Below, one piece after another: positions 1 to 64,000 of a stretch of DNA of 64,000 nucleotides. Each line of letters opens with the position of its first letter. The stretch's first letter is position 1. The notes beneath the pieces were generated by a model. It saw only the letters and a program-made list of their open reading frames with translations, ran no database searches and was not told where the DNA came from. The stretch is taken from NCBI RefSeq assembly GCF_009728485.1, contig NZ_VVIQ01000007.1, positions 62,001-126,000 on the forward strand. The letters are read 5' to 3'. This DNA is from Prevotella vespertina. GTDB lineage: Bacteria; Bacteroidota; Bacteroidia; Bacteroidales; Bacteroidaceae. The position numbers were made by a program, and so were the translations under genes.

Positions 1-920
1 TTGATTGCTTCAAATTCTGGGTTTTGATATGGAAACTGGTTATGAGTTATAACAGGGCAACCGAACGACAAGGCATGAATGGCAGTTAGCCCTACATTGC
101 CAGGTGATACGCATACGGATGCATTATAAAAGAACTCTCCAATGATTCGGTCATCGTAGCAAGGGCCATAAGTCCAGACATTATTTGCCAGCCCTTTGGA
201 GGCTGCATAAGATTTTAGGTCTACATTCTCAATGTCCTGTCCTATGAAGATGGCATTAATTGGATTCCCTTCTCTCTCAAGAATCTCCATGCTATCAATA
301 ATCATGTCTAATTTTTTCCACTTCTGAATTCGACCACAGTAGATGACAGTGGGGTAGTTGTTGTGGAAGTATTCCTGGAAAAGCGTACTTGGTTTTAATG
401 ATGTACGTAATTCTTTTTCCTTGTCAGAATCCATGGAGTTGGCTATACAGTACATGTGTGCAGGATTAAAACCTTGTTCAGTCATGAGTTTGATAGCATA
501 TTCGTTATAAAGCATCAGTTCACTAAAAAGACTAAAGAAGAATCTTTTGATTAATCCTTTGAAATGTCCCTCACGTCCATACCACCCGTGTGACCATGAT
601 ATGGTCTTTTTCCCCATGAGCCTGCATAGAATGAGAATAATCCATGAAGAAAGACAAAAAGGCTCTCCGTCAAGAATATAGTATTTATAATCTTTGAAGA
701 CGAGGCTTACGCTATTTGTCTGCCAGTAGAATGGGCCAAGAAACTGATTTTTCAGTGTTCTCTTATAACCATCAAGCCTTTCATAATCGAAAGTCTTTAA
801 TTTCTGCTTCACCTTGTCGCCCAGGAATAAGTCGCAGCCAATTTCTCTGCTAATGAGTGAGAAGATGGGGTATCTGTAGTGTGCCCCTATATTGGTGATG
901 ATACAAAGATTATTGTTCAT
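1..920 (-). CDS. GT4-like glycosyltransferase, 3' end outside window
   Basis: About 306 N-terminal residues are visible; the reading frame runs off position 1 with no stop. The ATG is at 920 and overlaps the end of the upstream polymerase gene by 11 bp, so it is translationally coupled to the exopolysaccharide operon. The protein starts MNNNLCIITNIGAHYRYPIF, has the GT-B inter-domain segment YCGRIQKWKKLD, and near the cut the segment SPGNVGLTAIHALSFGCPVI, which matches the nucleotide-sugar-binding region of GT4 enzymes. It has no signal peptide, so it should act on the cytoplasmic face, adding a sugar to the lipid-linked repeat unit. Donor and acceptor sugars cannot be read from the sequence. 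Confidence 0.85.
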   Translation of the reverse strand, partial: MNNNLCIITNIGAHYRYPIFSLISREIGCDLFLGDKVKQKLKTFDYERLDGYKRTLKNQFLGPFYWQTNSVSLVFKDYKYYILDGEPFCLSSWIILILCRLMGKKTISWSHGWYGREGHFKGLIKRFFFSLFSELMLYNEYAIKLMTEQGFNPAHMYCIANSMDSDKEKELRTSLKPSTLFQEYFHNNYPTVIYCGRIQKWKKLDMIIDSMEILEREGNPINAIFIGQDIENVDLKSYAASKGLANNVWTYGPCYDDRIIGEFFYNASVCVSPGNVGLTAIHALSFGCPVITHNQFPYQNPEFEAI

Positions 921-2259
921 TATTATTGTTATTTAAACGGATATCAATTGGATTCTCTGTACATCCAAGAAGCAAAATTAAGATTAATAGGCCATTGGAA
1001 AGTAATGTTGTGAATAATGAGGTATTCAAGATGTACGAGAGAGTTGGAAGAAAGATTACTAAAAGGTCTGAAAGCCTATATCGATAGGATATAGAATTGA
1101 GGATGTGCAAGAGAACATAGAAAACTAACCCTATTAAAAGCAATCCAAATATTCCCGCAGCTGCAACACCATCGGTTAAAAGGAAGTTTGCATTTGCATT
1201 TTGTGAACCATAGGCAACAGTCTTACCTAAAGAATCAGCATACGGGTAATAGTCTGTAAGGAGGTTGATTATATTTATGTGAGAATAAAGTGTATAAGGC
1301 TTGTCGTTGACAGAGAAGAAACGTAGATAATATTGTGTTAACCATCCTGCTACGGCTGTGGTACGGAGAATAACAATGAATCCTGCCCCCAGTTGTATAA
1401 CTTCATCTTTCATATTGATAATGCCAATGCTTGCAGCTGAGAATAAATACATAACAGTAGAATGTAATCTCATATTGAAAGCATTTCTTTGTCTTTTGAT
1501 AAAGAAACATAAGGCAATGAGTGCGAACGGCATGAAGAACGTAAGTTTCTGCATGTCTATCATGAAAAGTAAAAAGTAGGCCGCTGTTATGAGAGCAGTT
1601 TTAAGCCATTTCTTTTCACCAAGATAATTAATTAAGAGGAATGGATAGAATGCTCCAAATAGTGCTCCCTTAATATATGCAAGGATAGTTGAACTACCTT
1701 CTGCGTTTTCTGCATTTTGGGCTCTTAGTTCATACATTAAATCAGATTGAGTGAATATATTAACAAAATGCATAGAGCCTATATTGGTGATAACAAGAAT
1801 AGCAGTTAATAGAATGGTGAAGAATTCAACCCATTTGAATGGTATCTGTGGAGCAATGATAATGTTTTTGAATATGGTATTGCTTGTCCCTATACAGAAG
1901 TATAGGGAGAAAAGGAAGGCCATGAGTAAACTATAAGTAAATTTCGTGAAGGTATCAATTCCCCACATTGTAAAAATCGCATGGACAAAAGGAATATACA
2001 CCATGATATATAGAAAGATGGTGAAAAAAGAAGATAACACTTTTATTCCTTTATAAAACAAGATGGGGAAGATTGATATTACAGCCCATATCATATAAGT
2101 CGTTGCTGGCATTGGGATATAATCTATTCCCATATAATGAAAGAGCTTAAATACAAAACCATTGAATGCCAAGTCATATACAACTATATAGACAAGACTA
2201 CAGATGATTCGTGAGAATACATTGTCAGCATTAAAGATGAATCCTATAATCTTCTTCAT
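910..2259 (-). CDS. Wzy-like polysaccharide repeat-unit polymerase (multi-pass membrane protein)
   Basis: 449 residues, almost entirely hydrophobic, with ten or more predicted membrane segments and one larger polar stretch around residues 300-345 (WLTQYYLRFFSVNDKPYTLY), the usual arrangement of Wzy/O-antigen polymerases with a periplasmic loop. Its place between a flippase and a glycosyltransferase supports the call. The ATG overlaps the flippase stop codon as ATGA (2256-2259), so the two are coupled. Wzy proteins share little sequence, so the assignment rests on topology and context; an O-antigen ligase-type protein is the main alternative. Confidence 0.7.
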   Translation of the reverse strand: MKKIIGFIFNADNVFSRIICSLVYIVVYDLAFNGFVFKLFHYMGIDYIPMPATTYMIWAVISIFPILFYKGIKVLSSFFTIFLYIMVYIPFVHAIFTMWGIDTFTKFTYSLLMAFLFSLYFCIGTSNTIFKNIIIAPQIPFKWVEFFTILLTAILVITNIGSMHFVNIFTQSDLMYELRAQNAENAEGSSTILAYIKGALFGAFYPFLLINYLGEKKWLKTALITAAYFLLFMIDMQKLTFFMPFALIALCFFIKRQRNAFNMRLHSTVMYLFSAASIGIINMKDEVIQLGAGFIVILRTTAVAGWLTQYYLRFFSVNDKPYTLYSHINIINLLTDYYPYADSLGKTVAYGSQNANANFLLTDGVAAAGIFGLLLIGLVFYVLLHILNSISYRYRLSDLLVIFLPTLSYILNTSLFTTLLSNGLLILILLLGCTENPIDIRLNNNNNEQ

Positions 2260-3602
2260 ATAAATATAATTCTAAGGATTAAAATAGTAGAAGATAGAAT
2301 CCAGAAAGGAATGTATCTTTTGAATACAAAGGGAGATATGTTAGCTAACCTTAGTATGTGGAAAAACATAGCCAGATTAACTAACGAGCATGTGAAAGTA
2401 TATAAGGTTAGAATGTGATAGATATTGTTGCTCATATTGCAGGCTATGATGATAGAGCCTATAGAGATGGTTGCATATATGCTATTATAATAAAATAGAA
2501 TACGTTGTTTATTGAGGTAGCGAAACAGCGGAATCAATGGCTGTGTAAGAATAGTTGGGAATGACCAAAAGGCAAGACATAAGGCTATTCCTCCTGATAT
2601 TGTCCATTTAGGTCCAAGAAATAGTATGATGATTTTATCTCCTCCGCATGCAAGGAAAAGCATAGGTAGGAAAGATATTAATGAAACTACTTTCCCTACC
2701 TGTATAGTGCGCTGCTGTATTCTCAGTCTGTTATTTTCTGTATTATCGGAACATAATTGTTCATAATATATACGCCCAATGGCTGAGCCGATTATTGTCA
2801 TTGGTAAGAGAAGAAGTTGTAGGATGATGGAATAGCTTCCAATTGTCGCTTTGTTGAAATGAGCAACAAGAACCAGTAACGGTATGTTGAATCCTGCGAA
2901 ACATAGGATACTTGATGGTGCATCATAGACTACAAAGTTCTTGTATTTTATGATAATGGCTTTCATTTTCTGTAGGTCGAAAGCCCAAAGTTGTTTGTAT
3001 TTCTTGATATAGAGGAGATAGATAAAAAGAAATATGGCAGTTACCATTTGTGCAAGTGTCGTTCCTAAGATAAGTCCATTAATGTTGGAAAGCACTATGA
3101 TTCCAAATAAAATTCGGAAACCAGCTTGTGAACTTCCTAAAATAATATTTTCTATAGCTATACCAGAATATCTGCCATATCTGTTACACATATTACTGAA
3201 CACTGTATGCAAGGCGTATGCTATCAGATAAAAGAATAGTAATCCAATAGAAGGAAAGTTTTTAGAAAATTTTATCTGTTCTGTGTAGCTGAAATAAAAT
3301 GCGAGTGTAGTAGCAATTGTAATCAATAAGCTGATGACGATACAGAGAGTTGCAGTATAAGAAATTTCTTCTTCTGTTACCTTTACAAGCGCATTTTCAT
3401 ATCCAGCAAAGAGAGCTAAAGTATAGATAGATACAAATGAAGAGAATACTCCCCAATCTCCAAAATCAGATGGAAGATATAAGCGTGACAAAATAGGAGT
3501 TACAACTATCGGAAGCAGTAACATAATAATATTACTCATAGACATTTTTAATGTGTTGAGTAATAATGCACTGGATTTTATCTTGTTAATAATCTGTATC
3601 AA
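2256..3602 (-). CDS. Wzx-like polysaccharide flippase (MOP/PST superfamily)
   Basis: Moves the undecaprenyl-linked repeat unit across the inner membrane. The protein has about 12-14 hydrophobic helices and the typical PST-family start, a short basic segment, then LLLPIVVTPILSRLYLPSDF and GDWGVFSSF. Start choice: the longest frame opens with TTG at 3656, deep inside the upstream acetyltransferase gene. A TTG at 3602 gives the N-terminus IQIINKIKSSALLLNTLK expected of the family; the first ATG is at 3545 and would remove part of it. I favour 3602 but the start is uncertain. The stop overlaps the next ATG. Confidence 0.82.
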   Translation of the reverse strand: MIQIINKIKSSALLLNTLKMSMSNIIMLLLPIVVTPILSRLYLPSDFGDWGVFSSFVSIYTLALFAGYENALVKVTEEEISYTATLCIVISLLITIATTLAFYFSYTEQIKFSKNFPSIGLLFFYLIAYALHTVFSNMCNRYGRYSGIAIENIILGSSQAGFRILFGIIVLSNINGLILGTTLAQMVTAIFLFIYLLYIKKYKQLWAFDLQKMKAIIIKYKNFVVYDAPSSILCFAGFNIPLLVLVAHFNKATIGSYSIILQLLLLPMTIIGSAIGRIYYEQLCSDNTENNRLRIQQRTIQVGKVVSLISFLPMLFLACGGDKIIILFLGPKWTISGGIALCLAFWSFPTILTQPLIPLFRYLNKQRILFYYNSIYATISIGSIIIACNMSNNIYHILTLYTFTCSLVNLAMFFHILRLANISPFVFKRYIPFWILSSTILILRIIFI

Positions 3603-4500
3603 ATTTATATCCTTTAGTTGATGGGACGTAATACATTGTGATTCCTTTGCGTCCAAGTTCTAACATCTTTTCAAGGCAAAGTTTAGAATTAAAGACTTTT
3701 ATAAGAAGATTGGAAATTCTTTTTTTACGATACATTTCAGAAGTAAAATGTTTTATGAGTCTCTGCTCGCGAGTCCTTCTTTCCAAGTCACCTTCTATGC
3801 AAGTGTAATCCTTTATAGTCCCGTCATTATCATAATACTTATATGTTTTCTGTAGAGTAAAGAACTGTCCCCAATACTCATAGTCTTTATATAGTAAAGC
3901 TTCTACACAATGGTCAAATGTTCCGATGTAATGAGCATCAAGTCCTATTGTAAAGACCAGAGCCCCCAACGTAGTCATTTTGTACCATGGAGACTTTTCA
4001 TCCCAACAGTTTTTACATGCAGAGTGTTCCTCTACGAGCCATTTCGCATATTTTCCCCATGCACAAACTGAGTGTTGTACATTAATGCTACGAACAACAT
4101 TTGGACTCTTCCTAAAAACTTCTGCAAGGTGACCTGCAAATGTTGGATCGATCTTTGGGTTGAAGATATAACTTGGTTCTTTTTGGTAACGTGGGTTTGG
4201 GTACGATGGCATTATCAAAGTGCCCTCAGTAGTGATGATAGTTTGAATTTTTTTTATCAGTTCTTCGGCTGTACCTTGATAGTTATAAAATTCTTTCATG
4301 GAAGCATGAATGCATATAACACTTCCCTTCTTCATCCCAAGGTTACACATGGTTTCCACAATCTCATCAGCTGTATATTTCTGATGATATAGTAATTTCC
4401 CTATACGTTTATGAATATCCTTTCGTAATAAAGAAATATCTTGTACACCTGTAACCTTCTTGAATAGGATTCCTAAGGTAGTTGGAATACTTTGTTTCAT
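3586..4500 (-). CDS. AAC(3)-fold N-acetyltransferase, probably acting on an exopolysaccharide sugar
   Basis: 304 residues with the antibiotic N-acetyltransferase family pattern: GMKKGSVICIHASMKEF near residue 50, GTLIMPSYPNP near 95, and the conserved His segment QHSVCAWGKYAKWL near 142-155. Members use acetyl-CoA to acetylate an amino group. Position between the chain-length regulator and the flippase of a polysaccharide operon suggests an amino-sugar substrate rather than an aminoglycoside. It starts 5 bp after the end of... the upstream wzz-like gene's stop at 4505 and its 3' end overlaps the flippase start region. Substrate is inferred from context only. Confidence 0.75.
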   Translation of the reverse strand: MKQSIPTTLGILFKKVTGVQDISLLRKDIHKRIGKLLYHQKYTADEIVETMCNLGMKKGSVICIHASMKEFYNYQGTAEELIKKIQTIITTEGTLIMPSYPNPRYQKEPSYIFNPKIDPTFAGHLAEVFRKSPNVVRSINVQHSVCAWGKYAKWLVEEHSACKNCWDEKSPWYKMTTLGALVFTIGLDAHYIGTFDHCVEALLYKDYEYWGQFFTLQKTYKYYDNDGTIKDYTCIEGDLERRTREQRLIKHFTSEMYRKKRISNLLIKVFNSKLCLEKMLELGRKGITMYYVPSTKGYKFDTDY

Positions 4501-4504
4501 GCCA

Positions 4505-5527
4505 TTATATGAAAATCTTCTTTATATCTTTTCTAAGTGATATAAGTACTAATATCATGTTCGTAATGATGAATACAACAATCACAAATATCATTCTTTT
4601 TGGTCCTGCAGGTTTTATAGGAACCTGAGCCCCTTTAATTATAGTAAAGACTGGTATTGTCTCTTGTAATTTTGCTTTCGCTGCATCATATTGGTTTTTT
4701 GCAGCTGAGTAAGTATTATACTTCAATTGCATATCATTTTCCAAGTCTTCTGTTTTAGATTGGATAGATTGCAGTATGACATCTTGATTAGCATCAGAGA
4801 ATTCTGCATATCGCTTTCGTGCATCTTCGTAGCTGCTTAAAGTTTCCTGGGTAAGTTTTTTATAGTAAGCAACATCTTTTCGTGCTTTGTCAGTTCTGTA
4901 AGCTGTTATGAATTCTTTTAATTTAGTTCTTAAAGAGTCTGCTATAGTCTTACTGATTAGCGGGTCTTGGGAAGTTGCAGTGATAGTGATTACCCCATCT
5001 TTCGTGTCAACCTTGAGTGATATATCTTTGCGAATAGTTTCTGCCACATCTGCTTGCTCTTTGGTTAAGTGATATGGGGATACGGTATCTAATGTTATGT
5101 TCTTTTGTTTCTTACTTAATAGTCCTGTAATCCACGAAATCTTTTGATGATTTGCAAGATAATCAAAGTAGGTGTACTGATTCCCATTACTAGTTGTAAT
5201 GGGAATGTTGAATAATTCTACTACAAACTTGTTATCTTCCATAAGGTCTGGATACAACATTGGTGTAATAGCATCTGTATTTTTTAGCTGAGACATATCA
5301 AGCCCTAAAGACGATGCAAGTGAACCGATTGTTCCTGAACTCCCAGAATTGTTGATTTCTGGAGCTAACTTAGTGTCTGTTGTATAATAGCGAGGTTCAT
5401 TCCAAATATATAAAATAGAGAGGAGCATCACTAAAGGTATTGTTATCAAGAAAAGAAGCTTTTCTTTTATGATACGCTTAACAATTAAGCGTAAGTCAAT
5501 TGTAACAACTTTATTATTATTAGTCAT
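4505..5527 (-). CDS. Wzz/GNVR-type polysaccharide chain-length regulator
   Basis: 340-residue inner-membrane polysaccharide co-polymerase without a C-terminal kinase domain. An N-terminal membrane helix lies near residues 18-45 (LLFLITIPLVMLLSILYIW), followed by the Wzz domain start (YYTTDTKLAPEI), a long helical region rich in K, E and Q (about residues 200-290), the proline-rich motif VPIKPAGPKR and a second membrane helix at about 312-332. These proteins set polymer length and contact the outer-membrane exporter, encoded directly upstream. It is separated from that exporter gene by 57 bp. Confidence 0.9.
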   Translation of the reverse strand: MTNNNKVVTIDLRLIVKRIIKEKLLFLITIPLVMLLSILYIWNEPRYYTTDTKLAPEINNSGSSGTIGSLASSLGLDMSQLKNTDAITPMLYPDLMEDNKFVVELFNIPITTSNGNQYTYFDYLANHQKISWITGLLSKKQKNITLDTVSPYHLTKEQADVAETIRKDISLKVDTKDGVITITATSQDPLISKTIADSLRTKLKEFITAYRTDKARKDVAYYKKLTQETLSSYEDARKRYAEFSDANQDVILQSIQSKTEDLENDMQLKYNTYSAAKNQYDAAKAKLQETIPVFTIIKGAQVPIKPAGPKRMIFVIVVFIITNMILVLISLRKDIKKIFI

Positions 5528-5584
5528 TTTTCTTTTTAATGAGAGTAAGTCTTATTATAATAATGTATTTATTCTTTATCTTAC

Positions 5585-8212
5585 TTACTTTATCAAGTTC
5601 GCAATCGTAGCTATGACGGCTGCAATGCTGGCTGCACTCGAGCCGACACTGAGGGTTTCAGCAAGGCTCATGCGACTTTGTATCTTTGTAGGAACAATGA
5701 TCTCGCAGCCAGGACGTACCTTTGCATTGTGACCTACCTTTGCTAACATTCCGTTCATGTATAGGATGTAGGTATTGCTCTTCTTCGCATCATTGGCAAA
5801 GCCACCTGCTTGGTCGATATAGTAAGCAACACTCTTACCTTCTACGTAACCAACAGAATTTGGAAACATAACAGCGCCATTAATCTTGACGGTACCATTA
5901 TATTGTGGAACTATGAGCCTGTCACCTTCTCTCAATACAAGGTCAGCATCACTACCAGGATGAGCAATCGCCTTATCAAGTTCTATACCAACAGGATACA
6001 TATCAGGTACTTGGAACTTCTCTTCAGCTTTCTTGCTATTTTCTTGTGCCGCTTGCAATACGGCAGCATCCTTTGTCCTAATAGCTAATTGCATTATATT
6101 CTTGCTTTGTTGTTCCATTTGAGTTCTGAAAGCAGCCTCCATACGAACACGCTCACTAGGTGTTGGGCGACGCTCTAGACGTGCTCCCTTTATATACGCA
6201 AGGTCAGTTCCTCCGCCAGCAGCTTTGAATATATCACTCAAACGCATCTTACGTGAAGTGAGGGTATAGTTCCCTGCAAAGACGACCTCCCCTTCCACAG
6301 ACACATTCTGCTGTATTGATGTGCCAGGACTCTTACGCACGTAAACTTCATCGTATGGCTCTAAAACGAATCCTGGTGCACCATCTATGACAAAGCCATC
6401 GCGGAGAGAGAACGAATAAGTACGTGCTATAATAGAATCTGGCTCAAGTGCTTGTGGGTTGGTGATACGTCGTGACACATCTACCCTTACGGTTGAGGCG
6501 GTCTGCTTCAGTCCACCAGCTTGCAAGATGAAGTCTTCTAAAGATTCATTGTCAGCGTATGTATATATTCCAGGATAGAGCACCTCTCCATGAATTGTGA
6601 TTGTTCGCTGTTCTTGCGCTTCTGTCTTGGTTGGAATGAAGAGCACATCCTCATTCTGAAGAGGGACATCGGCTACGCGACCAGTAAGGATACCATCAAT
6701 ATCTACAGATATTACCTCCAATGTACGATCGGCCTTCTTCCTATGTAATACAGCATGCGGAGCAAATGCAACTTCAGTTAATCCATCGGCAGCTTCTACC
6801 AGTTCACGCACACTATTAATACGTCCACCAACCTCATACATACCTGGACGGAACACAGCCCCCTTGATTTCAACCATATTCTCATAACGAGGTATCACTG
6901 AATCAACGCTAACGGAATCCTCATCAGCCACCCGGAAGTTACGCATATCAAACTCGTTTACATTAAAGATAGAGTATTGACGACCCGTCTTTCTGCGTAC
7001 ACGGACAGAACGGGTATAGGCATCGCCAGCGAATCCACCGGCATAACTAATCAAGGTTCCCAAGCTCTCGCCACGCTTCATCTCATAGAACATAGGGCGT
7101 TTGACCTTACCACTCACTTGTGCGAGCATCTCGTAAGGACCAACGACAATGACATCATTATCTGCCAAGCGTACGTTGCCACTCAAATGACCCCGACGAA
7201 GGAAGTCGTAGACATCGACGGTGCTGATGAGCGTACCCCCACGATATACCTTTATATTACGTAATGTTCCCAGGTCTCCAATACCTCCAGCCATATAAAG
7301 GGCATTGAATACGGTTGCAAAGGCTGATAGAGTATAAGTTCCGGGGGTCTTAACTTCACCAACAACATTCACCATGATTGTATGTGTCTGTCCCACCGAA
7401 AGGCGGATACTGGAACTGCTGTATCTCTTCCCTAGTTTCTGCTTGATACGATTATTTGCCTGTGCGACAGTCAAGCCACTTACTTGAATAGGACCAAAAC
7501 CATCTAGGGTAATGATTCCATCAGGGGCAACTGTTGTTTGATATGACTTCTGTGAAGCGCCATAAACATCAATGAATACAGCATCACCGGGACCTAAACG
7601 ATAGTTACGAGGTAATGCCATGTTCATATTCGGCTCGAATGATAGACTCTTATTATTAAAGATATCGCGTCCCCAGACTTTCTTGCGATTACGGCTTAAC
7701 TGCTTTAAAAGATTCTCATACAATACAGCGGTGTCCTGTGGCATCCAATCATTTATCTCCGATTGCATCTTCAGATAGTCGCCATCATTCTCATCGTATG
7801 TATGTTCCCACGTTTGATTATTTGATATCCGACCATCAGAGTATCGGTTCATCTCCTGCTCACTATTATTGTAGTCGTCGAGTGTATTCTCTGCAACCTG
7901 ACGCTTGTTCTGCCCAGGACGCTTCTGCCCATTGTTACTACGACTACGGTCTCCAGTACTGCCTTCAGATACAGCTCCAAACGCAGCATTACCTTTTTGC
8001 ATCTTCTCATAGGTTGCTCTTACACGCCTAATCTGAGAGATGTCGACGCCACTCTGCATCAGCTTGGTCACAATCTGAGCCTGTGAAGTACCACGTTTGT
8101 GCTCTTTCTGAACGAATTCCATCACTTGCGTATCGGTCATAGATGATTGCGCAAAGCTAGCTAAAGAGCATGCTAAGAGTAATACGAATAGAATATATTT
8201 CTTCATTTCCAT
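5585..8212 (-). CDS. Wza-like SLBB-domain polysaccharide export protein
   Basis: 875 residues. Signal peptide at residues 1-22 (MKKYILFVLLLACSLASFAQ from the second Met). An Asn- and Gln-rich linker follows, then the Poly_export domain starting at about residue 203 (YRLGPGDAVFIDVYG), then a series of SLBB beta-grasp domains to about residue 830 and a hydrophobic C-terminal helix. It should form the periplasmic/outer-membrane conduit for the polymer. It is much longer than E. coli Wza because of extra SLBB copies, as is common in Bacteroidales. ATGs at 8212 and 8206 are both possible starts. Confidence 0.92.
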   Translation of the reverse strand: MEMKKYILFVLLLACSLASFAQSSMTDTQVMEFVQKEHKRGTSQAQIVTKLMQSGVDISQIRRVRATYEKMQKGNAAFGAVSEGSTGDRSRSNNGQKRPGQNKRQVAENTLDDYNNSEQEMNRYSDGRISNNQTWEHTYDENDGDYLKMQSEINDWMPQDTAVLYENLLKQLSRNRKKVWGRDIFNNKSLSFEPNMNMALPRNYRLGPGDAVFIDVYGASQKSYQTTVAPDGIITLDGFGPIQVSGLTVAQANNRIKQKLGKRYSSSSIRLSVGQTHTIMVNVVGEVKTPGTYTLSAFATVFNALYMAGGIGDLGTLRNIKVYRGGTLISTVDVYDFLRRGHLSGNVRLADNDVIVVGPYEMLAQVSGKVKRPMFYEMKRGESLGTLISYAGGFAGDAYTRSVRVRRKTGRQYSIFNVNEFDMRNFRVADEDSVSVDSVIPRYENMVEIKGAVFRPGMYEVGGRINSVRELVEAADGLTEVAFAPHAVLHRKKADRTLEVISVDIDGILTGRVADVPLQNEDVLFIPTKTEAQEQRTITIHGEVLYPGIYTYADNESLEDFILQAGGLKQTASTVRVDVSRRITNPQALEPDSIIARTYSFSLRDGFVIDGAPGFVLEPYDEVYVRKSPGTSIQQNVSVEGEVVFAGNYTLTSRKMRLSDIFKAAGGGTDLAYIKGARLERRPTPSERVRMEAAFRTQMEQQSKNIMQLAIRTKDAAVLQAAQENSKKAEEKFQVPDMYPVGIELDKAIAHPGSDADLVLREGDRLIVPQYNGTVKINGAVMFPNSVGYVEGKSVAYYIDQAGGFANDAKKSNTYILYMNGMLAKVGHNAKVRPGCEIIVPTKIQSRMSLAETLSVGSSAASIAAVIATIANLIK

Positions 8213-8214
8213 TG

Positions 8215-8835
8215 TTAGAATTTCTTGCCAGTGATAATATTAAGGATAGTTTTAACAACAATGATAAAATCTACCCATAGCGAACGATGTTGTAGATAAC
8301 GAATGTCCATCTCCATACGTCGTAGCATTTTCTCCATAGTGTCAGTATATCCATTATAGAGTGTAGCCTCAGATGTAAGTCCTGGTCGCATCTGATAAAT
8401 TAGGTTATAGCGGTCTGTATGTTTCTGTATCTTATCTATAAAGTACTGACGTTCTGGTCTCGGACCAACAAACGACATATCTCCACAAAGTACATTCCAT
8501 AATTGAGGTAACTCATCCAAATGATGATCTCGCAGGAACAATTCTAATCGAGTAGAATTTGTTCTATCACTATTTGCAACAAGCTGAGGTCCCTCTTCCT
8601 CCACAATACTACTCATTGTTCGGAACTTATAGATTGTGAAAGGCTTCCCTTTATATCCGATACGAACTTGTTTAAAGAACACAGAACCATTGTTTTGATA
8701 TGTTAGTAAGAGAATAATAATGATGAATAATGGAGAACAAATAATGAAACCAATGAGCGATGATATAATATCAAAGGCTCGTTTGAGGCTACGTTGCAGC
8801 CTCCCCATGGCATCAATATTAGTTGATATGTCCAT
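8215..8835 (-). CDS. Initiating sugar (glycosyl-1-phosphate) transferase of the exopolysaccharide operon
   Basis: Transfers a sugar-1-phosphate to undecaprenyl phosphate, the first step of repeat-unit synthesis. Family marks: KRAFDIISSLIGFIICSPLF (membrane segment), FKQVRIGYKGKPFTIYKFRT, DELPQLWNVLCGDMSFVGPR and MRPGLTSEA. The frame is open back to a TTG at 8919, but that codon lies inside a TAnnTTTG promoter box (8917-8924), so translation must start downstream. The first ATG is at 8835 and leaves the whole conserved domain intact. It is the first gene of the operon. The sugar (hexose or HexNAc) cannot be told. Confidence 0.88.
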   Translation of the reverse strand: MDISTNIDAMGRLQRSLKRAFDIISSLIGFIICSPLFIIIILLLTYQNNGSVFFKQVRIGYKGKPFTIYKFRTMSSIVEEEGPQLVANSDRTNSTRLELFLRDHHLDELPQLWNVLCGDMSFVGPRPERQYFIDKIQKHTDRYNLIYQMRPGLTSEATLYNGYTDTMEKMLRRMEMDIRYLQHRSLWVDFIIVVKTILNIITGKKF

Positions 8836-8916
8836 TTCTTCTTGTGTTAGTCTCGTTTGTATAGTATAACTCAACTTGGATTTATTTATTATAGTGTTGT
8901 CTTTGTTATTTCTTTG

Positions 8917-8924
8917 CAAAGGTA
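8917..8924 (-). promoter_or_regulatory. -7 promoter box of the exopolysaccharide operon
   Basis: The minus strand reads TACCTTTG, a perfect Bacteroidetes TAnnTTTG box, with transcription starting near 8910. I see no clear TTTG at the -33 position. Confidence 0.55.
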
Positions 8925-8977
8925 CTTTTTTTTATTTATTTATTAGTTAGAAAAGTGTATCTTTCTATAGTTCTCAG

Positions 8978-8985
8978 TATCTTTG
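8978..8985 (+). promoter_or_regulatory. -7 promoter box of dinB
   Basis: TATCTTTG fits TAnnTTTG and lies 20 bp before the dinB ATG at 9006. A similar but imperfect TATCTTTC lies about 20 bp further upstream. Confidence 0.5.
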
Positions 8986-9005
8986 TGCGTGAATCAGGGT
9001 GTGTA

Positions 9006-10091
9006 ATGCGTAAAATTATTCATATAGACATGGATGCCTTCTTTGCTTCTGTAGAACAAAGAGATAATCCAGAACTGCGTGGCAAGCCAATAGCTGTTGG
9101 TTATGATGGGCCACGAGGAGTGGTATCTACGGCTAGTTATGAAGCCCGCCCTTATGGTGTTCACTCAGCTATGTCCATTGTACAAGCTAAGCGTCGTTGT
9201 CCAGACTTAATAATTGTTCCCTGCCATTTCGATAGATACAAGGAAGTTTCTAGGCAGATTCATCAAGTCTTCCATGAGTATACAGATCTTGTTGAACCAA
9301 TCTCTTTAGATGAGGCTTTCCTCGACGTGACAGAGAATAAGAAAGGTATTTCGATGGCTATAGACATTGCCAAAGAGATAAAACAGAAGATTCTTGAAAG
9401 GACTTCGTTAACAGCCTCAGCTGGAGTTAGCTATAATAAACTATTAGCAAAGATTGCTTCAGATATGCGCAAACCCGATGGCATTTATATTGTTCATCCT
9501 GATCGTGCAATGGATTTCATCGGCAGTCTTCCTATTGAAAAGTTATGGGGTGTTGGACCTAGAACTGCTGCCAAGATGCATGAAATGGGAGTTTTTAAAG
9601 GTGAACAATTACGTAATATATCTTACAATCATATGATCCAGGTTTTTGGAAAGATGGGGAAGATATATTATAATTTCTCTCGTGGCATTGATGAACGACC
9701 TGTAATCGTAAGTAGAGAACGTAAGTCAGTTGGCTGTGAACGTACTTTTCGTGAAGACTTACATATTGAGTCAAAGATTATAATAGAACTTTACCATCTC
9801 ACCTTAGAACTTGTAGAACGATTGACAAGAAACCAATTTGAAGGAAGAACACTCACTCTAAAGTTGAAATGGGATGCAACGACGCAGATAACACGTAGCT
9901 TAACACAAGGAAAAATCCTACGAACAAAGCATGATATACTCCCACTTGCAAAATTATTGCTCAGCGAAACAGACTATAAAAAGCATTCTATCCGTTTAAT
10001 GGGGTTATCGGTCTCTTCTTCAACAACTGATGGATTTGATGAGGAGAATACGCCAATCTGGGTGGAAGGAGACTTACCTTTCGAGAAGTAA
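9006..10091 (+). CDS. dinB: DNA polymerase IV (Y-family translesion polymerase)
   Basis: 361 residues from the ATG at 9006. The catalytic palm motifs are clear: HIDMDAFFASVEQ at the N-terminus and SLDEAFLDVT near residue 100, which carry the metal-binding acids. Helix-hairpin-helix and little-finger regions follow. The frame is open upstream to 8955, but those residues precede the universal MRKIIHIDMD start and overlap the promoter box. It is divergent from the exopolysaccharide operon and stands alone. No LexA-type operator was recognised. Confidence 0.95.
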   Translation: MRKIIHIDMDAFFASVEQRDNPELRGKPIAVGYDGPRGVVSTASYEARPYGVHSAMSIVQAKRRCPDLIIVPCHFDRYKEVSRQIHQVFHEYTDLVEPISLDEAFLDVTENKKGISMAIDIAKEIKQKILERTSLTASAGVSYNKLLAKIASDMRKPDGIYIVHPDRAMDFIGSLPIEKLWGVGPRTAAKMHEMGVFKGEQLRNISYNHMIQVFGKMGKIYYNFSRGIDERPVIVSRERKSVGCERTFREDLHIESKIIIELYHLTLELVERLTRNQFEGRTLTLKLKWDATTQITRSLTQGKILRTKHDILPLAKLLLSETDYKKHSIRLMGLSVSSSTTDGFDEENTPIWVEGDLPFEK

Positions 10092-10263
10092 GACGTTTCT
10101 TATCACATCTATCCTAACCTCATTCATTCTTCTAAAAGTCCTAGTTTGTTTCTCATATTAATTCTTTATGTGGGTACAGACTCCTAAGTACAATAATAGA
10201 AACGGCAAGTTTATGTACTACTTGCGAATGAGTAATATATAGATAAGGCATGTTTCGTATAGG

Positions 10264-10320
10264 AAATAGATTATTTTTATCTTCATAATAAATTAAACTT
10301 CAAGTAAAAATAATCTATTT
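10264..10320. terminator. Bidirectional hairpin between dinB and the phosphatase gene
   Basis: A perfect 16-bp inverted repeat (AAATAGATTATTTTTA at 10264-10279 and its complement at 10305-10320) with a 25-nt loop lies between two convergent genes. The arms end in A/T runs, so it can end transcription in both directions. TAAGGCAT-like sequences flank it as a looser outer pair. The rest of the 360-bp gap (10092-10453) is AT-rich with nothing else recognised. Confidence 0.6.
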
Positions 10321-10453
10321 TCTTATAAACGATAGTCTTATTTATTGGATAAGTAATGCCTTACAGCCTTTGAATTAAGACTATATTACACCATAGATGT
10401 AGCTTGGATAAAAAGGAAGAAGATATTACATACAAGCTGAGATATATTTGCAT

Positions 10454-10972
10454 TCATAATTCAAGCATACGAATTTCAGCATTACCCATTGGTAATATCT
10501 CATTCATGGGTTTATCAAAATAGACACTCTGAATAGCTTTGTTAATAATACCATGCCCCACAGCAAGCACCTTCTGATTGGGATATTCTGCACGTAACCA
10601 CGCTATAAACTCTGCCGCCCTAGCCTTTATTGCATCAATACTCTCAATATCTTTGGGCCATAATGTCGGATTCTTCAGATTAGATAAGTCAGGTATATAC
10701 TTACCAGTGAAGGCTCCCCAGTCACGCTCACGTAATAATGGAGTTGTACAAACAGACTTATCATGGGGGGCAGCAATAATCTCACAAGTATGAATACTGC
10801 GCCTTAAATCACTTGCAATGAAAGCATTTATTGGTTCAGCCTTGAGTTTCTCTGCCACTTCTTCAGCCTGTTTTACGCCGTTATCATTCAATTTCCCTTG
10901 TGTTTGTCCTTGCATGATACGATGCACGTTATCAATAGTTTCACCATGACGGACTAAATATAATAATGTCAT
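10454..10972 (-). CDS. Histidine phosphatase family protein (phosphoglycerate mutase-like)
   Basis: 172 residues, with the catalytic RHGET at residues 8-12 (LYLVRHGETIDNVHRIMQGQ) and the second catalytic histidine in VLAVGHGIINKAI near residue 140. These soluble enzymes form a phosphohistidine and remove phosphate from small molecules or proteins; the substrate cannot be read here. Single gene, convergent with dinB. The ATG at 10972 gives the canonical short N-terminus. Confidence 0.9.
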   Translation of the reverse strand: MTLLYLVRHGETIDNVHRIMQGQTQGKLNDNGVKQAEEVAEKLKAEPINAFIASDLRRSIHTCEIIAAPHDKSVCTTPLLRERDWGAFTGKYIPDLSNLKNPTLWPKDIESIDAIKARAAEFIAWLRAEYPNQKVLAVGHGIINKAIQSVYFDKPMNEILPMGNAEIRMLEL

Positions 10973-11043
10973 TTATTTATTTCTTTTTCATGCAAAAGTA
11001 ACAAATAGTTTACGAGTAAAGCCTTAGAATAGAGATTATTTTG

Positions 11044-11051
11044 TATTTTTG
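11044..11051 (+). promoter_or_regulatory. -7 promoter box before the DUF308 gene
   Basis: TATTTTTG fits TAnnTTTG and ends only 5 bp before the ATG at 11057. Either the mRNA is nearly leaderless or the real start is the in-frame ATG at 11096. Confidence 0.4.
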
Positions 11052-11056
11052 TAGCC

Positions 11057-11722
11057 ATGAAAGTACTACAAATATCAGCTATAAGAGCAATTCTTATGGC
11101 AGTGACAGGATTCCTTTTGGTGAAATATAACCAAGGAGCAATGACATGGTTAACCATTACCATCGGTCTACTCTTCTTCCTCTCGGGAGCGGTTTCATGT
11201 ATCGTCTATTATGTAGAAAAGGAACGTATTGCCAAAAGAAAGGCAAAAGCAGAGAAAGAAGAAGCCGACGCCTTGCAGTCGCCTTCATTCCCTCTTGCAG
11301 GAGTAGGAAGCGTTGTTTTAGGTATTATCCTAGCCATTATGCCCGAGACATTCGTTATTGGTATGGTCTATATTCTTGCAGCTTTACTCATTCTTGGTGC
11401 TATAAACTTGTTCATAACACTTGCCCGTTCAAAACAGTATGCACATGTTCCTGTCTATCTCTGGCTTCTCCCTACCCTCATCTTGATTGTCGCTATCTTC
11501 TCAATACACAAACCAATAGAGGCAGCGGCACTACCATTAAAAGTGATAGGATGGGCTTTCATGTGTTATGGAGTTATCGAATTACTCTTCTCTATACGTA
11601 ATTATTATATTCGAAAAGCATTTGAGAAGGCTGAAGAGAGTAAGATAGTTGAAGGCTTCAAACTCGCTAATGAGAATATTGAAGACGCTGAAATCATAGA
11701 AGAAGAGAAACCTACAACATAA
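11057..11722 (+). CDS. DUF308/HdeD-like membrane protein
   Basis: 221 residues with about six hydrophobic helices in two groups (residues 1-50 and 75-180), split by a charged cytoplasmic loop (residues 55-75, KERIAKRKAKAEKEEADA) and ending in an acidic tail. The pattern MTWLTITIGLLFFLSGAVSC matches the DUF308 repeat family that includes E. coli HdeD, an acid-stress protein; no function is shown for this member. It stands alone. If the promoter box at 11044 is used, the start may be the ATG at 11096, which would trim the first 13 residues. Confidence 0.8.
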   Translation: MKVLQISAIRAILMAVTGFLLVKYNQGAMTWLTITIGLLFFLSGAVSCIVYYVEKERIAKRKAKAEKEEADALQSPSFPLAGVGSVVLGIILAIMPETFVIGMVYILAALLILGAINLFITLARSKQYAHVPVYLWLLPTLILIVAIFSIHKPIEAAALPLKVIGWAFMCYGVIELLFSIRNYYIRKAFEKAEESKIVEGFKLANENIEDAEIIEEEKPTT

Positions 11723-11731
11723 CAAACAAAC

Positions 11732-11763
11732 AGCAGCTAACCCGAAAACACAGGTTAGCTGCT
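11732..11763 (+). terminator. Hairpin after the DUF308 gene
   Basis: An 11-bp perfect stem, AGCAGCTAACC (11732-11742) with GGTTAGCTGCT (11753-11763), lies 10 bp after the stop. A second small dyad, ATCAGTG/CACTGAT, lies at 11782-11803, on the side of the convergent gene. Confidence 0.6.
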
Positions 11764-11821
11764 TACTGATTATTAACTTTCATCAGTGATTATGAGCACT
11801 GATACTCAAGTGAAGAACACT

Positions 11822-12475
11822 CTATAAGAATCTAATCTCACCAAAGAAGTCGGGTCGATGGAAGTCGGGTGCTGGCAAGTCTATCGGATTCCACGATAGG
11901 AAATGAGGCTTTGTTGTCTTGTCACCGCACTTATAGAAATTAGCACGCATTGTCTTCCCGGAGAGATTCTTTAGGTTATGACGGAAGAAAGAAGATACAG
12001 GGACTACCAAAGCAAGTTCCCATTTCTGCTTGTTCTCTTTCATTTCAAAGGGTTCACGACCCAGTGATGACCAACGCTCAATGGCATTTAATACATCTGA
12101 TGGGGCTTTCGATCTGTCCTCACGACCTTTTCCATTACATAGTAGGACTGTACCAATACAATTGGTTTCAAGGTTATAATAGCCTCCTTCTACATCTGGA
12201 CTGACAAAGAACTCACAGCAAGAGTCTTCCCAAACAGGACCTAAGTCAGTTCCAGAGACGGCTCTCACACAATCTTCCTCCACACGATAATGGAGTAAGA
12301 TAGCATCCCCCTTATGGGCAATCGCAAACTCTACTTGTGGACAATAAGGGTAATCAGCAGCCCAATCAACCGTATCTATTTTCTGATAAGTAACCTTTTC
12401 AGCTCTAAAAAGAGCTGGGATATCAGCAGCATTAACCTGCTGATCGTCTATTCTTCGTACTTCTAATTGTTTCAT
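11822..12475 (-). CDS. CBM9/DOMON-like carbohydrate-binding family protein
   Basis: 217 residues without a signal peptide. The pattern matches the CBM9-like single-domain proteins common in Bacteroidetes: VWEDSCCEFFVSPD in the middle, YYNLETNCIGT, and the C-terminal signature PHFLSWNPIDLPAPDFHRPD then FFGEIRF. Such domains are beta-sandwiches that bind carbohydrate or similar ligands; no enzymatic role is known to me. Its ATG overlaps the stop of the sugar kinase-like gene (ATGA at 12472-12475), so it is the last gene of the glycan-degradation block and is coupled to that gene. Confidence 0.75.
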   Translation of the reverse strand: MKQLEVRRIDDQQVNAADIPALFRAEKVTYQKIDTVDWAADYPYCPQVEFAIAHKGDAILLHYRVEEDCVRAVSGTDLGPVWEDSCCEFFVSPDVEGGYYNLETNCIGTVLLCNGKGREDRSKAPSDVLNAIERWSSLGREPFEMKENKQKWELALVVPVSSFFRHNLKNLSGKTMRANFYKCGDKTTKPHFLSWNPIDLPAPDFHRPDFFGEIRFL

Positions 12476-13563
12476 TGTTTTAATGTTTTCTGAACAAAGT
12501 CAGCCATCATCTGATCATGTTTACGCACATCACGATAGAGTAAGAGCTGATTACGTGAGCGAACAAGGTTGTGCTCCGCATACTTAGTCTTAAAGTATAC
12601 ATCCCCATTAAGGTAATCGGCGAGGAAACGGGAACACTGCATAAAGGGGAAGAGGGCTACTGCATAAGGTAAATGACTCGTTTCTACTTCTGTTAAGAAG
12701 CTACCCGCACTACAGAGATATCCCTCTGTGAAGGATATAAAAATGTTCTCTTTGAATCCAACAGCCTGATAATTGTCACTATCTTCAGCTACATTATTAG
12801 CACCAGTACGTAAGAAGTCTCCATAATCAGAGAATATAAAGCTAGGCATAACAGTGTCAAGGTCTATCACGCAAAGCACCTTTCCTGATTCATCGAAGAG
12901 CATATTATTAACCTTGGTATCGCAGTGACAGGTGCGTTTAGGTAATACGCCCTCACGATAAAGGCGTTCAGCAAGGCACATCTCATCCGCATTACGATAC
13001 AATTCTTCGATGATATCCTGCACACTAGATGCTCTTCCCTTAACATCAGCACTTACGGCTGCTTGTAACTGACGCATACGAAGCTCCATATTATGGAAGT
13101 CTGGTATCACCTCACCAAGCGGTTCTTTCAAGTCGACTAACATCTTCTCGAAATTGCCAAAGGTCTCTCCACAACAGAAAGCGCTATCTGGATTCACCTC
13201 TTCCTTAGTAACAGAATCAGGGATAAAGACGCTCATTCGCCAGTAACGACCATACACATCTTGATAATAAGTGCGCCCATCTGTAGTCTTAACGAATTGT
13301 AAGCACTTGCGATCAACATCCTGTTCTCCCTGTTGAATCAGCTTCTGGCGAATATGAGAAGTAACAAGTTCAATGTTGTGTTGCAAGAGTTCAACATCAG
13401 TAAAAATGGCATCATTAATGCGTTGCAATATATAATCAGGAGTATCTTTCCCTATTGTTGACACTCGCAGCGTCTCATTGATTAGCCCGTTACCAATAGG
13501 ACTCACACTTTCTACAATGCCGTTTATACGGAACTGAGAAACCACGTTATTAAAATCAGTCAT
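12472..13563 (-). CDS. Aminoglycoside/choline kinase-fold sugar kinase, related to N-acetylhexosamine kinase
   Basis: 363 residues. The N-terminal lobe has GNGLINETLRVSTIGKDTPD and YILQRIND; the C-lobe has the catalytic loop HCDTKVNNMLF and the metal-binding segment VLCVIDLDTVMPSFIFSDYG. This layout matches the family holding N-acetylhexosamine 1-kinase (NahK) of bifidobacteria. With GH20, GH92 and GH130 genes upstream, phosphorylation of GlcNAc or another liberated hexose is the likely role. There is no signal peptide, so it is cytoplasmic. The exact sugar and the phosphorylated position are not visible. Confidence 0.75.
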   Translation of the reverse strand: MTDFNNVVSQFRINGIVESVSPIGNGLINETLRVSTIGKDTPDYILQRINDAIFTDVELLQHNIELVTSHIRQKLIQQGEQDVDRKCLQFVKTTDGRTYYQDVYGRYWRMSVFIPDSVTKEEVNPDSAFCCGETFGNFEKMLVDLKEPLGEVIPDFHNMELRMRQLQAAVSADVKGRASSVQDIIEELYRNADEMCLAERLYREGVLPKRTCHCDTKVNNMLFDESGKVLCVIDLDTVMPSFIFSDYGDFLRTGANNVAEDSDNYQAVGFKENIFISFTEGYLCSAGSFLTEVETSHLPYAVALFPFMQCSRFLADYLNGDVYFKTKYAEHNLVRSRNQLLLYRDVRKHDQMMADFVQKTLKQ

Positions 13564-13586
13564 AGCTTGATTAAGTAATTAAAGGT

Positions 13587-13638
13587 CGATACCCATGACT
13601 CGCCAAAGGCTTTCAATGACATAGAGTCATGCGTATCG
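13587..13638 (-). terminator. Hairpin between the GH92 and kinase genes
   Basis: 15-bp arms with one mismatch (13587-13601 and 13624-13638, CGATACSCATGACTC) are followed on the minus strand by a T/A-rich run. It lies after the GH92 stop and before the kinase ATG, so it may partly separate their expression. Confidence 0.55.
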
Positions 13639-13670
13639 GATAGGTTATTTTACTAGTGTTTGATCATTGC

Positions 13671-15821
13671 CTAAGGGCGATCTGATGGCTTAACACCGAA
13701 TTGCGAAGGCTTATTCCCCATAACAAATTCGAGTGTTCCACCACGTACTATATCCTTAAAGTCAATGTAAGAACGAGTATAAGGCTTGCCATTCAGCTTC
13801 GCACTTTGTATATACTTATTCTCGGAACTATTGTTATGCGCAACTACACGGAAAGTCTTTCCATTACCAACATTCAATGTTGCTTCATCGAAGAGTGGCG
13901 ATCCAAAGACATAACGACCACCAGCTGGATCAACCTGATAGAAGCCTACCGAAGACAGGATATACCATGCTGACATCTGTCCAACATCCTCATTTCCACT
14001 CAAACCATCAAAGTCATCATGATACAAGTTAGCCAATACATAGCGTATCTTGTCAGCCCCTTTCCAAGGTTGCCCAACATAGTTATACATATAGAGAATG
14101 TGGTGACTTGGCTCGTTACCATGCGCATATTGACCAATTAAGCCAGTAATGTCTGGTGAGGCTTCAGCGCCCATATCACCATTGACAATGAACAGTGAAT
14201 CGAGCTTTGAAACGAATGGTTTCTCGCCACCAAAGGCAGCTACAAGCCCGTGAACATCATGTGGAACTAACCAAACATACTGCCAAGCATTACCCTCAGT
14301 ATAGTCATCCTGACGATGAACAGTGCTGAATGGATCGAATGGCTCACGGAACTTATGGTCGGAAGTAACGCCTCTCATGAACTTTGTTTGCTTATCGAAA
14401 TAGAAGTCACGATACGACTGGCTACGCTTGTAGAAGTACTTGTAGTCCTCTGTCTTACCCAACTGCTTGGCAAGTTTGGCGATACAAGCATCAGCGAGCG
14501 CATACTCTAATCCCTTAGCAACCGTCTCCTTCTCTGGGTCGAGATCACAAGGAATATAGCCGTACTTCTTCAATAGTCCCATACCTCTTTCATCTCTCAT
14601 TGCAGAGGCTTTAACCGCTTCGAAGACAGCCTTCTTATCCACATTAAATCCCTTCAAAGCAATGTCAACAAGTACAGGAATACCAGGGTTACCCACCATA
14701 CAGTCTGTTTCATTACCCATCAAGTGCCAAACAGGGAGCTTACCTTGTTGCTTGAAGATATGTAGCATTGTCTCTGCAAGATCACGTTGCATCTCTGGTT
14801 GAATAAGCGTCATCAAAGGGAAGGCTGCACGATAAGTGTCCCACAGAGAGAAGGTGGTGTAATCAGTAAAATCACCCTTATGCGTCTTACCATCTGCCCC
14901 ACGATACTCGCCATTCACATCACTAAACACTGAAGGGGCTATCATCGTGTGATAAAGTGCCGTATAGAATATACGTTTCGCACGCTCGTCCTGTGTCTTA
15001 ATTGCAATCTTACTTAGCTCACGATTCCAATCGGCATTCGCTTTAGCCACAACACTTGCAAAGTTCCAACCAGGAAGCTCCTGTTGCAGGTTCTCTCGAG
15101 CGTTCTCTACGCTAACAGCAGATATACCCACCTTCACTAAAAGCGGCTGATTGGTTGAGGCAACAGAGAATATTCCTATTGTATCACGCTCATTCTCTTC
15201 AAGTTTAACTGGCTCGGAAAACTCCGCAACAAAGTAAACTCGCTGATCTTTAGCCCATCCTTCAGACATTCGGAATCCTGTAATGGTCTTATCTGACTCC
15301 TGTTTGAACTTGCAAGAAGTCATCTTATCCCATCCAATCCCTTGTGCAAGATTCAATGCTATATAGCCCTTTGTAGCATCTGCTGGGAATGAGTAACGAT
15401 GAAAGGCTACACGTTGGGTTGCGGTCAACTCAACCCTAATTCCAGAAGCTAACATCACCGAATAATAACCTGGACGTACATATTCTGCTTTATGCGAGAA
15501 CTTCACTTCGCGCTGTGAAGGGTTGGTCATAGGTAATAGAGAAACATCACCCAAGTCGCCAATACCCGTACCACTAAGGTGCATCTGACCGAAGCCAATC
15601 ACTGTTGAGTCGCTATAATGATAGCCTGAACACCAATCCCAACCTTGTTTCTTTTGCGTTGGACCTGCCTGGATATTACCAAATGGAACATTAGCACCTA
15701 GGAAGACATGACCATGACCACCTGTACCAATGAAAGGATTCACATACTGCGTGTAGTCTTGTGCACTAACAGAGAAGATTGTTGCTAGCGCTACAGCAGC
15801 AGTCAAAAAGATTTTCTTCAT
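13671..15821 (-). CDS. GH92 family alpha-mannosidase (first copy)
   Basis: 716 residues. Signal peptide at 1-20 (MKKIFLTAAVALATIFSVSA), then the GH92 opening YTQYVNPFIGTGGHGHVFLG. GH92 motifs include FSLWDTYRAAFPLMTLIQPE, GNETDCMVGNPGIPV, SGNEDVGQMSAWYILSSVGF and YQVDPAGGRYVFGSPLF. GH92 enzymes are Ca-dependent inverting exo-alpha-mannosidases that trim N-glycan or yeast mannan; the linkage cannot be read here. With only a signal peptide and no lipobox it should be periplasmic or secreted. It is about 30 residues shorter than the second GH92 protein and clearly divergent from it. Confidence 0.93.
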   Translation of the reverse strand: MKKIFLTAAVALATIFSVSAQDYTQYVNPFIGTGGHGHVFLGANVPFGNIQAGPTQKKQGWDWCSGYHYSDSTVIGFGQMHLSGTGIGDLGDVSLLPMTNPSQREVKFSHKAEYVRPGYYSVMLASGIRVELTATQRVAFHRYSFPADATKGYIALNLAQGIGWDKMTSCKFKQESDKTITGFRMSEGWAKDQRVYFVAEFSEPVKLEENERDTIGIFSVASTNQPLLVKVGISAVSVENARENLQQELPGWNFASVVAKANADWNRELSKIAIKTQDERAKRIFYTALYHTMIAPSVFSDVNGEYRGADGKTHKGDFTDYTTFSLWDTYRAAFPLMTLIQPEMQRDLAETMLHIFKQQGKLPVWHLMGNETDCMVGNPGIPVLVDIALKGFNVDKKAVFEAVKASAMRDERGMGLLKKYGYIPCDLDPEKETVAKGLEYALADACIAKLAKQLGKTEDYKYFYKRSQSYRDFYFDKQTKFMRGVTSDHKFREPFDPFSTVHRQDDYTEGNAWQYVWLVPHDVHGLVAAFGGEKPFVSKLDSLFIVNGDMGAEASPDITGLIGQYAHGNEPSHHILYMYNYVGQPWKGADKIRYVLANLYHDDFDGLSGNEDVGQMSAWYILSSVGFYQVDPAGGRYVFGSPLFDEATLNVGNGKTFRVVAHNNSSENKYIQSAKLNGKPYTRSYIDFKDIVRGGTLEFVMGNKPSQFGVKPSDRP

Positions 15822-16298
15822 AAAGTTATAAATACTATTTATGACGACAGAATGACTCTACTCCGCATCGGGAGTTCTACTGTCTATGATTGAAAAGAAT
15901 ATTCACTTACTGAACGGAGTACATAGAGAAAGCCTTAACGGAATATCCTTTACGAATAAAAGAGAGGGTAATATTTCTGCTCACTAACTCACTGATAAAG
16001 TTTAAGTTATAATCCCGTTGGACTAATTAGGCTGGCTAGTACCACTGTTTTAAGTTATATTGATGAGACAAATTTAGCAACTATTAATGACATATCAAAA
16101 CATTTCAATAACAAATGTCATTGCATAGTAGAAAAATGGACAAGCAAACGGGAGTGAAGAGGAGGAAGTCGCTTTCATCGGTGGAAAGTCTTATACGCAT
16201 TGCGCCGCACAAACGATAGGAAAGGGAGAAGCCATAGAGGGGATATAGCTCCGCCGACTCCTATCGTATCATGGAGTATCATCAGCATGATACCAAAA

Positions 16299-16386
16299 AT
16301 GACTCGTATGTAATAACGAAATGACTCGTATGTGTCAGTGCCTGTTACTCGTATGTGTCAAAGGGGCTAACACATACGTGTCAATT
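16299..16386. repeat. 22-bp module array, ACTCGTATGTGTCA family
   Basis: Units start at 16299, 16321, 16343 and 16365. The first three carry ACTCGTATGT in the same place; the fourth carries the core inverted (ACACATACGTGTC). The spacing is exactly 22 bp. The core has weak dyad symmetry (TGAC...GTCA). Confidence 0.8.
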
Positions 16387-16420
16387 TAGTAGGTCTAGCG
16401 TCAAGGAATTTGAGAACGCA

Positions 16421-16454
16421 TGAAGGCTTGGCACTAGATTGTACCAAGCCTTCA
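16421..16454. terminator. Hairpin downstream of the GH20 gene
   Basis: A perfect 11-bp stem, TGAAGGCTTGG / CCAAGCCTTCA. A second short dyad, TTCGCC/GGCGAA (16474-16492), lies closer to the GH20 stop at 16502. Either could end the GH20 transcript; neither has a strong T-run on the minus strand. Confidence 0.45.
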
Positions 16455-16501
16455 GTTTCTTCTTATTCATACGTTCGCCGTGATAAGGCGAATCCGTCGA
16501 C

Positions 16502-18598
16502 TTACTTCTTATTGATGATAATCTCATCAGTGAAGATCCACGCATCTGGCTCACGCGAGGTGGCTTTCAAACGCACATAACGCGCCCGTACCGAACCCTT
16601 CCAGCGATAGGGATAAACAAGGTAGTCGCTGTCTGTCTTGATACCAGGGAGCGTCTTATCTATTGTGGTAAACTTCTTTCCATCCTTTGAGACAAGTAGT
16701 GTTATGGTGTTAGGAACATAGATGACAGCCTCCAGCTGGTGCATGAAGTTGGCTTCCACATCCTTGATATCAGTTACCTTCCCCATGTCAACAATCACGT
16801 CAACGCCTGTGCTATCTATGAAGCCCTGCCATCTTCCCTCAAGGTAGCCCCAGTCGCCACACAATCCATTGGTCAGCGTACTATCGCCTTCTGCACGATA
16901 TTTCTCAGCGTATCGACCGAGATAGGTCACGGGCTTACCCAAACCTTCATGCTGCACGATGGAACGGCTTTCAGGGCGTGCGCCTTTCTCTTTTCGAATG
17001 TCGAAAGCATTATAGCCAGCACGTTTGAGCGCATCAGTTGCCGTAATTACTCGTTGACGGAAGTCGGCATAGCCTGTACGTTGCTTCGTCCATCCCGTCT
17101 CGGCTAGTGCAAGTAATCGGGGGTATATCATATACTCTAAATGGTCAGGTTTCTCTATGAATTCCGTCCATACACAACCCTGTACACCATCAATATATTT
17201 CTCCAAAGACGTACCCTTATAAGCCGCTGGGATAGGGTCATAGTTGTAAGTCTTCTCCAATCTCGTATATCCTCCTTGCGCCTTTGGTTCCGTCATGGGG
17301 TCGTCCTGATACATATTCAAATAGCAGAACTCTTGCGGTGCCATGACCACGTGATGCCCACTCTTAGCGGCAGTCAATCCTGCTTCAGTGCCACGCCATG
17401 ACATGACAGCGGCATTGGGAGCCAAGGTACCTTCCATGATTTCATCCCATCCGAGGAGCTTTCTGCCATTATCGTTGAGGAAGCGTTCTATGCGGTGAGT
17501 GAAATGACTCTGTAACTCGGCTACGTCCTTTAGATGATAGTCCTTCATCACACGCTGACAGTCGGGACAGGTCTTCCATGTGCGGCGTTCAGCCTCATCG
17601 CCTCCTATGTGAATGTACTTTGAAGGGAAGAGTTGCATTACCTCCTTCAATACATTCTCCATGAAGGTATAGGTCTGTTCTTTCCCTACGCATAAATCTG
17701 ACTGAGTATAGGGCTTACCCGTACATGACAACTCTGGGTAAGCATAGACAACCTCATCACTGTGCCCAGGCATTTCAATCTCTGGTATGATGGTGATATG
17801 GCGTGCAGCGGCATAATCGACAATCTCTTTAATGCCGTCCTGCGTGTAATAGCCACCATGTATATTCATTCCCTTCCAACATACGAGGCTATCAGGATCA
17901 GGCGAATACTGGCGGTTCTTTCTGTTCCACCACTTCGTCCAGTCAGATTCTGTTCTATAGGCAGTCTCCTCTGTTAGGCGTGGATATTGCTTCACTTCCA
18001 TGCGCCATCCACCGCCGTCAGTGAGGTGCCAGTGGAATCTGTCAAGCTTGAAGTACGCCATAGCGTCCAGTTGCTTCTTGATTTCATCTTTCCACCAGAA
18101 GTGTCTTGAGCAGTCTATCATCAGACCACGATAAGCGAAACGGGGTGTATCTGTTATCTTTACGCAAGGAATCTGGCGGTCCTGCTCCAGCTGTCGTAGT
18201 GTTTGCAAACCATAGAAAAGTCCCATAGGAGTTCTCGCCTGTATGGTCACTGCTGTTGGCGTAACATTTAATTCATACCCTTGTAGACTTACGCTATCTG
18301 CCGCCATCGCTGCCTCCTGTTCCGTACCAGTACAGATGAGGCGCAAGGGTGCATCAGCAGAAGGGTTCTTTACGGATGAGAACGGGATACTCATTACATC
18401 TGAGGTGTACTGATTCAGTGTCTTGAAGTCCTCTCCTTTAAGATTGGTCACGCCTTGTAGCCCCTTAGCCAATGTGAAAGTGCCTTGCTGACGAGTGATA
18501 CTCTCGGGTTGAGGGATAATGCTCTGCGCACAGACAGGTTGTGTGATTGACGCTGATAATAGCAAGAATGCTGCGCCTATAAATACTTTTTTAATCAT
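16502..18598 (-). CDS. GH20 beta-N-acetylhexosaminidase with C-terminal F5/8C-like domain
   Basis: 698 residues. Signal peptide at 1-24; GH20b-type N-terminal domain to about 150; catalytic TIM barrel at about 150-510 with the Asp-Glu pair in HIGGDEAE (D334, E335) and the barrel start YRGLMIDCSRHFW; then a beta-sandwich C-terminal domain (about 550-698) resembling discoidin/F5/8C domains (ITLLVSKDGKKFTTID, RARYVRLKATS). It removes terminal GlcNAc or GalNAc by substrate-assisted catalysis. Placed between two GH92 genes, it fits removal of antennary GlcNAc from N-glycans before mannose trimming. Only 57 bp separate it from the upstream GH92 gene, so they are probably co-transcribed. Confidence 0.94.
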   Translation of the reverse strand: MIKKVFIGAAFLLLSASITQPVCAQSIIPQPESITRQQGTFTLAKGLQGVTNLKGEDFKTLNQYTSDVMSIPFSSVKNPSADAPLRLICTGTEQEAAMAADSVSLQGYELNVTPTAVTIQARTPMGLFYGLQTLRQLEQDRQIPCVKITDTPRFAYRGLMIDCSRHFWWKDEIKKQLDAMAYFKLDRFHWHLTDGGGWRMEVKQYPRLTEETAYRTESDWTKWWNRKNRQYSPDPDSLVCWKGMNIHGGYYTQDGIKEIVDYAAARHITIIPEIEMPGHSDEVVYAYPELSCTGKPYTQSDLCVGKEQTYTFMENVLKEVMQLFPSKYIHIGGDEAERRTWKTCPDCQRVMKDYHLKDVAELQSHFTHRIERFLNDNGRKLLGWDEIMEGTLAPNAAVMSWRGTEAGLTAAKSGHHVVMAPQEFCYLNMYQDDPMTEPKAQGGYTRLEKTYNYDPIPAAYKGTSLEKYIDGVQGCVWTEFIEKPDHLEYMIYPRLLALAETGWTKQRTGYADFRQRVITATDALKRAGYNAFDIRKEKGARPESRSIVQHEGLGKPVTYLGRYAEKYRAEGDSTLTNGLCGDWGYLEGRWQGFIDSTGVDVIVDMGKVTDIKDVEANFMHQLEAVIYVPNTITLLVSKDGKKFTTIDKTLPGIKTDSDYLVYPYRWKGSVRARYVRLKATSREPDAWIFTDEIIINKK

Positions 18599-18655
18599 GA
18601 CTATAGTGTCGTTGTGGTGGGATATACGATAGGTATTAGCCTCGAATGCCCCACC

Positions 18656-20914
18656 TTATTTCTTTAAATAAAACTTTAATACTCCGCCCTTCAAGAGCTC
18701 TTCATTACTGATGCGATATTGGTTCCACGGCTTACCACCTAGTTCCATCTTACTGATGATAACATCGTCAGGTTGAGCGCGTGAAGTCTCTATCACGAGC
18801 TTGTCCCTACCCCACTGCGCCTTATCCAGACGAATGGTTACCTTGTCAAAGACGGGGGATGTGAGGGTGTAATAGGGTTCGCCAGGGCAATCTGGATAGA
18901 ATCCTATCATATTGAAGACTGCCCAAGCTGACATGGTTCCCGTATCGTCATTACCAGGAATGCCCTCTGGCGCATTCTTGAAATATTCCTTCAAGAGCCT
19001 GCGTGTCTGTACCTGTGTACGCCATTCGTCACCCTTGAAATATGAGAAGAGGTAAGGGTAAGCAATATCGGGTTCATTGGCAGGGTCGTAATATCCCTTA
19101 TCAAAGACGCTCTGTAACTTATCGACGAATGACTTCTGACCGCCCATCAGCTTTGCTAAGCCTTTCACATCATGTGGCACATAGAACGAATAGTTCCAAG
19201 AGTTGCCCTCGTGGAAGCCAGGTGACGGCTCGAAGTTCTCGCCCTGCTTAGGGTCAAAGGGCTTATAGAAGCTACCATCGGGCATGATGGGGCGGAATAC
19301 GCCATACTCCTTGCTGTAATAATGGCGATAACCTAACGAGCGATCATAGAAGAGTTTGGCGTCAGCTTTCTTGCCTAAGGCAGCTGCTAAACGTGAGAGC
19401 GCATTATCTGCAATATAATATTCCAGTGCGTGAGAGACCGAATTATCATATTGTTCGTGCAGGGCAACATAGCCTTTCTGCATGTACTCATCATTATCTG
19501 GGCGCAACGGATTATCGCTGCCTTTCGTTAGCGCAGACTTACGGAAAGCCTCGTATGCCTTATTGATGTCGTAACCACGCAAGCCCTTGAGCCACGAATC
19601 AGTGATGACGGGAATCGCTGGGTCGCCTTCCATGGTGTAAGTCTCGCGACCAAAGAGTTCCCACTTCGGCATCCATCCATGTTCGTCATACATATCAATC
19701 ATCGTACGAATCATATCACGCTGACGTTCTGGGTAGACTAAGGTAAGCAACTGATGCACGTTGCGGTAAGTGTCCCAAAGTGAGAAGACGGTATAACGGT
19801 TGCCCTCTTTTATGGTGCGAATATCGTTACTCTCCATTGCTGGATATTGCCCATTGACATCTTGTAGGATGTTAGGATGGATGAGGGTATGGTACAAGGC
19901 GGTATAGAAGATGGTGCGTTCCGTCTTCGTGCCTCCTTCAACAAGGATACGAGAAAGGTCATCATTCCACTGCTTGCGAGCGGCATTGTAGATGGCATCA
20001 AAGTTCTTTCCATGCTGTTCGGCATTGAGATTCTCTCGTGCATTTGCAATACTGACAAATGACACGCCCATCTGTACTTCTACCTGCTCGTTGGCTTCCG
20101 TATCGAAGTTCATCCATACTCCTATATCATCGCCCGATAATTCTTTCTGATACTTCTTATAGAGCTTATACTTGCCATTGTCTGCATCCCATTCCGCCTC
20201 AACGCCTGTCATAGCACGTTGTTTCTTCCAATAACCCGACTCTGAAGGCTTTTTGCTTATGCGCATAACGAAGTAGATTGGGAACACTGCCTGTGGGTTA
20301 TAACAGAAGGTTCCTTGTAACTTCATGCCCTCAAACTCGGTATCGCTTACCTTCCGCACCATGGCTCCCGTCTCATTCGTGAGCCCCTCGCCTAAGTTCA
20401 ACAAAACGTGGCTCTCGCCTTTGGGGAACGTAAAGCGAGCTACTGAGGTGCGCGGTGTTGCGGTTACTTCGGTCTTGATGTCGTATTTGCTAAGATGGTT
20501 CGAGTAATAACCGGGATGGGCTACTTCCTTATCGTAAGTGCTACCATAGTTCTTATAGTCTACATCTAACTTCCCCGTCGTTGGCATAAGCAATAACGAG
20601 CCCACTTCTGGGCAACCTACGCCACTAAGGTTCACATGAGAGAAGCCTGTGAAATAGACATTATGATATTCATAAGGTGTTGACCACCATCTTGCATCCT
20701 TATCATACTTATTCAAATCGGAACCCATCACATTGAAGGGAACGACTGACATCAGACCATTCGGGCACACAGCACCGGGGTTGGTTGTTCCGAAGTTGGA
20801 TGTTCCAATGAAAGGATTAACAAGATCAACGGGTTCCTCGCCTGTCTTATCTGCCGCTCTCAAGGATAGAAAAGATAAGGAAATAAGGATTCCCAATAGG
20901 AGTTTAGGTCTCAT
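18656..20914 (-). CDS. GH92 family alpha-mannosidase (second copy)
   Basis: About 752 residues from the ATG at 20914. That start gives a good signal peptide (MRPKLLLGILISLSFLSLRA); the frame is open to 20947, but the added residues spoil it. GH92 marks include VDLVNPFIGTSNFGTTNPGA, FSLWDTYRNVHQLLTLVYPE, TYTMEGDPAIPVITDSWLKG and GNDDTGTMSAWAVFNMIGFY. It differs from the first copy in the opening motif (GTSNFG for GTGGHG), so a different linkage preference is likely. It is followed at 57 bp by the GH20 gene. Confidence 0.93.
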   Translation of the reverse strand: MRPKLLLGILISLSFLSLRAADKTGEEPVDLVNPFIGTSNFGTTNPGAVCPNGLMSVVPFNVMGSDLNKYDKDARWWSTPYEYHNVYFTGFSHVNLSGVGCPEVGSLLLMPTTGKLDVDYKNYGSTYDKEVAHPGYYSNHLSKYDIKTEVTATPRTSVARFTFPKGESHVLLNLGEGLTNETGAMVRKVSDTEFEGMKLQGTFCYNPQAVFPIYFVMRISKKPSESGYWKKQRAMTGVEAEWDADNGKYKLYKKYQKELSGDDIGVWMNFDTEANEQVEVQMGVSFVSIANARENLNAEQHGKNFDAIYNAARKQWNDDLSRILVEGGTKTERTIFYTALYHTLIHPNILQDVNGQYPAMESNDIRTIKEGNRYTVFSLWDTYRNVHQLLTLVYPERQRDMIRTMIDMYDEHGWMPKWELFGRETYTMEGDPAIPVITDSWLKGLRGYDINKAYEAFRKSALTKGSDNPLRPDNDEYMQKGYVALHEQYDNSVSHALEYYIADNALSRLAAALGKKADAKLFYDRSLGYRHYYSKEYGVFRPIMPDGSFYKPFDPKQGENFEPSPGFHEGNSWNYSFYVPHDVKGLAKLMGGQKSFVDKLQSVFDKGYYDPANEPDIAYPYLFSYFKGDEWRTQVQTRRLLKEYFKNAPEGIPGNDDTGTMSAWAVFNMIGFYPDCPGEPYYTLTSPVFDKVTIRLDKAQWGRDKLVIETSRAQPDDVIISKMELGGKPWNQYRISNEELLKGGVLKFYLKK

Positions 20915-20991
20915 AAAAAACATGCAGTTAATAGTTATTGCTGCCATGGTACATGAATGAAAAGGACTATGGCGAGCCTATATGAAAATGA

Positions 20992-21040
20992 CTACGCACA
21001 TCTCTGACATTATATGATAATACACCGAAGATGTGCGTAG
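20992..21040 (-). terminator. Hairpin after the GH130 gene
   Basis: A perfect 12-bp inverted repeat (CTACGCACATCT at 20992-21003, complement at 21029-21040) lies 26 bp past the GH130 stop. No strong T-run, so it may be an attenuator or processing site. Confidence 0.45.
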
Positions 21041-21065
21041 CTCCGCCTTACAAGTAGGTTGATAC

Positions 21066-22040
21066 TTATAAGATGCTATTGTTCTTTGTAAATTCAACTA
21101 TCTCTTTGATATAGCCGAACGCCATACCAACGACGGTATCAGCTGCACCATAATATACAGCGACACGCTCGCCATCTTGCAAAGCAGCACATGGGAAGAC
21201 TACATTTGGCACGTCGCCTTGCAATTCATACGTAGCTGCTGGCGCCAATAGATAGGGACGAGTACGATAGAGCACCTTCTCTGGATTGTCCTTATCAAGG
21301 ATGGCTGCACCCATTGAATAGCGGAAACCATTACAGGTATTGATTACGCCGTGATAGAACAAAAGCCAACCCTCATCGGTCAAGAAAGGAACAGAACCAG
21401 CACCAATCTTTGTGCACTGCCATGCGCTCTCTGGGAAAGGAGTCACCTTCATCACGCAACGATGTTCGCCCCAATACTTCATGTCAGGGCTAAAGCTGAT
21501 GTAGATGTCACCGAAAGGAGTATGACCATTATCGCTTGGACGGCTCAACATCGCATACTTCCCGTTAATCTTCTCTGGGAAGAGTACGCCATTACGATTG
21601 AATGGCAAGAAAGCATTCTCACACTGATAGAACTTCTTGAAGTCGAAGGTGTAAGCAATTCCGATCGTTGGTCCGTGATAGCCGTTGCACCAAGTAATCC
21701 AGTAACGATCCTCAATCCATGTAACACGTGGGTCATACTTATATTCTGACTCAATCATCTCCGTGTTTCCTGCCTCAAACGTAATAGGCTCGTGATTGAT
21801 TTCCCAGTTGATACCATCCTTACTGAAACCAGCGAAGATGTTCATCTGTACCGCCTTGTTATCGCAACGGAACACTCCAGCGAAGCCATCCTCAAATGGT
21901 ACGACAGCACTATTGAAGATACTGTTTGATGTTGGAATATGATAGCGGTCAATGATTGGATTCTTTGAATAACGCCACATCACATCCTTGCATCCAACAG
22001 GACGCTCCTCCCAAGGTAATATATCCTTAATACTTTTCAT
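21066..22040 (-). CDS. GH130 mannoside phosphorylase
   Basis: About 324 residues from the ATG at 22040. The frame is open to 22094, but a promoter box lies at 22092-22099, so transcription starts inside that extension. It is a five-bladed propeller-type protein with GH130 segments [52 protein letters not shown] and [19 protein letters not shown]130 enzymes phosphorolyse beta-mannosides; the best-known Bacteroides member of such loci acts on Man-beta-1,4-GlcNAc, the N-glycan core, giving mannose-1-phosphate and GlcNAc. There is no signal peptide, consistent with a cytoplasmic last step. It leads the glycan block. Confidence 0.9.
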
Positions 22041-22091
22041 TATAAATAGTTTTATGTTTTTAGCTTGTGAATACCACTCAATTTTCGCAAG

Positions 22092-22099
22092 CAAAGTTA
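22092..22099 (-). promoter_or_regulatory. -7 promoter box of the GH130/glycan block
   Basis: The minus strand reads TAACTTTG, a perfect TAnnTTTG box, 52 bp before the ATG at 22040. It fixes the GH130 start. Confidence 0.55.
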
Positions 22100-22159
22100 A
22101 CTTTTTACTTCTACATAGAATAAGAATTTATTATTCCTTAATTAGGAAAAACACTTATT

Positions 22160-22643
22160 AACGGGATATAAAGGCAGATCCGACCGCTTTAAAAACAAGT
22201 ATATACGGGAGAAAGAGGAAAGCAATACGGGTAGAGAAGACGGGCAATACGGGAAGAAAAGAAAGAGAATACGGAAGGAAAAGAAAGGGAATACGGCAAG
22301 CATGATAATTTTATCCGTATCTTTTCTTGCTTTTATACGTATTTTGTTATACTTTTGTACGTATGTAATTTCATTTTCAGCATAGTGAGAAAATAATTTC
22401 AGCGTAGTGATAGTATAATTTCAGCATAGTGAAAATGTTTCACCAGCGTTGAGAAAATATAATTTGATACGGGCTAAATGATGATAGAATACGGATTAAA
22501 TTATAACAGAATACGTATCGAATTATGACGGAATACGCTTCCGACTGCGAAAATATACGAATCAAACAGCCAAAGAATATGCTTACAAATGGAAAAGAAA
22601 GCGTATCTGACGGCGAAAACATACATAAGGGAAAGAAAAGTAA
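22160..22643. repeat. 22-bp module array of about 20-22 units, TACG-anchored
   Basis: Units fall at 22160 + 22n without a phase slip. Anchors are TACGG at 22204, 22226, 22248, 22270 and 22292; TCCGT at 22314; TACGT at 22336 and 22358; GCATAG/GCGTAG/GCGTTG at 22380, 22402, 22424 and 22446; TACGG/TACGT/TACGC/TACGA at 22468, 22490, 22512, 22534 and 22556; then TATGC, AGCGT and TACAT. Neighbouring units are alike (a purine-rich group, an AATTTCAGCATAGTGA group, an ATTATAACAGAATACG group), yet all groups keep one phase. It fills the region between the divergent GH130 and HU-like genes. Confidence 0.85.
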
Positions 22644-22661
22644 ACAAAATTATAAAAGGTT

Positions 22662-23276
22662 ATGAGCATCAAATACAGACTACAAAAGAATTACGGAAAG
22701 CTGAAGGAGAAGGCTGAATTTCGGGCAATCGTTATGGAGCGACAGACCATTGGATTGGAACGCATTGGGCAGAACATACAAGGTGCAATGTCTCTTACAC
22801 GAGCGGATGTTTTCGCAACGGTTATGGCTCTGGGAGATGAAATAGCCCATCAACTATTGGACGGAAACGCTGTCCATCTGCCGGGTATCGGTTATTTCTC
22901 GCTGGCTGTGAAAGGTGAGGTGTACGAGGATCCGCGCACACACAATCATCGATTGCGTAACCCGAAAGTGCGAACGATAAAGTTCCGCCCCGATCGTGAA
23001 ATGGCGCATAAGCTCCTTTCTGCCAAATTCGAGAACGAAACTCATCATTACGGCAATGCCTCCATTCCAACAGCCGAAGACATCGACCAAGCACTTGAGG
23101 AACTTTTCGCCGCAAAGTCTGTCATTACCATTGCCGACCTTCGCCGGTATCTCAATCTTTCCGCTTCTACAGCTTATCGCATTGCGGAACGATTGGAAGC
23201 GGCTGGCAGAATCCATAATATTGGGACGCGCCGACTAAAGTTGTTTGAGTTGAAGAGTAAACAAGTGGACGAGTAG
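22662..23276 (+). CDS. HU/IHF-like DNA-binding protein with winged-helix C-terminus
   Basis: 204 residues. Residues 1-125 match the extended HU-like family of Bacteroidetes: GLERIGQNIQGAMSLTRADV, then the beta-arm region GNAVHLPGIGYFSLAVKGEV and RLRNPKVRTIKFRPDREM. Residues about 135-200 form a helix-turn-helix/winged-helix unit (ITIADLRRYLNLSASTAYRI, AERLEAAGRIHNIG). It should bind DNA as a nucleoid or regulatory protein. The last residues (SKQVDE and stop) are encoded by an 8-bp repeat array, so the tail is probably repeat-derived. The gene starts 18 bp after the long 22-bp array. Confidence 0.85.
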   Translation: MSIKYRLQKNYGKLKEKAEFRAIVMERQTIGLERIGQNIQGAMSLTRADVFATVMALGDEIAHQLLDGNAVHLPGIGYFSLAVKGEVYEDPRTHNHRLRNPKVRTIKFRPDREMAHKLLSAKFENETHHYGNASIPTAEDIDQALEELFAAKSVITIADLRRYLNLSASTAYRIAERLEAAGRIHNIGTRRLKLFELKSKQVDE

Positions 23277-23294
23277 ACAAGTTGACGAGTTAAT
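23255..23294. repeat. 8-bp period array overlapping the end of the HU-like gene
   Basis: Five consecutive octamers of the form RAGTNGAC (GAGTAAAC, AAGTGGAC, GAGTAGAC, AAGTTGAC, GAGTTAAT). The stop codon at 23274-23276 lies within the third. The same octamer family forms the larger array at 54.5 kb. Confidence 0.75.
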
Positions 23295-23312
23295 AGCATT
23301 TACAGCCTTTTC

Positions 23313-23344
23313 TTTGGTTGTTTGATAAGAATGTATTACTTTTG
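23313..23344 (+). promoter_or_regulatory. Promoter of the thiamine operon
   Basis: TTTG at 23313-23316, exactly 20 nt, then TACTTTTG at 23337-23344: the full Bacteroidetes consensus. Transcription would begin near 23350, just before the riboswitch. Confidence 0.75.
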
Positions 23345-23361
23345 CACCGACTTTCAAAGCG

Positions 23362-23444
23362 GAAGTTAGGGGGTGCTTGCCTGTTTGGGCTTGCTGAGAA
23401 TATACCCATTGACCTGATACGGGTAATGCCGTCGTAGGGAAAAA
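23362..23444 (+). ncRNA. TPP (thiamine pyrophosphate) riboswitch
   Basis: The conserved THI-element core is present in order: GGGGGTGC (23369-23376), CTGAGA (23394-23399), ACCC, ACCTGAT (23412-23418), GGGTAATGCC (23421-23430) and CGTAGGGA (23433-23440). It lies 12 bp after the predicted transcription start and about 40 bp before the receptor gene, so it should repress the receptor-PnuT-kinase operon when TPP is abundant. CCCC at 23446-23449 could pair with the GGGGG run, a possible expression-platform contact (inference). Confidence 0.97.
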
Positions 23445-23482
23445 TCCCCTTATTTATATTTTAATATCATCACTAGAAGGAT

Positions 23483-25867
23483 ATGAAAAGAATTATCCTA
23501 TTCACTGCTGCATTAACATGTGTAGCAACTACAAAGGCACAGGAAGTAACTGACACGCTCAAGCAACAGCACTTGGAAGAGGTAATAGTCGCTGGAGTTC
23601 GAGTACAAAAGAATGCTCCTTATGCAGTGGCTAACATCAAGAAATCAGAACTTGAGGCTTTCTCTAAAACGGGACGTGAATTACCTTTCTTATTAGCTCA
23701 AACGCCGGGCGTGTTAGCTTGGGGTGAGAACGGATTAGGAACGGGTACCGCCGCTATGCGCATACGAGGCGCAGCAGGAAGTCGCATTAATATCACCTTA
23801 GACGGTGTGGCTTTAAACTCGCCAGAAGATCAGACAGTTTTCTGGGCAAACATGAACTCATACGCTTCGCTTATGGGAAGCGTACAGATACAGCGCGGTA
23901 TCGGAACATCTACAAACGGCGATGGTGCTTTCGGCGGTTCGGTTTCTTTGGCGACGAGTTCACCCATGAGAACGCCGAGCGCAGAGGTCAGTGCATCATA
24001 CGGTTCGTATAACACTTACAACGCAGGAATGAAGTTCTCAACGGGTTTGCTCTTCAATCATCTTATCTTTGATGGGGCATATCACGAGACAGCCACCGAT
24101 GGTTATGTCCACGGCACAAGCGGGCGGTCGGGTTCTTACTATGGCGGTTTGACTTGGTTAGGGGATAACTTCCGTATTAGCTACAAGAACATCGGAAACT
24201 TTGAGAAGACGGGGCAGGCTTGGTATGGAGTTGTCGCTGGTAGCGGCGATCTTAGTTTGATGGATGGTACTTTCGGGGTACATACGGGTATTAAAACTTA
24301 CAAGGATCTTTACGATAGAGGATTAGGCAAATTCAATTCCCTATACGAGTATTTGCAGACAGACAATAATGGTGCTTTCGTCAAAGATGCTGCTGGGAAT
24401 TATCAAACGGAACGATTTAAGATGCGTGATGGTTCGTTTTGGAAGAAGACTACCGATAACTTCTATCAGAATCACAACATCCTTTCTTTCCTTATTCATC
24501 CTGCACAGCATTGGAGCCATAACATAACCTTACATTATACTTATGGTTATGGTTATTACAGCGAGTTCAAACGGAAAACAAAGCTGGCTAAATTTGGTTT
24601 GCAATTCACCGATAATACTGGCACGCAGATAGCAAAGACTGACCTCGTGCGTCGTAAGGGTTTGTCACAACACACCTACGGCGTTATCTATAATCTCAAC
24701 TATAAAGATGAAAGCTGGGATGTGATGGGTGGCTTGAATCTTCAACAGTTCCGAGGGGATCACTTCGGATATCTTACTTATATCAAAGACCAACAGGTTG
24801 ACAACAAGTTCCGACCTAACGGCAAGGATTATAAGTATTATTCCTCTGACGCTCGTAAGTTCGATTACAGCGGTTTCTTCAAAGCTAATTACCACTTTAA
24901 CAACTACTGGAATACGTTTATCGACCTTCAGTATCGCCGCGTGGAATATAGAACCAATGGCAAAAATGATAGATTCCGTAAAGATGCCAACGGATACCAT
25001 AATCAACTGTTGAATATCAATAAGCATTATGACTTTATCAATCCTAAAGCGGGCGTAAGTTACTATCGTGATGGGCACAAGGCTTATGCATCCATTGCCT
25101 ATGCTAACCGTGAACCTGAACGCAATAACTTTACCGACAATGGTAGTTACCCAGCACCTTCGCCAGAACGATTGATGGATATAGAGCTTGGCTATCAGTA
25201 CACAGGTAATAACTGGCATGCTGGCGTAAACCTTTATTATATGGACTATACGAATCAGTTTGTGCAGACAGGCGAGAAGAGTGACATCGGCGAGAATCTT
25301 ACCACAAACATCAAGAACAGCTATCGTATGGGTGCCGAGTTGGAAGCTGGCTGGAGTCCGTTATCATGGTTGACTGTCGAAGGTAACGCTGCGTTAAGTC
25401 GCAATGTTATTAAGGACTTCGACGAGATGGCAAGTGTCAACTTTGATGATTCCTTCCGCAAGATTCATTATAATCACTCTACTTTGGCGTTCTCTCCATC
25501 AGCCATCCTCAATGGCTTCCTCGATTTGCATTACAAAGGCATTAAGGCTGTATGGCATACAAACTTCGTCAGTCGCCAGTATCTCGACAACACCGAGAAT
25601 ATAACCCGTTCGTTGCCTTGCTATTCGCAGACGAATGTCAACATCAGCTACTTTCTCCGTCCTGCAAAGCATCTTATCGGTTTGAAAGAAGCTATCTTTG
25701 GCGTGAATCTTAACAACATCTTCAATCGCCATTATGCTGCCAGCGGAGGAGTATATAGCACTATCCTCGACAATGACGGTCATCCTAACGAGAACCGTTA
25801 TACGCAACTGGGCTTCATCCCAATGGCAGGATTTAATGTGATGGGGAGTGTTGCGTTGAAGTTTTAA
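23483..25867 (+). CDS. TonB-dependent outer-membrane receptor, probably for thiamine
   Basis: 794 residues: signal peptide at 1-19 (MKRIILFTAALTCVATTKA), plug domain at about 40-150 (FLLAQTPGVLAWGENGLGTG, MRIRGAAGSRINITLDG) and a beta-barrel ending in an aromatic strand (GFNVMGSVALKF). There is no N-terminal carboxypeptidase-like domain, so it is not SusC-type. It sits directly behind a TPP riboswitch and before PnuT and thiamine pyrophosphokinase, the arrangement of the Bacteroides thiamine uptake operon, so it most likely imports thiamine or a phosphate ester. The substrate is inferred from regulation and neighbours. Confidence 0.9.
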   Translation: MKRIILFTAALTCVATTKAQEVTDTLKQQHLEEVIVAGVRVQKNAPYAVANIKKSELEAFSKTGRELPFLLAQTPGVLAWGENGLGTGTAAMRIRGAAGSRINITLDGVALNSPEDQTVFWANMNSYASLMGSVQIQRGIGTSTNGDGAFGGSVSLATSSPMRTPSAEVSASYGSYNTYNAGMKFSTGLLFNHLIFDGAYHETATDGYVHGTSGRSGSYYGGLTWLGDNFRISYKNIGNFEKTGQAWYGVVAGSGDLSLMDGTFGVHTGIKTYKDLYDRGLGKFNSLYEYLQTDNNGAFVKDAAGNYQTERFKMRDGSFWKKTTDNFYQNHNILSFLIHPAQHWSHNITLHYTYGYGYYSEFKRKTKLAKFGLQFTDNTGTQIAKTDLVRRKGLSQHTYGVIYNLNYKDESWDVMGGLNLQQFRGDHFGYLTYIKDQQVDNKFRPNGKDYKYYSSDARKFDYSGFFKANYHFNNYWNTFIDLQYRRVEYRTNGKNDRFRKDANGYHNQLLNINKHYDFINPKAGVSYYRDGHKAYASIAYANREPERNNFTDNGSYPAPSPERLMDIELGYQYTGNNWHAGVNLYYMDYTNQFVQTGEKSDIGENLTTNIKNSYRMGAELEAGWSPLSWLTVEGNAALSRNVIKDFDEMASVNFDDSFRKIHYNHSTLAFSPSAILNGFLDLHYKGIKAVWHTNFVSRQYLDNTENITRSLPCYSQTNVNISYFLRPAKHLIGLKEAIFGVNLNNIFNRHYAASGGVYSTILDNDGHPNENRYTQLGFIPMAGFNVMGSVALKF

Positions 25868-25872
25868 GGCTC

Positions 25873-26445
25873 ATGACACTAGACATGCTGGGCTGCATCG
25901 TCGGCCTCATTTACATCTATCAAGAATACAAAGCGAGTATATGGCTTTGGCTGACGGGTATTATCATGCCTGCCATTTATATGGTTGTCTATTACGAGGC
26001 GGGACTATATGCGGACTTTGGAATGCAAATCTACTATACATTGGCAGCCATCTATGGCTTCTTGTATTGGAAGTTCGGAAGGAAGAAAGGGGCGGAGGAG
26101 ATTCCTATCACACGCTATCCTCGTCGGTTGATACTCCCTTCACTGCTTGTCTTCCTCCTTCTTTGGGCTGCACTCTACTTCATCCTCATCAAGTTCACGA
26201 ACTCGACCGTACCAATATTAGACAGCTTCGGCAATGCGCTCAGCTTCATCGGACTGTGGGCATTAGCTAAGAAATACATAGAACAATGGTGGATATGGAT
26301 TGTCGTCGACATCGAACTGGCAGGACTCTACCTATATAAAGGAATTCCTTTCACCGCAGGGCTATATGCTCTCTATTCCGTTATCGCTGTGGCAGGATAT
26401 TATAAGTGGCGAAAAAGCCTCCCCAAGCCCCTCTTAAAGGAATAG
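25873..26445 (+). CDS. pnuT: PnuT-type (PnuC family) thiamine transporter
   Basis: 190 residues with about seven hydrophobic helices (for example LGCIVGLIYIYQEYKASIWL and WWIWIVVDIELAGLYLYKGI), matching the PnuC/NMN-transporter family; the riboswitch operon makes thiamine the likely substrate. It begins 5 bp after the receptor stop. The final residues SLPKPLLKE are encoded by a REP-like repeat copy (26416-26441) that also supplies the stop codon; ordinary PnuC sequence appears to end just before, at YYKWRK. The protein should still be functional, with an altered tail. Confidence 0.88.
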   Translation: MTLDMLGCIVGLIYIYQEYKASIWLWLTGIIMPAIYMVVYYEAGLYADFGMQIYYTLAAIYGFLYWKFGRKKGAEEIPITRYPRRLILPSLLVFLLLWAALYFILIKFTNSTVPILDSFGNALSFIGLWALAKKYIEQWWIWIVVDIELAGLYLYKGIPFTAGLYALYSVIAVAGYYKWRKSLPKPLLKE

Positions 26446-26481
26446 GAAAGGAGCCTCCCCAAGCCCCTCCAAAGGAGGGGA
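26416..26481. repeat. Two tandem REP-like copies, the first inside pnuT
   Basis: AGCCTCCCCAAGCCCCTC occurs at 26416 and again at 26452; both run into AAAGGA, and the second continues to GGAGGGGA so that CCCCTCC/GGAGGGG forms a hairpin. The second copy is followed by GCCTAACGG, which also flanks the inverted copy at 26.69 kb. Confidence 0.85.
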
Positions 26482-26617
26482 TGTGCCTAACGGAATAAAG
26501 GTTTCATCAGAGTTCTCCAAAATATATTCATAGGTTGAAGAAGAAGTTACTGTAATAAATAAAATGCATACAAAGTTTCTCGAAAGAGAGCTATAATAAA
26601 ATAGAGCAACACAACAA

Positions 26618-27358
26618 ATGATTATCAATAACAAAGAGAATAACAAGAACAAACAACATCCTCACATCCCCAACGAACACCCCGTTAGGCTCTCCCCTCC
26701 TTTCGGAGGGGTCGGGGGAGGCTTTTGTGCCGTCATCCTAGCAGCTGGCGACTTCCCCACCCACGTCCTACCCCTTCGCATCCTACGCACTACGGATAAT
26801 CTCATAGTATGCGATGGCGCACTCACGGAGCTACTTGAATATGAGATAGAGCCAACGGCAGTAGTGGGCGATGGCGACTCACTCTCTGAAGAACTGAAAC
26901 AACGCTATGCACACATCTATCATCATATATCAGAACAAGAGTTTAACGACCTCACCAAGGCGACTCTCTTTGCTCGTTCGCATCTGAAGATGGACGCATC
27001 CACCCATACCCGCCCCCGCTTCTGCTACCTCGGAGCAACTGGCAAACGGGAAGATCACACACTAGGGAACATATCTCTCATGCTCTACTACTATCGTCAG
27101 TTGGCTATCGACCCAGTGATGATAACCGACTATGGCTATTTCGTAGCAGCATCGGGCACTATGCGCTTTGAATCTTTTCCTGGACAGCAAGTCAGCATCT
27201 TCAACGCTACCTGCAAAGAGCTATCCAGCAACGGGCTCAAATGGGACATCTATCCATTCAACGAACTATGGCAAGGAACGCTGAACGAAGCCTTATCAAA
27301 TGAGTTCACAATCCATGCCGATGGTGATTATCTCATCTACCGAACACATAAAGTATAA
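26618..27358 (+). CDS. Thiamine pyrophosphokinase with repeat-encoded N-terminal extension
   Basis: Converts imported thiamine to TPP. The catalytic part starts near residue 37 (CAVILAAGDFP) and shows LIVCDGALTEL, AVVGDGDSLSEEL, EFNDLTKATLFA and the GATGKREDHTLGN motif, then the B1-binding C-terminal strand domain. No ATG, GTG or TTG occurs in frame between the ATG at 26618 and the domain. Residues about 25-36 (RLSPPFGGVGGGF region) are encoded by the REP-like copy at 26693-26723. So either the N-terminal 36 residues are genuinely translated or a non-standard start is used. The 172-bp gap from pnuT holds the paired repeat. Confidence 0.88.
   Translation: MIINNKENNKNKQHPHIPNEHPVRLSPPFGGVGGGFCAVILAAGDFPTHVLPLRILRTTDNLIVCDGALTELLEYEIEPTAVVGDGDSLSEELKQRYAHIYHHISEQEFNDLTKATLFARSHLKMDASTHTRPRFCYLGATGKREDHTLGNISLMLYYYRQLAIDPVMITDYGYFVAASGTMRFESFPGQQVSIFNATCKELSSNGLKWDIYPFNELWQGTLNEALSNEFTIHADGDYLIYRTHKV
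26693..26723. repeat. Inverted REP-like copy within the 5' end of the thiamine pyrophosphokinase gene
   Basis: It reads TCCCCTCCTTTCGGAGGGG then TCGGGGGAGGCT, the reverse complement of the copy at 26452 with few changes. CCGTTAGG just upstream matches, inverted, the GCCTAACGG beside that copy. Confidence 0.85.
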
Positions 27359-27384
27359 CAATCCTTTTTCTACAGATCAAAAAT

Positions 27385-27421
27385 GCCATATCTTCATCCT
27401 TTTAAGAGATGTCGATATGGC
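27385..27421 (+). terminator. Terminator of the thiamine operon
   Basis: GCCATATC (27385-27392) pairs with GATATGGC (27414-27421), followed by TTCTTTTAT. It starts 27 bp after the kinase stop. Confidence 0.65.
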
Positions 27422-27536
27422 TTCTTTTATAATTGAATATTGCTGTACAATAATCCCTCTACCCTATCACAACCACCCTCTTTCCGTACTATTAGTATAA
27501 AGTTGGACAGAAATAATATACAATCAGGAAAAATCC

Positions 27537-27646
27537 TACCTCCGTTTTTAATAAAACGTACCTCCATTTTCGGTAAAACGTACCTCCGTTTTCGCCAAAA
27601 CGATAGTACTTTTTACTTAAAACGATAGTACCTTTTTTCTAGAAAC
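27537..27646. repeat. 22-bp module array, ACGTACCTCCGTTTTCG family
   Basis: TACCTCC at 27537, 27559 and 27581, then ATAGTAC at 27603 and 27625, all 22 bp apart; weaker units may continue to 27668 and back to 27493. Most units hold a small dyad CGTTTT-NNNN-AAAACG. The array lies between convergent genes (gap 27359-27939). The remaining stretch 27669-27840 shows nothing recognisable. Confidence 0.8.
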
Positions 27647-27844
27647 AAGTACGCTGCATATATTATGCGAGTGAGAGGGGGACACAAAAACGAATGTGTT
27701 ATCTAGAAGAAGTTGGATCCTGCAACTTATGTAAATTATACTGATAGGTTTACACATACCAATGGAAAGGGAGATATAAGACTAGACAAGTGAACACACG
27801 GAATAAGAAGTTGATAGATTAGAGTATTTAGTTCCCAAACATAA

Positions 27845-27875
27845 TGCGGGACTACCTAATAAAGGTAATCCCGCA
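27845..27875 (-). terminator. Hairpin after the fimbrillin-like gene
   Basis: TGCGGGACTACC / GGTAATCCCGCA, 12-bp arms with one mismatch and a 7-nt loop, 65 bp past the stop at 27940. Confidence 0.55.
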
Positions 27876-27939
27876 ATAAACTTTATGCTATTTAAGTATT
27901 GCTAGACAGCAATAAATAAAAATCTATTCTCTTAGCCGT

Positions 27940-29934
27940 TTAGTATTTACGACCAGTAGCATCAATGATTCTGCTAAATGGTGCAAAGTTGGCTGCATCA
28001 GTAACTGGTGGTGTGCCTGTAATGGCTGGACCAACATAGATTGGACGGATTGCACAAGCTTGATGTTTCTGTGGTTCAGTTATTCCATAGTTAAGAGAAC
28101 CAAAGAATAAGCCCTTACAGGTACTTGCTGCCGTTGCACGATCAGCATAATAGAAGCCCATGAAATTACTACCCTCAGCGACATGGCGGAAAACTACGTT
28201 GTTTTTATTGTTAATACCATCGTCACGACGTCCTGTAATAGGTAAGAACAAGCCTCGATTAGCAAGAACAAGTCCTGTTACGTCTTCATACTTCCAGAGT
28301 TTCTTGCCAGTAGGGAACTTAGCATGTTGACCTGTCAGTATGTAATCGCTATAGTAAATGCCATAAATCTTATTTCCCTTATCGGTATAACAGAATGCTG
28401 GTATCTTTGTGGCGCTATTCTTCAAGCCTTCGAGTTGCGCCAAGGAAGGGTACTGATAATAATAACTACGTCCTGCTTTTTCGGTATGATATCTTACGAT
28501 ATCACCATATACAGCTTGGTTTTTGTCTACAGGTCTGTTACCCAAAGTACCAGGTAACAGCTTGTTCTTATAATAATTTCCTTCCATACTAAATCCTGTT
28601 CCACCGAGGTATTCAGCACTTTTCAAATTCAAAGCTTCTGTAATATCTCCCCATCTAAAGAGATCCATGTCATCAGAAGTCTGAGTGTAACGTCCATTAT
28701 GGTTATCAATATACCAGTTTTGTGAACCTAATCCACTCTTTGAGATATCTTTGTTATTAGCTCTGTTTTCAGCTGATGGATTATCTCCATAGTTACTAAT
28801 CCACCACTGTGCAGGCGCAATACCCCAGTATTCCTTTGTACCCTGCTTATAATGTATAAAGTTACCTGTAGCCCATGTGACATTGTTTACTGTAACATAT
28901 GGCTGAGGAGTAATCTTCTCAACGGTAATGTTTGAGCGGTAGTCATAACCTGTGTTAAACACCTTTGAAGCAGTCTTTGTGTAAACACCATCTTGTGTAT
29001 AAACGGTTATAGTGAAGTTGGTTGAGGCATTCTCTGCCAAGAAAGCCACCCACACGTAATCTTTTTCCAACTGAATCTTTGACTTATCCTTGTTGGCTAA
29101 GGTAATCATATATTCCTTTTCGTCACTCGTACCAACAAAATTGCCATCCTTAAGATTAAGTACATCATATGAACGAAGACCATTGATTTTTACACTGTCA
29201 ATATTCTTTATCTGACCAATGCTACTCGATGCGAGAAACTTCATACCCCAGATAGTCACCTTGCGATTCAGCGTCACCTCTGTTTTTGCAACTTTCTGTC
29301 CATCGTTATTCTTTATTTCTACAGGCTTAGCTATACCCCAGTTGTAATCAAACTTCTGGTCGATAGTTGCTAATGTACCATCCTGCTTCTTCATATCAAG
29401 AGAGACAGTACTGCGGATGCCGTACTTCTTATTGGTACTTGGGTTCTCTGATGTATGATATTGTAGATTAACGCCACCTGTACCTGTTTCTTTTTCAACT
29501 TTCGGATTTACCTGCTCAACTGTTTTCTCACCCTCAACAGCCGTACCAGGATAGAAGAAAGCAAGGTTGTCCGTAGCCTTCATAGGGCTTAAGGTTTTAA
29601 CCTCACCTGTGAAGTCTGCCTTCTGTTTGTTACTGCTAGCAGCCATTGTCACTAAGCTATAGTTAGCTTCATTACTATTATCATTATCAGCGATGTCATA
29701 GATAAACATCTTATCGCCGCTTTTCCACTCAGACTCAATTTGATTATTAGCATTTGGTTTGAGTGCGCGTGTTCCAGCTTGTGCAGCTTTGTCAGCCGCT
29801 GCTGTTACCTGAATAGTAGTGACATAACCCTCTTGTTGTGTAACATCACCTGCTACATCGTTTGTATCGCTACAGGCTGTAAATCCTATCATGGCGATTG
29901 CGCCACAAAGGAATTGTAATTTCTGTTTCTTCAT
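27940..29934 (-). CDS. Fimbrillin-like (Mfa/FimA superfamily) surface lipoprotein
   Basis: About 664 residues from the ATG at 29934, which gives a lipoprotein signal peptide with lipobox-like FTACSD (lipidated Cys near residue 21). The frame is open to 29970, but those residues overlap the upstream small gene region and break the signal. The N-terminal half carries fimbrillin marks (TIQVTAAADKAAQAGTRAL, WKSGDKMFIYDI, FFYPGT). The C-terminal half, from about residue 350 (VTVNNVTWATGNFIHYKQGT), is a second Trp/Tyr-rich domain. It may be an anchored pilus tip protein or adhesin; no usher or fimbrial operon partner is nearby. It lies 26 bp after the small peptide gene. Confidence 0.75.
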   Translation of the reverse strand: MKKQKLQFLCGAIAMIGFTACSDTNDVAGDVTQQEGYVTTIQVTAAADKAAQAGTRALKPNANNQIESEWKSGDKMFIYDIADNDNSNEANYSLVTMAASSNKQKADFTGEVKTLSPMKATDNLAFFYPGTAVEGEKTVEQVNPKVEKETGTGGVNLQYHTSENPSTNKKYGIRSTVSLDMKKQDGTLATIDQKFDYNWGIAKPVEIKNNDGQKVAKTEVTLNRKVTIWGMKFLASSSIGQIKNIDSVKINGLRSYDVLNLKDGNFVGTSDEKEYMITLANKDKSKIQLEKDYVWVAFLAENASTNFTITVYTQDGVYTKTASKVFNTGYDYRSNITVEKITPQPYVTVNNVTWATGNFIHYKQGTKEYWGIAPAQWWISNYGDNPSAENRANNKDISKSGLGSQNWYIDNHNGRYTQTSDDMDLFRWGDITEALNLKSAEYLGGTGFSMEGNYYKNKLLPGTLGNRPVDKNQAVYGDIVRYHTEKAGRSYYYQYPSLAQLEGLKNSATKIPAFCYTDKGNKIYGIYYSDYILTGQHAKFPTGKKLWKYEDVTGLVLANRGLFLPITGRRDDGINNKNNVVFRHVAEGSNFMGFYYADRATAASTCKGLFFGSLNYGITEPQKHQACAIRPIYVGPAITGTPPVTDAANFAPFSRIIDATGRKY

Positions 29935-29960
29935 TCTTATGTTTAGTTTCTTTAGTTTAC

Positions 29961-30173
29961 TTAATTCCAACCTTTTGTCCCTTTTACATCATTATCTTCT
30001 ACATAACCAAAGGGGCTTGGCTTAGCAAGGTTATCATCTACACCATGTGTTGGGTTGCCCTTACTTACCCCATTACCACTTCCTGCCAGTAGAGCCACTT
30101 CTACCATCGTCTTAACGATTCCACATACGGGACGCACATAACTCTTCTTGATAATTCTCTTGTTTATGAGCAT
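29961..30173 (-). CDS. Small peptide with YVRPVC...LLAGSG pattern
   Basis: 70 residues: a basic N-terminus (MLINKRIIKKSYVRPVC), a short hydrophobic centre (MVEVALLAGSGNG) and a polar Gly/Asp/Asn-rich tail. Short proteins with a Y-x-R-P-x-C...LLAGS pattern recur in Prevotella and Bacteroides, as far as I recall, with no known function. The gene has a promoter box about 150 bp upstream and is followed at 26 bp by the fimbrillin-like lipoprotein, so both are probably on one transcript. It is not a shadow of another gene: the opposite strand has no competing real gene. Confidence 0.7.
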   Translation of the reverse strand: MLINKRIIKKSYVRPVCGIVKTMVEVALLAGSGNGVSKGNPTHGVDDNLAKPSPFGYVEDNDVKGTKGWN

Positions 30174-30223
30174 AAGCTACCCTGTAAAGTCTATTGTTCT
30201 TTGCAATATTACTTCCTACAGAA

Positions 30224-30292
30224 TACCTTATAATAATTTATACCTTATAATTCGTTATTTAGTTTACCTTATGTTATCCCAATATACCTTAC
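30224..30292 (-). repeat. Four TACCTTA(T/C) direct repeats in the peptide-gene leader
   Basis: Copies on the plus strand at 30224, 30241, 30265 and 30285 (spacing 17, 24 and 20 bp). In mRNA sense they read (A/G)TAAGGTA. Confidence 0.6.
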
Positions 30293-30318
30293 TGAGAAAA
30301 GAACACTAAATCCGCCTG

Positions 30319-30326
30319 CAAAGTTA
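30319..30326 (-). promoter_or_regulatory. -7 promoter box for the small peptide and fimbrillin-like gene
   Basis: The minus strand reads TAACTTTG (TAnnTTTG). Predicted leader of about 140 nt before the ATG at 30173. Confidence 0.5.
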
Positions 30327-30501
30327 GTATTTTGTTTTGAGATAAACTAATATCTAGAGAGAAAGATTGTGTAAGACCGACTAGCATTAGTAGCTTCTTG
30401 ATTAAAATCAAACGTTTAGAGTGAAAGAGAACGATACTAAAACCAAGACACAAAGATAAAAAAGAAAATACTAAAAACAATCGTCTGTTTTTAAAGTATT
30501 A

Positions 30502-30540
30502 TTCTGTATGGTGATATCAATCTAACATCACCATACAGAA
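30502..30540 (-). terminator. Hairpin after the SusE/F-like gene
   Basis: A perfect 14-bp inverted repeat (TTCTGTATGGTGAT, 30502-30515; complement 30527-30540) lies 61 bp past the stop at 30602. No U-run on the minus strand. Confidence 0.55.
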
Positions 30541-30601
30541 GGGGGACTATATAATAAGGAGGAATTCTCTTAAGCCCCAATGAATGTAAAGAAGCAAGAT
30601 C

Positions 30602-31486
30602 TTACTTAACAACAACTTTCACAGCCTTACCACCTTGACGCTTTACATACACACCTGCTACAGGTTTCTCTACCTGTATGCCACCTAAGGTGTAATAGGT
30701 TGCAGGAGCCTCACTTGTCGTCTCTACAGCATTGATAGCTGTTGGATCAACCTTAGTAAACGAAACTGTCATAGCTGCTACATCAATGGTAACATCGTAT
30801 GTAGCCTCCTCTGTGAAGTTCCACTTATTATCATCACCACCAAAGACAATCTTCCCTTCATCGGTCAAGTCGCGCAGATAGAACATCTGGTCGAACCCAG
30901 CATAAACATTCGTTCCGAACTTCAACTCACCAGCCTTCAACTCTGTACGTGCTGAGAACTTAGCTGGATTAGAAGCATCTTGCTTCATAATCGTACCTTC
31001 ACCGATACTCCAACCACCCTTTGTTGCACTACCAATCATCCATAAAGCTGTATGCTTCAAAGGTGTTGCTTGATAAGCAGCCTTTGTCACAATGACTGTC
31101 TTCTCAGCCAAGTTACATACGATATCATAGTTAGCAGACTCACTAACAAAGAACTTACCATCGGTAGGCTCATCTTCGCTACTCACCAATGGAGCAACAA
31201 CGCCCGACTGCAAAGTAACAGGACCTGCACCGGCACGATACTCCAAATTACCCCAACCAAGCTCGGTAAGGAACTTAAACTCCTTATTTGCATCTAAATG
31301 AACGGTAGCCTTGAAGACATCAGCATTCTCATCAGACTTCTGCATAACGGTAGACTGACTAAGATTCCACCCTCCCCATGTAGCATCACCGACGATTACT
31401 AAACGATCAGCAGCTTTTGCAGACAATGCACCAATAACAAATAAGGCACAACATAAAATAGATTTGGTAAATGTTTTTAATCCCAT
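30602..31486 (-). CDS. SusE/SusF-like secreted protein with type IX-like C-terminus
   Basis: 294 residues. Signal peptide at 1-25 (ending GALSAKAA), two tandem beta-sandwich repeats (about 27-130, starting RLVIVGDATWGGWNLSQSTV, and about 140-245, starting ALWMIGSATKGGWSIGEGTI) resembling SusE/SusF starch-binding domains, and a C-terminal segment YYTLGGIQVEKPVAGVYVKR ending in VKVVVK. That tail resembles the Prevotella form of T9SS sorting domains. No SusC/D genes are beside it, so starch or glycan binding is an inference from the repeats. The leader is long, with no strong box close to the ATG. Confidence 0.75.
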   Translation of the reverse strand: MGLKTFTKSILCCALFVIGALSAKAADRLVIVGDATWGGWNLSQSTVMQKSDENADVFKATVHLDANKEFKFLTELGWGNLEYRAGAGPVTLQSGVVAPLVSSEDEPTDGKFFVSESANYDIVCNLAEKTVIVTKAAYQATPLKHTALWMIGSATKGGWSIGEGTIMKQDASNPAKFSARTELKAGELKFGTNVYAGFDQMFYLRDLTDEGKIVFGGDDNKWNFTEEATYDVTIDVAAMTVSFTKVDPTAINAVETTSEAPATYYTLGGIQVEKPVAGVYVKRQGGKAVKVVVK

Positions 31487-31985
31487 AAAGACATATATTT
31501 AAAAGGTTATTAATATCAAACTCAACCTGAGTTCTCTCATTATATAATTATAAACTGATTCCTTTAAATTATCTAAGAAGATTTAGGTTTATATCTCTCC
31601 TTTTACAAGTGCAATATTACGAAGAAAATGTGAGACAATAAGCAAATACAAATTACCTACAGAGATAATATAAACTGATACAAGTGATTTCATATATTAG
31701 AAGGGAGATCTTAATCTTATAAAACCTTATATATCAACTTTGTACAATATAAGAAGAAACACAAAAGAAAGGTTCGATAAAACAAAAAATATAAAACACA
31801 GAATATGGCTTATTAGTAGGATTCTTATGCTCTCTAGGCATCAAAGGTGGTGTGCTTTTCGCTTACTATATCTCTAACCAATATCTCCAACTAAGATTTA
31901 TATATTCTCCGAAGCGACTAATTCATATATGCAAAAGTATGATTAATCTAAGTAGACAAATGATTGAGCAAATACCAATGATAAT
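31487..31985. other. 500-bp AT-rich gap between dnaA and the SusE/F-like gene
   Basis: No gene is seen. A minus-strand TACTTTTG box lies at 31932-31939, which could start a long-leader transcript toward the SusE/F-like gene or a small RNA. No DnaA-box cluster recognised. Confidence 0.5.
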
Positions 31986-32013
31986 AAAAAGTCAGCCATG
32001 GGAAGTAGCTGAC
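31986..32013 (-). terminator. Rho-independent terminator of dnaA
   Basis: On the minus strand GTCAGC-11 nt-GCTGAC is followed at once by TTTTTATTAT. It begins 17 bp after the dnaA stop. Confidence 0.8.
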
Positions 32014-32029
32014 TTATAAACTAAATACT

Positions 32030-33436
32030 TTATGCTTTCAATTTAAATGAGTTCTCAATACTTGCTATTTCTGCATAGAATCCCTTGTCAACCTTCAGCC
32101 GGTCTTCTATCTTCGAACAACTATGGATAACAGTACTGTGGTCGCGATTACCCACTAACTTACCGATACGACTTGCAGGCATCTTCGTATATTTCTGTGC
32201 CATATACATGCTCACTTGTCGTGCAATAACAATATCTTTCTTGCGTGAACGAGAGTTGACAGCCGTTGTAGTAACACTGAAATGCGCACAAACCTTATCC
32301 AAAATATCATCTATGGTTAATGGCTCATCATCAATCTTCACAGCACGTTTTATAACACGTTCAGCTAGTCGCATATCTATATTGCTGTTATAAACAACGC
32401 TGTAAGCCAAAAGAGAGTTGATAACACCTTGCAGGTCTCGCACACTACCATTCGCTGTTTCAGCAATAAACTTAATCACATCTTCAGGAATACTAAGCCC
32501 ATCACGCTTAATCTTATTGTGCAAGATATCCACACAAAGTTGCACATTAGGCTTTTCCAACTCTGCAATAAGACCACAAGAGAAACGTGTCAATAAGCGA
32601 TCATTCATTCCCTTAAGATCTACAGGAGGGCGATCACTGGCTAAGATAATACGTTTTCCGTTGCGGAAAAGATGATTAAAGATGTGGAAGAAAGTGTCTT
32701 GTGTCTTGGTAGCAGTAATCCACTCTTGTATATCATCGACTATTAAGATATCAATCGTTTGATAGAAATTGATGAAATCATTGGTGGTGTTCTGTCTAAC
32801 AGAATCTGTGTATTGTACCTGGAAAAGGCGCGCAGAAACATATAATACACGCTTTTCAGGATAAAGCTGTTTGACTTTCAATCCAATAGCATTGACAAGA
32901 TGAGTCTTACCACAGCCTGAAGGACCATAAATAAACATTGGATTGAATTGTGTCGTACTAGGATGTTCTGCAATAGAAAGTCCTATTGAACGAGGCAATT
33001 TATTACTATCTCCCTCAACATAGTTAGTGAAGGACTTATGTGGGTCAAGTTGCGAATCAAGGTCTTGAGGCACTGCATCCAGAATCGTAGGACTTTGGTT
33101 GCCACGAGCAGTTGGTCTTTGCGAAGAAATATCCTCTACTGCCTCCGGTTGTAAATCTTGTGACAAATGATGTTCCTGATCAACCATCACACGATAACTC
33201 AATTGAACACCTTGACCAAAAACACGTATAAGAGTCTTACGTAACAAAGGAACGTAATGCTCTTCCAAATATTCATATACGAACTGACTAGGCACCTGAA
33301 CCAACAAAGTTTTACTAGCCGGCTGATAGGATTGAAGTACTATCGGACGAAACCAAGTATCATACTGTTGCTCAGTCACATTCTCCTTTATAAGCTGGAG
33401 ACACTGATCCCAAAGTTGTTTAGGATTGACGTTCAT
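32030..33436 (-). CDS. dnaA: Chromosomal replication initiator protein DnaA
   Basis: 468 residues. Domain I at 1-80 (WDQCLQLIKENVTEQQYDTW), a variable linker, the AAA+ domain with Walker A GPSGCGKTHL and Walker B DILIVDDIQ, and domain IV with the signature GNRDHSTVIHSCSKIEDRL that binds DnaA boxes. Length and order are standard. It is not next to dnaN or rpmH here, as is usual in Bacteroidetes. A promoter box lies at 33509-33516 and a terminator follows the gene, so it appears monocistronic. Confidence 0.97.
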   Translation of the reverse strand: MNVNPKQLWDQCLQLIKENVTEQQYDTWFRPIVLQSYQPASKTLLVQVPSQFVYEYLEEHYVPLLRKTLIRVFGQGVQLSYRVMVDQEHHLSQDLQPEAVEDISSQRPTARGNQSPTILDAVPQDLDSQLDPHKSFTNYVEGDSNKLPRSIGLSIAEHPSTTQFNPMFIYGPSGCGKTHLVNAIGLKVKQLYPEKRVLYVSARLFQVQYTDSVRQNTTNDFINFYQTIDILIVDDIQEWITATKTQDTFFHIFNHLFRNGKRIILASDRPPVDLKGMNDRLLTRFSCGLIAELEKPNVQLCVDILHNKIKRDGLSIPEDVIKFIAETANGSVRDLQGVINSLLAYSVVYNSNIDMRLAERVIKRAVKIDDEPLTIDDILDKVCAHFSVTTTAVNSRSRKKDIVIARQVSMYMAQKYTKMPASRIGKLVGNRDHSTVIHSCSKIEDRLKVDKGFYAEIASIENSFKLKA

Positions 33437-33807
33437 ATTGATATCTACGTTACTTATGTCTTTCTACAAATGGCATGTTAACAGACCATTCCTAGTTTTT
33501 TACTTTTGCAAAGATAGTAATTTATTTATAAAAAGCCCATTTCTACATAATTAACGATGTAGTACTATAAAGCTCATAAACAGCTATTTCAATGTACTTT
33601 ACAGAGTTTCAGGCTTCAACATATACTCAAAGTTATTTGCTCAATTATAACAACTTGATAAACAAGATGTTTCGTTTAGTAAAGAATAAAATTAATAATA
33701 TGAGTGAAACAAATACCAGAGATGGTTAAAAAGACTGATTTACACGACCCTTATAACACATCTCTAGTATGTGAAACAATCATCTTTTAATTTAGACGAT
33801 ATTTAAA
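33437..33807. other. 370-bp gap upstream of dnaA
   Basis: Apart from the promoter boxes near 33501-33516 it is AT-rich; a loose dyad AGAGATG...CATCTCT lies after the MCE gene stop. I looked for TTATNCACA-type DnaA boxes and saw no cluster. Confidence 0.5.
33501..33516 (-). promoter_or_regulatory. dnaA promoter box abutting an opposing box
   Basis: The minus strand reads TATCTTTG at 33509-33516, driving dnaA. Directly adjoining on the plus strand is TACTTTTG (33501-33508), so two -7 boxes face each other with no gap. Confidence 0.55.
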
Positions 33808-34788
33808 TTATTTATCCTTTCTACCAAATAGCGAGAAGTGAACATAACGCTTGGGGTGAGCCTTTAAGTTGACAAGCAAACTATCAGCACTGCGCATTGT
33901 ACTATTCAAATTATTGTAAAGAGAGGCATCGTTCATCAACAATCCTAGACTTCCCTCATTACTATTTAGCTTTGCTGTAAGAGAGTTGATATGCTCTAAG
34001 GTTGTATTGACTTTCGCCATTGTACCCTGCACATCAATACCATCAACCTTATTGTTTAATGTTGCAATCATACCATTAGCACCACGAATCGCACCACGTG
34101 CTTCTGTAATTCCGCCATTTGCATTTGCCATTAAACCATTAACGCCATCCATTACTCTACCTGCTTTAGAAGTCAATATTGGTAGTGAATGATTCATCTG
34201 AGCAAGTAACTGGTTTACTTCACGTGTAGAGGTAGTAAGATTAGCTGTAATTTGATTGACATTATGAATGGAGCTTCTCACAGCTGGATCAGCCAAGAGA
34301 GAATTGACACTAACAAGTATGCTATCCAACTTTGGTAGCATCTTTTGAATAGAAGGGACCATATCCTTCATTCGACCCAATGCTCCGTCATTAATACGAC
34401 CATCAATAATTCCATTTGAGGCAAGTGTCTTGTTACTTGTCCCAAGTACTAAGTCAACCTTCACATTCCCCATGACATCACTGATAATATCAGCCTTTGT
34501 ACCCTCTGGAATGTTCATGCTTTTATCAATATCTACTCCTACCATAATTGGTTCACCAGGCTTTGCATAATCATATTCTATGCTCTTTACTGTTCCAACC
34601 TTAAAACCATTTGCATATACAGGAGTAGACGTTGAGAGACCACTTACATTACTGAATCGCATTTGATAGTGTGTATCTGTCGAGAAAATAGATAATCCCT
34701 TCAGAAACTGCATACCGAAGAACAAAACAATAACACCTAGTATTGCGACAAGTGCTATCTTTACTTGTGGCGTGAAAAACTTACCCAT
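33808..34788 (-). CDS. MlaD/MCE domain protein (lipid transport)
   Basis: 326 residues: one N-terminal membrane helix (VKIALVAILGVIVLFFGMQF), an MCE domain at about 35-115 (YQMRFSNVSGLSTSTPVYAN and GFKVGTVKSIEY), then a long helical region rich in Asn, Ser and Leu to the end. MCE proteins form periplasmic hexamers that carry phospholipids between membranes. No MlaE or MlaF partner is visible here. It follows the amidase gene by 10 bp, a pairing common in Bacteroidales. Confidence 0.9.
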   Translation of the reverse strand: MGKFFTPQVKIALVAILGVIVLFFGMQFLKGLSIFSTDTHYQMRFSNVSGLSTSTPVYANGFKVGTVKSIEYDYAKPGEPIMVGVDIDKSMNIPEGTKADIISDVMGNVKVDLVLGTSNKTLASNGIIDGRINDGALGRMKDMVPSIQKMLPKLDSILVSVNSLLADPAVRSSIHNVNQITANLTTSTREVNQLLAQMNHSLPILTSKAGRVMDGVNGLMANANGGITEARGAIRGANGMIATLNNKVDGIDVQGTMAKVNTTLEHINSLTAKLNSNEGSLGLLMNDASLYNNLNSTMRSADSLLVNLKAHPKRYVHFSLFGRKDK

Positions 34789-34798
34789 ATTACTTCCT

Positions 34799-36079
34799 TT
34801 ACTTATTCTTTTTATTCTTTAAAAACTCATTAATAGCCTCGTTCGTATCCATGCGATTTCCCCCTTTATAAGCAATAACAAATGCCTGAGGAAAGTCTTT
34901 TTTCAATTTTTCTCGAAGCCGTGCAATCTCATTATAGTTAGTACTGCTACCTATTGTATACTTATAGAACGAGCCTTCTTGTACACATTCTATATCCTTA
35001 TGTCCTTTGAATTGTTCGCAACCAGAACGCAACTGACGATTTGAAGCGATAACCTGTACTTTAAAAATCGGTGCATTTACAGATACACTAGCCTTATTGT
35101 CTTTTTTCCCATCAGTAGTTGTTCCCTTTGTTGGAACAGGCGTTGCTTCTTTTTTAGGAGTCTCTTTTATCGCCTTTTTAGCAATAGACTTCTTTGTTTG
35201 CTGGGGCTTTGTAGAAGGGGTAACTAGATTCATTTGACCTGTTGGAGGTGCCGGAATAACTCTAGTAACACTAATTCTCCTATTATCTGCAGACTTATAT
35301 GGTACAACGATATGCGTGTCGTACATATTCTTATACTTGACAAAGGCATTGTAAATCCCCTTTGCCATGGCGTCAATACCATCTGGACTATTTAAGAATT
35401 CCTCCTCATCTGCTGCAGTAATAAAGCCTAATTCTATCAGACAACTAGGCATATAACTCTCACGCAACACCAAGAAACCTGCTTGATGTACACCTTTATC
35501 AATGCGATTAGCACTAGAACATACCGAACGTTGTATTAACCTAGCCAGCTCTACACTCTTTTCCATGTTTGAATTCTGCATGAACTCAAACATAATATAG
35601 CTTTCGGAAGATTTCGGATCAAAGCCTTGATAAGTCTGTTGGTAGCCTTTCTCCATCGAAATAACCGAGTTCTCGCGCATCGCAACATCAAGGTTATCCT
35701 TCGCACGGTGCATACCTAGAGTATAAACTTGAAATCCTTTAGCATAATGACCAGGCACTACTGAATTTGTGTGTACCGATATAAAAAGGTCAGCTTTAGC
35801 CTTATTAGCTATATCAGCACGCTGATGCAGTGGGATAAATACATCCGTCTTGCGCGTATAAATCACTTGCACGTCGGGTAAGTTTTGCTCCACATAACGT
35901 CCAAAGGCTAATGCTACATTCAAATTAATGTCTTTCTCTTTAGAAATAGCACCTAAAGCACCAGCGTCATGACCTCCATGACCAGCATCAATAACAAGTG
36001 TGAAGCGCCCATTTGCAGCCCATGAAGTAGCCACAAACAATACAAAGAAAACAATGAAAAGCGTTATTTTCTTAAACAT
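34799..36079 (-). CDS. N-acetylmuramoyl-L-alanine amidase (Amidase_3) with SPOR-like C-terminus
   Basis: 426 residues. Signal peptide at 1-21, zinc amidase domain at about 25-250 with VIDAGHGGHDAGALG (first zinc His), SKEKDINLNVALAFG, LFISVHTNSV and LIELGFITAADEEE; a basic Pro/Thr/Lys linker (about 270-340), and a C-terminal SPOR-like region (FKVQVIASNRQLRSGCEQFK). It cleaves the amide bond between MurNAc and the stem peptide during septal peptidoglycan turnover. Confidence 0.92.
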   Translation of the reverse strand: MFKKITLFIVFFVLFVATSWAANGRFTLVIDAGHGGHDAGALGAISKEKDINLNVALAFGRYVEQNLPDVQVIYTRKTDVFIPLHQRADIANKAKADLFISVHTNSVVPGHYAKGFQVYTLGMHRAKDNLDVAMRENSVISMEKGYQQTYQGFDPKSSESYIMFEFMQNSNMEKSVELARLIQRSVCSSANRIDKGVHQAGFLVLRESYMPSCLIELGFITAADEEEFLNSPDGIDAMAKGIYNAFVKYKNMYDTHIVVPYKSADNRRISVTRVIPAPPTGQMNLVTPSTKPQQTKKSIAKKAIKETPKKEATPVPTKGTTTDGKKDNKASVSVNAPIFKVQVIASNRQLRSGCEQFKGHKDIECVQEGSFYKYTIGSSTNYNEIARLREKLKKDFPQAFVIAYKGGNRMDTNEAINEFLKNKKNK

Positions 36080-36097
36080 ACTTAATTATTTAGGGGA

Positions 36098-36105
36098 CAA
36101 AGATA
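36098..36105 (-). promoter_or_regulatory. -7 promoter box of the amidase-MCE pair
   Basis: The minus strand reads TATCTTTG, 18 bp before the amidase ATG, so the pair can be transcribed independently of folB. Confidence 0.5.
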
Positions 36106-36131
36106 CGGTTTTTCATTTGGAAACCTTAGTT

Positions 36132-36515
36132 CTAAACCTTGGTTTTATCATTTATTAAGTGTAATTCAATGCCTGCACTATGACAATCTGCGCTCATTGG
36201 TGGATTCTTCTTCACCAATTTCAAGTCAATACTCTCAAGCTGTATGTATCGTGCCAACAACTCATTTACTATTTTTCCAGCTGCTGCTTCCAATAGTTTC
36301 GAGGGTTGCTTCATAACATCGGAAACTATATTGAAGACATCTGCATAATTTAATGTATCATCAATATCATCACTCTTCATGGCTGCAGCAAAGGGGTAAC
36401 CCAATCGAAGATCAAGCACATAATCATTGCCAACAACCTGTTCTTGTTCCCCAACTCCTATAAAAGCATGATATTGAAGACCCTGTAAAAGAATATAAGT
36501 AGACGTTAATTCCAT
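36132..36515 (-). CDS. folB: Dihydroneopterin aldolase
   Basis: 127 residues with the FolB/tunnelling-fold pattern: GLQYHAFIGVGEQEQVVGND at the N-terminus, DDTLNYADVFNIV in the middle, KLLEAAAGKIVNELL and the C-terminal VKKNPPMSADCHSAGIEL. It makes 6-hydroxymethyl-dihydropterin in folate synthesis; the next-step enzyme gene, folK, lies far away at the right window edge. Confidence 0.93.
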   Translation of the reverse strand: MELTSTYILLQGLQYHAFIGVGEQEQVVGNDYVLDLRLGYPFAAAMKSDDIDDTLNYADVFNIVSDVMKQPSKLLEAAAGKIVNELLARYIQLESIDLKLVKKNPPMSADCHSAGIELHLINDKTKV

Positions 36516-36589
36516 TATTAAACATTAGTTTTAAAGATACAAAGAAAGTGTATTAAGTGCCCTATAAGCACCTAATACACCCCATAAAA

Positions 36590-39190
36590 TTACCCACAAC
36601 GAGAAGCACCACAATTAGTACAAATCAAGCATCCCTCTTGGTAAACAAGAGTCTCCTGTCCACAAACTGGACAACAGAGCCCTGATGCCTTCGTACCATC
36701 GGTTACATATTTTTTCAAAGCACGTTCTACACCATTCTTCCAAGTGTTAATACTCTCGTTCTTAAGCTGCAATGAGCCTACAAGCTTTATGACATGGTCT
36801 ATCGGCATACGGTAACGAAGCACACCAGAGATGAGCTTTGCATAGTTCCAATACTCTGGATTGAACTTCTCCGACAGCCCTTCAACAGTTGTCTTATAGC
36901 CTCGCTTATTCTCAAACTGGAAGTCGTAACGATGACTACCATCCTCTGCTGTCTGCTTGATGATCTTTCCCTTGGTAACACTCTTTGGTAAGGCAATACC
37001 TTCCTCATCGTCTTGAAGCCCCGTAAATATCTCATAAGGATAACCATCCAACAGCCCAACAAAGGCAACCCACTTCTCCTTGTTATTCTGAAAACGTACC
37101 ACATCACACTCGAGTTCCTTAGGTCTAACCTCCATTACCTGTGGTCGGCTACATACATGTTCGTGATGTTCTTCAGCAGAAGTTAAATCTTTCTCCTTCT
37201 CTTCTTCGGCAGAGTTATTCTCTTTCTTCTTATCTTTCTTAGAAACAGATATCATCACTCCGGACCTGCTACCATCACGATATATGGTGCAACCTTTGCA
37301 TCCGCTACGCCAAGCCTCAACGTATAACTTATTGACAAGAGCCTCATCAACGCTGTTAGGGAGGTTCACTGTCACTGAAATCGAGTGGTCAACCCACTTC
37401 TGAATGGCACCCTGCATACGTACTTTCATCAGCCAATCAACATCGTTGGCTGTAGCTTTATAATAAGGTGAACGCTTTACCAACTCGTCAATCTCTTCTT
37501 GGCTGTACTTCTTTTGAGTATCAATACCATTCGCTTCCATCCAAGTTAGGAACTTACGATGGTACACGATGTACTCTTCGAAGGAGTCTCCAACCTCATC
37601 AACAAAGTCTACATGCACATCAGCATCATTTGGGTTCACCTTTCGGCGACGCTTATACACAGGCATAAAGACGGGTTCTATACCCGAAGTAGTTTGTGTC
37701 ATTAAGGACGTAGTACCGGTTGGAGCAATCGTTAAACAGGCTATATTGCGACGCCCGTAACGTATCATCTCCTCATAAAGTTGTGCATCAGCTTCCTTCA
37801 AGCGGAGTATGAAGGGGTTATGCTCCTCACGCTTTGCATCATAGATAGCAAAGGCTCCACGCTCCTCTGCCATTCGAACGGAAGAGCGATAAGCATTCAA
37901 CGCCAACGCACGATGAACATCGACTGCAAAATCGGTAGCAGTCTGTGTTCCATAACGTAACCCCATTGCAGCTATCATATCTCCTTCGGCTGTTATGCCC
38001 ACTCCCGTTCGACGACCTTTACCGCTCTTATCCTTTATCTTCTCCCAAAGATGGTACTCGGCTTCCTTCACTTCATCAGCTTGTGGATCGCTCTTAACCT
38101 TTGCCATGATAAGATCAATCTTCTCCATCTCTAAATCAACGATATCATCCATAATACGTTGTGCTAGCTGTGCATGCTTGCTAAAGAGATCGAAGTCGAA
38201 GCGAGCATGGTCTGTGAACGGATCTATAACATAAGAGTATAGATTCAACGAGAGCAATCGACAGCTATCATAAGGGCACAAAGGAATCTCACCACAAGGG
38301 TTAGTTGAGACCGTGCGGAAACCTAAGTCTGCATAACAATCAGGTATGCTCTCACGAATAATGGTATCCCAAAAGAGCACGCCAGGCTCTGCGCTCTTCC
38401 AAGCATTATGTACTATCTTCTCCCAAAGAGCCTTTGCTGATACCTCATTGGTAAACTTTGGTTCTGTAGAATCTATTGGAAACTGCTGTACATAAGGCTT
38501 GTCATCAACAGCAGCCTGCATGAACTCATCTGTAATCTTCACTGACACATTAGCCCCAGTGACCTTCCCTTCCTCCATTTTAGCGTCTATGAACGCCTCA
38601 GAGTCTGGGTGTTTAATACTCACAGAGAGCATCAATGCACCACGACGACCATCCTGTGCAACCTCCCTTGTACTATTGGAGTAGCGTTCCATGAAAGGGA
38701 CAAGTCCAGTAGAGGTAAGGGCAGAGTTATGAACAGGTGAGCCCTTTGGACGAATGTGACTTAGGTCATGACCAACGCCTCCACGGCGTTTCATCAGTTG
38801 AACCTGCTCTTCGTCTATACGCATGATAGCCCCATAAGAATCGGCATCACCATCTAATCCAATCACAAAACAGTTGGATAACGATGCTATCTGATGGTCA
38901 TTACCGATTCCAGTCATCGGACTTCCAGCTGGAATAATGTACCGGAAATGATCCAAAAGATTGAATATCTCTTCTTCTGTTAAGGGATTCTTATACTTAT
39001 TCTCAACACGAGCTATCTCCTTTGCTATACGTCTGTGCATCTGCTCTGGAGACTTCTCATAAATATTACCAAAGCTATCCTTCATTGCATACTTGTTCAC
39101 CCAGACACGAGCGGCAAGCTCATCTCCATTAAAGTAAGCCAGTGAAGTCTGGTAGGCCTCATCGAATGAGTAAGTTTGATTGATCACCAT
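36590..39190 (-). CDS. nrdJ: Adenosylcobalamin-dependent (class II) ribonucleotide reductase
   Basis: About 866 residues from the ATG at 39190 (MVINQTYSFDEAYQTSLAYF); the frame is open to 39298 but those residues overlap the divergent promoter region. Motifs: LSNCFVIGLDGDADSYGAIM, RRGGVGHDLSHIRPKGSPV, the active-site loop STNPCGEIPLCPYDSCR, and a C-terminal zinc-ribbon CCPVCGQ...CLICTNCGASRCG thought to reduce the active-site disulfide. It makes dNDPs without oxygen but requires vitamin B12. No cobalamin riboswitch was found upstream. It is divergent from the nitroreductase gene. Confidence 0.95.
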   Translation of the reverse strand: MVINQTYSFDEAYQTSLAYFNGDELAARVWVNKYAMKDSFGNIYEKSPEQMHRRIAKEIARVENKYKNPLTEEEIFNLLDHFRYIIPAGSPMTGIGNDHQIASLSNCFVIGLDGDADSYGAIMRIDEEQVQLMKRRGGVGHDLSHIRPKGSPVHNSALTSTGLVPFMERYSNSTREVAQDGRRGALMLSVSIKHPDSEAFIDAKMEEGKVTGANVSVKITDEFMQAAVDDKPYVQQFPIDSTEPKFTNEVSAKALWEKIVHNAWKSAEPGVLFWDTIIRESIPDCYADLGFRTVSTNPCGEIPLCPYDSCRLLSLNLYSYVIDPFTDHARFDFDLFSKHAQLAQRIMDDIVDLEMEKIDLIMAKVKSDPQADEVKEAEYHLWEKIKDKSGKGRRTGVGITAEGDMIAAMGLRYGTQTATDFAVDVHRALALNAYRSSVRMAEERGAFAIYDAKREEHNPFILRLKEADAQLYEEMIRYGRRNIACLTIAPTGTTSLMTQTTSGIEPVFMPVYKRRRKVNPNDADVHVDFVDEVGDSFEEYIVYHRKFLTWMEANGIDTQKKYSQEEIDELVKRSPYYKATANDVDWLMKVRMQGAIQKWVDHSISVTVNLPNSVDEALVNKLYVEAWRSGCKGCTIYRDGSRSGVMISVSKKDKKKENNSAEEEKEKDLTSAEEHHEHVCSRPQVMEVRPKELECDVVRFQNNKEKWVAFVGLLDGYPYEIFTGLQDDEEGIALPKSVTKGKIIKQTAEDGSHRYDFQFENKRGYKTTVEGLSEKFNPEYWNYAKLISGVLRYRMPIDHVIKLVGSLQLKNESINTWKNGVERALKKYVTDGTKASGLCCPVCGQETLVYQEGCLICTNCGASRCG

Positions 39191-39256
39191 TGTCGTTTTT
39201 AGAAAATTAACGACTGCGAAGTTACGAATTGTTTTCTTAATTCTAAAACATTTGCT

Positions 39257-39278
39257 TAACTTTGTCGAAACAAAGTTA
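39257..39278. promoter_or_regulatory. Face-to-face promoter boxes of nrdJ and the nitroreductase gene
   Basis: TAACTTTG (39257-39264, plus strand) and its exact complement CAAAGTTA (39271-39278, so TAACTTTG on the minus strand) are separated by 6 bp, giving a perfect 8-bp-arm palindrome. Each can serve as the -7 box of one divergent gene; the two transcription starts would overlap. Confidence 0.6.
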
Positions 39279-39284
39279 TTAGCA

Positions 39285-40022
39285 ATGGAAACTATCAATT
39301 CAAGAAGAACTATAAGACGATATTCTCAAGAGGATGTATCGGATGACTTGTTAAGAGAACTCCTATCGGTTGCAGAGAGAACACCAACTATGGGCAACCT
39401 GCAACTCTATTCGGTCGTTATCACCCGAAGCCTGGAAATAAAGAAGAAGATCGCTCCGGCACACTTCAATCAACCAATGGTTACAGAGGCACCAGTCGTT
39501 CTTACCTTCTGTGCGGACTATCGTCGAACAACCTCATGGGCAACACAAAGAAAGGGAACACCTGGTTATGATAACTTCTTATCATTCCTAAATGCGGCGA
39601 CAGATGCCCTTCTTTATTGCCAAACTTTCTGTAATCTCGCTGAAGAAAGGGGCTTGGGAACCTGCTTCCTGGGTACTACGATCTATAGTCCAAAAGCGTT
39701 AATTGAAGCACTCGAGTTGCCTCGTTTGGTAATGCCTGTTGCTACTATCACCTTGGGATGGGCTGCTGAAACACCCAAGCAGACCGATCGTTTGCCATTG
39801 AAAAGTATTATTCACAATGAGACTTACAACGATTATACACCCGAGAGAATAGACGAGTTTTACATGCAAAAGGAGAACTTGAAAGAGAATAAGGACTTCG
39901 TTGAACTGAACAAAAAAGAAACACTTGCACAGGTATATACCGATATTCGTTATACAAAGAAGGATAACGAGGCTATGTCTGTGGGCTTGCTTGAAGCACT
40001 AAGACAGCAGGGGTTCCTCTAA
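39285..40022 (+). CDS. Nitroreductase family (FMN-dependent) oxidoreductase
   Basis: 245 residues from the ATG at 39285; the upstream extension to 39180 overlaps nrdJ and the promoter. The NfsA-like pattern is METINSRRTIRRYSQEDVSD (the Arg-Arg FMN phosphate contact), LLSVAERTPTMGNLQLYSVV, AEERGLGTCFLGT and MPVATITLGWAAETP. It is likely a dimeric NAD(P)H flavoenzyme in the cytoplasm; the true substrate is unknown. Its stop codon coincides with the first base pair of the 22-bp array downstream. Confidence 0.9.
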   Translation: METINSRRTIRRYSQEDVSDDLLRELLSVAERTPTMGNLQLYSVVITRSLEIKKKIAPAHFNQPMVTEAPVVLTFCADYRRTTSWATQRKGTPGYDNFLSFLNAATDALLYCQTFCNLAEERGLGTCFLGTTIYSPKALIEALELPRLVMPVATITLGWAAETPKQTDRLPLKSIIHNETYNDYTPERIDEFYMQKENLKENKDFVELNKKETLAQVYTDIRYTKKDNEAMSVGLLEALRQQGFL

Positions 40023-40130
40023 GGAGACGCCTTCCTTATATTAAAGAGGGCGTTTCTTCCCATCAAAGAGAGGCTTCCTTCATAGCAAGGAAACGCCCTC
40101 TTCAATACAAAGAATAAGTTATCTTACCTT
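40021..40130. repeat. 22-bp module array, AAAGAGGGCGTTTC family
   Basis: Units start at 40021, 40043, 40065, 40087 and 40109. AAAGAGGGCGTTTCTTCC (40043) and GGAAACGCCCTCTT (40089) are inverted versions of one module; the first and third are variants, the fifth is weak. Five units fill the intergenic space from the nitroreductase stop to the GSCFA start. The inverted pair can also form a long hairpin. Confidence 0.8.
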
Positions 40131-40131
40131 T

Positions 40132-40944
40132 ATGATATTCCGAACTACTATTGACATCCCTATTCCGAACTTCTCGTTCAAGCCCTGCGAAAGAGTCCTC
40201 TTTGTGGGTTCTTGCTTTGCAGATAACATCGGGAAGCGATTCAAAGAGGAGAAGTTTCGCACAATAGTCAACCCTTTTGGGGTGATGTACAACCCTGTTT
40301 CCATCCTTCACACGGTACAGAAACTATCCAATCAGGTGTTTGATATCGTGGTATTCACGCTTGGGACGAACCATGTCTACATAGAGAAAGCTACGGGAGA
40401 GATCGTGGATAATTGTCAAAAACGCCCTCAAAACCTTTTCAACGAACAGGAGTTAACGATTGACGAATCGGCTAATGCCCTACGTGAAGCCATCCATTTA
40501 TTAAGGAAACAAAACCCAAATGTGAAGGTGATAGTGACTGTTAGTCCGATAAGATATGCAAAATATGGCTTTCACGGGAGCCAGTTGTCAAAGGCAACAT
40601 TACTTTTGGCAGCTGATAAACTAGCACAAGAAGAAGGCGAGGCGGTCTATTATTTCCCTGCTTACGAGATAGTGAATGATGAGCTGAGAGACTATCGCTT
40701 CTATAAAGCGGATATGTTACATCCTAACGAACAAGCCGTTGAATACATCTGGGAACGGCTCGTTGAGACTTGCTTCTCATCGGAAGCTAAGAAGTTCCTG
40801 GAGGCTTGGCGTCCTATTAAGGAGGCGTTAGGACATCGCCCATTCAATCCCGATTCGGAGGCTTATCGGCTCTTTATGCAGAAGACCAAAGAGAAGATTC
40901 AATGGTTAAAGCAGCTATATCCTGACTTAGAACTAGACGAGTAA
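40132..40944 (+). CDS. GSCFA domain protein (SGNH/GDSL-like)
   Basis: 270 residues. The family name motif appears as VLFVGSCFADNIG near residues 23-35, followed by VVFTLGTNHVYIEKATGEIV, VIVTVSPIRYAK and a C-terminal DMLHPNEQAVEYIWERL, matching an SGNH-hydrolase catalytic Asp-x-x-His arrangement. GSCFA proteins are widespread in Bacteroidetes and uncharacterised; esterase or acyl-transfer activity is a guess from the fold. The start follows the repeat array immediately. Confidence 0.88.
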   Translation: MIFRTTIDIPIPNFSFKPCERVLFVGSCFADNIGKRFKEEKFRTIVNPFGVMYNPVSILHTVQKLSNQVFDIVVFTLGTNHVYIEKATGEIVDNCQKRPQNLFNEQELTIDESANALREAIHLLRKQNPNVKVIVTVSPIRYAKYGFHGSQLSKATLLLAADKLAQEEGEAVYYFPAYEIVNDELRDYRFYKADMLHPNEQAVEYIWERLVETCFSSEAKKFLEAWRPIKEALGHRPFNPDSEAYRLFMQKTKEKIQWLKQLYPDLELDE

Positions 40945-40963
40945 TAACTGAAACAAAGCTAAA

Positions 40964-41383
40964 ATGAATGAAAAACAGATAGAAGGTTTACTGGAGCAAC
41001 ATGGTATTAAACTAACAGCAAACCGAATATTGATAGCAAAGATAATGTCCACGCTAGATTATCCCATATCTATGAAAGAGTTGGAAACAATGCTCCTCAC
41101 GATGGATAAGTCGAGTATCTTCCGCACATTATCACTCTTTAAAAGCCACCATCTAGTACATCAAATGGAGGATGGTAACGATATTGTGCGTTACGAACTA
41201 TGCCATAGTCACAGTGAAGAAGAGGACGAAGACATACATGTACACTTCTATTGTGAACACTGCCATCGTACCTTCTGCCTCAATGAAATACCCGTTCCGC
41301 AAGTTAATTTACCTGTTGGCTATAGGCAGACAGCCGTTAACTATATGATTAAAGGAATCTGCCCAGATTGCTCCCATCGGTAG
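40964..41383 (+). CDS. Fur-family metalloregulator
   Basis: 139 residues: N-terminal winged helix (GIKLTANRILIAKIMSTLDY, KSSIFRTLSLF recognition helix), acidic-His segment DEDIHVHFYCEHCHRTFCL and a second CPDC pair near the C-terminus, giving the structural zinc site (CEHC and CPDC). It could be Fur, Zur or PerR; the metal cannot be decided from the sequence. It follows the GSCFA gene by 19 bp and is probably co-transcribed with it. Confidence 0.88.
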   Translation: MNEKQIEGLLEQHGIKLTANRILIAKIMSTLDYPISMKELETMLLTMDKSSIFRTLSLFKSHHLVHQMEDGNDIVRYELCHSHSEEEDEDIHVHFYCEHCHRTFCLNEIPVPQVNLPVGYRQTAVNYMIKGICPDCSHR

Positions 41384-41444
41384 ATTCTTTATCAATAAGT
41401 AAGAAAAAACGGCTTAGATAAGATGTTGTATTGATAGTTTTGAT

Positions 41445-41452
41445 TATCTTTG
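41445..41452 (+). promoter_or_regulatory. -7 promoter box of murF-alr
   Basis: TATCTTTG fits TAnnTTTG. An in-frame ATG at 41450 lies inside it, which supports 41480 as the true start. Confidence 0.55.
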
Positions 41453-41479
41453 CATGAGATTAAAACAATTAGGATAGTA

Positions 41480-43960
41480 ATGAATTATACTATTGAGAAA
41501 GTAACGACGCTCATTGGTGCACGCCGTTATGGTGATACTGATGCTAATATCAGCTTTGTTCTTACCGACAGTCGATCACTATGTTTCCCCGAAGAAACAT
41601 TATTCTTTGCACTCAAAACAGAGCGCAATGATGGTCATAACTATATACCAGAACTATATGCAAGGGGCGTTAGGAACTTCGTAGTAGAAGTAGTTCCAGA
41701 TAACTGGGAAACGCTCTACTCGGGTTCAAACTTCCTAAAGGTTGTGGGCAGCCTAGAGGCTTTGCAGCGTTTAGCAGAGCGTCATCGCGATGAGTTCCTC
41801 ATACCGATTGTGGGCATAACAGGCTCTAATGGCAAGACAATGGTTAAGGAGTGGCTTTATCAACTACTATCTCCTCAAATGGTGGTAACGCGTTCGCCAA
41901 GAAGTTATAACTCTCAGATTGGTGTTCCTTTGTCGGTTTGGTTACTCAATGAAAACACCCAAGTAGGTGTGTTCGAAGCGGGTATCAGTAAGCCAGGAGA
42001 GATGATGGCACTGCGTGACATCATACAACCTACCATCGGCGTATTCACTAGTTTGGGTACAGCTCACCAAGAGAACTTCCCTTCCATAGAGGCTAAATGT
42101 ATGGAGAAATTATGTCTTTTCCATGACACGCAAGCGATTGTCTATTCCATGGATGACGATATTCTGACACATTGCTTGGCTCAATATAACTACCAAGGTG
42201 AGCAACTTAGTTGGTCAATAAAGCATACGGACGCAGCATTCTATATAAAGTCTATTGAGAAGAAGGACATTGAGACTACCGTTACTTACACATGGAAAGG
42301 TGGGAAAGAAGCCCAATATAAGCTCCCATTTATCGATGATGCAAGTGTGGAGAACTCTATCACTTGTGCTGTTGTTGCACTACATTTAGGTGTGACGCAG
42401 GCTGCTCTTGCAGAGCGAATGGCACAATTGGAACCTGTTGCTATGCGATTGGAAGTGAAAGAGGGACAGCATGGTTGCACGCTTATCAACGATTCTTACA
42501 ACTCTGATTATAACTCACTTGACATTGCACTCGACTTCATGAATCGTCGTCCTGACCATAAGGGACGCAAGAGAACACTGATATTGAGTGATATACTTCA
42601 GAGTGGTGAGGAGGATAAGGAACTATATAATAAGGTGGCATTCCTATGTGAGAAGCGTGGAGTTAATAAGTTCATCGGTATTGGCGAAGGGCTTTTAGCA
42701 GAGCGCAATGCCTTTAAGCATTTAGGAGAAAAGCATTTCTTTGCTACTATCAATGCCTTCATTCATAGCGAGGTATTTGCTAACTTGCACGATGAAGTGA
42801 TCCTTTTAAAGGGTGCAAGACAGTTTGGTTTTGACCATCTCACCGAACTATTGGTAAAGAAAGTACATGAGACTGTATTGGAGGTAAACCTCAATGCGGT
42901 GGTAGATAACCTCAACTGGTACCGTTCCTTTATGAAGGCTGAGACCAAACTAGTGTGTATGATCAAGGCTGATGCTTATGGAGCTGGAGCCGTAGAGATT
43001 GCTAAGACGTTACAAGATCATCGTGTCGATTACCTTGCTGTGGCTGTGGCTGATGAGGGGGTAACACTCCGTAAGAATGGTATTACAAGTAACATCATGA
43101 TTATGAACCCAGAGATGTCATCTTTCAAGACGCTCTTTGATTATGATCTTGAGCCTGAAGTTTACAGTTTCCGACTCCTTGATACACTCGTCAAAGCCGC
43201 TCAAAAGGAAGGCATAACAGGCTTCCCTGTTCATATCAAACTCGATACTGGTATGCACAGATTGGGCTTTGATCCACAGAAAGACATGAATGAATTGATT
43301 GATAGACTTAAACATCAGAATGCAATCATACCACGTTCTGTCTTCTCTCACTTCGTTGGCTCTGATGCAGATAGCTTCGATGAGTTCTCTGCCAAGCAGT
43401 TTGCTTTATTCGACGAGGGTAGTAAGAAGCTGCAAGCAGCATTCAAACACAAGATTATCCGACACATGGATAACTCATCAGGTATCGAACACTTCCCAGC
43501 ACGTCAACTAGATATGTGTAGGCTAGGATTGGGTCTTTATGGTATCAATCCACGCACCAATAAGATTATCAACAATGTTTCTACGCTCAAAACTACCATC
43601 CTTCAGCTCCGCCATGTGCCTGCTGGTGACACGGTAGGATACTCTCGTAAGGGTACAATCGACCATGATAGTGTCATCGCAGCAATACCTATTGGCTATG
43701 CAGATGGGCTCAATCGCCACCTTGGGAATCGCCATTGTTATTGCTTGGTAAATGGTCAGAAGGCTGAGTATGTAGGCAATATTTGCATGGACGTAGCGAT
43801 GATTGACGTTACAGGTATCGATTGTAAGGAGGGCGATAGCGTTGAGATTTTCGGTGACCACCTACCTGTTACAGTCCTTAGTGATGTATTAGAAACGATT
43901 CCATACGAGGTTCTCACCACCATTAGTAACCGTGTGAAGCGGGTTTACTTCCAAGACTAA
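41480..43960 (+). CDS. Bifunctional MurF ligase / alanine racemase
   Basis: 826 residues from the ATG at 41480. The N-terminal half (about 1-450) is a Mur ligase: TDSRSLCFPEETLFFAL, the P-loop GITGSNGKTMVKEWL and LINDSYNSDYNSLDIALDF. The C-terminal half is PLP-dependent alanine racemase with VCMIKADAYGAGAVEIA (PLP lysine), DTGMHRLGF, VGYSRKGT, IPIGYADGLNR and NICMDVAMIDVT. It makes D-alanine and adds D-Ala-D-Ala to the UDP-MurNAc-tripeptide. The fusion is typical of Bacteroidetes and helps place the organism. Confidence 0.96.
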   Translation: MNYTIEKVTTLIGARRYGDTDANISFVLTDSRSLCFPEETLFFALKTERNDGHNYIPELYARGVRNFVVEVVPDNWETLYSGSNFLKVVGSLEALQRLAERHRDEFLIPIVGITGSNGKTMVKEWLYQLLSPQMVVTRSPRSYNSQIGVPLSVWLLNENTQVGVFEAGISKPGEMMALRDIIQPTIGVFTSLGTAHQENFPSIEAKCMEKLCLFHDTQAIVYSMDDDILTHCLAQYNYQGEQLSWSIKHTDAAFYIKSIEKKDIETTVTYTWKGGKEAQYKLPFIDDASVENSITCAVVALHLGVTQAALAERMAQLEPVAMRLEVKEGQHGCTLINDSYNSDYNSLDIALDFMNRRPDHKGRKRTLILSDILQSGEEDKELYNKVAFLCEKRGVNKFIGIGEGLLAERNAFKHLGEKHFFATINAFIHSEVFANLHDEVILLKGARQFGFDHLTELLVKKVHETVLEVNLNAVVDNLNWYRSFMKAETKLVCMIKADAYGAGAVEIAKTLQDHRVDYLAVAVADEGVTLRKNGITSNIMIMNPEMSSFKTLFDYDLEPEVYSFRLLDTLVKAAQKEGITGFPVHIKLDTGMHRLGFDPQKDMNELIDRLKHQNAIIPRSVFSHFVGSDADSFDEFSAKQFALFDEGSKKLQAAFKHKIIRHMDNSSGIEHFPARQLDMCRLGLGLYGINPRTNKIINNVSTLKTTILQLRHVPAGDTVGYSRKGTIDHDSVIAAIPIGYADGLNRHLGNRHCYCLVNGQKAEYVGNICMDVAMIDVTGIDCKEGDSVEIFGDHLPVTVLSDVLETIPYEVLTTISNRVKRVYFQD

Positions 43961-43972
43961 CAAGTGCTATTC

Positions 43973-44001
43973 ATCCCCTCTTCTTCTCTTGAAGAGGGGA
44001 T
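43973..44001 (+). terminator. Hairpin after murF-alr
   Basis: A perfect 11-bp stem, ATCCCCTCTTC / GAAGAGGGGAT, with a 7-nt loop, 12 bp after the stop. Confidence 0.65.
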
Positions 44002-44030
44002 ATAATCTATCAAACTCATCCCTATTTGCT

Positions 44031-44106
44031 CATTTTCAACACTGAATACACAGATAAAAGGAGTCTCCATGACTTCCTTTCATCTGTGTATTCAGTGTTG
44101 AAAATG
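44031..44106. repeat. Perfect 25-bp inverted repeat before rmuC
   Basis: Left arm 44031-44055, right arm 44082-44106, exact complements (CATTTTCAACACTGAATACA... ). Pairing extends inward (AAAAGGA with TCCTTTC) for seven more positions with one mismatch, leaving a loop of about 12 nt. Confidence 0.85.
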
Positions 44107-44138
44107 AACTTAGTAACAAATAAACAACTATAAGATTT

Positions 44139-45536
44139 ATGGAGATAATATACTTAATTCTGGGACTTATCATCGGTTTCGTCATCTCGTTCTTGTGGCT
44201 AAAAGGCAAGATGACACAGGATGTGAGCAAAGCAAATGAGCAACTGGCAGCACTCCGCAGTCAGCTGGAAGCGGAACAGAAGAGCATAGAGGATCGCCTT
44301 GCTATCGCTAAAGAGAATGCGACACAACAGGTGACTGCAACGAAAGAGGCGGCTGACCGACAATTAGAAGAGGTCAAGAACAGCTACACCCAACGCCTGG
44401 AAGCAGAGCGCAAACATAATGAGGAATTACGTAACGAACTACAGAAACAGGCGGAGGCTAAGAACAAGTTGCTGCAAGAGGAGGTGCGTAACATGGCGGC
44501 TCAGATGCTTTCAGAAAGTCGAGAGAAGATGAATACAGCTGATAAAGAGCGTCTCGAGGCTTTACTCACGCCTTTGAAAGACCGCTTGGAGGCTTTCAAT
44601 CAGACAGTGACAAACAATAGTAAGGAGACAGCAGCTAACAAAACAGAGATCAAAACAACCTTCGAAGAGGCGATGAAGAGACTTCATGCCGAGCAAGAAA
44701 TGACCATTAAGGCGATGCGTGAAGACCAAGAACGAACGGTGAAGGAGCTTCGCGAGCAGACAGAACGCATTGGAAATGATGCCGCCTCACTAACGAAAGC
44801 ACTCAAGGGGGACTCGAAGATGCAAGGTGACTGGGGTGAGATGATTCTCGAAAAGACCTTAGAAGACTGCGGACTTATTAAGGATCAGCAGTTCTTCCTA
44901 CAAGAGAATTACAAGGACGAGGAGGGTAATAACTTCCGACCAGACGCTGTTATCGAGTTGCCGAATAAGGAGAGAGCAGTCGTCGACTCGAAGGTTTCGC
45001 TCACAGCTTACCAATCGGCAATAAAGGAAACAGACCCTGAAGAGCAGGAGCGATTGCTGAAAGAGCATGTAAACTCCGTAAGGAAGCACATCGACGAGCT
45101 GTCGGCTAAAGGCTACGAGAAGATTGTCCCCGGTTGTATCGGCTATGTATTGATGTTCATCCCCTACGAGAGTGGCTATTCCGCAGCCCTCAAGACCGAC
45201 CCTTCTATCCTACAATACGCCTACAGAAAGCATATCATCGTACTCAGTCCGAGCAATCTCCTCATGGCATTGCAACTGACCCGCACGATGTGGCAGAACT
45301 ATCGATTGAATAAGAATGTAGATGAGATTCTCCGCCAGTCGAACGATCTATACGATAAGTTCGTGACCTTCGGTGAGACCTTCGTAAAGATTGGAACGAG
45401 TATTGAGAAGCTCCAATCAGACTTCAACAAGGCTAAGGGACAACTCAACGAAGGCAAAGGTAATATCATTAGACGCCTCGAAGGGATGAAGACGCTGGGG
45501 ATTACTCCGAAGAAGCAGATACCTGATAACCTATAA
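44139..45536 (+). CDS. rmuC: RmuC-family DNA recombination protein
   Basis: 465 residues: N-terminal membrane helix (IIYLILGLIIGFVISFLWLK), long coiled coil (about 30-210, rich in E, Q, K and A), then the RmuC nuclease-like domain (GDSKMQGDWGEMILEKTLED, FRPDAVIELPNKERAVVDSK, YVLMFIPYESGYSAAL). RmuC limits inversion-type rearrangements in E. coli; the biochemical activity is inferred. It stands alone after a long hairpin and has its own terminator. Confidence 0.93.
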   Translation: MEIIYLILGLIIGFVISFLWLKGKMTQDVSKANEQLAALRSQLEAEQKSIEDRLAIAKENATQQVTATKEAADRQLEEVKNSYTQRLEAERKHNEELRNELQKQAEAKNKLLQEEVRNMAAQMLSESREKMNTADKERLEALLTPLKDRLEAFNQTVTNNSKETAANKTEIKTTFEEAMKRLHAEQEMTIKAMREDQERTVKELREQTERIGNDAASLTKALKGDSKMQGDWGEMILEKTLEDCGLIKDQQFFLQENYKDEEGNNFRPDAVIELPNKERAVVDSKVSLTAYQSAIKETDPEEQERLLKEHVNSVRKHIDELSAKGYEKIVPGCIGYVLMFIPYESGYSAALKTDPSILQYAYRKHIIVLSPSNLLMALQLTRTMWQNYRLNKNVDEILRQSNDLYDKFVTFGETFVKIGTSIEKLQSDFNKAKGQLNEGKGNIIRRLEGMKTLGITPKKQIPDNL

Positions 45537-45548
45537 GACACACATCAC

Positions 45549-45600
45549 AAAAGACTCCACTCATGGTCGGATAAGTACCGCACCATGGGTGGAGTCTTTT
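45549..45600. terminator. Bidirectional terminator between rmuC and the HxlR gene
   Basis: 19-bp arms with one G-T type mismatch (AAAAGACTCCACTCATGGT at 45549-45567; partner at 45582-45600), ending in TTTT on either strand, between convergent genes. Confidence 0.8.
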
Positions 45601-45632
45601 CGTTTATATACCTTTATATAATAGTGGAAAAC

Positions 45633-46001
45633 TTATTTCAACAAGAACTTCCGCCTCGACTCGATGATATCCTCCATATTCTCACTTGCCCACGAGAGTA
45701 GATTATCAATCAGAGGCAACAGACTCTTTCCCTTCTTCGTAAGCGAATACTCCACACGAGGTGGTACCTCTGGAAAGACTTCACGACGAATGAGTCCATC
45801 AGCCTCAAGCATCTTTAGCGTTGCTGTCAACATCTTTTGAGAGATGTCAGGGATATTCCTTTGCAACTCTTTAAAGCGTTGGTTATCGTTCGACTCAAGG
45901 GTGAAGAGCACCAGCATTGACCACTTATCTCCTACCCTAGAGAGCACATTTCGGATAGGACAATTAGGGTAAAGAGCATCTCTAATATCACTTCTATTCA
46001 T
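45633..46001 (-). CDS. HxlR-family transcriptional regulator
   Basis: 122 residues with the HxlR winged-helix pattern: CPIRNVLSRVGDKWSMLVLF near the N-terminus, FKELQRNIPDISQKMLTATL (recognition region), KMLEADGLIRREVFPEVPPR and VEYSLTKKGKSLLPLI. Cys15 in NCPIRN is the position used as a redox or electrophile sensor in related regulators. It is divergent from a cupin gene and probably controls it. Confidence 0.93.
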   Translation of the reverse strand: MNRSDIRDALYPNCPIRNVLSRVGDKWSMLVLFTLESNDNQRFKELQRNIPDISQKMLTATLKMLEADGLIRREVFPEVPPRVEYSLTKKGKSLLPLIDNLLSWASENMEDIIESRRKFLLK

Positions 46002-46033
46002 TTCTAATAACGTCTATGTGTCTTATTACTATA

Positions 46034-46041
46034 CAAAAGTA
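46034..46041 (-). promoter_or_regulatory. -7 promoter box of the HxlR gene
   Basis: The minus strand reads TACTTTTG, 32 bp before the ATG at 46001. Confidence 0.5.
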
Positions 46042-46185
46042 ACCATTAAAGTCAACGTTCCCTTTTACTTTATAGTTAAACTATGTAAAACAAAGAAACG
46101 GCAATCTCTCTACTTACCGCATTACTTACTTCGAGGTAACTGGCTGACCTTTGCGTGCCTACTTGTGCGATTCTATGAAAGACTA

Positions 46186-46193
46186 TACCTTTG
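46186..46193 (+). promoter_or_regulatory. -7 promoter box of the cupin operon
   Basis: TACCTTTG, with a TTG at 46163-46165 near the -33 position; 43 bp before the cupin ATG. Confidence 0.55.
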
Positions 46194-46236
46194 CATCGTC
46201 AAAACAAAATAATAACAATTAAACAAATAAAGCATT

Positions 46237-46689
46237 ATGAAGACGATTGAAACAATTAAGGATGGTAAGAACTACACAGCAGTAACAGTTGGAAAGCTCA
46301 ACGAGATCAAAGATTATGTGCTCCCTCTGGGCGAGATTGAGATACTCGGTAAGGTGTTCGCAGGGCAGGCTTTACACGCAACAGGTAGTGAGTTATCATT
46401 CCAAACACTTGTTCCAGGACAAGACAGTGGCTTCTTGCACACACATAAAACGCACGAGGAACTTTACTTCATACTAAAAGGTGAGGGCGAATATCAGGTA
46501 GATGGCGATATATTCCCAGTCTCTGAAGGTAGTATCATACGTGTTGCTCCAGAAGGCAAACGCGCATTGAAGAATACAGGTAAGGGCGAGTTGCTCATGC
46601 TTTGCATACAATATAAGGCAAACAGCTTCGTTGAGAGTGATTCTCCCGCTAGTGATGGCAATATCTTAAATGAGCCACTTAAATGGTAA
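46237..46689 (+). CDS. Cupin-domain protein
   Basis: 150 residues, a single beta-barrel cupin. Motif 1 is GFLHTHKTHEELYFILKGEG (metal-binding His residues and Glu) and motif 2 is the segment EGSIIRVAPEGKRALKNTG. Likely a metal-binding small-molecule enzyme or sensor; the reaction is unknown. It is flanked by two HxlR-type genes and overlaps the second by 7 bp. Confidence 0.85.
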   Translation: MKTIETIKDGKNYTAVTVGKLNEIKDYVLPLGEIEILGKVFAGQALHATGSELSFQTLVPGQDSGFLHTHKTHEELYFILKGEGEYQVDGDIFPVSEGSIIRVAPEGKRALKNTGKGELLMLCIQYKANSFVESDSPASDGNILNEPLKW

Positions 46690-46973
46690 CCGACCCCTTA
46701 TTTCCAACGTGTCCGATACGTAATGTCCTTGCTAGGATATGCCGACCGGACACGCTGTGGATTATCCAGTTACTCGGTGCAAGTGGTTCGAAAGGATACA
46801 ACACACTACTAAGGGATGTTCCTGAGAGCGAACTCGCCAATTCCTTGCAGGTATTAATACAGGACGAGATTATCACTGAGAAGGCTGGTAAATATGTACT
46901 CTCTACAACAGGTAAAGAGTTGTTCCCATTAGTAACATCGCTCATAACTTGGTGTAATGAGCACCTTGACTAA
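46683..46973 (+). CDS. Short HxlR-like winged-helix protein
   Basis: 96 residues. Its start (DPLFPTCPIRNVLARICRPD) repeats the CPIRNVL motif of the HxlR regulator at 45633-46001, followed by TLWIIQLLGASGSKGYNTLL, VPESELANSLQVLIQDEIIT and VLSTTGKELFPLVTSLITW, the usual order of the fold but about 25 residues shorter, with the wing reduced. The ATG overlaps the cupin stop, so the two are coupled. It may be a second regulator or a partner of the first. Confidence 0.78.
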   Translation: MVTDPLFPTCPIRNVLARICRPDTLWIIQLLGASGSKGYNTLLRDVPESELANSLQVLIQDEIITEKAGKYVLSTTGKELFPLVTSLITWCNEHLD

Positions 46974-47064
46974 ATATTCTTCTTATTATTTGCACGGTCA
47001 TAAACACCTTACAAACAGAGGAAAAGAATACCTTTATATACAAAGCATACACAAACAAGCATTC

Positions 47065-47174
47065 AATAGAGCGTTCCCTCCATTTCAAGAGAGCCTCTCT
47101 TCCACCCGAAGAGAGGCTCTTCTCGCAGGAAGGAAAGGCTCTCTTCATTTCGAGCAGACGCCCTTCTGCAATGC
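47065..47174. repeat. 22-bp module array, AAGAGAGCCTCTCTTC family
   Basis: Units start at 47065, 47087, 47109, 47131 and 47153. The second and third are an inverted pair giving a 13-bp perfect hairpin (47090-47102 with 47108-47120) that could also serve as terminator of the cupin operon. The modules are related to those at 40.0 and 56.0 kb. The array ends just before the ettA promoter. Confidence 0.8.
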
Positions 47175-47180
47175 TATTGA

Positions 47181-47212
47181 TTTGTCAATACGGATTATTT
47201 TAGCTATCTTTG
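47181..47212 (+). promoter_or_regulatory. Promoter of ettA
   Basis: TTTG at 47181-47184, exactly 20 nt, then TATCTTTG at 47205-47212: a full Bacteroidetes consensus, 25 bp before the ATG. Confidence 0.75.
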
Positions 47213-47237
47213 TCCACCAAACAAAACAGTACATTCA

Positions 47238-48935
47238 ATGGCAACAGTTGACGACAAGAAGATTATCTTCTCAATGGTGGGCGTGTCAAAGATCATCCCA
47301 CAGAACCAAAAACAAATCCTGAAGAACATTTATCTATCGTTCTTCTACGGCGCAAAGATAGGTATCATTGGTCTTAATGGTGCGGGTAAGTCCACCTTAA
47401 TGAAGATTATTGCAGGGCTCGTAGAGCCTACGCAGGGCGAAGTTGTGTGGAGTCCGGGTTATTCGGTGGGCTATCTACCACAGGATCCACCGCTCGATGA
47501 GAGTAAAACCGTCAAAGAGAACGTCATGGAGGGAGTGCAACAAATCTATGACGCACTCAAAGAGTATGACGATATCAACGTGAAGTTCGGCTTGGAGGAG
47601 TATTACTCTGATGCCGACAAGATGGATAAACTCATGCAGAGACAGGCTGAACTTCAAGACATCATCGACGCTACTGACGCATGGAACATCGACTCCCGAC
47701 TGGAACGGGCGATGGATGCCTTGCGCTGTCCTAAGGGCGATTTGCCTGTGACGAATCTGTCTGGTGGTGAGCGCAGACGCGTTGCCTTGTGCCGATTACT
47801 CCTACAGAAGCCCGACGTTCTACTGCTTGATGAGCCTACCAACCACCTCGATGCAGAGAGTATCGACTGGTTGGAACAGCACTTACAGCAGTATGAAGGC
47901 ACCGTTATTGCCGTCACTCACGACCGTTACTTCCTAGATGATGTGAGCGAATGGATACTCGAACTCGACCGCGGGGAAGGGATTCCTTGGAAGGGAAACT
48001 ACTCTTCGTGGCTCGATCAAAAGACCAAACGCATGGAACAGGAAGAGAAGTCTGCATCGAAGAGACGTAAGACTCTCGAGCGAGAACTGGAGTGGGTTCG
48101 CATGGCACCAAAGGCTCGACAGGCAAAAGGTAAGGCTCGTTTGAACTCATACGAACAAATGCTCAACGAGGAACAGAAGCAGCGTGAAGAGAAGTTAGAG
48201 ATATTTATCCCGAACGGTCCACGCCTCGGTAATAAGGTGATTGAGGCGCAGCACGTGAAGAAGGCGTTTGGCGATAAGGTGCTATTCAACGACCTTAACT
48301 TCATGTTGCCACCCAATGGTATCGTTGGTGTCATCGGCCCTAATGGTGCAGGAAAGACCACCCTCTTCCGCCTCATCATGGGACTTGAGCAGGTAGATGG
48401 CGGTACGTTCGAGGTGGGTGAGACTGTTAAGTTGGCTTATGTAGACCAGCAACACAAGGACATAGACCCTAACAAGACCGTTTATGACGTAGTTTCGCAA
48501 GGCAACGAGACGATTCGTATGGGTGGACGTGACATCAATTCACGTGCTTATCTCTCACGTTTCAACTTCTCAGGAACCGACCAGAGCAAGCTTTGTTCAG
48601 TACTCTCTGGTGGTGAGCGCAACCGCTTGCAACTGGCATTAGCACTCAAGCAGGAAGGCAATGTGTTACTCCTCGATGAGCCAACTAACGACATCGACGT
48701 GAATACGCTACGTGCGCTTGAGGAAGGCTTAGAGGCTTTCGCAGGTTGTGCAGTAGTCATCAGCCACGACAGATGGTTCCTCGATCGTATTTGTACGCAC
48801 ATCCTTGCTTTCGAAGGCAATGGCGAGGTCGTATTCTTCGAAGGCGGTTTCTCCGATTACGAGATCAACAAAGCACGCCGATTGGGCAATGAGGAGATTA
48901 AGAAGGGTAGATATAGAAAGTTGATGGAGGAGTAA
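47238..48935 (+). CDS. ettA: EttA-type ABC-F translational throttle protein
   Basis: 565 residues with two ABC cassettes and no membrane segments. First cassette: Walker A GLNGAGKST, signature LSGGERRRVAL, Walker B LLLDEPTNHLD; second: GPNGAGKTT, LSGGERNRLQLAL, LLLDEPTNDID. A charged linker (about 245-320) separates them, and the first cassette has an insert resembling the EttA arm. The length and the MVGVSKIIPQNQKQILKNIY start match EttA, which binds the ribosomal E site and gates elongation according to ATP/ADP level. Confidence 0.93.
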   Translation: MATVDDKKIIFSMVGVSKIIPQNQKQILKNIYLSFFYGAKIGIIGLNGAGKSTLMKIIAGLVEPTQGEVVWSPGYSVGYLPQDPPLDESKTVKENVMEGVQQIYDALKEYDDINVKFGLEEYYSDADKMDKLMQRQAELQDIIDATDAWNIDSRLERAMDALRCPKGDLPVTNLSGGERRRVALCRLLLQKPDVLLLDEPTNHLDAESIDWLEQHLQQYEGTVIAVTHDRYFLDDVSEWILELDRGEGIPWKGNYSSWLDQKTKRMEQEEKSASKRRKTLERELEWVRMAPKARQAKGKARLNSYEQMLNEEQKQREEKLEIFIPNGPRLGNKVIEAQHVKKAFGDKVLFNDLNFMLPPNGIVGVIGPNGAGKTTLFRLIMGLEQVDGGTFEVGETVKLAYVDQQHKDIDPNKTVYDVVSQGNETIRMGGRDINSRAYLSRFNFSGTDQSKLCSVLSGGERNRLQLALALKQEGNVLLLDEPTNDIDVNTLRALEEGLEAFAGCAVVISHDRWFLDRICTHILAFEGNGEVVFFEGGFSDYEINKARRLGNEEIKKGRYRKLMEE

Positions 48936-49012
48936 AAGCAAACAACCAATCAGCCAACCAACTGGCTCCTCCCCCGTAGGGAGGGGGTGGGGGTGGGGCT
49001 GCTTGTTTGCTT
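48936..49012. repeat. REP-like element between ettA and nhaA
   Basis: Core CCTCCCCCGTAGGGAGGGGG then TGGGGGTGGGGC (48968-49000), flanked by a perfect 10-bp inverted repeat AAGCAAACAA (48936) / TTGTTTGCTT (49003). The left flank has 8-bp periodic CAANCANC units. The right end runs into GTTTTTAC, so it can act as a terminator for the convergent genes. A related copy lies at 50607. Confidence 0.75.
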
Positions 49013-49016
49013 GTTT

Positions 49017-50342
49017 TTACTTACTTTTCTTATTCAGCAGCACATACCCACCTATTCCGCCTAAGATGGAGGCGAGGAAGATACCCAACTTTGCTTGTGT
49101 CATCAATAGCTCGTCGGTGAAGGCGAGGGTAGAGATGAACATTGACATGGTGAAGCCGATAGAGGCAAGCATACCTAAGCCCAGCAGTGTGCGACGAGTG
49201 ATGGCACTTGGAAGGGTTGCCCAACGCATTTTTACCATTAAGAAAGTTGCTCCGATAATACCAATCGGTTTTCCTAAGAGCAGACCCAATGTCACTCCGA
49301 GTGCTACGTGGGTAGAGAAGATGTCAGATAGACTTAAATCCGTGAAGCTGATACCAGCATTGGCAATTGCAAAGATAGGCATGATCAAGAAGGTAACGAT
49401 AGGTGACATCTTATGTTCAAGCTGTTGCAGCAAAGGTATTGCAATCTCGGTGTCGTGCTGTATATGTGTCAGCACGTCCACCTGTCCCTCCTCCAAGGTT
49501 CTCACCTCGTTAGGTACCTCTTTCTCGAAACGTCTTGTCAGTTTCTTCATACGCTTGAGATAGACCGACTCATTAATCTTTGCATCGGCTGGAATCATGA
49601 AGGCGGCGAGTACGGCAGCAATCGTTGCGTGGATTCCTGACAGCAAGAAGGTTACCCATACACCACCGATACCGAGTACGGCATAGAAGAATAGGCTCTT
49701 GATACCGAGTCTGTTTCCTATAAACATCACTGCAAGAAAGCACAAACCAAAGAGCAAACTCGCAATAGAGAGTTCGGAAGTGTAGAAGAAGGCGATGACA
49801 AGCACAGCCCCAAGGTCGTCTACTATGGCAAGCGTTGTAAGGAAAACCTTTGCCGATACAGGTACTTTATCGACCAAAAGATATACTACTCCTAAGGCAA
49901 AAGCAATGTCAGTTGCCATCGGTATACCCCATCCCATCGTTTGTGGGGTACCTATGTTCAGACTTAAAAATATCAAGGCAGGTACAATCATACCGCCTAT
50001 TGCTGCTCCGATAGGTAGAATGGTGTTTCTGATGTCAGCCAGTTCGCCTCCGATAAACTCTCTTTTCAACTCTAAGCCGACCACAAAGAAGAACATAGCC
50101 ATTAAGCCATCATTAATCCAATGGTGCAGACTACAATTCAGATACGGCTCTCCGTTGACGATAAATCCTACTTTCTGCTCAAAGATATGGAAATAGCTCT
50201 CAGCAATATTGCTGTTTGCCAATATCATTGCTAAGGCGACACTGAGAATCAGAACGATACCTCCTGACTTCTCCCTACCCATAAACAGCTTTATCGGTAG
50301 CATCAAATGCTGGTTTAGCTTCTTTTCAACTCGTTGTCTCAT
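49017..50342 (-). CDS. nhaA: NhaA Na+/H+ antiporter
   Basis: 441 residues with 11-12 membrane helices. It has the NhaA marks GGIVLILSVALAMILANS, GLELKREFIGGEL, GWGIPMATDIAFALGVVYLL and the paired-Asp helix TTLAIVDDLGAVLVIAFFYT that carries the transported ions. The C-terminal TM core (GLGMLASIGFTMSMFISTLA) is intact. A polar insert around residues 260-290 separates the halves. It exports Na+ in exchange for H+ across the inner membrane. Confidence 0.95.
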   Translation of the reverse strand: MRQRVEKKLNQHLMLPIKLFMGREKSGGIVLILSVALAMILANSNIAESYFHIFEQKVGFIVNGEPYLNCSLHHWINDGLMAMFFFVVGLELKREFIGGELADIRNTILPIGAAIGGMIVPALIFLSLNIGTPQTMGWGIPMATDIAFALGVVYLLVDKVPVSAKVFLTTLAIVDDLGAVLVIAFFYTSELSIASLLFGLCFLAVMFIGNRLGIKSLFFYAVLGIGGVWVTFLLSGIHATIAAVLAAFMIPADAKINESVYLKRMKKLTRRFEKEVPNEVRTLEEGQVDVLTHIQHDTEIAIPLLQQLEHKMSPIVTFLIMPIFAIANAGISFTDLSLSDIFSTHVALGVTLGLLLGKPIGIIGATFLMVKMRWATLPSAITRRTLLGLGMLASIGFTMSMFISTLAFTDELLMTQAKLGIFLASILGGIGGYVLLNKKSK

Positions 50343-50454
50343 AATTTTCTTCTTATCCTTATTTTACAATATATATAAAAGGTGAAGAACGTTATAAGCC
50401 TTATACAATAAAAGTATATAAAGCCTATGCCCTAAACACTCTTTGCTTTAAACG

Positions 50455-50492
50455 GAATACCCTCGTAAGCCAATATACTTGTGAGGGTATTC
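50455..50492. terminator. Hairpin between yfhO-like gene and nhaA
   Basis: GAATACCCTC (50455-50464) / GAGGGTATTC (50483-50492) with further pairing inside. The plus strand continues TGTTTTATTC, the minus strand CGTTTAAAG. It probably separates the two minus-strand genes. Confidence 0.55.
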
Positions 50493-50520
50493 TGTTTTAT
50501 TCTTTTTCAACCTTCATCTT

Positions 50521-50570
50521 TTGTGATGACTTCCCCTTGTCTCCACACTTCACTTCTCGCAATGACCGCA
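50521..50570. repeat. Copy resembling the widespread GTCATTGCGAG intergenic repeat
   Basis: The minus strand reads GGTCATTGCGAGAAGTGAAG followed by TGTGGAGACAAGGGGAAGTC, a degenerate match to the well-known GTCATTGCGAGCGAAGCGAAGC-type element seen in many bacterial genomes. Confidence 0.45.
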
Positions 50571-50606
50571 AGTTCAGAAATGATTGGGGGTATCTCGCAT
50601 TCTACG

Positions 50607-50642
50607 CCCCTCCCTATGGGGGAGGGGACGGGGGTGGGGCCA
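50607..50642. repeat. REP-like element after the YfhO-like gene
   Basis: GCCCCTCCCTATGGGGGAGG then GGACGGGGGTGGGGCC. The right flank CAGTTGGTTGG...TTGTTTACTT matches, inverted, the left flank of the element at 48936. Confidence 0.75.
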
Positions 50643-50660
50643 GTTGGTTGGTCTATTTGT

Positions 50661-53159
50661 TTACTTCTTCTTCCACTCCATATACCCTGCTCCCGCAATC
50701 GCCAAGAGCAAGATAACAATCGCAATGTAAGCGATGGTCTCAGTCGTGGATATACTCGTTGGATGAAAGTCGAGTACAACCGTGTGCTTGCCTGCTTTCA
50801 CATTCAAAGCACGTAGGATGTAGTTCACCCGACCAAGTTCTGCAGGCTGACCATCAATCGTTGCTGTCCATCCTGGATAATAGATTTCAGCGAAGACAAC
50901 CACTCCACCGTTCTTAGAGTCTATCGTGTATTGCAGGTTGTTAGGCTCATATTTGACGAGTTTCACCTTAGCCGTTGAGTCGTTACTCTGTGCCTTGCCA
51001 AGGACAGACTCAAACTTCTTATCTGCAACGGCTTCGTGGCGTACATCAATCTTACCTACTCCGGCATACTCTGCGTTGGCGTCAGCTACATAGTTAATCT
51101 TATCTACGAACCATCCATTCCCTTGTGCATAAATATTCTGCAAAGGCATCGTTGCACCTCCTTGCAATGGCAAGATGAAGTACTTCGTGTTAAGCATATT
51201 CAATACAGGGAATACTTTTGCGCCATCCACCTCCTGCATATTTCCATTCTTAGCAGCGATTGCCTGCATAGCAGCTTGCATCTCGGGAGCAATGTAAGCA
51301 TCTATCATCTCTTGATAACGACGCAACTTCGCTGGGTGATAACCACCGATACTCTTATGGAAGAAAGATGTCTCGTTCTCGTTAAAGGTGTTCGAAGCGA
51401 GGTTCAACACACGATAGTCAAGGCTCTTATCCTTCATAATGGCAAGGTCTGTGGAAGTGGCTTGATGAGGCATATCACGCTCACTCTTGGGTACAAACAT
51501 CTCATCATTTAGGTATCGTTTGTCCACTTGCCACATATCAACAAGACAAAGTACTGCCATGCAGATAACCATATAATCGGCACGTAACTTCTTCATCTTG
51601 TAGAGGAACAAGAGGGCGAAACCTATCAAGATAATGATGACCGAACGCCATGCGTCAGCACTCACCATTGCCTCACGCATCGCTGCAATGTTGGATAGAA
51701 TCGTGTTAGCAGTATTGCCATCCATGCCTTGAATACTGGTTATCATCTGACGCTCTTGGTCGCTGATGAAGGGTTCCATCATACCTGGGAACAGGGCAAT
51801 CAATAGCGCAACGCCTGCTGTAAGGGCTAAACTGATATAGACAAACTTCATCTGTTTGGTAAGTACTTCAGGCTCATCAACTATCTTCTTCAAGGCAAGC
51901 GCAGCCAAAAGAGGTATCGTAAACTCGGCTATTACGAGGATACTAGCCACTGTTCGGAACTTAGCATACATCGGTATATAATCGAGGAAGAAGTTCGTAA
52001 AGCCCATGAAGTTATGTCCCCATGCGAGAAGAACCGACAGAACAGTAGCCGCCAGTAGTGCCCATTTCATAGAGCCACGCACGATGAACAATCCTAAGAT
52101 GAAGAGGAACAACACGAAGGCACCCACGTAAACAGGTCCGCTAGTGCCTGGCTGCGTACCAAAGTATTGTGGTATTGCATCATAGAGTTGCGGTATCATC
52201 GATTGTATCTGTGGGTCGGCTTTTGCCATAGCAGTGGCGTTCTTGCTCAATGGGACAGTAGCCCCACCCTTCGCATCAGGCACTAAGAGCGTTAGAGTCT
52301 CATCAATGCCATAACTCCATTGTGTTATGTAGTCACGGTCTAAACCAGAGCTTGTTTGATTGGCGGCATCCTTCTTTACCAACTCACTCTTGCCTCGCAT
52401 ACTCTCCTTCTGATACTGCCATGTGTGATAGAGGCTCGATAGATTGATTGCAATACCAATCACTGCGGCAGCTGCTACCACGCCAGTCGACTTCATAAAG
52501 CCTGTTAGTTGCTTCTCACGCACAGCCTTTACAAGGTAAGCTATCACCATGAAGAGGATGATAAACAGGTAGTAATACGTCATTTGCACGTGGTTCGCCT
52601 TTATCTCAAATGCCGTGAAGAGTGCCGTAACAATGAATCCCGACAGGTATCTACCACGATAGGCTAAGACGATACCAGCAATCATTGGCGGTAGATAGGC
52701 TAATGCCATTACCTTCCACAAGTGCCCTGCTGCGATGATAATTAGGAAGTAGGACGAGAATGCCCACATGATACTTCCGAGTGCAGCTAACGTCTGTCTG
52801 AAGTCGAAGGCACGCAACAGAATATAGAAACCTAACAGGTAGGCGAAGAGGAACCATACGTTATCTGGCAACCAGAGATGGTAAGCGTTCATCACTTGTG
52901 ATAGTCCATCGGTCGACTGATAAGATGGTGACATCTGATAAGTAGGCATACCTCCGAAGATAGAGTTCGTCCATCTCGTTGTCTCACCCGTACGATTTTG
53001 ATACTCCGTAAGCTCTTGTGCCGAGCCAACACCCGCCGAGGCATCGTGCTGAAAGAGTATCTTTCCCTGTGTAACAGGCACGAGGAAGTAAGCGAAAGAG
53101 ATAATCGCAAACACCAATACCACCACTACATCAGGTAGGAATTTCTTATAAGTTCTCAT
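50661..53159 (-). CDS. YfhO-family multi-pass membrane protein
   Basis: 832 residues with about 12-13 membrane helices over residues 1-560 and a soluble region at about 570-810, ending in a last helix (TIAYIAIVILLLAIAGAGYM) and EWKKK. The YfhO pattern includes GKILFQHDASAGVG, GETTRWTNSIFGGMPTYQMS and, near the C-terminus, YYPGWTATIDGQPAELGRVN. YfhO proteins are GT-C-fold-like and implicated in glycosylation of cell-wall or lipid polymers in Gram-positives; the substrate in Prevotella is unknown. A TAnnTTTG box lies 46 bp upstream. Confidence 0.88.
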   Translation of the reverse strand: MRTYKKFLPDVVVVLVFAIISFAYFLVPVTQGKILFQHDASAGVGSAQELTEYQNRTGETTRWTNSIFGGMPTYQMSPSYQSTDGLSQVMNAYHLWLPDNVWFLFAYLLGFYILLRAFDFRQTLAALGSIMWAFSSYFLIIIAAGHLWKVMALAYLPPMIAGIVLAYRGRYLSGFIVTALFTAFEIKANHVQMTYYYLFIILFMVIAYLVKAVREKQLTGFMKSTGVVAAAAVIGIAINLSSLYHTWQYQKESMRGKSELVKKDAANQTSSGLDRDYITQWSYGIDETLTLLVPDAKGGATVPLSKNATAMAKADPQIQSMIPQLYDAIPQYFGTQPGTSGPVYVGAFVLFLFILGLFIVRGSMKWALLAATVLSVLLAWGHNFMGFTNFFLDYIPMYAKFRTVASILVIAEFTIPLLAALALKKIVDEPEVLTKQMKFVYISLALTAGVALLIALFPGMMEPFISDQERQMITSIQGMDGNTANTILSNIAAMREAMVSADAWRSVIIILIGFALLFLYKMKKLRADYMVICMAVLCLVDMWQVDKRYLNDEMFVPKSERDMPHQATSTDLAIMKDKSLDYRVLNLASNTFNENETSFFHKSIGGYHPAKLRRYQEMIDAYIAPEMQAAMQAIAAKNGNMQEVDGAKVFPVLNMLNTKYFILPLQGGATMPLQNIYAQGNGWFVDKINYVADANAEYAGVGKIDVRHEAVADKKFESVLGKAQSNDSTAKVKLVKYEPNNLQYTIDSKNGGVVVFAEIYYPGWTATIDGQPAELGRVNYILRALNVKAGKHTVVLDFHPTSISTTETIAYIAIVILLLAIAGAGYMEWKKK

Positions 53160-53204
53160 ATTTCTAGCGTTTTGTTTCTTCTAAAGTATGCGTATTAATG
53201 CGTG

Positions 53205-53212
53205 CAAAGTTA
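53205..53212 (-). promoter_or_regulatory. -7 promoter box of the YfhO-like gene
   Basis: The minus strand reads TAACTTTG, with a TTG 18 bp upstream. Confidence 0.55.
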
Positions 53213-53255
53213 CAAAAAACAAAGTACTTACAACATCCAACTTCTAACTTTTTCG

Positions 53256-53263
53256 TACCTTTG
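53256..53263 (+). promoter_or_regulatory. -7 promoter box of mtnN-luxS
   Basis: TACCTTTG ends 4 bp before the ATG at 53268, so the transcript would be leaderless or nearly so. Confidence 0.5.
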
Positions 53264-53267
53264 CAGT

Positions 53268-53966
53268 ATGAAAATAGGAATCATCGTTGCGATGGACAAG
53301 GAGTTCACGCAACTCAAGTCAATTCTCTCAGACACGCAAACAGAGCGTTATCATCATAAAGACTTCGTTACTGGAACGCTAGAGGATAAGGAGGTTATCC
53401 TGCAACAATGCGGTATTGGTAAGGTTAACTCGGCTATTGGTGCTGTGGAGATGATTAATCATTACAACCCCGACTTAGTAATATCAAGTGGTTGTGCAGG
53501 CGGTGCCGACACCTCTTTGGAGGTAACTGATGTGGTGGTAGCAAGCGAGTGTACTTACCATGACGCATATTGTGGTGACGAGGTGCAATATGGTCAGATT
53601 ATTGGAATGCCAGCCCGTTTTAAGGCACCAACAGAGCTCATTGAGAAGGCTCTCTCACTAAATACACGTAACGATTGTAAGGATATTCATGTCAAAGCAG
53701 GGCTAACTGTTAGTGGCGAATGGTTCGTTAACTCACGGGAAAAGATGCAACAGATCCTGGATAAGTTCCCATCGGCAACGGCTGTTGACATGGAGAGTTG
53801 CTCCATTGCACAGGTCTGCCACGTCTACAAGAAACCTTTTATATCCTTCCGCGTCATCAGTGATATTCCATTGAAGGATAACAAGGCTAGCCAGTACTTC
53901 GACTTCTGGAATAGGATAGCTAATGGTAGCTTTGAGGTGACAAAGCACTTTATTAGTATCATATAA
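53268..53966 (+). CDS. mtnN: 5'-methylthioadenosine/S-adenosylhomocysteine nucleosidase
   Basis: 232 residues from the ATG at 53268 (MKIGIIVAMDKEFTQLKSIL); the open frame back to 53202 crosses the promoter. Motifs: QQCGIGKVNSAIGA, ISSGCAGGAD, VVASECTYHDA and the substrate-binding VDMESCSIAQVC with the purine-site ISDI near the end. It hydrolyses MTA and S-adenosylhomocysteine to adenine and the thiosugar, feeding LuxS encoded 50 bp downstream. Confidence 0.95.
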   Translation: MKIGIIVAMDKEFTQLKSILSDTQTERYHHKDFVTGTLEDKEVILQQCGIGKVNSAIGAVEMINHYNPDLVISSGCAGGADTSLEVTDVVVASECTYHDAYCGDEVQYGQIIGMPARFKAPTELIEKALSLNTRNDCKDIHVKAGLTVSGEWFVNSREKMQQILDKFPSATAVDMESCSIAQVCHVYKKPFISFRVISDIPLKDNKASQYFDFWNRIANGSFEVTKHFISII

Positions 53967-54016
53967 GGAGTGAGTACCTCGTTACACAGCAATATAACAA
54001 CAAAAAGAAAGCAACT

Positions 54017-54502
54017 ATGAACAAGATTCCATCATTCACTATTGACCACGAGCGATTGCTACGTGGCATCTACGTAAGCCGTAAAGACGAGGTTGGCAAC
54101 GAGGTTGTTACGACCTTCGACATACGTATGAAGGAGCCAAACCGTGAGCCAGTGCTACACGTGGGGGCTATCCATACGATTGAGCATTTGGCTGCTACCT
54201 ATCTTCGTAACGACCCGGAATGGAAAGACCGAGTTGTGTATTGGGGACCAATGGGCTGCCTTACGGGTAATTACCTTATCCTTCAAGGCGACTTGGAGTC
54301 GAAGGATATTGTAGAACTCATGCGTCGCACCTTCCAATTCGTCGCTGATTACGAGGGCGAGATATCTGGTGCTGCACCACGCGACTGCGGTAACTATCTA
54401 CTACATGACCTCCCCATGGCTAAGTGGGAATCACGTAAATTCCTCACAGAGGTACTGGATAACATCACAGAAGCTCATCTTCTGTATCCGGAGAAAGAGT
54501 AG
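54017..54502 (+). CDS. luxS: S-ribosylhomocysteine lyase (AI-2 synthase)
   Basis: 161 residues with the metal-binding HTIEHLAATYLRN (His, His and Glu) and the catalytic Cys segment GPMGCLTGNYLI, plus ISGAAPRDCGNY near the C-terminus. It cleaves S-ribosylhomocysteine to homocysteine and DPD, the precursor of the AI-2 signal. Together with mtnN it completes the two-step recycling of S-adenosylhomocysteine. The stop lies at the edge of an 8-bp repeat array. Confidence 0.97.
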   Translation: MNKIPSFTIDHERLLRGIYVSRKDEVGNEVVTTFDIRMKEPNREPVLHVGAIHTIEHLAATYLRNDPEWKDRVVYWGPMGCLTGNYLILQGDLESKDIVELMRRTFQFVADYEGEISGAAPRDCGNYLLHDLPMAKWESRKFLTEVLDNITEAHLLYPEKE

Positions 54503-54605
54503 ACAAGTGGACGAGTAGACGGGTTGACAAGTTGACAAGTTGCTTGTAATGATAGCGACACGACCTATTAACTCGTCAACTCGTCTACCCGTTAACTCGT
54601 CAACC
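54498..54605. repeat. 8-bp period array with inverted second half
   Basis: The left half (54498-54542) is a run of octamers of form GACRRGTN; the right half (54569-54605) runs as ACTCGTCA, ACTCGTCT, ACCCGTTA, ACTCGTCA, the inverted form. The halves can pair into an imperfect hairpin of roughly 35 bp with a 26-nt loop between luxS and the MATE gene. Confidence 0.8.
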
Positions 54606-54622
54606 ACTAACATAACCACACC

Positions 54623-55975
54623 ATGCCACAATCAATTCATACAGAAAGTATGACCCAAGGCGCACCATCTCGCGCCATCATCAAGTTTGCCATACCCCTT
54701 ATTCTCGGCTACCTATTGCAGCAGATGTATCTAATCATCGATGCCGCCATCGTCGGGCGATGGATAGGAGTGAACGCATTAGCGGCTGTTGGAGCCTCAA
54801 GCAGCATTATGTTCCTTATCATGGGGTTCTGTAATGGTTCGTGCGCAGGCTTCGCCATCCCTATAGCACAGGCTTTCGGAGCAGGCGATTATCACAAGAT
54901 GCGATGCTACGTAAGCAATTCCATCCGTATTGCCGTTGTATTGGCTATTGTCATCACATTGCTTTCGTGCATTTTTTGTGGTAAGATTCTTCACCTCGTC
55001 AACACGCCGGAGGATGTGTTCCATGACGCTTACGTCTTCCTCTTCCTACAGTTCTGTACGATTCCATTTACCATTGCTTACAACTTACTATCAGGTCAGA
55101 TACGTGCACTGGGGAACTCAAAGCAACCTTTCTACTTCTTAATTGCATCGTCATTCCTCAATATCTTGCTTGATATCGTGCTTATTCTCTTATTGAGAAT
55201 GGGCGTAGAAGGAGCAGGTCTCGCCACTTTCTTGAGTCAAGCAGTTGCTTCTGTTTTGTGTTGGTGGTATATTAAAAAGAAGCTAACGATCCTTGTTCCC
55301 AAGGGCGAGGAACGCTCTTTTGATAACAAGAAAATTAGTATTCTACTAAACAATGGCATACCAATGGGATTGCAATTCTCCATCACTTCTATTGGTATCA
55401 TCATGCTTCAGAGTGCGAACAACGCTCTGGGTACGATTTACGTAGCATCGTTTACGGCGGCAATACGCATTAAATATCTCTTCACCTGTGTGCTGGAAAA
55501 TATCGGGGTAGCCATGGCAACCTATTGTGGACAGAACATTGGAGCTAAGAGACTAGACCGAGTAAAGACGGGAGTGCGCGACTCTATGTGGATTATGATG
55601 GCTTACTTCGTATTGACAGTAGCGATTATCTATCCTTTTGCAGACGAGATGATGATGCTCTTTGTCAATAGTGGTGAGCAAGAGGTCATCGCTAATGCAG
55701 CTCAACTCATGCGTATTGCCAACTGGTTCTATCCGTCATTAGGTGTGCTGGTCATCCTCCGTTATAGTATTCAGGGGCTCGGATATAGCAATTTAAGTAT
55801 GATGAGTGGTGTCATGGAGATGATTGCCCGTTGTGGTGTTAGCCTTTGGTTAGTACCAACCTTCGCATGGTTAGGTGTCTGTTATGCCGACCCTGTCGCA
55901 TGGATAATGGCTGATTTATTCCTTATCCCTGCTTACTTCTGGCTTCTACGTAGACTGAAACAACGGGGAAAATAA
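54623..55975 (+). CDS. MATE-family efflux transporter
   Basis: 450 residues with 12 membrane helices in two similar halves. MATE pattern: IIKFAIPLILGYLLQQMYLI at the start, VGRWIGVNALAAVGASSSIM, and in the second half IGVAMATYCGQNIGAKRLDR. It exports cationic drugs, dyes or metabolites using H+ or Na+; substrate not identifiable. No local regulator seen. It is separated from luxS by the octamer hairpin. Confidence 0.92.
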   Translation: MPQSIHTESMTQGAPSRAIIKFAIPLILGYLLQQMYLIIDAAIVGRWIGVNALAAVGASSSIMFLIMGFCNGSCAGFAIPIAQAFGAGDYHKMRCYVSNSIRIAVVLAIVITLLSCIFCGKILHLVNTPEDVFHDAYVFLFLQFCTIPFTIAYNLLSGQIRALGNSKQPFYFLIASSFLNILLDIVLILLLRMGVEGAGLATFLSQAVASVLCWWYIKKKLTILVPKGEERSFDNKKISILLNNGIPMGLQFSITSIGIIMLQSANNALGTIYVASFTAAIRIKYLFTCVLENIGVAMATYCGQNIGAKRLDRVKTGVRDSMWIMMAYFVLTVAIIYPFADEMMMLFVNSGEQEVIANAAQLMRIANWFYPSLGVLVILRYSIQGLGYSNLSMMSGVMEMIARCGVSLWLVPTFAWLGVCYADPVAWIMADLFLIPAYFWLLRRLKQRGK

Positions 55976-56035
55976 GCTGTCTTTGAATCCATTCCCAACA
56001 TCTCCAAAGGAAGGAAAAACGTATGGGTGCAAATT

Positions 56036-56145
56036 AAGAGAGCCTCTTCTCCATTTAAGGAAGGCGTTTCTTTGACATGAAGAAACGCCTTCTTCGCATT
56101 AAAGAGGGCGTTCCATCAAAACAAGCCAGACTTTCACAGCAAACT
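56036..56145. repeat. 22-bp module array, third AAGAGRGCG-type copy
   Basis: Units start at 56036, 56058, 56080, 56102 and 56124 (the last weak). GGAAGGCGTTTCTTTG (56059) and AAGAAACGCCTTCTT (56080) are opposite orientations of one module, forming a hairpin; GAGGGCGTT (56104) repeats the form seen at 40.0 kb. It lies between the convergent MATE and beta-barrel genes. Weak units may extend back to 55992. Confidence 0.8.
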
Positions 56146-56179
56146 TCCGTTAGACTAGAAGAAGGTAATAGAGCTGTTC

Positions 56180-56863
56180 TTACAAATCAAACTTATACCC
56201 TACAGAGACCTCAAAGACTTTATTGCGGGCGGTTAGTCCATATTTATAAGCATTAAGTACACCCACATTATAACGAGCATCTAACACCACATTCTCATAC
56301 TCATAACTGATACCAACGGGGATTGAAAGGGTGAAATTGCGTAGTCCTTTCTTAGTATCTATGTCTATCACACCCTCTTGCACATTCGTTCTATGCCCAT
56401 CTGCATCAAGGTCATAACTAAGCATTCCAGCATGATACTTACCATAGATTAAGAAAGAAGGAGCGACACCTACGTTGATTGAAAGTCCTGGCGCAATGTA
56501 AGAATGAGCCACAAGAGGAACCGAGATATAGTCCGTTCGAGCGTAATGATCGTGCCATATCACACCATTATCATCAACGTCCTTGTACTTACAACCAGCT
56601 TGGACGTAACTTAGACCGATAGATAATCCAACATTATCAGACACCTGATACATCACATCGACACCGCCTGTAAAACCTGGGCGAGCTTGTGGCTTCACCT
56701 CTTGAGATTGATTATCACCAACCTCTATACCGCCTGATTGATGAGTTAGAGAGGCTATCGACACACCAACATGAGGTATCACAGACCATCTTCCAATCTT
56801 ACTCTGCGCAAAAGAAGCTAACGAGATGGCACTCAAGAAAGCTAATGTAATTATCCGTTTCAT
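56180..56863 (-). CDS. Outer-membrane beta-barrel (porin-like, PorT-type) protein
   Basis: 227 residues: signal peptide at 1-19 (MKRIITLAFLSAISLASFAQ), then eight or so amphipathic strands (GRWSVIPHVGVSIASLTHQS, PGFTGGVDVMYQVSDNVGLS, IGLSYVQAGCKYKDV) and a terminal strand KVFEVSVGYKFDL. It fits the Bacteroidetes outer-membrane beta-barrel family (PF13568-type). Function unknown. Confidence 0.82.
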   Translation of the reverse strand: MKRIITLAFLSAISLASFAQSKIGRWSVIPHVGVSIASLTHQSGGIEVGDNQSQEVKPQARPGFTGGVDVMYQVSDNVGLSIGLSYVQAGCKYKDVDDNGVIWHDHYARTDYISVPLVAHSYIAPGLSINVGVAPSFLIYGKYHAGMLSYDLDADGHRTNVQEGVIDIDTKKGLRNFTLSIPVGISYEYENVVLDARYNVGVLNAYKYGLTARNKVFEVSVGYKFDL

Positions 56864-56968
56864 TGGGTTTTGAATGTTATTAAGTTAAAGATTACATCAT
56901 AGAAAACGATATTATTCGCTATTTATTATACTCTCCCTGCTTGCTCATCAGACTTAAATCCGCTTATC

Positions 56969-58183
56969 CTATAAACCTATTTTATTCAAGGTTAGGCTAT
57001 CTCGCTCCCCACCATAGAACGTTTTCAGGACTTCTTCAAAGATATCATTAGGACAAACTACGTCAAACAGCGTCATAGAAGATTTGAGTTTGACGGCATC
57101 AATACTACTCCCCATTACCCTTTTCACATCCATATTGCCATGCAACAAGACTGCTTTAATGATTGTGCGTAAGCGTTCGTTCAATAGTGGATAAGCTAGA
57201 TAAGTGTGTGCTTCATCGGTATCAGCCAACCCATAATACTGTGAATACGCACTGTGACCGAAGCCTTTTAGCTGTGGGAAAATAAACCATATCCAATGCG
57301 TCTGCTTGTGTCCTTGCTGCATTTCTGCCAATGCTTGGCGATAAGTATTGCTCGTATTCTGTGCTTCTATGAAACGTTCAATATTAAAAGGATCAGACTC
57401 TCGACAGCCCAACAAGTCTTCAAAATCATTAAGAACACCACGCAATTCGGGAGTCAGAAGGGCATAGCAATAACTTGAAAGCTTCTTCGGAATCACATAA
57501 AAGGCTTGGGCTATACCACCAGCCATTGCTGCTATCGTATCAGAATCGCCTCCTATAGATACCGCCGAACGTATCACACCTTCAAAGTTGGCACCCTCAA
57601 GGAATGCTAAAAGAGCCTGTGGGACAGTATGCTGACAAGACATATCATAGGAATAAGTAGGTCGGATATCATCCAATTGCTGACTTAAATCATAATGAAA
57701 GTTCTCCTCTACATAGCTCTTAATCTCCCTCTTCGTTGCTCCATGACGTGCAAGATAAATGGAGGAAGCGATTGCTTGTGCTCCTTTTATGCCTTCGGGA
57801 TGATTGTGTGTCACCTCTGCTGATATCTTCGCAAGCCCTAATGCTTCCTGTAAACTATGCGCATAGAACGCAACGGGGCTCACCCTCATAGCCGAGCCAT
57901 TCCCATAGCTATTATAAGGTTGAGGCTCTGGATTATACAACCAACGCATAAAACTACCAGCATAACCAGCCGTTGGATAACGCCTGCCAAGCTCTTGCAT
58001 GTGTTGAACCAGTGTTTCTTTGCGGTGCTCCTTATCGTCACACAGCCATCGAGACACAGCCAACGTCATCACCGTATCATCTGTGAATTTACTCTTCGGG
58101 GTAAACAAATGGAACTCTTTCCGCTTCGTATTCTTAAACTCATAGGCTGACCCTATGATGTCTCCAACTATTGCTCCTAACAT
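56969..58183 (-). CDS. ADP-ribosylglycohydrolase fused to a DUF1810 domain
   Basis: 404 residues. Residues 1-255 are an ADP-ribosylglycohydrolase: GAIVGDIIGSAYEF, KFTDDTVMTLAVSRWL and GGDSDTIAAMAGGIAQAF carry the acidic residues that bind two Mg ions. Residues about 265-400 match DUF1810 (FNIERFIEAQNTSNTYRQAL, THWIWFIFPQLKGFGHS, YPLLNERLRTIIKAVL, KLKSSMTLFDVV). It probably removes ADP-ribose from a modified target or hydrolyses a related compound; the role of the second domain is not known. No partner ADP-ribosyltransferase gene is nearby. Confidence 0.9.
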   Translation of the reverse strand: MLGAIVGDIIGSAYEFKNTKRKEFHLFTPKSKFTDDTVMTLAVSRWLCDDKEHRKETLVQHMQELGRRYPTAGYAGSFMRWLYNPEPQPYNSYGNGSAMRVSPVAFYAHSLQEALGLAKISAEVTHNHPEGIKGAQAIASSIYLARHGATKREIKSYVEENFHYDLSQQLDDIRPTYSYDMSCQHTVPQALLAFLEGANFEGVIRSAVSIGGDSDTIAAMAGGIAQAFYVIPKKLSSYCYALLTPELRGVLNDFEDLLGCRESDPFNIERFIEAQNTSNTYRQALAEMQQGHKQTHWIWFIFPQLKGFGHSAYSQYYGLADTDEAHTYLAYPLLNERLRTIIKAVLLHGNMDVKRVMGSSIDAVKLKSSMTLFDVVCPNDIFEEVLKTFYGGERDSLTLNKIGL

Positions 58184-58308
58184 AGACTAACCTTTTATTA
58201 TTTGAATCTCATACTGCCCTACTCTCGAAATAACTAACTAGTACCATTGGAGAGAGCCATGAACTCGGTTACAAAAATAAGTATAATCTGTTAATAAAGC
58301 AAGTAAGC

Positions 58309-58471
58309 TAAGGTTTTAGTCAATACTTTATTCATCGTAAAGACTAGTGCTTATTCCTTGCATATAAACAATGGAATAGAGGCGTAATAGACGTTTCTTG
58401 AAGAATTAAAGAGATTGTGAGATACCTCTATCTTCAAGGACTTTATTTATTTAGAAGTATTGACTAAGGTT
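58309..58471. repeat. MITE-like element with 13-bp terminal inverted repeats
   Basis: TTAGTCAATACTT (58316-58328) and AAGTATTGACTAA (58455-58467) are perfect inverted repeats, with TAAGGTT as a direct repeat at both edges (58309 and 58465). Inside are two interleaved pairs, ATAGAGG/CCTCTAT (58376, 58425) and CTTGAAGA/TCTTCAAG (58397, 58431), in a pseudoknot order. Confidence 0.5.
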
Positions 58472-58540
58472 CAAGGAAGTAGTACTATACGAATCGAGGA
58501 TTAGGCGTTAGCGCTTGTTAGAGTACCTGTTTGCATTTCA

Positions 58541-58804
58541 TTTCTCCTATACCTTCTTTTAATTACCTACTAGACTTGCGTCTTTTACATATATGTGTAT
58601 TCTTTGTTTCATCACGATGAGACATTAGTTTCATCATGATGAGACACAAGTTTCATCGTGATGAGACACTGATTTCATCATGATGAGACAAAGATTTCTT
58701 ACCAGAGTTTTTAATGCAAGGTATAGGAGAAAAAGACGCAAGATATAAGAGAGAAAGATGTAAGATATAGGAGAAGGAGATGCAAGATATAAGAGGAAAG
58801 GGGA
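58541..58804. repeat. 22-bp module array of 12 units with two unrelated module types
   Basis: Unit starts fall at 58541 + 22n. TTTCATCAYGATGAGACA occupies units at 58607, 58629, 58651 and 58673; (C/T)AAGRTATARGAG occupies those at 58717, 58739, 58761 and 58783; the unit at 58695 is a transition. Upstream units at 58541-58606 carry inverted pieces of the second module type (CTCCTATACCTT, CTTGCGTCTTTT). The phase never slips. The rest of the 770-bp gap (58184-58951) holds the MITE-like element and no gene. Confidence 0.85.
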
Positions 58805-58951
58805 TACCAAATGCTACAAAGGTAATAAACAAAAGGGGGTCGAGAGGTTTAGAGGTATCTGTTTACCAAATATCCATTACACCGAACAATGCAAAAAGAG
58901 GCGGCTACCCCACTGGATAGTCGCCCCCTCGTCTTATGATTGAAATAAGAT

Positions 58952-60754
58952 TTAATCCTTGTTCTCGCGCTTACGCTCCAAATGATCAAGCGTTATCTTA
59001 CGCATACGAATATTCTTTGGCGTTACCTCAACATACTCGTTACCTTTGATATACTCAAGACATTCCTCAAGACTCATCTCTGTCTTTGGTATAACACGAG
59101 CCTTCTCATCAGAACCAGAAGCACGAACGTTAGTCAACTGCTTTGCCTTTGTAACGTTGATAACGAGGTCATTATCATGAACGTGCTCGCCTACTACCTG
59201 TCCACCATATACTTCCTCACCTGCATCAATGAAGAACTTACCACGATCCTGGAGCTTATCAATAGCATAAGCGTAGGCTGTCCCAGTCTCAAGAGCAATC
59301 ATTGAACCATTGGTACGGCGTACTATCTCTCCCTTGAAGGGCTGATAATTCTTAAAACGATGCGCCATAATAGCCTCACCCTGACTAGCAGTAAGGACGT
59401 TAGTACGTAAGCCGATGATACCACGTGATGGGATTTCAAAGGTGATGTTAACACGATCTCCCTCTGCATCCATACCCAACAAATCGCCTTTGCGACGTGT
59501 TACCATATCAATCATCTTACTTGAGAAGTCTGTTGGAACATTGATTGTCAATTCCTCAATAGGCTCACATTTCTGACCATCAATCTCCTTGTAGATAACT
59601 TGTGGCTGTCCGACTTGAAGCTCATAGCCCTCACGACGCATTGTCTCAACAAGAACTGAGAGGTGAAGAACACCACGACCACTGACAATCCACTTATCCA
59701 TTGAACCCTCCATAGGGCGAACACGCAATGCAAGGTTCTTCTCCAACTCTTTGTTCAAACGGTCACTAATGTGGCGAGAAGTACAGAACTTACCTTCTTT
59801 ACCAAAGAAAGGAGAGTCATTAATGGTGAAGAGCATACTCATAGTAGGCTCATCTACCGCAATAGGTGGTAATGGTTCAGGGTTTTCAAAATCTGCGATT
59901 GTATCACCAATCTCGAACTTCTCCAAACCAATTACAGCACAGATATCACCTGAATCGACATGATCTGTCTTCTTATGCCCCATACCTTCGAAAGTATGAA
60001 GCTCCTTAATCTTTGTGCGCTCTTGTGTTCCATCACGATGGCAGATTGTGATGTTCTGACCATCCTTCAATGTACCACGATGTACACGACCCACTGCAAT
60101 ACGTCCAGTATAGCTTGAGTAATCCAAAGATGTAATCAACATCTGTGGGGTTCCTTCGAGCTGCTTAGGTGCAGGGATTGCTTCAAGAATAAGATCTAGC
60201 AAATATTCAATATTATCAGTTGGTTTCTTCCAGTCCTCACTCATCCAACCATTCTTGGCAGAACCATAAACGACTGGGAAGTTCAACTGCTCCTCTGTAG
60301 CATTCAGGTCACACATAAGATCAAATACCATCTCATATACTTCCTCTGGACGACAGTTAGGTTTGTCTACCTTATTAATAACAACAACAGGTTTCAAACC
60401 TAATTGCAAAGCCTTTTGCAACACAAAGCGAGTTTGTGGCATAGGACCCTCAAAAGCATCTACGAGCAATAGACAACCATCTGCCATGTTCAATACACGC
60501 TCTACCTCACCACCAAAATCAGAGTGACCAGGGGTGTCAAGAATATTAATCTTTACTCCTTTCCAATTGATACTTACATTCTTACTCAGAATCGTTATCC
60601 CTCGTTCACGCTCCAAGTCATTAGAGTCGAGAACTTCTCCACTGTTGTCTTGTCCATCACGGAAAAGCTTACCAGCGAGCATCATCTTGTCAACCAAGGT
60701 CGTTTTACCATGGTCAACGTGCGCAATAACTGCGATGTTACGAATATCTTGCAT
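58952..60754 (-). CDS. typA: Translational GTPase TypA/BipA
   Basis: 600 residues. G1 [18 protein letters not shown], switch [13 protein letters not shown]3 [21 protein letters not shown]4 NKVDKPN; then EF-G-like domains II, III and V, and the BipA-specific C-terminal domain ([19 protein letters not shown]). It acts on the ribosome in stress and in 50S assembly. It is divergent from rpsO and has its own TAnnTTTG box. Confidence 0.96.
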
Positions 60755-60789
60755 GTATTTACCTTAAAAACTTACGCTGAATTACGGTG

Positions 60790-60797
60790 CAAAAGTA
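60790..60797 (-). promoter_or_regulatory. -7 promoter box of typA
   Basis: The minus strand reads TACTTTTG, 35 bp before the ATG at 60754. Confidence 0.55.
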
Positions 60798-60817
60798 CTA
60801 ATAAAAAATGGAAAACG

Positions 60818-60848
60818 CTTGTCGTTCAGAGAAAAAGTTGTATCTTTG
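60818..60848 (+). promoter_or_regulatory. Promoter of rpsO
   Basis: CTTG at 60818-60821, 19 nt, then TATCTTTG at 60841-60848. It predicts a leader of about 100 nt before the ATG, containing GGATATTCCGATGCATT; S15 autoregulation there is possible but unproven. Confidence 0.6.
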
Positions 60849-60956
60849 CACCGCGTTTTCGGATATTCCGATGCATTTGATGTTGTGGTCTGTTGTGATT
60901 AAGGCAGGTCGGCAATAGAAGAATGTAATTGCACAATTAATTAATCAAACAAAACT

Positions 60957-61232
60957 ATGTATTTAGAAAAAGCAAAGAAAGAAGAGATTTTCTCACAGTT
61001 TGGTAAGGCTCAGAAAAGTTCAGATACAGGTTCTGCAGAGAGCCAGATTGCACTTTTCTCTTATCGAATCAAGCACTTGACAGAACACGTAAAGAAGAAT
61101 CGTAAGGACTATGTTACTACTCGTTCACTAACTCATCTTGTTGGTAAACGTCGTGCTTTACTCAACTATCTTTATGATCGTGACATTGAGCGCTATCGTG
61201 CTATCGTAAAGGCTTTAGGTCTCCGTAAGTAA
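60957..61232 (+). CDS. rpsO: 30S ribosomal protein S15
   Basis: 91 residues, near the usual 89. S15 pattern: SSDTGSAESQIALFSYRIKH, LTEHVKKNRKDYVTTRSL and VGKRRALLNYLYDRDIERYR. It binds 16S rRNA helices 20-22 early in 30S assembly. A strong terminator follows 22 bp after the stop, so it is monocistronic rather than joined to pnp. Confidence 0.98.
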   Translation: MYLEKAKKEEIFSQFGKAQKSSDTGSAESQIALFSYRIKHLTEHVKKNRKDYVTTRSLTHLVGKRRALLNYLYDRDIERYRAIVKALGLRK

Positions 61233-61254
61233 GACTTACAGCTAAGTAAAATAT

Positions 61255-61302
61255 AAAAGGTAAGAAAGTCAAAGCTATTTAAGCTTTCCTTTCTTACCTT
61301 TT
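61255..61302. terminator. Strong bidirectional terminator between rpsO and the C10 protease gene
   Basis: A perfect 14-bp stem, AAAAGGTAAGAAAG (61255-61268) with CTTTCTTACCTTTT (61289-61302), plus an inner AAAGCT/AGCTTT pair; T-runs at the plus-strand end. Confidence 0.85.
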
Positions 61303-61307
61303 TTCTG

Positions 61308-63743
61308 TTATCTTGTCTTTATCACTTTCTTACCATCTATAATATAGATGCCTACAGGGAGTTCGTCCCAAGTCTTTGATAAACGAATACCTTGCAAAGT
61401 AAATATATTCTTTACAGACTTCTTGTATTCCTTAAGCAAACCAATGCCTGTAGGTTTCAACTCATCTACCGTATTAAATACATTGCGTAACACATTTGGA
61501 TTCCAAATGTCTTCTCGTTTCCCATCCCTTTCAACCTCCATGTGTATCTCGTATGAATGATTAGGCTCTAATTGAGAAGAAGCAAAGGTGATACGTGTTT
61601 GGGCAGCATTGTTGTCTGCATCACAAGGAAGATAAACATTACGTACTGTTCCCAATTCAATCCACTTGTTACTTGTCAAATCGAGTAGGCGATAATGGAT
61701 AGGTCCACGGTAGCCATTCCTAATCTGATAGCCAGATACTTTAGAATGTACTTGCAGACTGATATTCTTTACCTTATTAAGTTGGAAAGTACTGTAATTA
61801 GCGTATTCACCATCCGCATAATAATCAATAAAAGTAAACAGAATATTTCCATTGTCCGGCTTAGGCAATACTTCAATCTTGAAAGGTTCTTTCATCTTAA
61901 TAGGTACATTGACGTCCGTACCATTTCTATTAACCTTTATCGATAGCGTTACGTCATATTTACCTTTGGGCAATTTTCCAACCTTACCCGGGCTATAATA
62001 AAGCGTAAGCATTTTGATGATAAAGGTTGATCGACCAAGTCGTTGTGCAACAACGTTAGGCGTAAGTAGATAGCCATTAAAGACCTCTTTAGTCTCTTGA
62101 TTAGTGAGTGTCATCACCAAGTCGCCACGTACTTCCTCTCTACCTGGATTGTACATCGTAAAACTAAAGGCCGCATTTCCAGCATCTTCATAGAAAGGGG
62201 AGAGTACACTTGGGCTTTTCTCAATCACAACAACATCCTTAGGGTTATTTGTATTGATGTGAACAGCATCTGCAGTGAGTCTTACTTCTATTTCATTGGC
62301 GTGAGTGATAGGTTTCCAGTCACCGTGTTCCTTTGTTTTGGTATCGAGCATCTCAGAGAATACTGGTACTAAACGGTAGTTTCCGTCAGCAATACCCTTA
62401 AAGTTAATATCAGCAACATCAAAGGACATGGAAGTAAAGATAGATGCCCAAGTCTGGTCGCTTGCAGTTGAGTTGAAGATTTTTACTTTTTTGTTCTTGT
62501 CATTATAGAGGGCAAGTGCAACCTTGCCAGTGAATACACCAAGTTCACCTTTCACCGAACTATACGAGCCTAACTTCTCAATCTTTGCACTAAAACTTTC
62601 AGAACGGCTTGCCTCTGTCTTGTCAATAGTGAGCGATGTGGTGGTTCTTGCATCTAATCCGCGCTCTATATCCTTAAAAGGTGTAGCCTTACCGTCATTA
62701 GGATGGGCAAAGACAACTGAGATGTCGTCCCAGAATGTTCCACTATTGAGGGCAAAGCCTGAAACATTAAGGGTAACTATGTTGATGTCGAAGTATCCGT
62801 CGTTTTCACCTCCCCAGCCCCAGTTGGTGTGAATGAGTCCCTGCTCATCATAGCCATCATAAACAAAGGCATGAGGTCCACCTACTACCAAGACAGGGTA
62901 TCCGTCTGAGATTTCTTGCATCACCTCATTGAGGAAGTCATTGGCAGGAAGGAAGTTTTTGTCAAGATAACGTACCGTATAGTCGAACTTGTCGCGAAGT
63001 GCATTGCAAGCATATTGTAAGTTTGAGTCACTACCTCTATAATAGTATCTCATATTGACAGCCTTACCGATGTCAGACATCAATACGCCAACGGCTTGTC
63101 GAGAATGTTCCGTTCTCATCTCGTTAGTCGTGTTCTTCATTTCATCCCACCAATAAGTAGCGCTTTTCTTAGCATCATCACCCGTTGACGCTATATAATC
63201 TTGTGGTCGATTCTTAGGCCATTTGTTGTAGAACATCACCTGTGCTGTGGCTGTTGCAACACAGCCCGTAGGTGTATGCTGTTCATTACTTAGTGGAGTG
63301 TACTTATTGAAAGGGTCATACTGGCTCCACTTACAAGTAAGCAAGGGTTCTACTTTTCGTTTGATAGGACGCTGTGGGGTAGTAGCTGTAGCTTTAGAAC
63401 GCACTTCTTTTACAACACGTTCATATTCCTTTAAGAACATTTTGAAGTATGGAGGCTGGTCGTTGGGGTTTTCTGTCATCTTATCTCCATAACCCACGAG
63501 CTCGTTGAGTTTACTTTCTCCAGAGATAATAACGAATTTCTTGTCGCTTGGATTAGTAAAAATGTAATAAGCTGGTTGCTCATTAGCTTGTGACGAGCGA
63601 GTCTTAGGAGAATTGCCAGAGAGTATTGGTTTATTGATATATTTTGAGGCAATACTCAAAGCCTGTGCTTTGGTTATAGGATCTGCGTTAGCTAATGAAA
63701 TATTTGCACACACAGTTAACATCAGTAAGATTGTTCTTTTCAT
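61308..63743 (-). CDS. C10 family cysteine protease (SpeB/interpain-like) with type IX-like C-terminus
   Basis: 811 residues. Signal peptide at 1-20; Spi-type inhibitory prodomain to about 130; catalytic domain at about 135-350 with nucleophile Cys161 in TPTGCVATATAQVM, His291 in VVGGPHAFVYDGY and NWGWGGENDGYF (oxyanion-hole Trp region). Long beta-sandwich repeats follow (about 365-780). The C-terminal segment FTLQGIRL...PVGIYIIDGKKVIKTR resembles the T9SS sorting domain. It is likely secreted or surface-attached and may cut host proteins, by analogy to interpain A and SpeB. The inhibitor domain is retained in the same chain. Confidence 0.93.
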   Translation of the reverse strand: MKRTILLMLTVCANISLANADPITKAQALSIASKYINKPILSGNSPKTRSSQANEQPAYYIFTNPSDKKFVIISGESKLNELVGYGDKMTENPNDQPPYFKMFLKEYERVVKEVRSKATATTPQRPIKRKVEPLLTCKWSQYDPFNKYTPLSNEQHTPTGCVATATAQVMFYNKWPKNRPQDYIASTGDDAKKSATYWWDEMKNTTNEMRTEHSRQAVGVLMSDIGKAVNMRYYYRGSDSNLQYACNALRDKFDYTVRYLDKNFLPANDFLNEVMQEISDGYPVLVVGGPHAFVYDGYDEQGLIHTNWGWGGENDGYFDINIVTLNVSGFALNSGTFWDDISVVFAHPNDGKATPFKDIERGLDARTTTSLTIDKTEASRSESFSAKIEKLGSYSSVKGELGVFTGKVALALYNDKNKKVKIFNSTASDQTWASIFTSMSFDVADINFKGIADGNYRLVPVFSEMLDTKTKEHGDWKPITHANEIEVRLTADAVHINTNNPKDVVVIEKSPSVLSPFYEDAGNAAFSFTMYNPGREEVRGDLVMTLTNQETKEVFNGYLLTPNVVAQRLGRSTFIIKMLTLYYSPGKVGKLPKGKYDVTLSIKVNRNGTDVNVPIKMKEPFKIEVLPKPDNGNILFTFIDYYADGEYANYSTFQLNKVKNISLQVHSKVSGYQIRNGYRGPIHYRLLDLTSNKWIELGTVRNVYLPCDADNNAAQTRITFASSQLEPNHSYEIHMEVERDGKREDIWNPNVLRNVFNTVDELKPTGIGLLKEYKKSVKNIFTLQGIRLSKTWDELPVGIYIIDGKKVIKTR

Positions 63744-63800
63744 TTGTTTATATTATTAGTCAAGTATATTGGTTTGTTATATTTTATATCAAGATTATTG

Positions 63801-63820
63801 TGTTTGAGAGTTCTCAAACA
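63801..63820. promoter_or_regulatory. 20-bp palindrome upstream of the C10 protease gene
   Basis: TGTTTGAGA-GT-TCTCAAACA has perfect 9-bp arms and a 2-bp centre, 58 bp before the protease ATG and 36 bp after the folK stop. It could be an operator or a folK hairpin terminator; a 2-nt loop favours a DNA-binding site. Confidence 0.5.
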
Positions 63821-63855
63821 AATAGATTTAGTTTATATTGTTGTATGTAGACGAT

Positions 63856-64000
63856 TCAGTCGTCCCATATTTCCTTTAAAGGTAACATCACAAAATCGCG
63901 TTCTTCCATCAAAGGATGAGGGATAACAAGGTTTGGTTCGTTGATATTTAGGTTGTCATAAAGCAGAATATCAATATCTATGATTCGGTCTGTATATTGT
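63856..64000 (-). CDS. folK: 2-amino-4-hydroxy-6-hydroxymethyldihydropteridine pyrophosphokinase, 5' end outside window
   Basis: Only the last 47 residues are visible, ending at the TGA at 63856-63858: QYTDRIIDIDILLYDN, NLVIPHPLMEERDFV and MLPLKEIWDD. This is the highly conserved HPPK C-terminus (R-x-IDIDIL and IPHP...ER-x-FV). It pyrophosphorylates the pterin made by FolB in folate synthesis. Confidence 0.93.
   Translation of the reverse strand, partial: QYTDRIIDIDILLYDNLNINEPNLVIPHPLMEERDFVMLPLKEIWDD

What the first reader, a model, noticed from the sequence alone, without database searches (positions are those of the whole stretch)
16299..58804. Seven intergenic arrays share an exact 22-bp module length although their sequences are unrelated
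Reading unit starts directly gives a spacing of exactly 22 bp in arrays at 16299, 22160, 27537, 40021, 47065, 56036 and 58541. Module cores differ (ACTCGTATGT, TACGG, TACCTCC, AAAGAGGGCGTTTC, TTTCATCAYGATGAGACA). Flanking gene pairs are convergent, divergent or co-directional, which argues against a simple promoter or terminator role. Many modules contain weak dyads. Twenty-two bp is about two helical turns, so every unit would face the same side of DNA. What stays constant is length, not sequence, which suggests either a fixed-length duplication mechanism or a protein that reads periodicity. The BrickBuilt MITE of Porphyromonas gingivalis, with tandem repeats of about 23 bp as I recall, is the nearest thing I know of.
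Basis: partly seen in the sequence, partly recalled or inferred. Interest (0 to 1): 0.93.

Follow-up and report, generated by a model that had tools for sequence, protein, structure and literature searches.

The report
Private 22-bp landing strips for HU-proteins
In the sampled part of this Prevotella genome about a fifth of the gaps between genes carry short, often near-palindromic DNA units repeated every 22 letters, and such an array stands beside 24 of 26 genes of an expanded HU-type protein family, so the arrays are likely the private binding sites of those proteins.

Summary
Six of the seven arrays have a 22-bp period; the one at 16299 mixes 22 and 23. A sample of 840.7 kb of this genome (a Prevotella near P. 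veroralis) holds 92 lag-22 segments, about 300 per genome by extrapolation. Lags 22 and 44 outscore all others. About two thirds of the segments are tandem dyads with conserved arms and looser linkers. The period, not the sequence, recurs in related genera; lag 22 was absent from samples of other orders.

The window's largest array ends 62 bp before an HU-HIG gene (PF18291: HU domain, here with a winged helix). The genome has 30 PF18291 matches. Of 26 non-canonical ones, 20 have a 21-23-bp array within 750 bp upstream and 4 have one downstream; 69 of 561 ordinary genes have one upstream. Close paralogues share the array sequence, distant ones mostly do not. Twenty-one dispersed arrays, including the window's 27529 and 58603, match an HU-HIG gene's own array.

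Best explanation: self-addressed operator lattices of HU-HIG proteins. Binding is inferred. The commonest array family (40021, 47065, 56036) has no partner found yet.

The parts
16297..16384 (.). short array of TGACTCGTATGTGTCA-like dyads, period 22 then 23; in P. veroralis DSM 19559 the same gap has 7 copies of another dyad unit, of which this genome has one copy just 5' of the array
   Evidence: not significant at lag 22 alone
22203..22599 (.). largest array of the 840.7-kb sample: about 18 units of 22 bp in one register (TACGG-type, TACGTA-type, TTTCAGCATAGTGAGAAA-type, TACGG-type again); putative operator of the HU-HIG gene at 22662
   Evidence: one unit shorter in DSM 19559
22662..23276 (+). 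HU-HIG protein (204 aa): HU/IHF-like domain 1-124 plus a winged helix-turn-helix around 138-198; candidate binder of the adjacent array
   Evidence: PF18291 91.5 bits; HU/IHF and winged-helix (ribosomal eS25) chains by profile; model pLDDT 83.4, pTM 0.55; Foldseek hits to HU, IHF and winged-helix proteins, none at E <= 0.001
27529..27644 (.). array of AAAACGATAGTACTTTTT / AAAACGTACCTCCGTTTT dyads; same family as the operator of the HU-HIG gene G000:C18:333894
   Evidence: match score 46, null maximum 29; printed side by side
40020..40114 (.). F1-family array (AAGAGAGSCTCTCTT-like dyads) between a nitroreductase gene and a GSCFA-family gene; no HU-HIG partner found
47062..47164 (.). F1-family array 5' of ettA; near-identical in DSM 19559; in P. 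histicola the same place has another dyad array, period 21
56031..56124 (.). F1-family array between convergent MATE and OMP beta-barrel genes; cores in both orientations at 22-bp spacing
   Evidence: (lag 44)
58541..58602 (.). left arm of a composite array: 22-bp bricks in register with the centre
   Evidence: register of the arms read by eye
58603..58700 (.). centre of the composite array: four GTTTCATCATGATGAGAC-like units; same family as the operator of HU-HIG gene G000:C21:168304
   Evidence: match score 57
58714..58800 (.). right arm of the composite array: ATGCAAGATATAAGAGAAAAAG bricks, partly inverted copies of the left arm, same register

Best explanation
The arrays are likely cooperative binding lattices of the HU-HIG family of HU-type DNA-binding proteins: each paralogue would recognise its own unit, and the HU body they share would set the common pitch of about 22 bp (two helical turns). 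Shown by sequence: the arrays, their period, the dyads in about two thirds of them, whole-unit length differences between strains at many loci, the expansion of HU-HIG genes in this clade, an array beside 24 of 26 HU-HIG genes of this genome, the same array sequence beside close paralogues, and 21 dispersed arrays of the same sequences elsewhere. Inferred: that the protein binds the array, that it represses or tunes its own gene there, that dispersed arrays are further targets, and that the pitch is dictated by the HU dimer. Arrays probably grow and shrink by slippage or unequal recombination in whole units, with selection keeping dyad cores in register. When a paralogue's specificity drifts, its arrays would be replaced by a new sequence with the same pitch, which would explain constant length with changing sequence.
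For: Genome-wide lag-22 signal. Dyad axes in non-ORF DNA lie 11, 22, 33, 44, 55 and 66 bp apart (148, 109, 88, 68, 46, 38 pairs against about 10 at most other spacings); 59 of 92 segments have dyad z > 2. Identity of neighbouring units is up to 0.78 in the arms and 0.50-0.54 in the linker. Between strains the arms differ at 59 of 1026 positions and linkers at 40 of 434 (Fisher p 0.022; 15 arrays). No strand asymmetry of G.T against A.C mismatches (175 and 162, no overdispersion), so a DNA-level rather than an RNA-level signal. PF18291 matches, canonical HU included: 30 here, 5-23 in 12 genomes of P. veroralis DSM 19559, other Prevotella, Segatella, Hallella, Paraprevotella, Alloprevotella, Bacteroides and Phocaeicola, 1-3 in 12 genomes of other orders, 0-3 in 6 of other classes, where lag 22 was absent from the samples. 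Of 26 non-canonical HU-HIG genes here, 20 have an array upstream and 4 downstream; 0 of 3 tested canonical or weak HU genes here, and 0 of 1 in DSM 19559, do. Upstream controls: 69 of 561 genes, p 6e-13; against genes with upstream gaps of at least 250 bp, 20 of 25 versus 55 of 180, p 3e-6. On the same 25 windows lags 17-19 give 1, lags 25-30 give 0 and lags 14-16 give 2. Pairs of proteins at least 80% identical share the operator in 7 of 8, pairs of 45-60% in 5 of 26, pairs under 45% in 1 of 136. 21 dispersed arrays match an HU-HIG operator above every null.
Against: No binding data. The commonest family (F1; window 40021, 47065, 56036) has no HU-HIG gene beside it in anything I read, and 66 of 92 segments match no operator I hold. 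Two of 26 HU-HIG genes have no array found (C2:6996, read on both sides; C1:21633, read upstream only), and several operator scores are low (C4:1343 is AT-rich and scores equally at lag 16; C20:3129, C22:39925, C17:260008 and C1:67987 score 19-22). In relatives, proteins whose match runs through the winged helix have arrays in 7 of 7, the rest in only 3 of 13 loci. The high-identity pairs are orthologues or recent duplicates, so shared flanking sequence may be plain descent; the reversed null reached 25 in 1 of 171 pairs. Only 12 of 22 operators and 59 of 92 segments are clearly dyadic. Arms (5.8%) do not evolve more slowly than other intergenic DNA under the same filter (1940 of 32102, 6.0%); they are slower only than linkers, centres (26 of 286) and array flanks (119 of 1387). 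Whole arrays are faster than other intergenic DNA (166 of 1576 against 1105 of 13817). HU-HIG copy number and array density correlate only weakly over 12 genomes (rho 0.59, p 0.04; two of one species, thresholds 14 and 16 mixed).
Confidence: 0.57

Rival explanations
1. Fixed-length duplication: a replication or repair process with a built-in ruler of about 22 nt duplicates whatever sequence is present, short hairpins above all, with no bound protein and no selection.
For: Each locus tends to have its own sequence (31 clusters among 92 segments); of 27 array loci with a length in both strains, 8 differ by an exact multiple of 22 bp; linkers are also alike between units (0.50-0.54); arms are not slower than other intergenic DNA.
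Against: Does not predict that 24 of 26 HU-HIG genes carry an array nor the matches between operators and dispersed arrays. Arms change more slowly than linkers. In composite elements bricks of different sequence and orientation appear to keep one register (by eye).
Confidence: 0.19
2. MITE-like mobile elements of the BrickBuilt kind: arrays are internal minisatellites of non-autonomous transposons and spread by transposition.
For: The composite family is dispersed in 8 loci of the sample; some arrays are absent or replaced between strains; BrickBuilt has 23-nt tandem units.
Against: No BrickBuilt repeat or TIR in the window. Families share a period and no sequence. I did not search systematically for terminal inverted repeats or target duplications.
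Confidence: 0.1
3. RNA-level elements: hairpin arrays in transcripts that act as terminators, 3' stabilisers or processing sites.
For: Arrays are commonest in convergent gaps (26 of 65) and lie nearer the upstream gene in co-directional gaps (median 108 against 162 bp); both strands fold better than mononucleotide shuffles (mean z -3.9 and -4.0).
Against: Both strands fold equally well; G.T and A.C mismatches are balanced (175 and 162; 56 and 39 in the longest stems). Arrays fill long divergent gaps (8 of 10 of 500-2000 bp). No Rfam match at an array in the window. Symmetric double changes barely exceed slid controls.
Confidence: 0.08
4. Each family is the operator of an unrelated classical regulator, and the association with HU-HIG genes reflects only that HU-HIG genes are heavily regulated.
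For: F1 and other families have no HU-HIG partner found.
Against: Would need dozens of unrelated regulators with one common 22-bp pitch; array sequence follows HU-HIG paralogy, as far as can tell it from descent.
Confidence: 0.05

Closest known systems
BrickBuilt of Porphyromonas gingivalis (PMC4596501; passages read)
   Same: Tandem units of nearly the same length (23 nt), intergenic, variable in copy number between strains; unit contains the perfect palindrome TCTCATATGAGA; at least one of its 19 copies borders a PF00216 gene (table seen in part).
   Different: One sequence family with leader, tail and IS5-like TIRs, described as a MITE. Here there are tens of sequence clusters, no such TIR in the window, and a systematic neighbour gene family.
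HU-HIG family, Pfam PF18291
   Same: The window protein at 22662 scores 91.5 bits against a 26.2 cut-off; 28 of 30 matches in this genome are over the cut-off.
   Different: Pfam describes only the domain ('HU domain fused to wHTH, Ig, or Glycine-rich motif'); no binding site or 22-bp lattice turned up in the listings of my literature searches.
Iterons of plasmid replication origins (recalled)
   Same: Direct repeats with about two-turn spacing near the gene of the protein that binds them, with autoregulation.
   Different: Chromosomal, about 300 per genome by extrapolation, tens of sequence clusters, next to HU-type rather than Rep genes.
HU and IHF nucleoid proteins (functions recalled; HU/IHF chains by profile)
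   Same: Same family of DNA-binding domain.
   Different: HU is largely non-specific and IHF binds single sites; here private tandem sites for many paralogues are proposed.
REP/BIME elements with RAYT transposases (recalled)
   Same: Intergenic palindromic units in clusters, commoner at 3' ends.
   Different: This genome has no Y1 transposase match (PF01797), units stand on a strict pitch, and sequences differ by locus.

Membership tests
HU-HIG (PF18291), for the protein at 22662-23276 | HMM match over the curated cut-off | tested here: met
   91.5 bits, cut-off 26.2, residues 1-124
HU-HIG (PF18291), for the protein at 22662-23276 | C-terminal fusion such as a winged helix | tested here: met
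   HTH_11 match at 143-184 below its cut-off (20.1 against 25 bits); winged-helix (eS25) chains by profile at 132-198; helices and strands of the model
HU-HIG operator lattice (proposed here) | 21-23-bp array beside the HU-HIG gene | tested here: met
   24 of 26 non-canonical genes in this genome; in relatives 7 of 7 winged-helix-type loci but 3 of 13 others (with P. histicola C50:96829)
HU-HIG operator lattice (proposed here) | Physical binding of the protein to its array | not testable with these tools
   needs gel shift, footprinting or ChIP
HU-HIG operator lattice (proposed here) | Dispersed arrays match the operator of some HU-HIG paralogue | tested here: inconclusive
   21 of 87 segments other than the 5 operators themselves score at least 31, null maximum 29; F1 and the other 66 do not
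BrickBuilt | 23-nt repeat consensus | tested here: not met
   0 matches in the window with up to 3 mismatches
BrickBuilt | IS5-like terminal inverted repeat GAGACCTTTGCA | tested here: not met
   0 matches in the window with up to 1 mismatch
REP/RAYT | Y1 (TnpA-REP) transposase in the genome | tested here: not met
   0 PF01797 matches in G000; 40 of the 61 genomes searched have one
CRISPR array | identical repeats with unique spacers of fixed length and cas genes | tested here: not met
   arms vary between units and only about 4-10 bp lie between them; cas genes were not sought
Plasmid iterons | Rep gene and replication origin | not tested
   arrays lie in many gaps of large contigs

The most novel reading that the evidence does not exclude
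HU, the archetype of the non-specific nucleoid protein, has in this clade of Bacteroidales radiated into a set of some two dozen sequence-specific proteins per genome, each writing its own private 22-bp lattice into the chromosome, first at its own gene and then at other gaps. The lattice pitch is a property of the HU body and is kept across genera, while the letters are rewritten in each lineage: a parallel, self-addressed nucleoid code in which length is conserved and sequence is not.
Probability: 0.37. Interest if true: 0.93.

Novelty: new variant of a known kind. Interest (0 to 1): 0.85.

Why it matters
It would give a function and a target to a large expanded family of HU-like proteins in Prevotella, Bacteroides and their kin. 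It would explain a class of intergenic minisatellites, possibly including BrickBuilt, that have been read as unrelated repeats or MITEs. It offers a rare case where a binding-site lattice conserves spacing and not sequence, so protein and site can be followed as they co-evolve. It is directly testable: each HU-HIG gene predicts its own binding site.

Tried and rejected
RNA hairpins and terminators: G.T against A.C mismatches balanced, both strands fold alike; the only Rfam match in the window is a TPP riboswitch away from the arrays. Pairing-type constraint (cruciform, hairpin): symmetric Watson-Crick-to-Watson-Crick double changes number 54 at the axis and 9-29 when slid, where fewer pairs start as Watson-Crick, so the excess is slight. 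RAYT/REP: no Y1 transposase. BrickBuilt membership. Register lock between dissimilar dyads by a pair-distance test: no excess at 22 among dissimilar pairs (8, in a background of similar size), so the register argument rests on contiguous composite arrays read by eye. A strict dyad threshold was too sparse to use. Arrays or their arms being more conserved than intergenic DNA in general: not so. One search read minus-strand loci in the wrong orientation; one search replaces it. Literature: ten searches; their listings show nothing on 22-bp palindromic arrays in Prevotella or on HU-HIG binding sites; a review of the HU superfamily that I recall is not held. Of PMC5771137 and PMC4596501 I saw passages; of other papers only the listings.
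Full report
What was checked. The window is G000:C22:62001-126000 of a 2.82-Mb, 24-contig genome. Its EttA protein is 100% identical to that of Prevotella veroralis DSM 19559; aligned DNA is 94-96% identical over that locus and 88-97% over further stretches. Seven arrays were claimed to share an exact 22-bp unit. Six do: 0 of 2000 shuffles reach the observed lag-22 identity for 22160, 27537, 40021, 47065, 56036 and 58541. The array at 16299 is a 22/23 mixture and fails that test (segments). Across the window lag 22 scores 348 and lag 44 scores 244, and nothing else from 10 to 60 exceeds 56.

Genome-wide. In 400 kb of contig C11, 55 non-ORF segments have lag 22; next by number are lags 44 (38 segments), 66 (12), 23 (11) and 11 (11). 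In 840.7 kb there are 92 lag-22 segments at a score of 18 or more, 87 of them mostly outside ORFs, or about 308 per genome by extrapolation; some neighbouring segments belong to one array. Of 390 gaps between genes of 60-2000 bp in this sample, 81 hold an array: 26 of 65 convergent, 44 of 255 co-directional, 11 of 70 divergent; none of the 44 divergent gaps under 300 bp does.

Anatomy. Distances between dyad axes in non-ORF DNA peak at 11, 22, 33, 44, 55 and 66 bp (148, 109, 88, 68, 46, 38 pairs against about 10 at most other spacings); the peaks at odd multiples of 11 follow automatically from palindromes repeated every 22. 59 of 92 segments are dyadic at z > 2 against column-permuted units. 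The arms, 2-8 bp from the axis, are alike between units (0.59-0.78) and the linkers less so (0.50-0.54). Cores range from TCACCATGGTGA and GTTTCATCATGATGAAAC to TTCTTCGCGAAGAA and CCTAAGTATCATACTTAGG. Ten printed loci (8 of this genome, 2 of DSM 19559, one of those cut off before its right side) show a composite of left bricks, palindromic centre and, in several, right bricks that are inverted left bricks; the central units are in register by computation, the arms by eye. The window's 58541-58800 array is one of these.

RNA or DNA. If transcripts were selected to fold, one strand of each array should prefer G.T over A.C mismatches. The totals are 175 and 162 with no overdispersion between 59 arrays (68.6 on 58), and both strands fold equally well. 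The signal is symmetric, as expected of double-stranded DNA sites. Compensatory double changes scarcely exceed slid controls, which speaks against hairpin or cruciform pairing as the constraint.

Change over time. Of 29 array loci found in both this genome and DSM 19559, 2 are split by very large length differences; of the other 27, 9 have the same length, 8 differ by an exact multiple of 22 bp (-22, -22, +22, +22, -44, -44, +44, -66) and 10 by other amounts. At least one of the eight (306285) is not a clean loss of units when aligned. Gaps inside aligned arrays include five of 22 bp and one of 21; no other intergenic gap in that comparison has 22. With a more permissive alignment, tandem-type insertions and deletions outside ORFs are 21-23 or 42-44 bp long in 13 of 14 cases, two of them in a GC-rich repeat of another kind. 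Where this genome has one GTATCATCAGCATGATAC-type unit next to the 16299 array, DSM 19559 has seven. Arms differ between the strains at 59 of 1026 positions, linkers at 40 of 434, centres at 26 of 286, array flanks at 119 of 1387 and other intergenic DNA at 1940 of 32102 (15 arrays, well-aligned positions only): arms are slower than the rest of the array and its flanks, not slower than intergenic DNA in general. Upstream of ettA, P. histicola has a different dyad array of period 21.

Breadth. Lag 22 is the leading tandem lag in non-ORF DNA of P. histicola (11 segments in 121 kb), P. jejuni (12 in 101 kb) and P. pallens (8 in 101 kb). It is weaker (2-3 segments in 81-101 kb) in Segatella, Hallella, Paraprevotella, two Bacteroides and Phocaeicola; in B. 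salyersiae lag 14 is as frequent. Alloprevotella had 3 at lag 21 and none at 22; 50 kb of E. coli had none. Of 61 lag-22 arrays in the loci of species other than P. veroralis, 40 are dyadic at z > 2. In 241 kb from other orders of the class there was no lag-22 segment (2 at lag 21, 1 at lag 23, AT-rich), and none at 21-23 in 120 kb from other classes.

The neighbour. The window's largest array, also the highest-scoring of the whole sample, ends 62 bp before a gene for an HU-HIG protein: HU domain by Pfam (91.5 bits), winged helix by profile and model, with Foldseek matches to HU, IHF and winged-helix proteins that stay above E 0.001. The genome has 30 PF18291 matches, 28 over the cut-off. I set aside four: C21:73681 (canonical HU by its sequence), C23:81102 (taken as canonical from its length) and two weak hits on C20. 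Of the remaining 26, 20 have a lag 21-23 array with score 18 or more within 750 bp upstream, 4 have one just downstream, and 2 have none found. C21:73681, C23:81102 and C20:175160, tested as controls, have none, nor has the canonical gene of DSM 19559. Of 561 ordinary genes 69 have one upstream, and 154 upstream or within 400 bp downstream (the few HU-HIG genes in the sample were not removed from this control); among genes with a long upstream gap, 55 of 180.

Private sequences. Three close paralogues (C18:45153, C21:91321, C23:108594) share CCTAAGTATGATACTTAGG; three others (C18:119078, C18:289294, C23:77137) share one TTCTTCGCGAAGAA array; orthologues in DSM 19559 and P. histicola share a 21-bp GATAATTAATTATC array. 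In one search, with 19 proteins that have an array (171 pairs), pairs at least 80% identical share their operator in 7 of 8 cases, the one pair of 60-80% does, pairs of 45-60% do in 5 of 26, pairs under 45% in 1 of 136; the reversed null reached the threshold once. The top class consists of orthologues and recent duplicates, where common descent of the flank is an alternative. In relatives the link is strong for the winged-helix type (7 of 7, plus P. histicola C50:96829) and weak for the rest (3 of 13).

Dispersed copies. Matching the 92 segments to 22 operators (21 of this genome, one of DSM 19559) gives 26 with a score of at least 31 and none between 20 and 30, where the null (arrays reversed without complement) never exceeds 29. 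Five of the 26 are the operators themselves; 21 are elsewhere. Two are in the window: 27529 matches the operator of C18:333894, and 58603 that of C21:168304 (printed).

How it would work (inferred). An HU-HIG dimer sits on one dyad; the next dimer sits two helical turns on, on the same face; cooperative filling of the lattice tunes the HU-HIG gene itself and, at dispersed arrays, marks or insulates other gaps. Pitch comes from the HU body, letters from the rest of the protein. Arrays change length by whole units because they are tandem, and persist where dyads stay in register.

What does not fit. F1 (AAGAGAGCCTCTCTT), the commonest family here and the one at 40021, 47065 and 56036, has no HU-HIG partner in anything I read. 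Its core is very frequent in P. veroralis DSM 19559 (207 hits counted on both strands, 12 in the reversed control), less so in P. histicola (21, control 3), and at control level in the other ten genomes of that search. It may belong to an HU-HIG protein whose gene lost its array, to an unread gene, or to another regulator. A minority of arrays and operators are not dyadic. No experiment was available.

Relation to what is known. BrickBuilt of P. gingivalis (PMC4596501, passages read) has a 23-nt unit that contains TCTCATATGAGA, and its copy 14 lies between PGN_0871 (-) and PGN_0872 (+), a PF00216 protein. It may be another member of this class carried inside a MITE; its own repeat and TIR are absent from the window.

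Noticed in passing
window 23359-23457 (+): TPP riboswitch (RF00059, 56.8 bits) just 5' of the TonB-dependent receptor gene at 23483; a thiamine diphosphokinase gene follows at 26618.
   Followed up: no
window 23255-23290 and 54497-54540: Two loci share a 16-bp tandem unit (GAGTAAACAAGTGGAC / GAGTAGACAAGTGGAC), a second repeat class with another period.
   Followed up: no
   Followed up: no
G000 and DSM 19559 stretches, e.g. G000:C11:350450-350490: GC-rich fragments (CCTCCCC...GGGGAGGCTGGG and GGACAGACGCCCTCGTCTGTCC) recur at strain differences in gaps: another repeat family.
   Followed up: no
L043-L119 (mostly gut and rumen Prevotella and allied loci): Tandem lags 14, 28 and 35 are frequent there (33, 9 and 7 segments), suggesting repeats built on 7 bp, unlike the 22-bp class; part of the lag-21 signal may come from them.
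   Followed up: no
window 49017-50342 (-): An NhaA-type Na+/H+ antiporter gene stands where P. veroralis DSM 19559 has a dyad array 3' of ettA instead.
   Followed up: partly
window 61308-63743 (-): Peptidase C10 with a Spi (I69) inhibitor domain.
   Followed up: no
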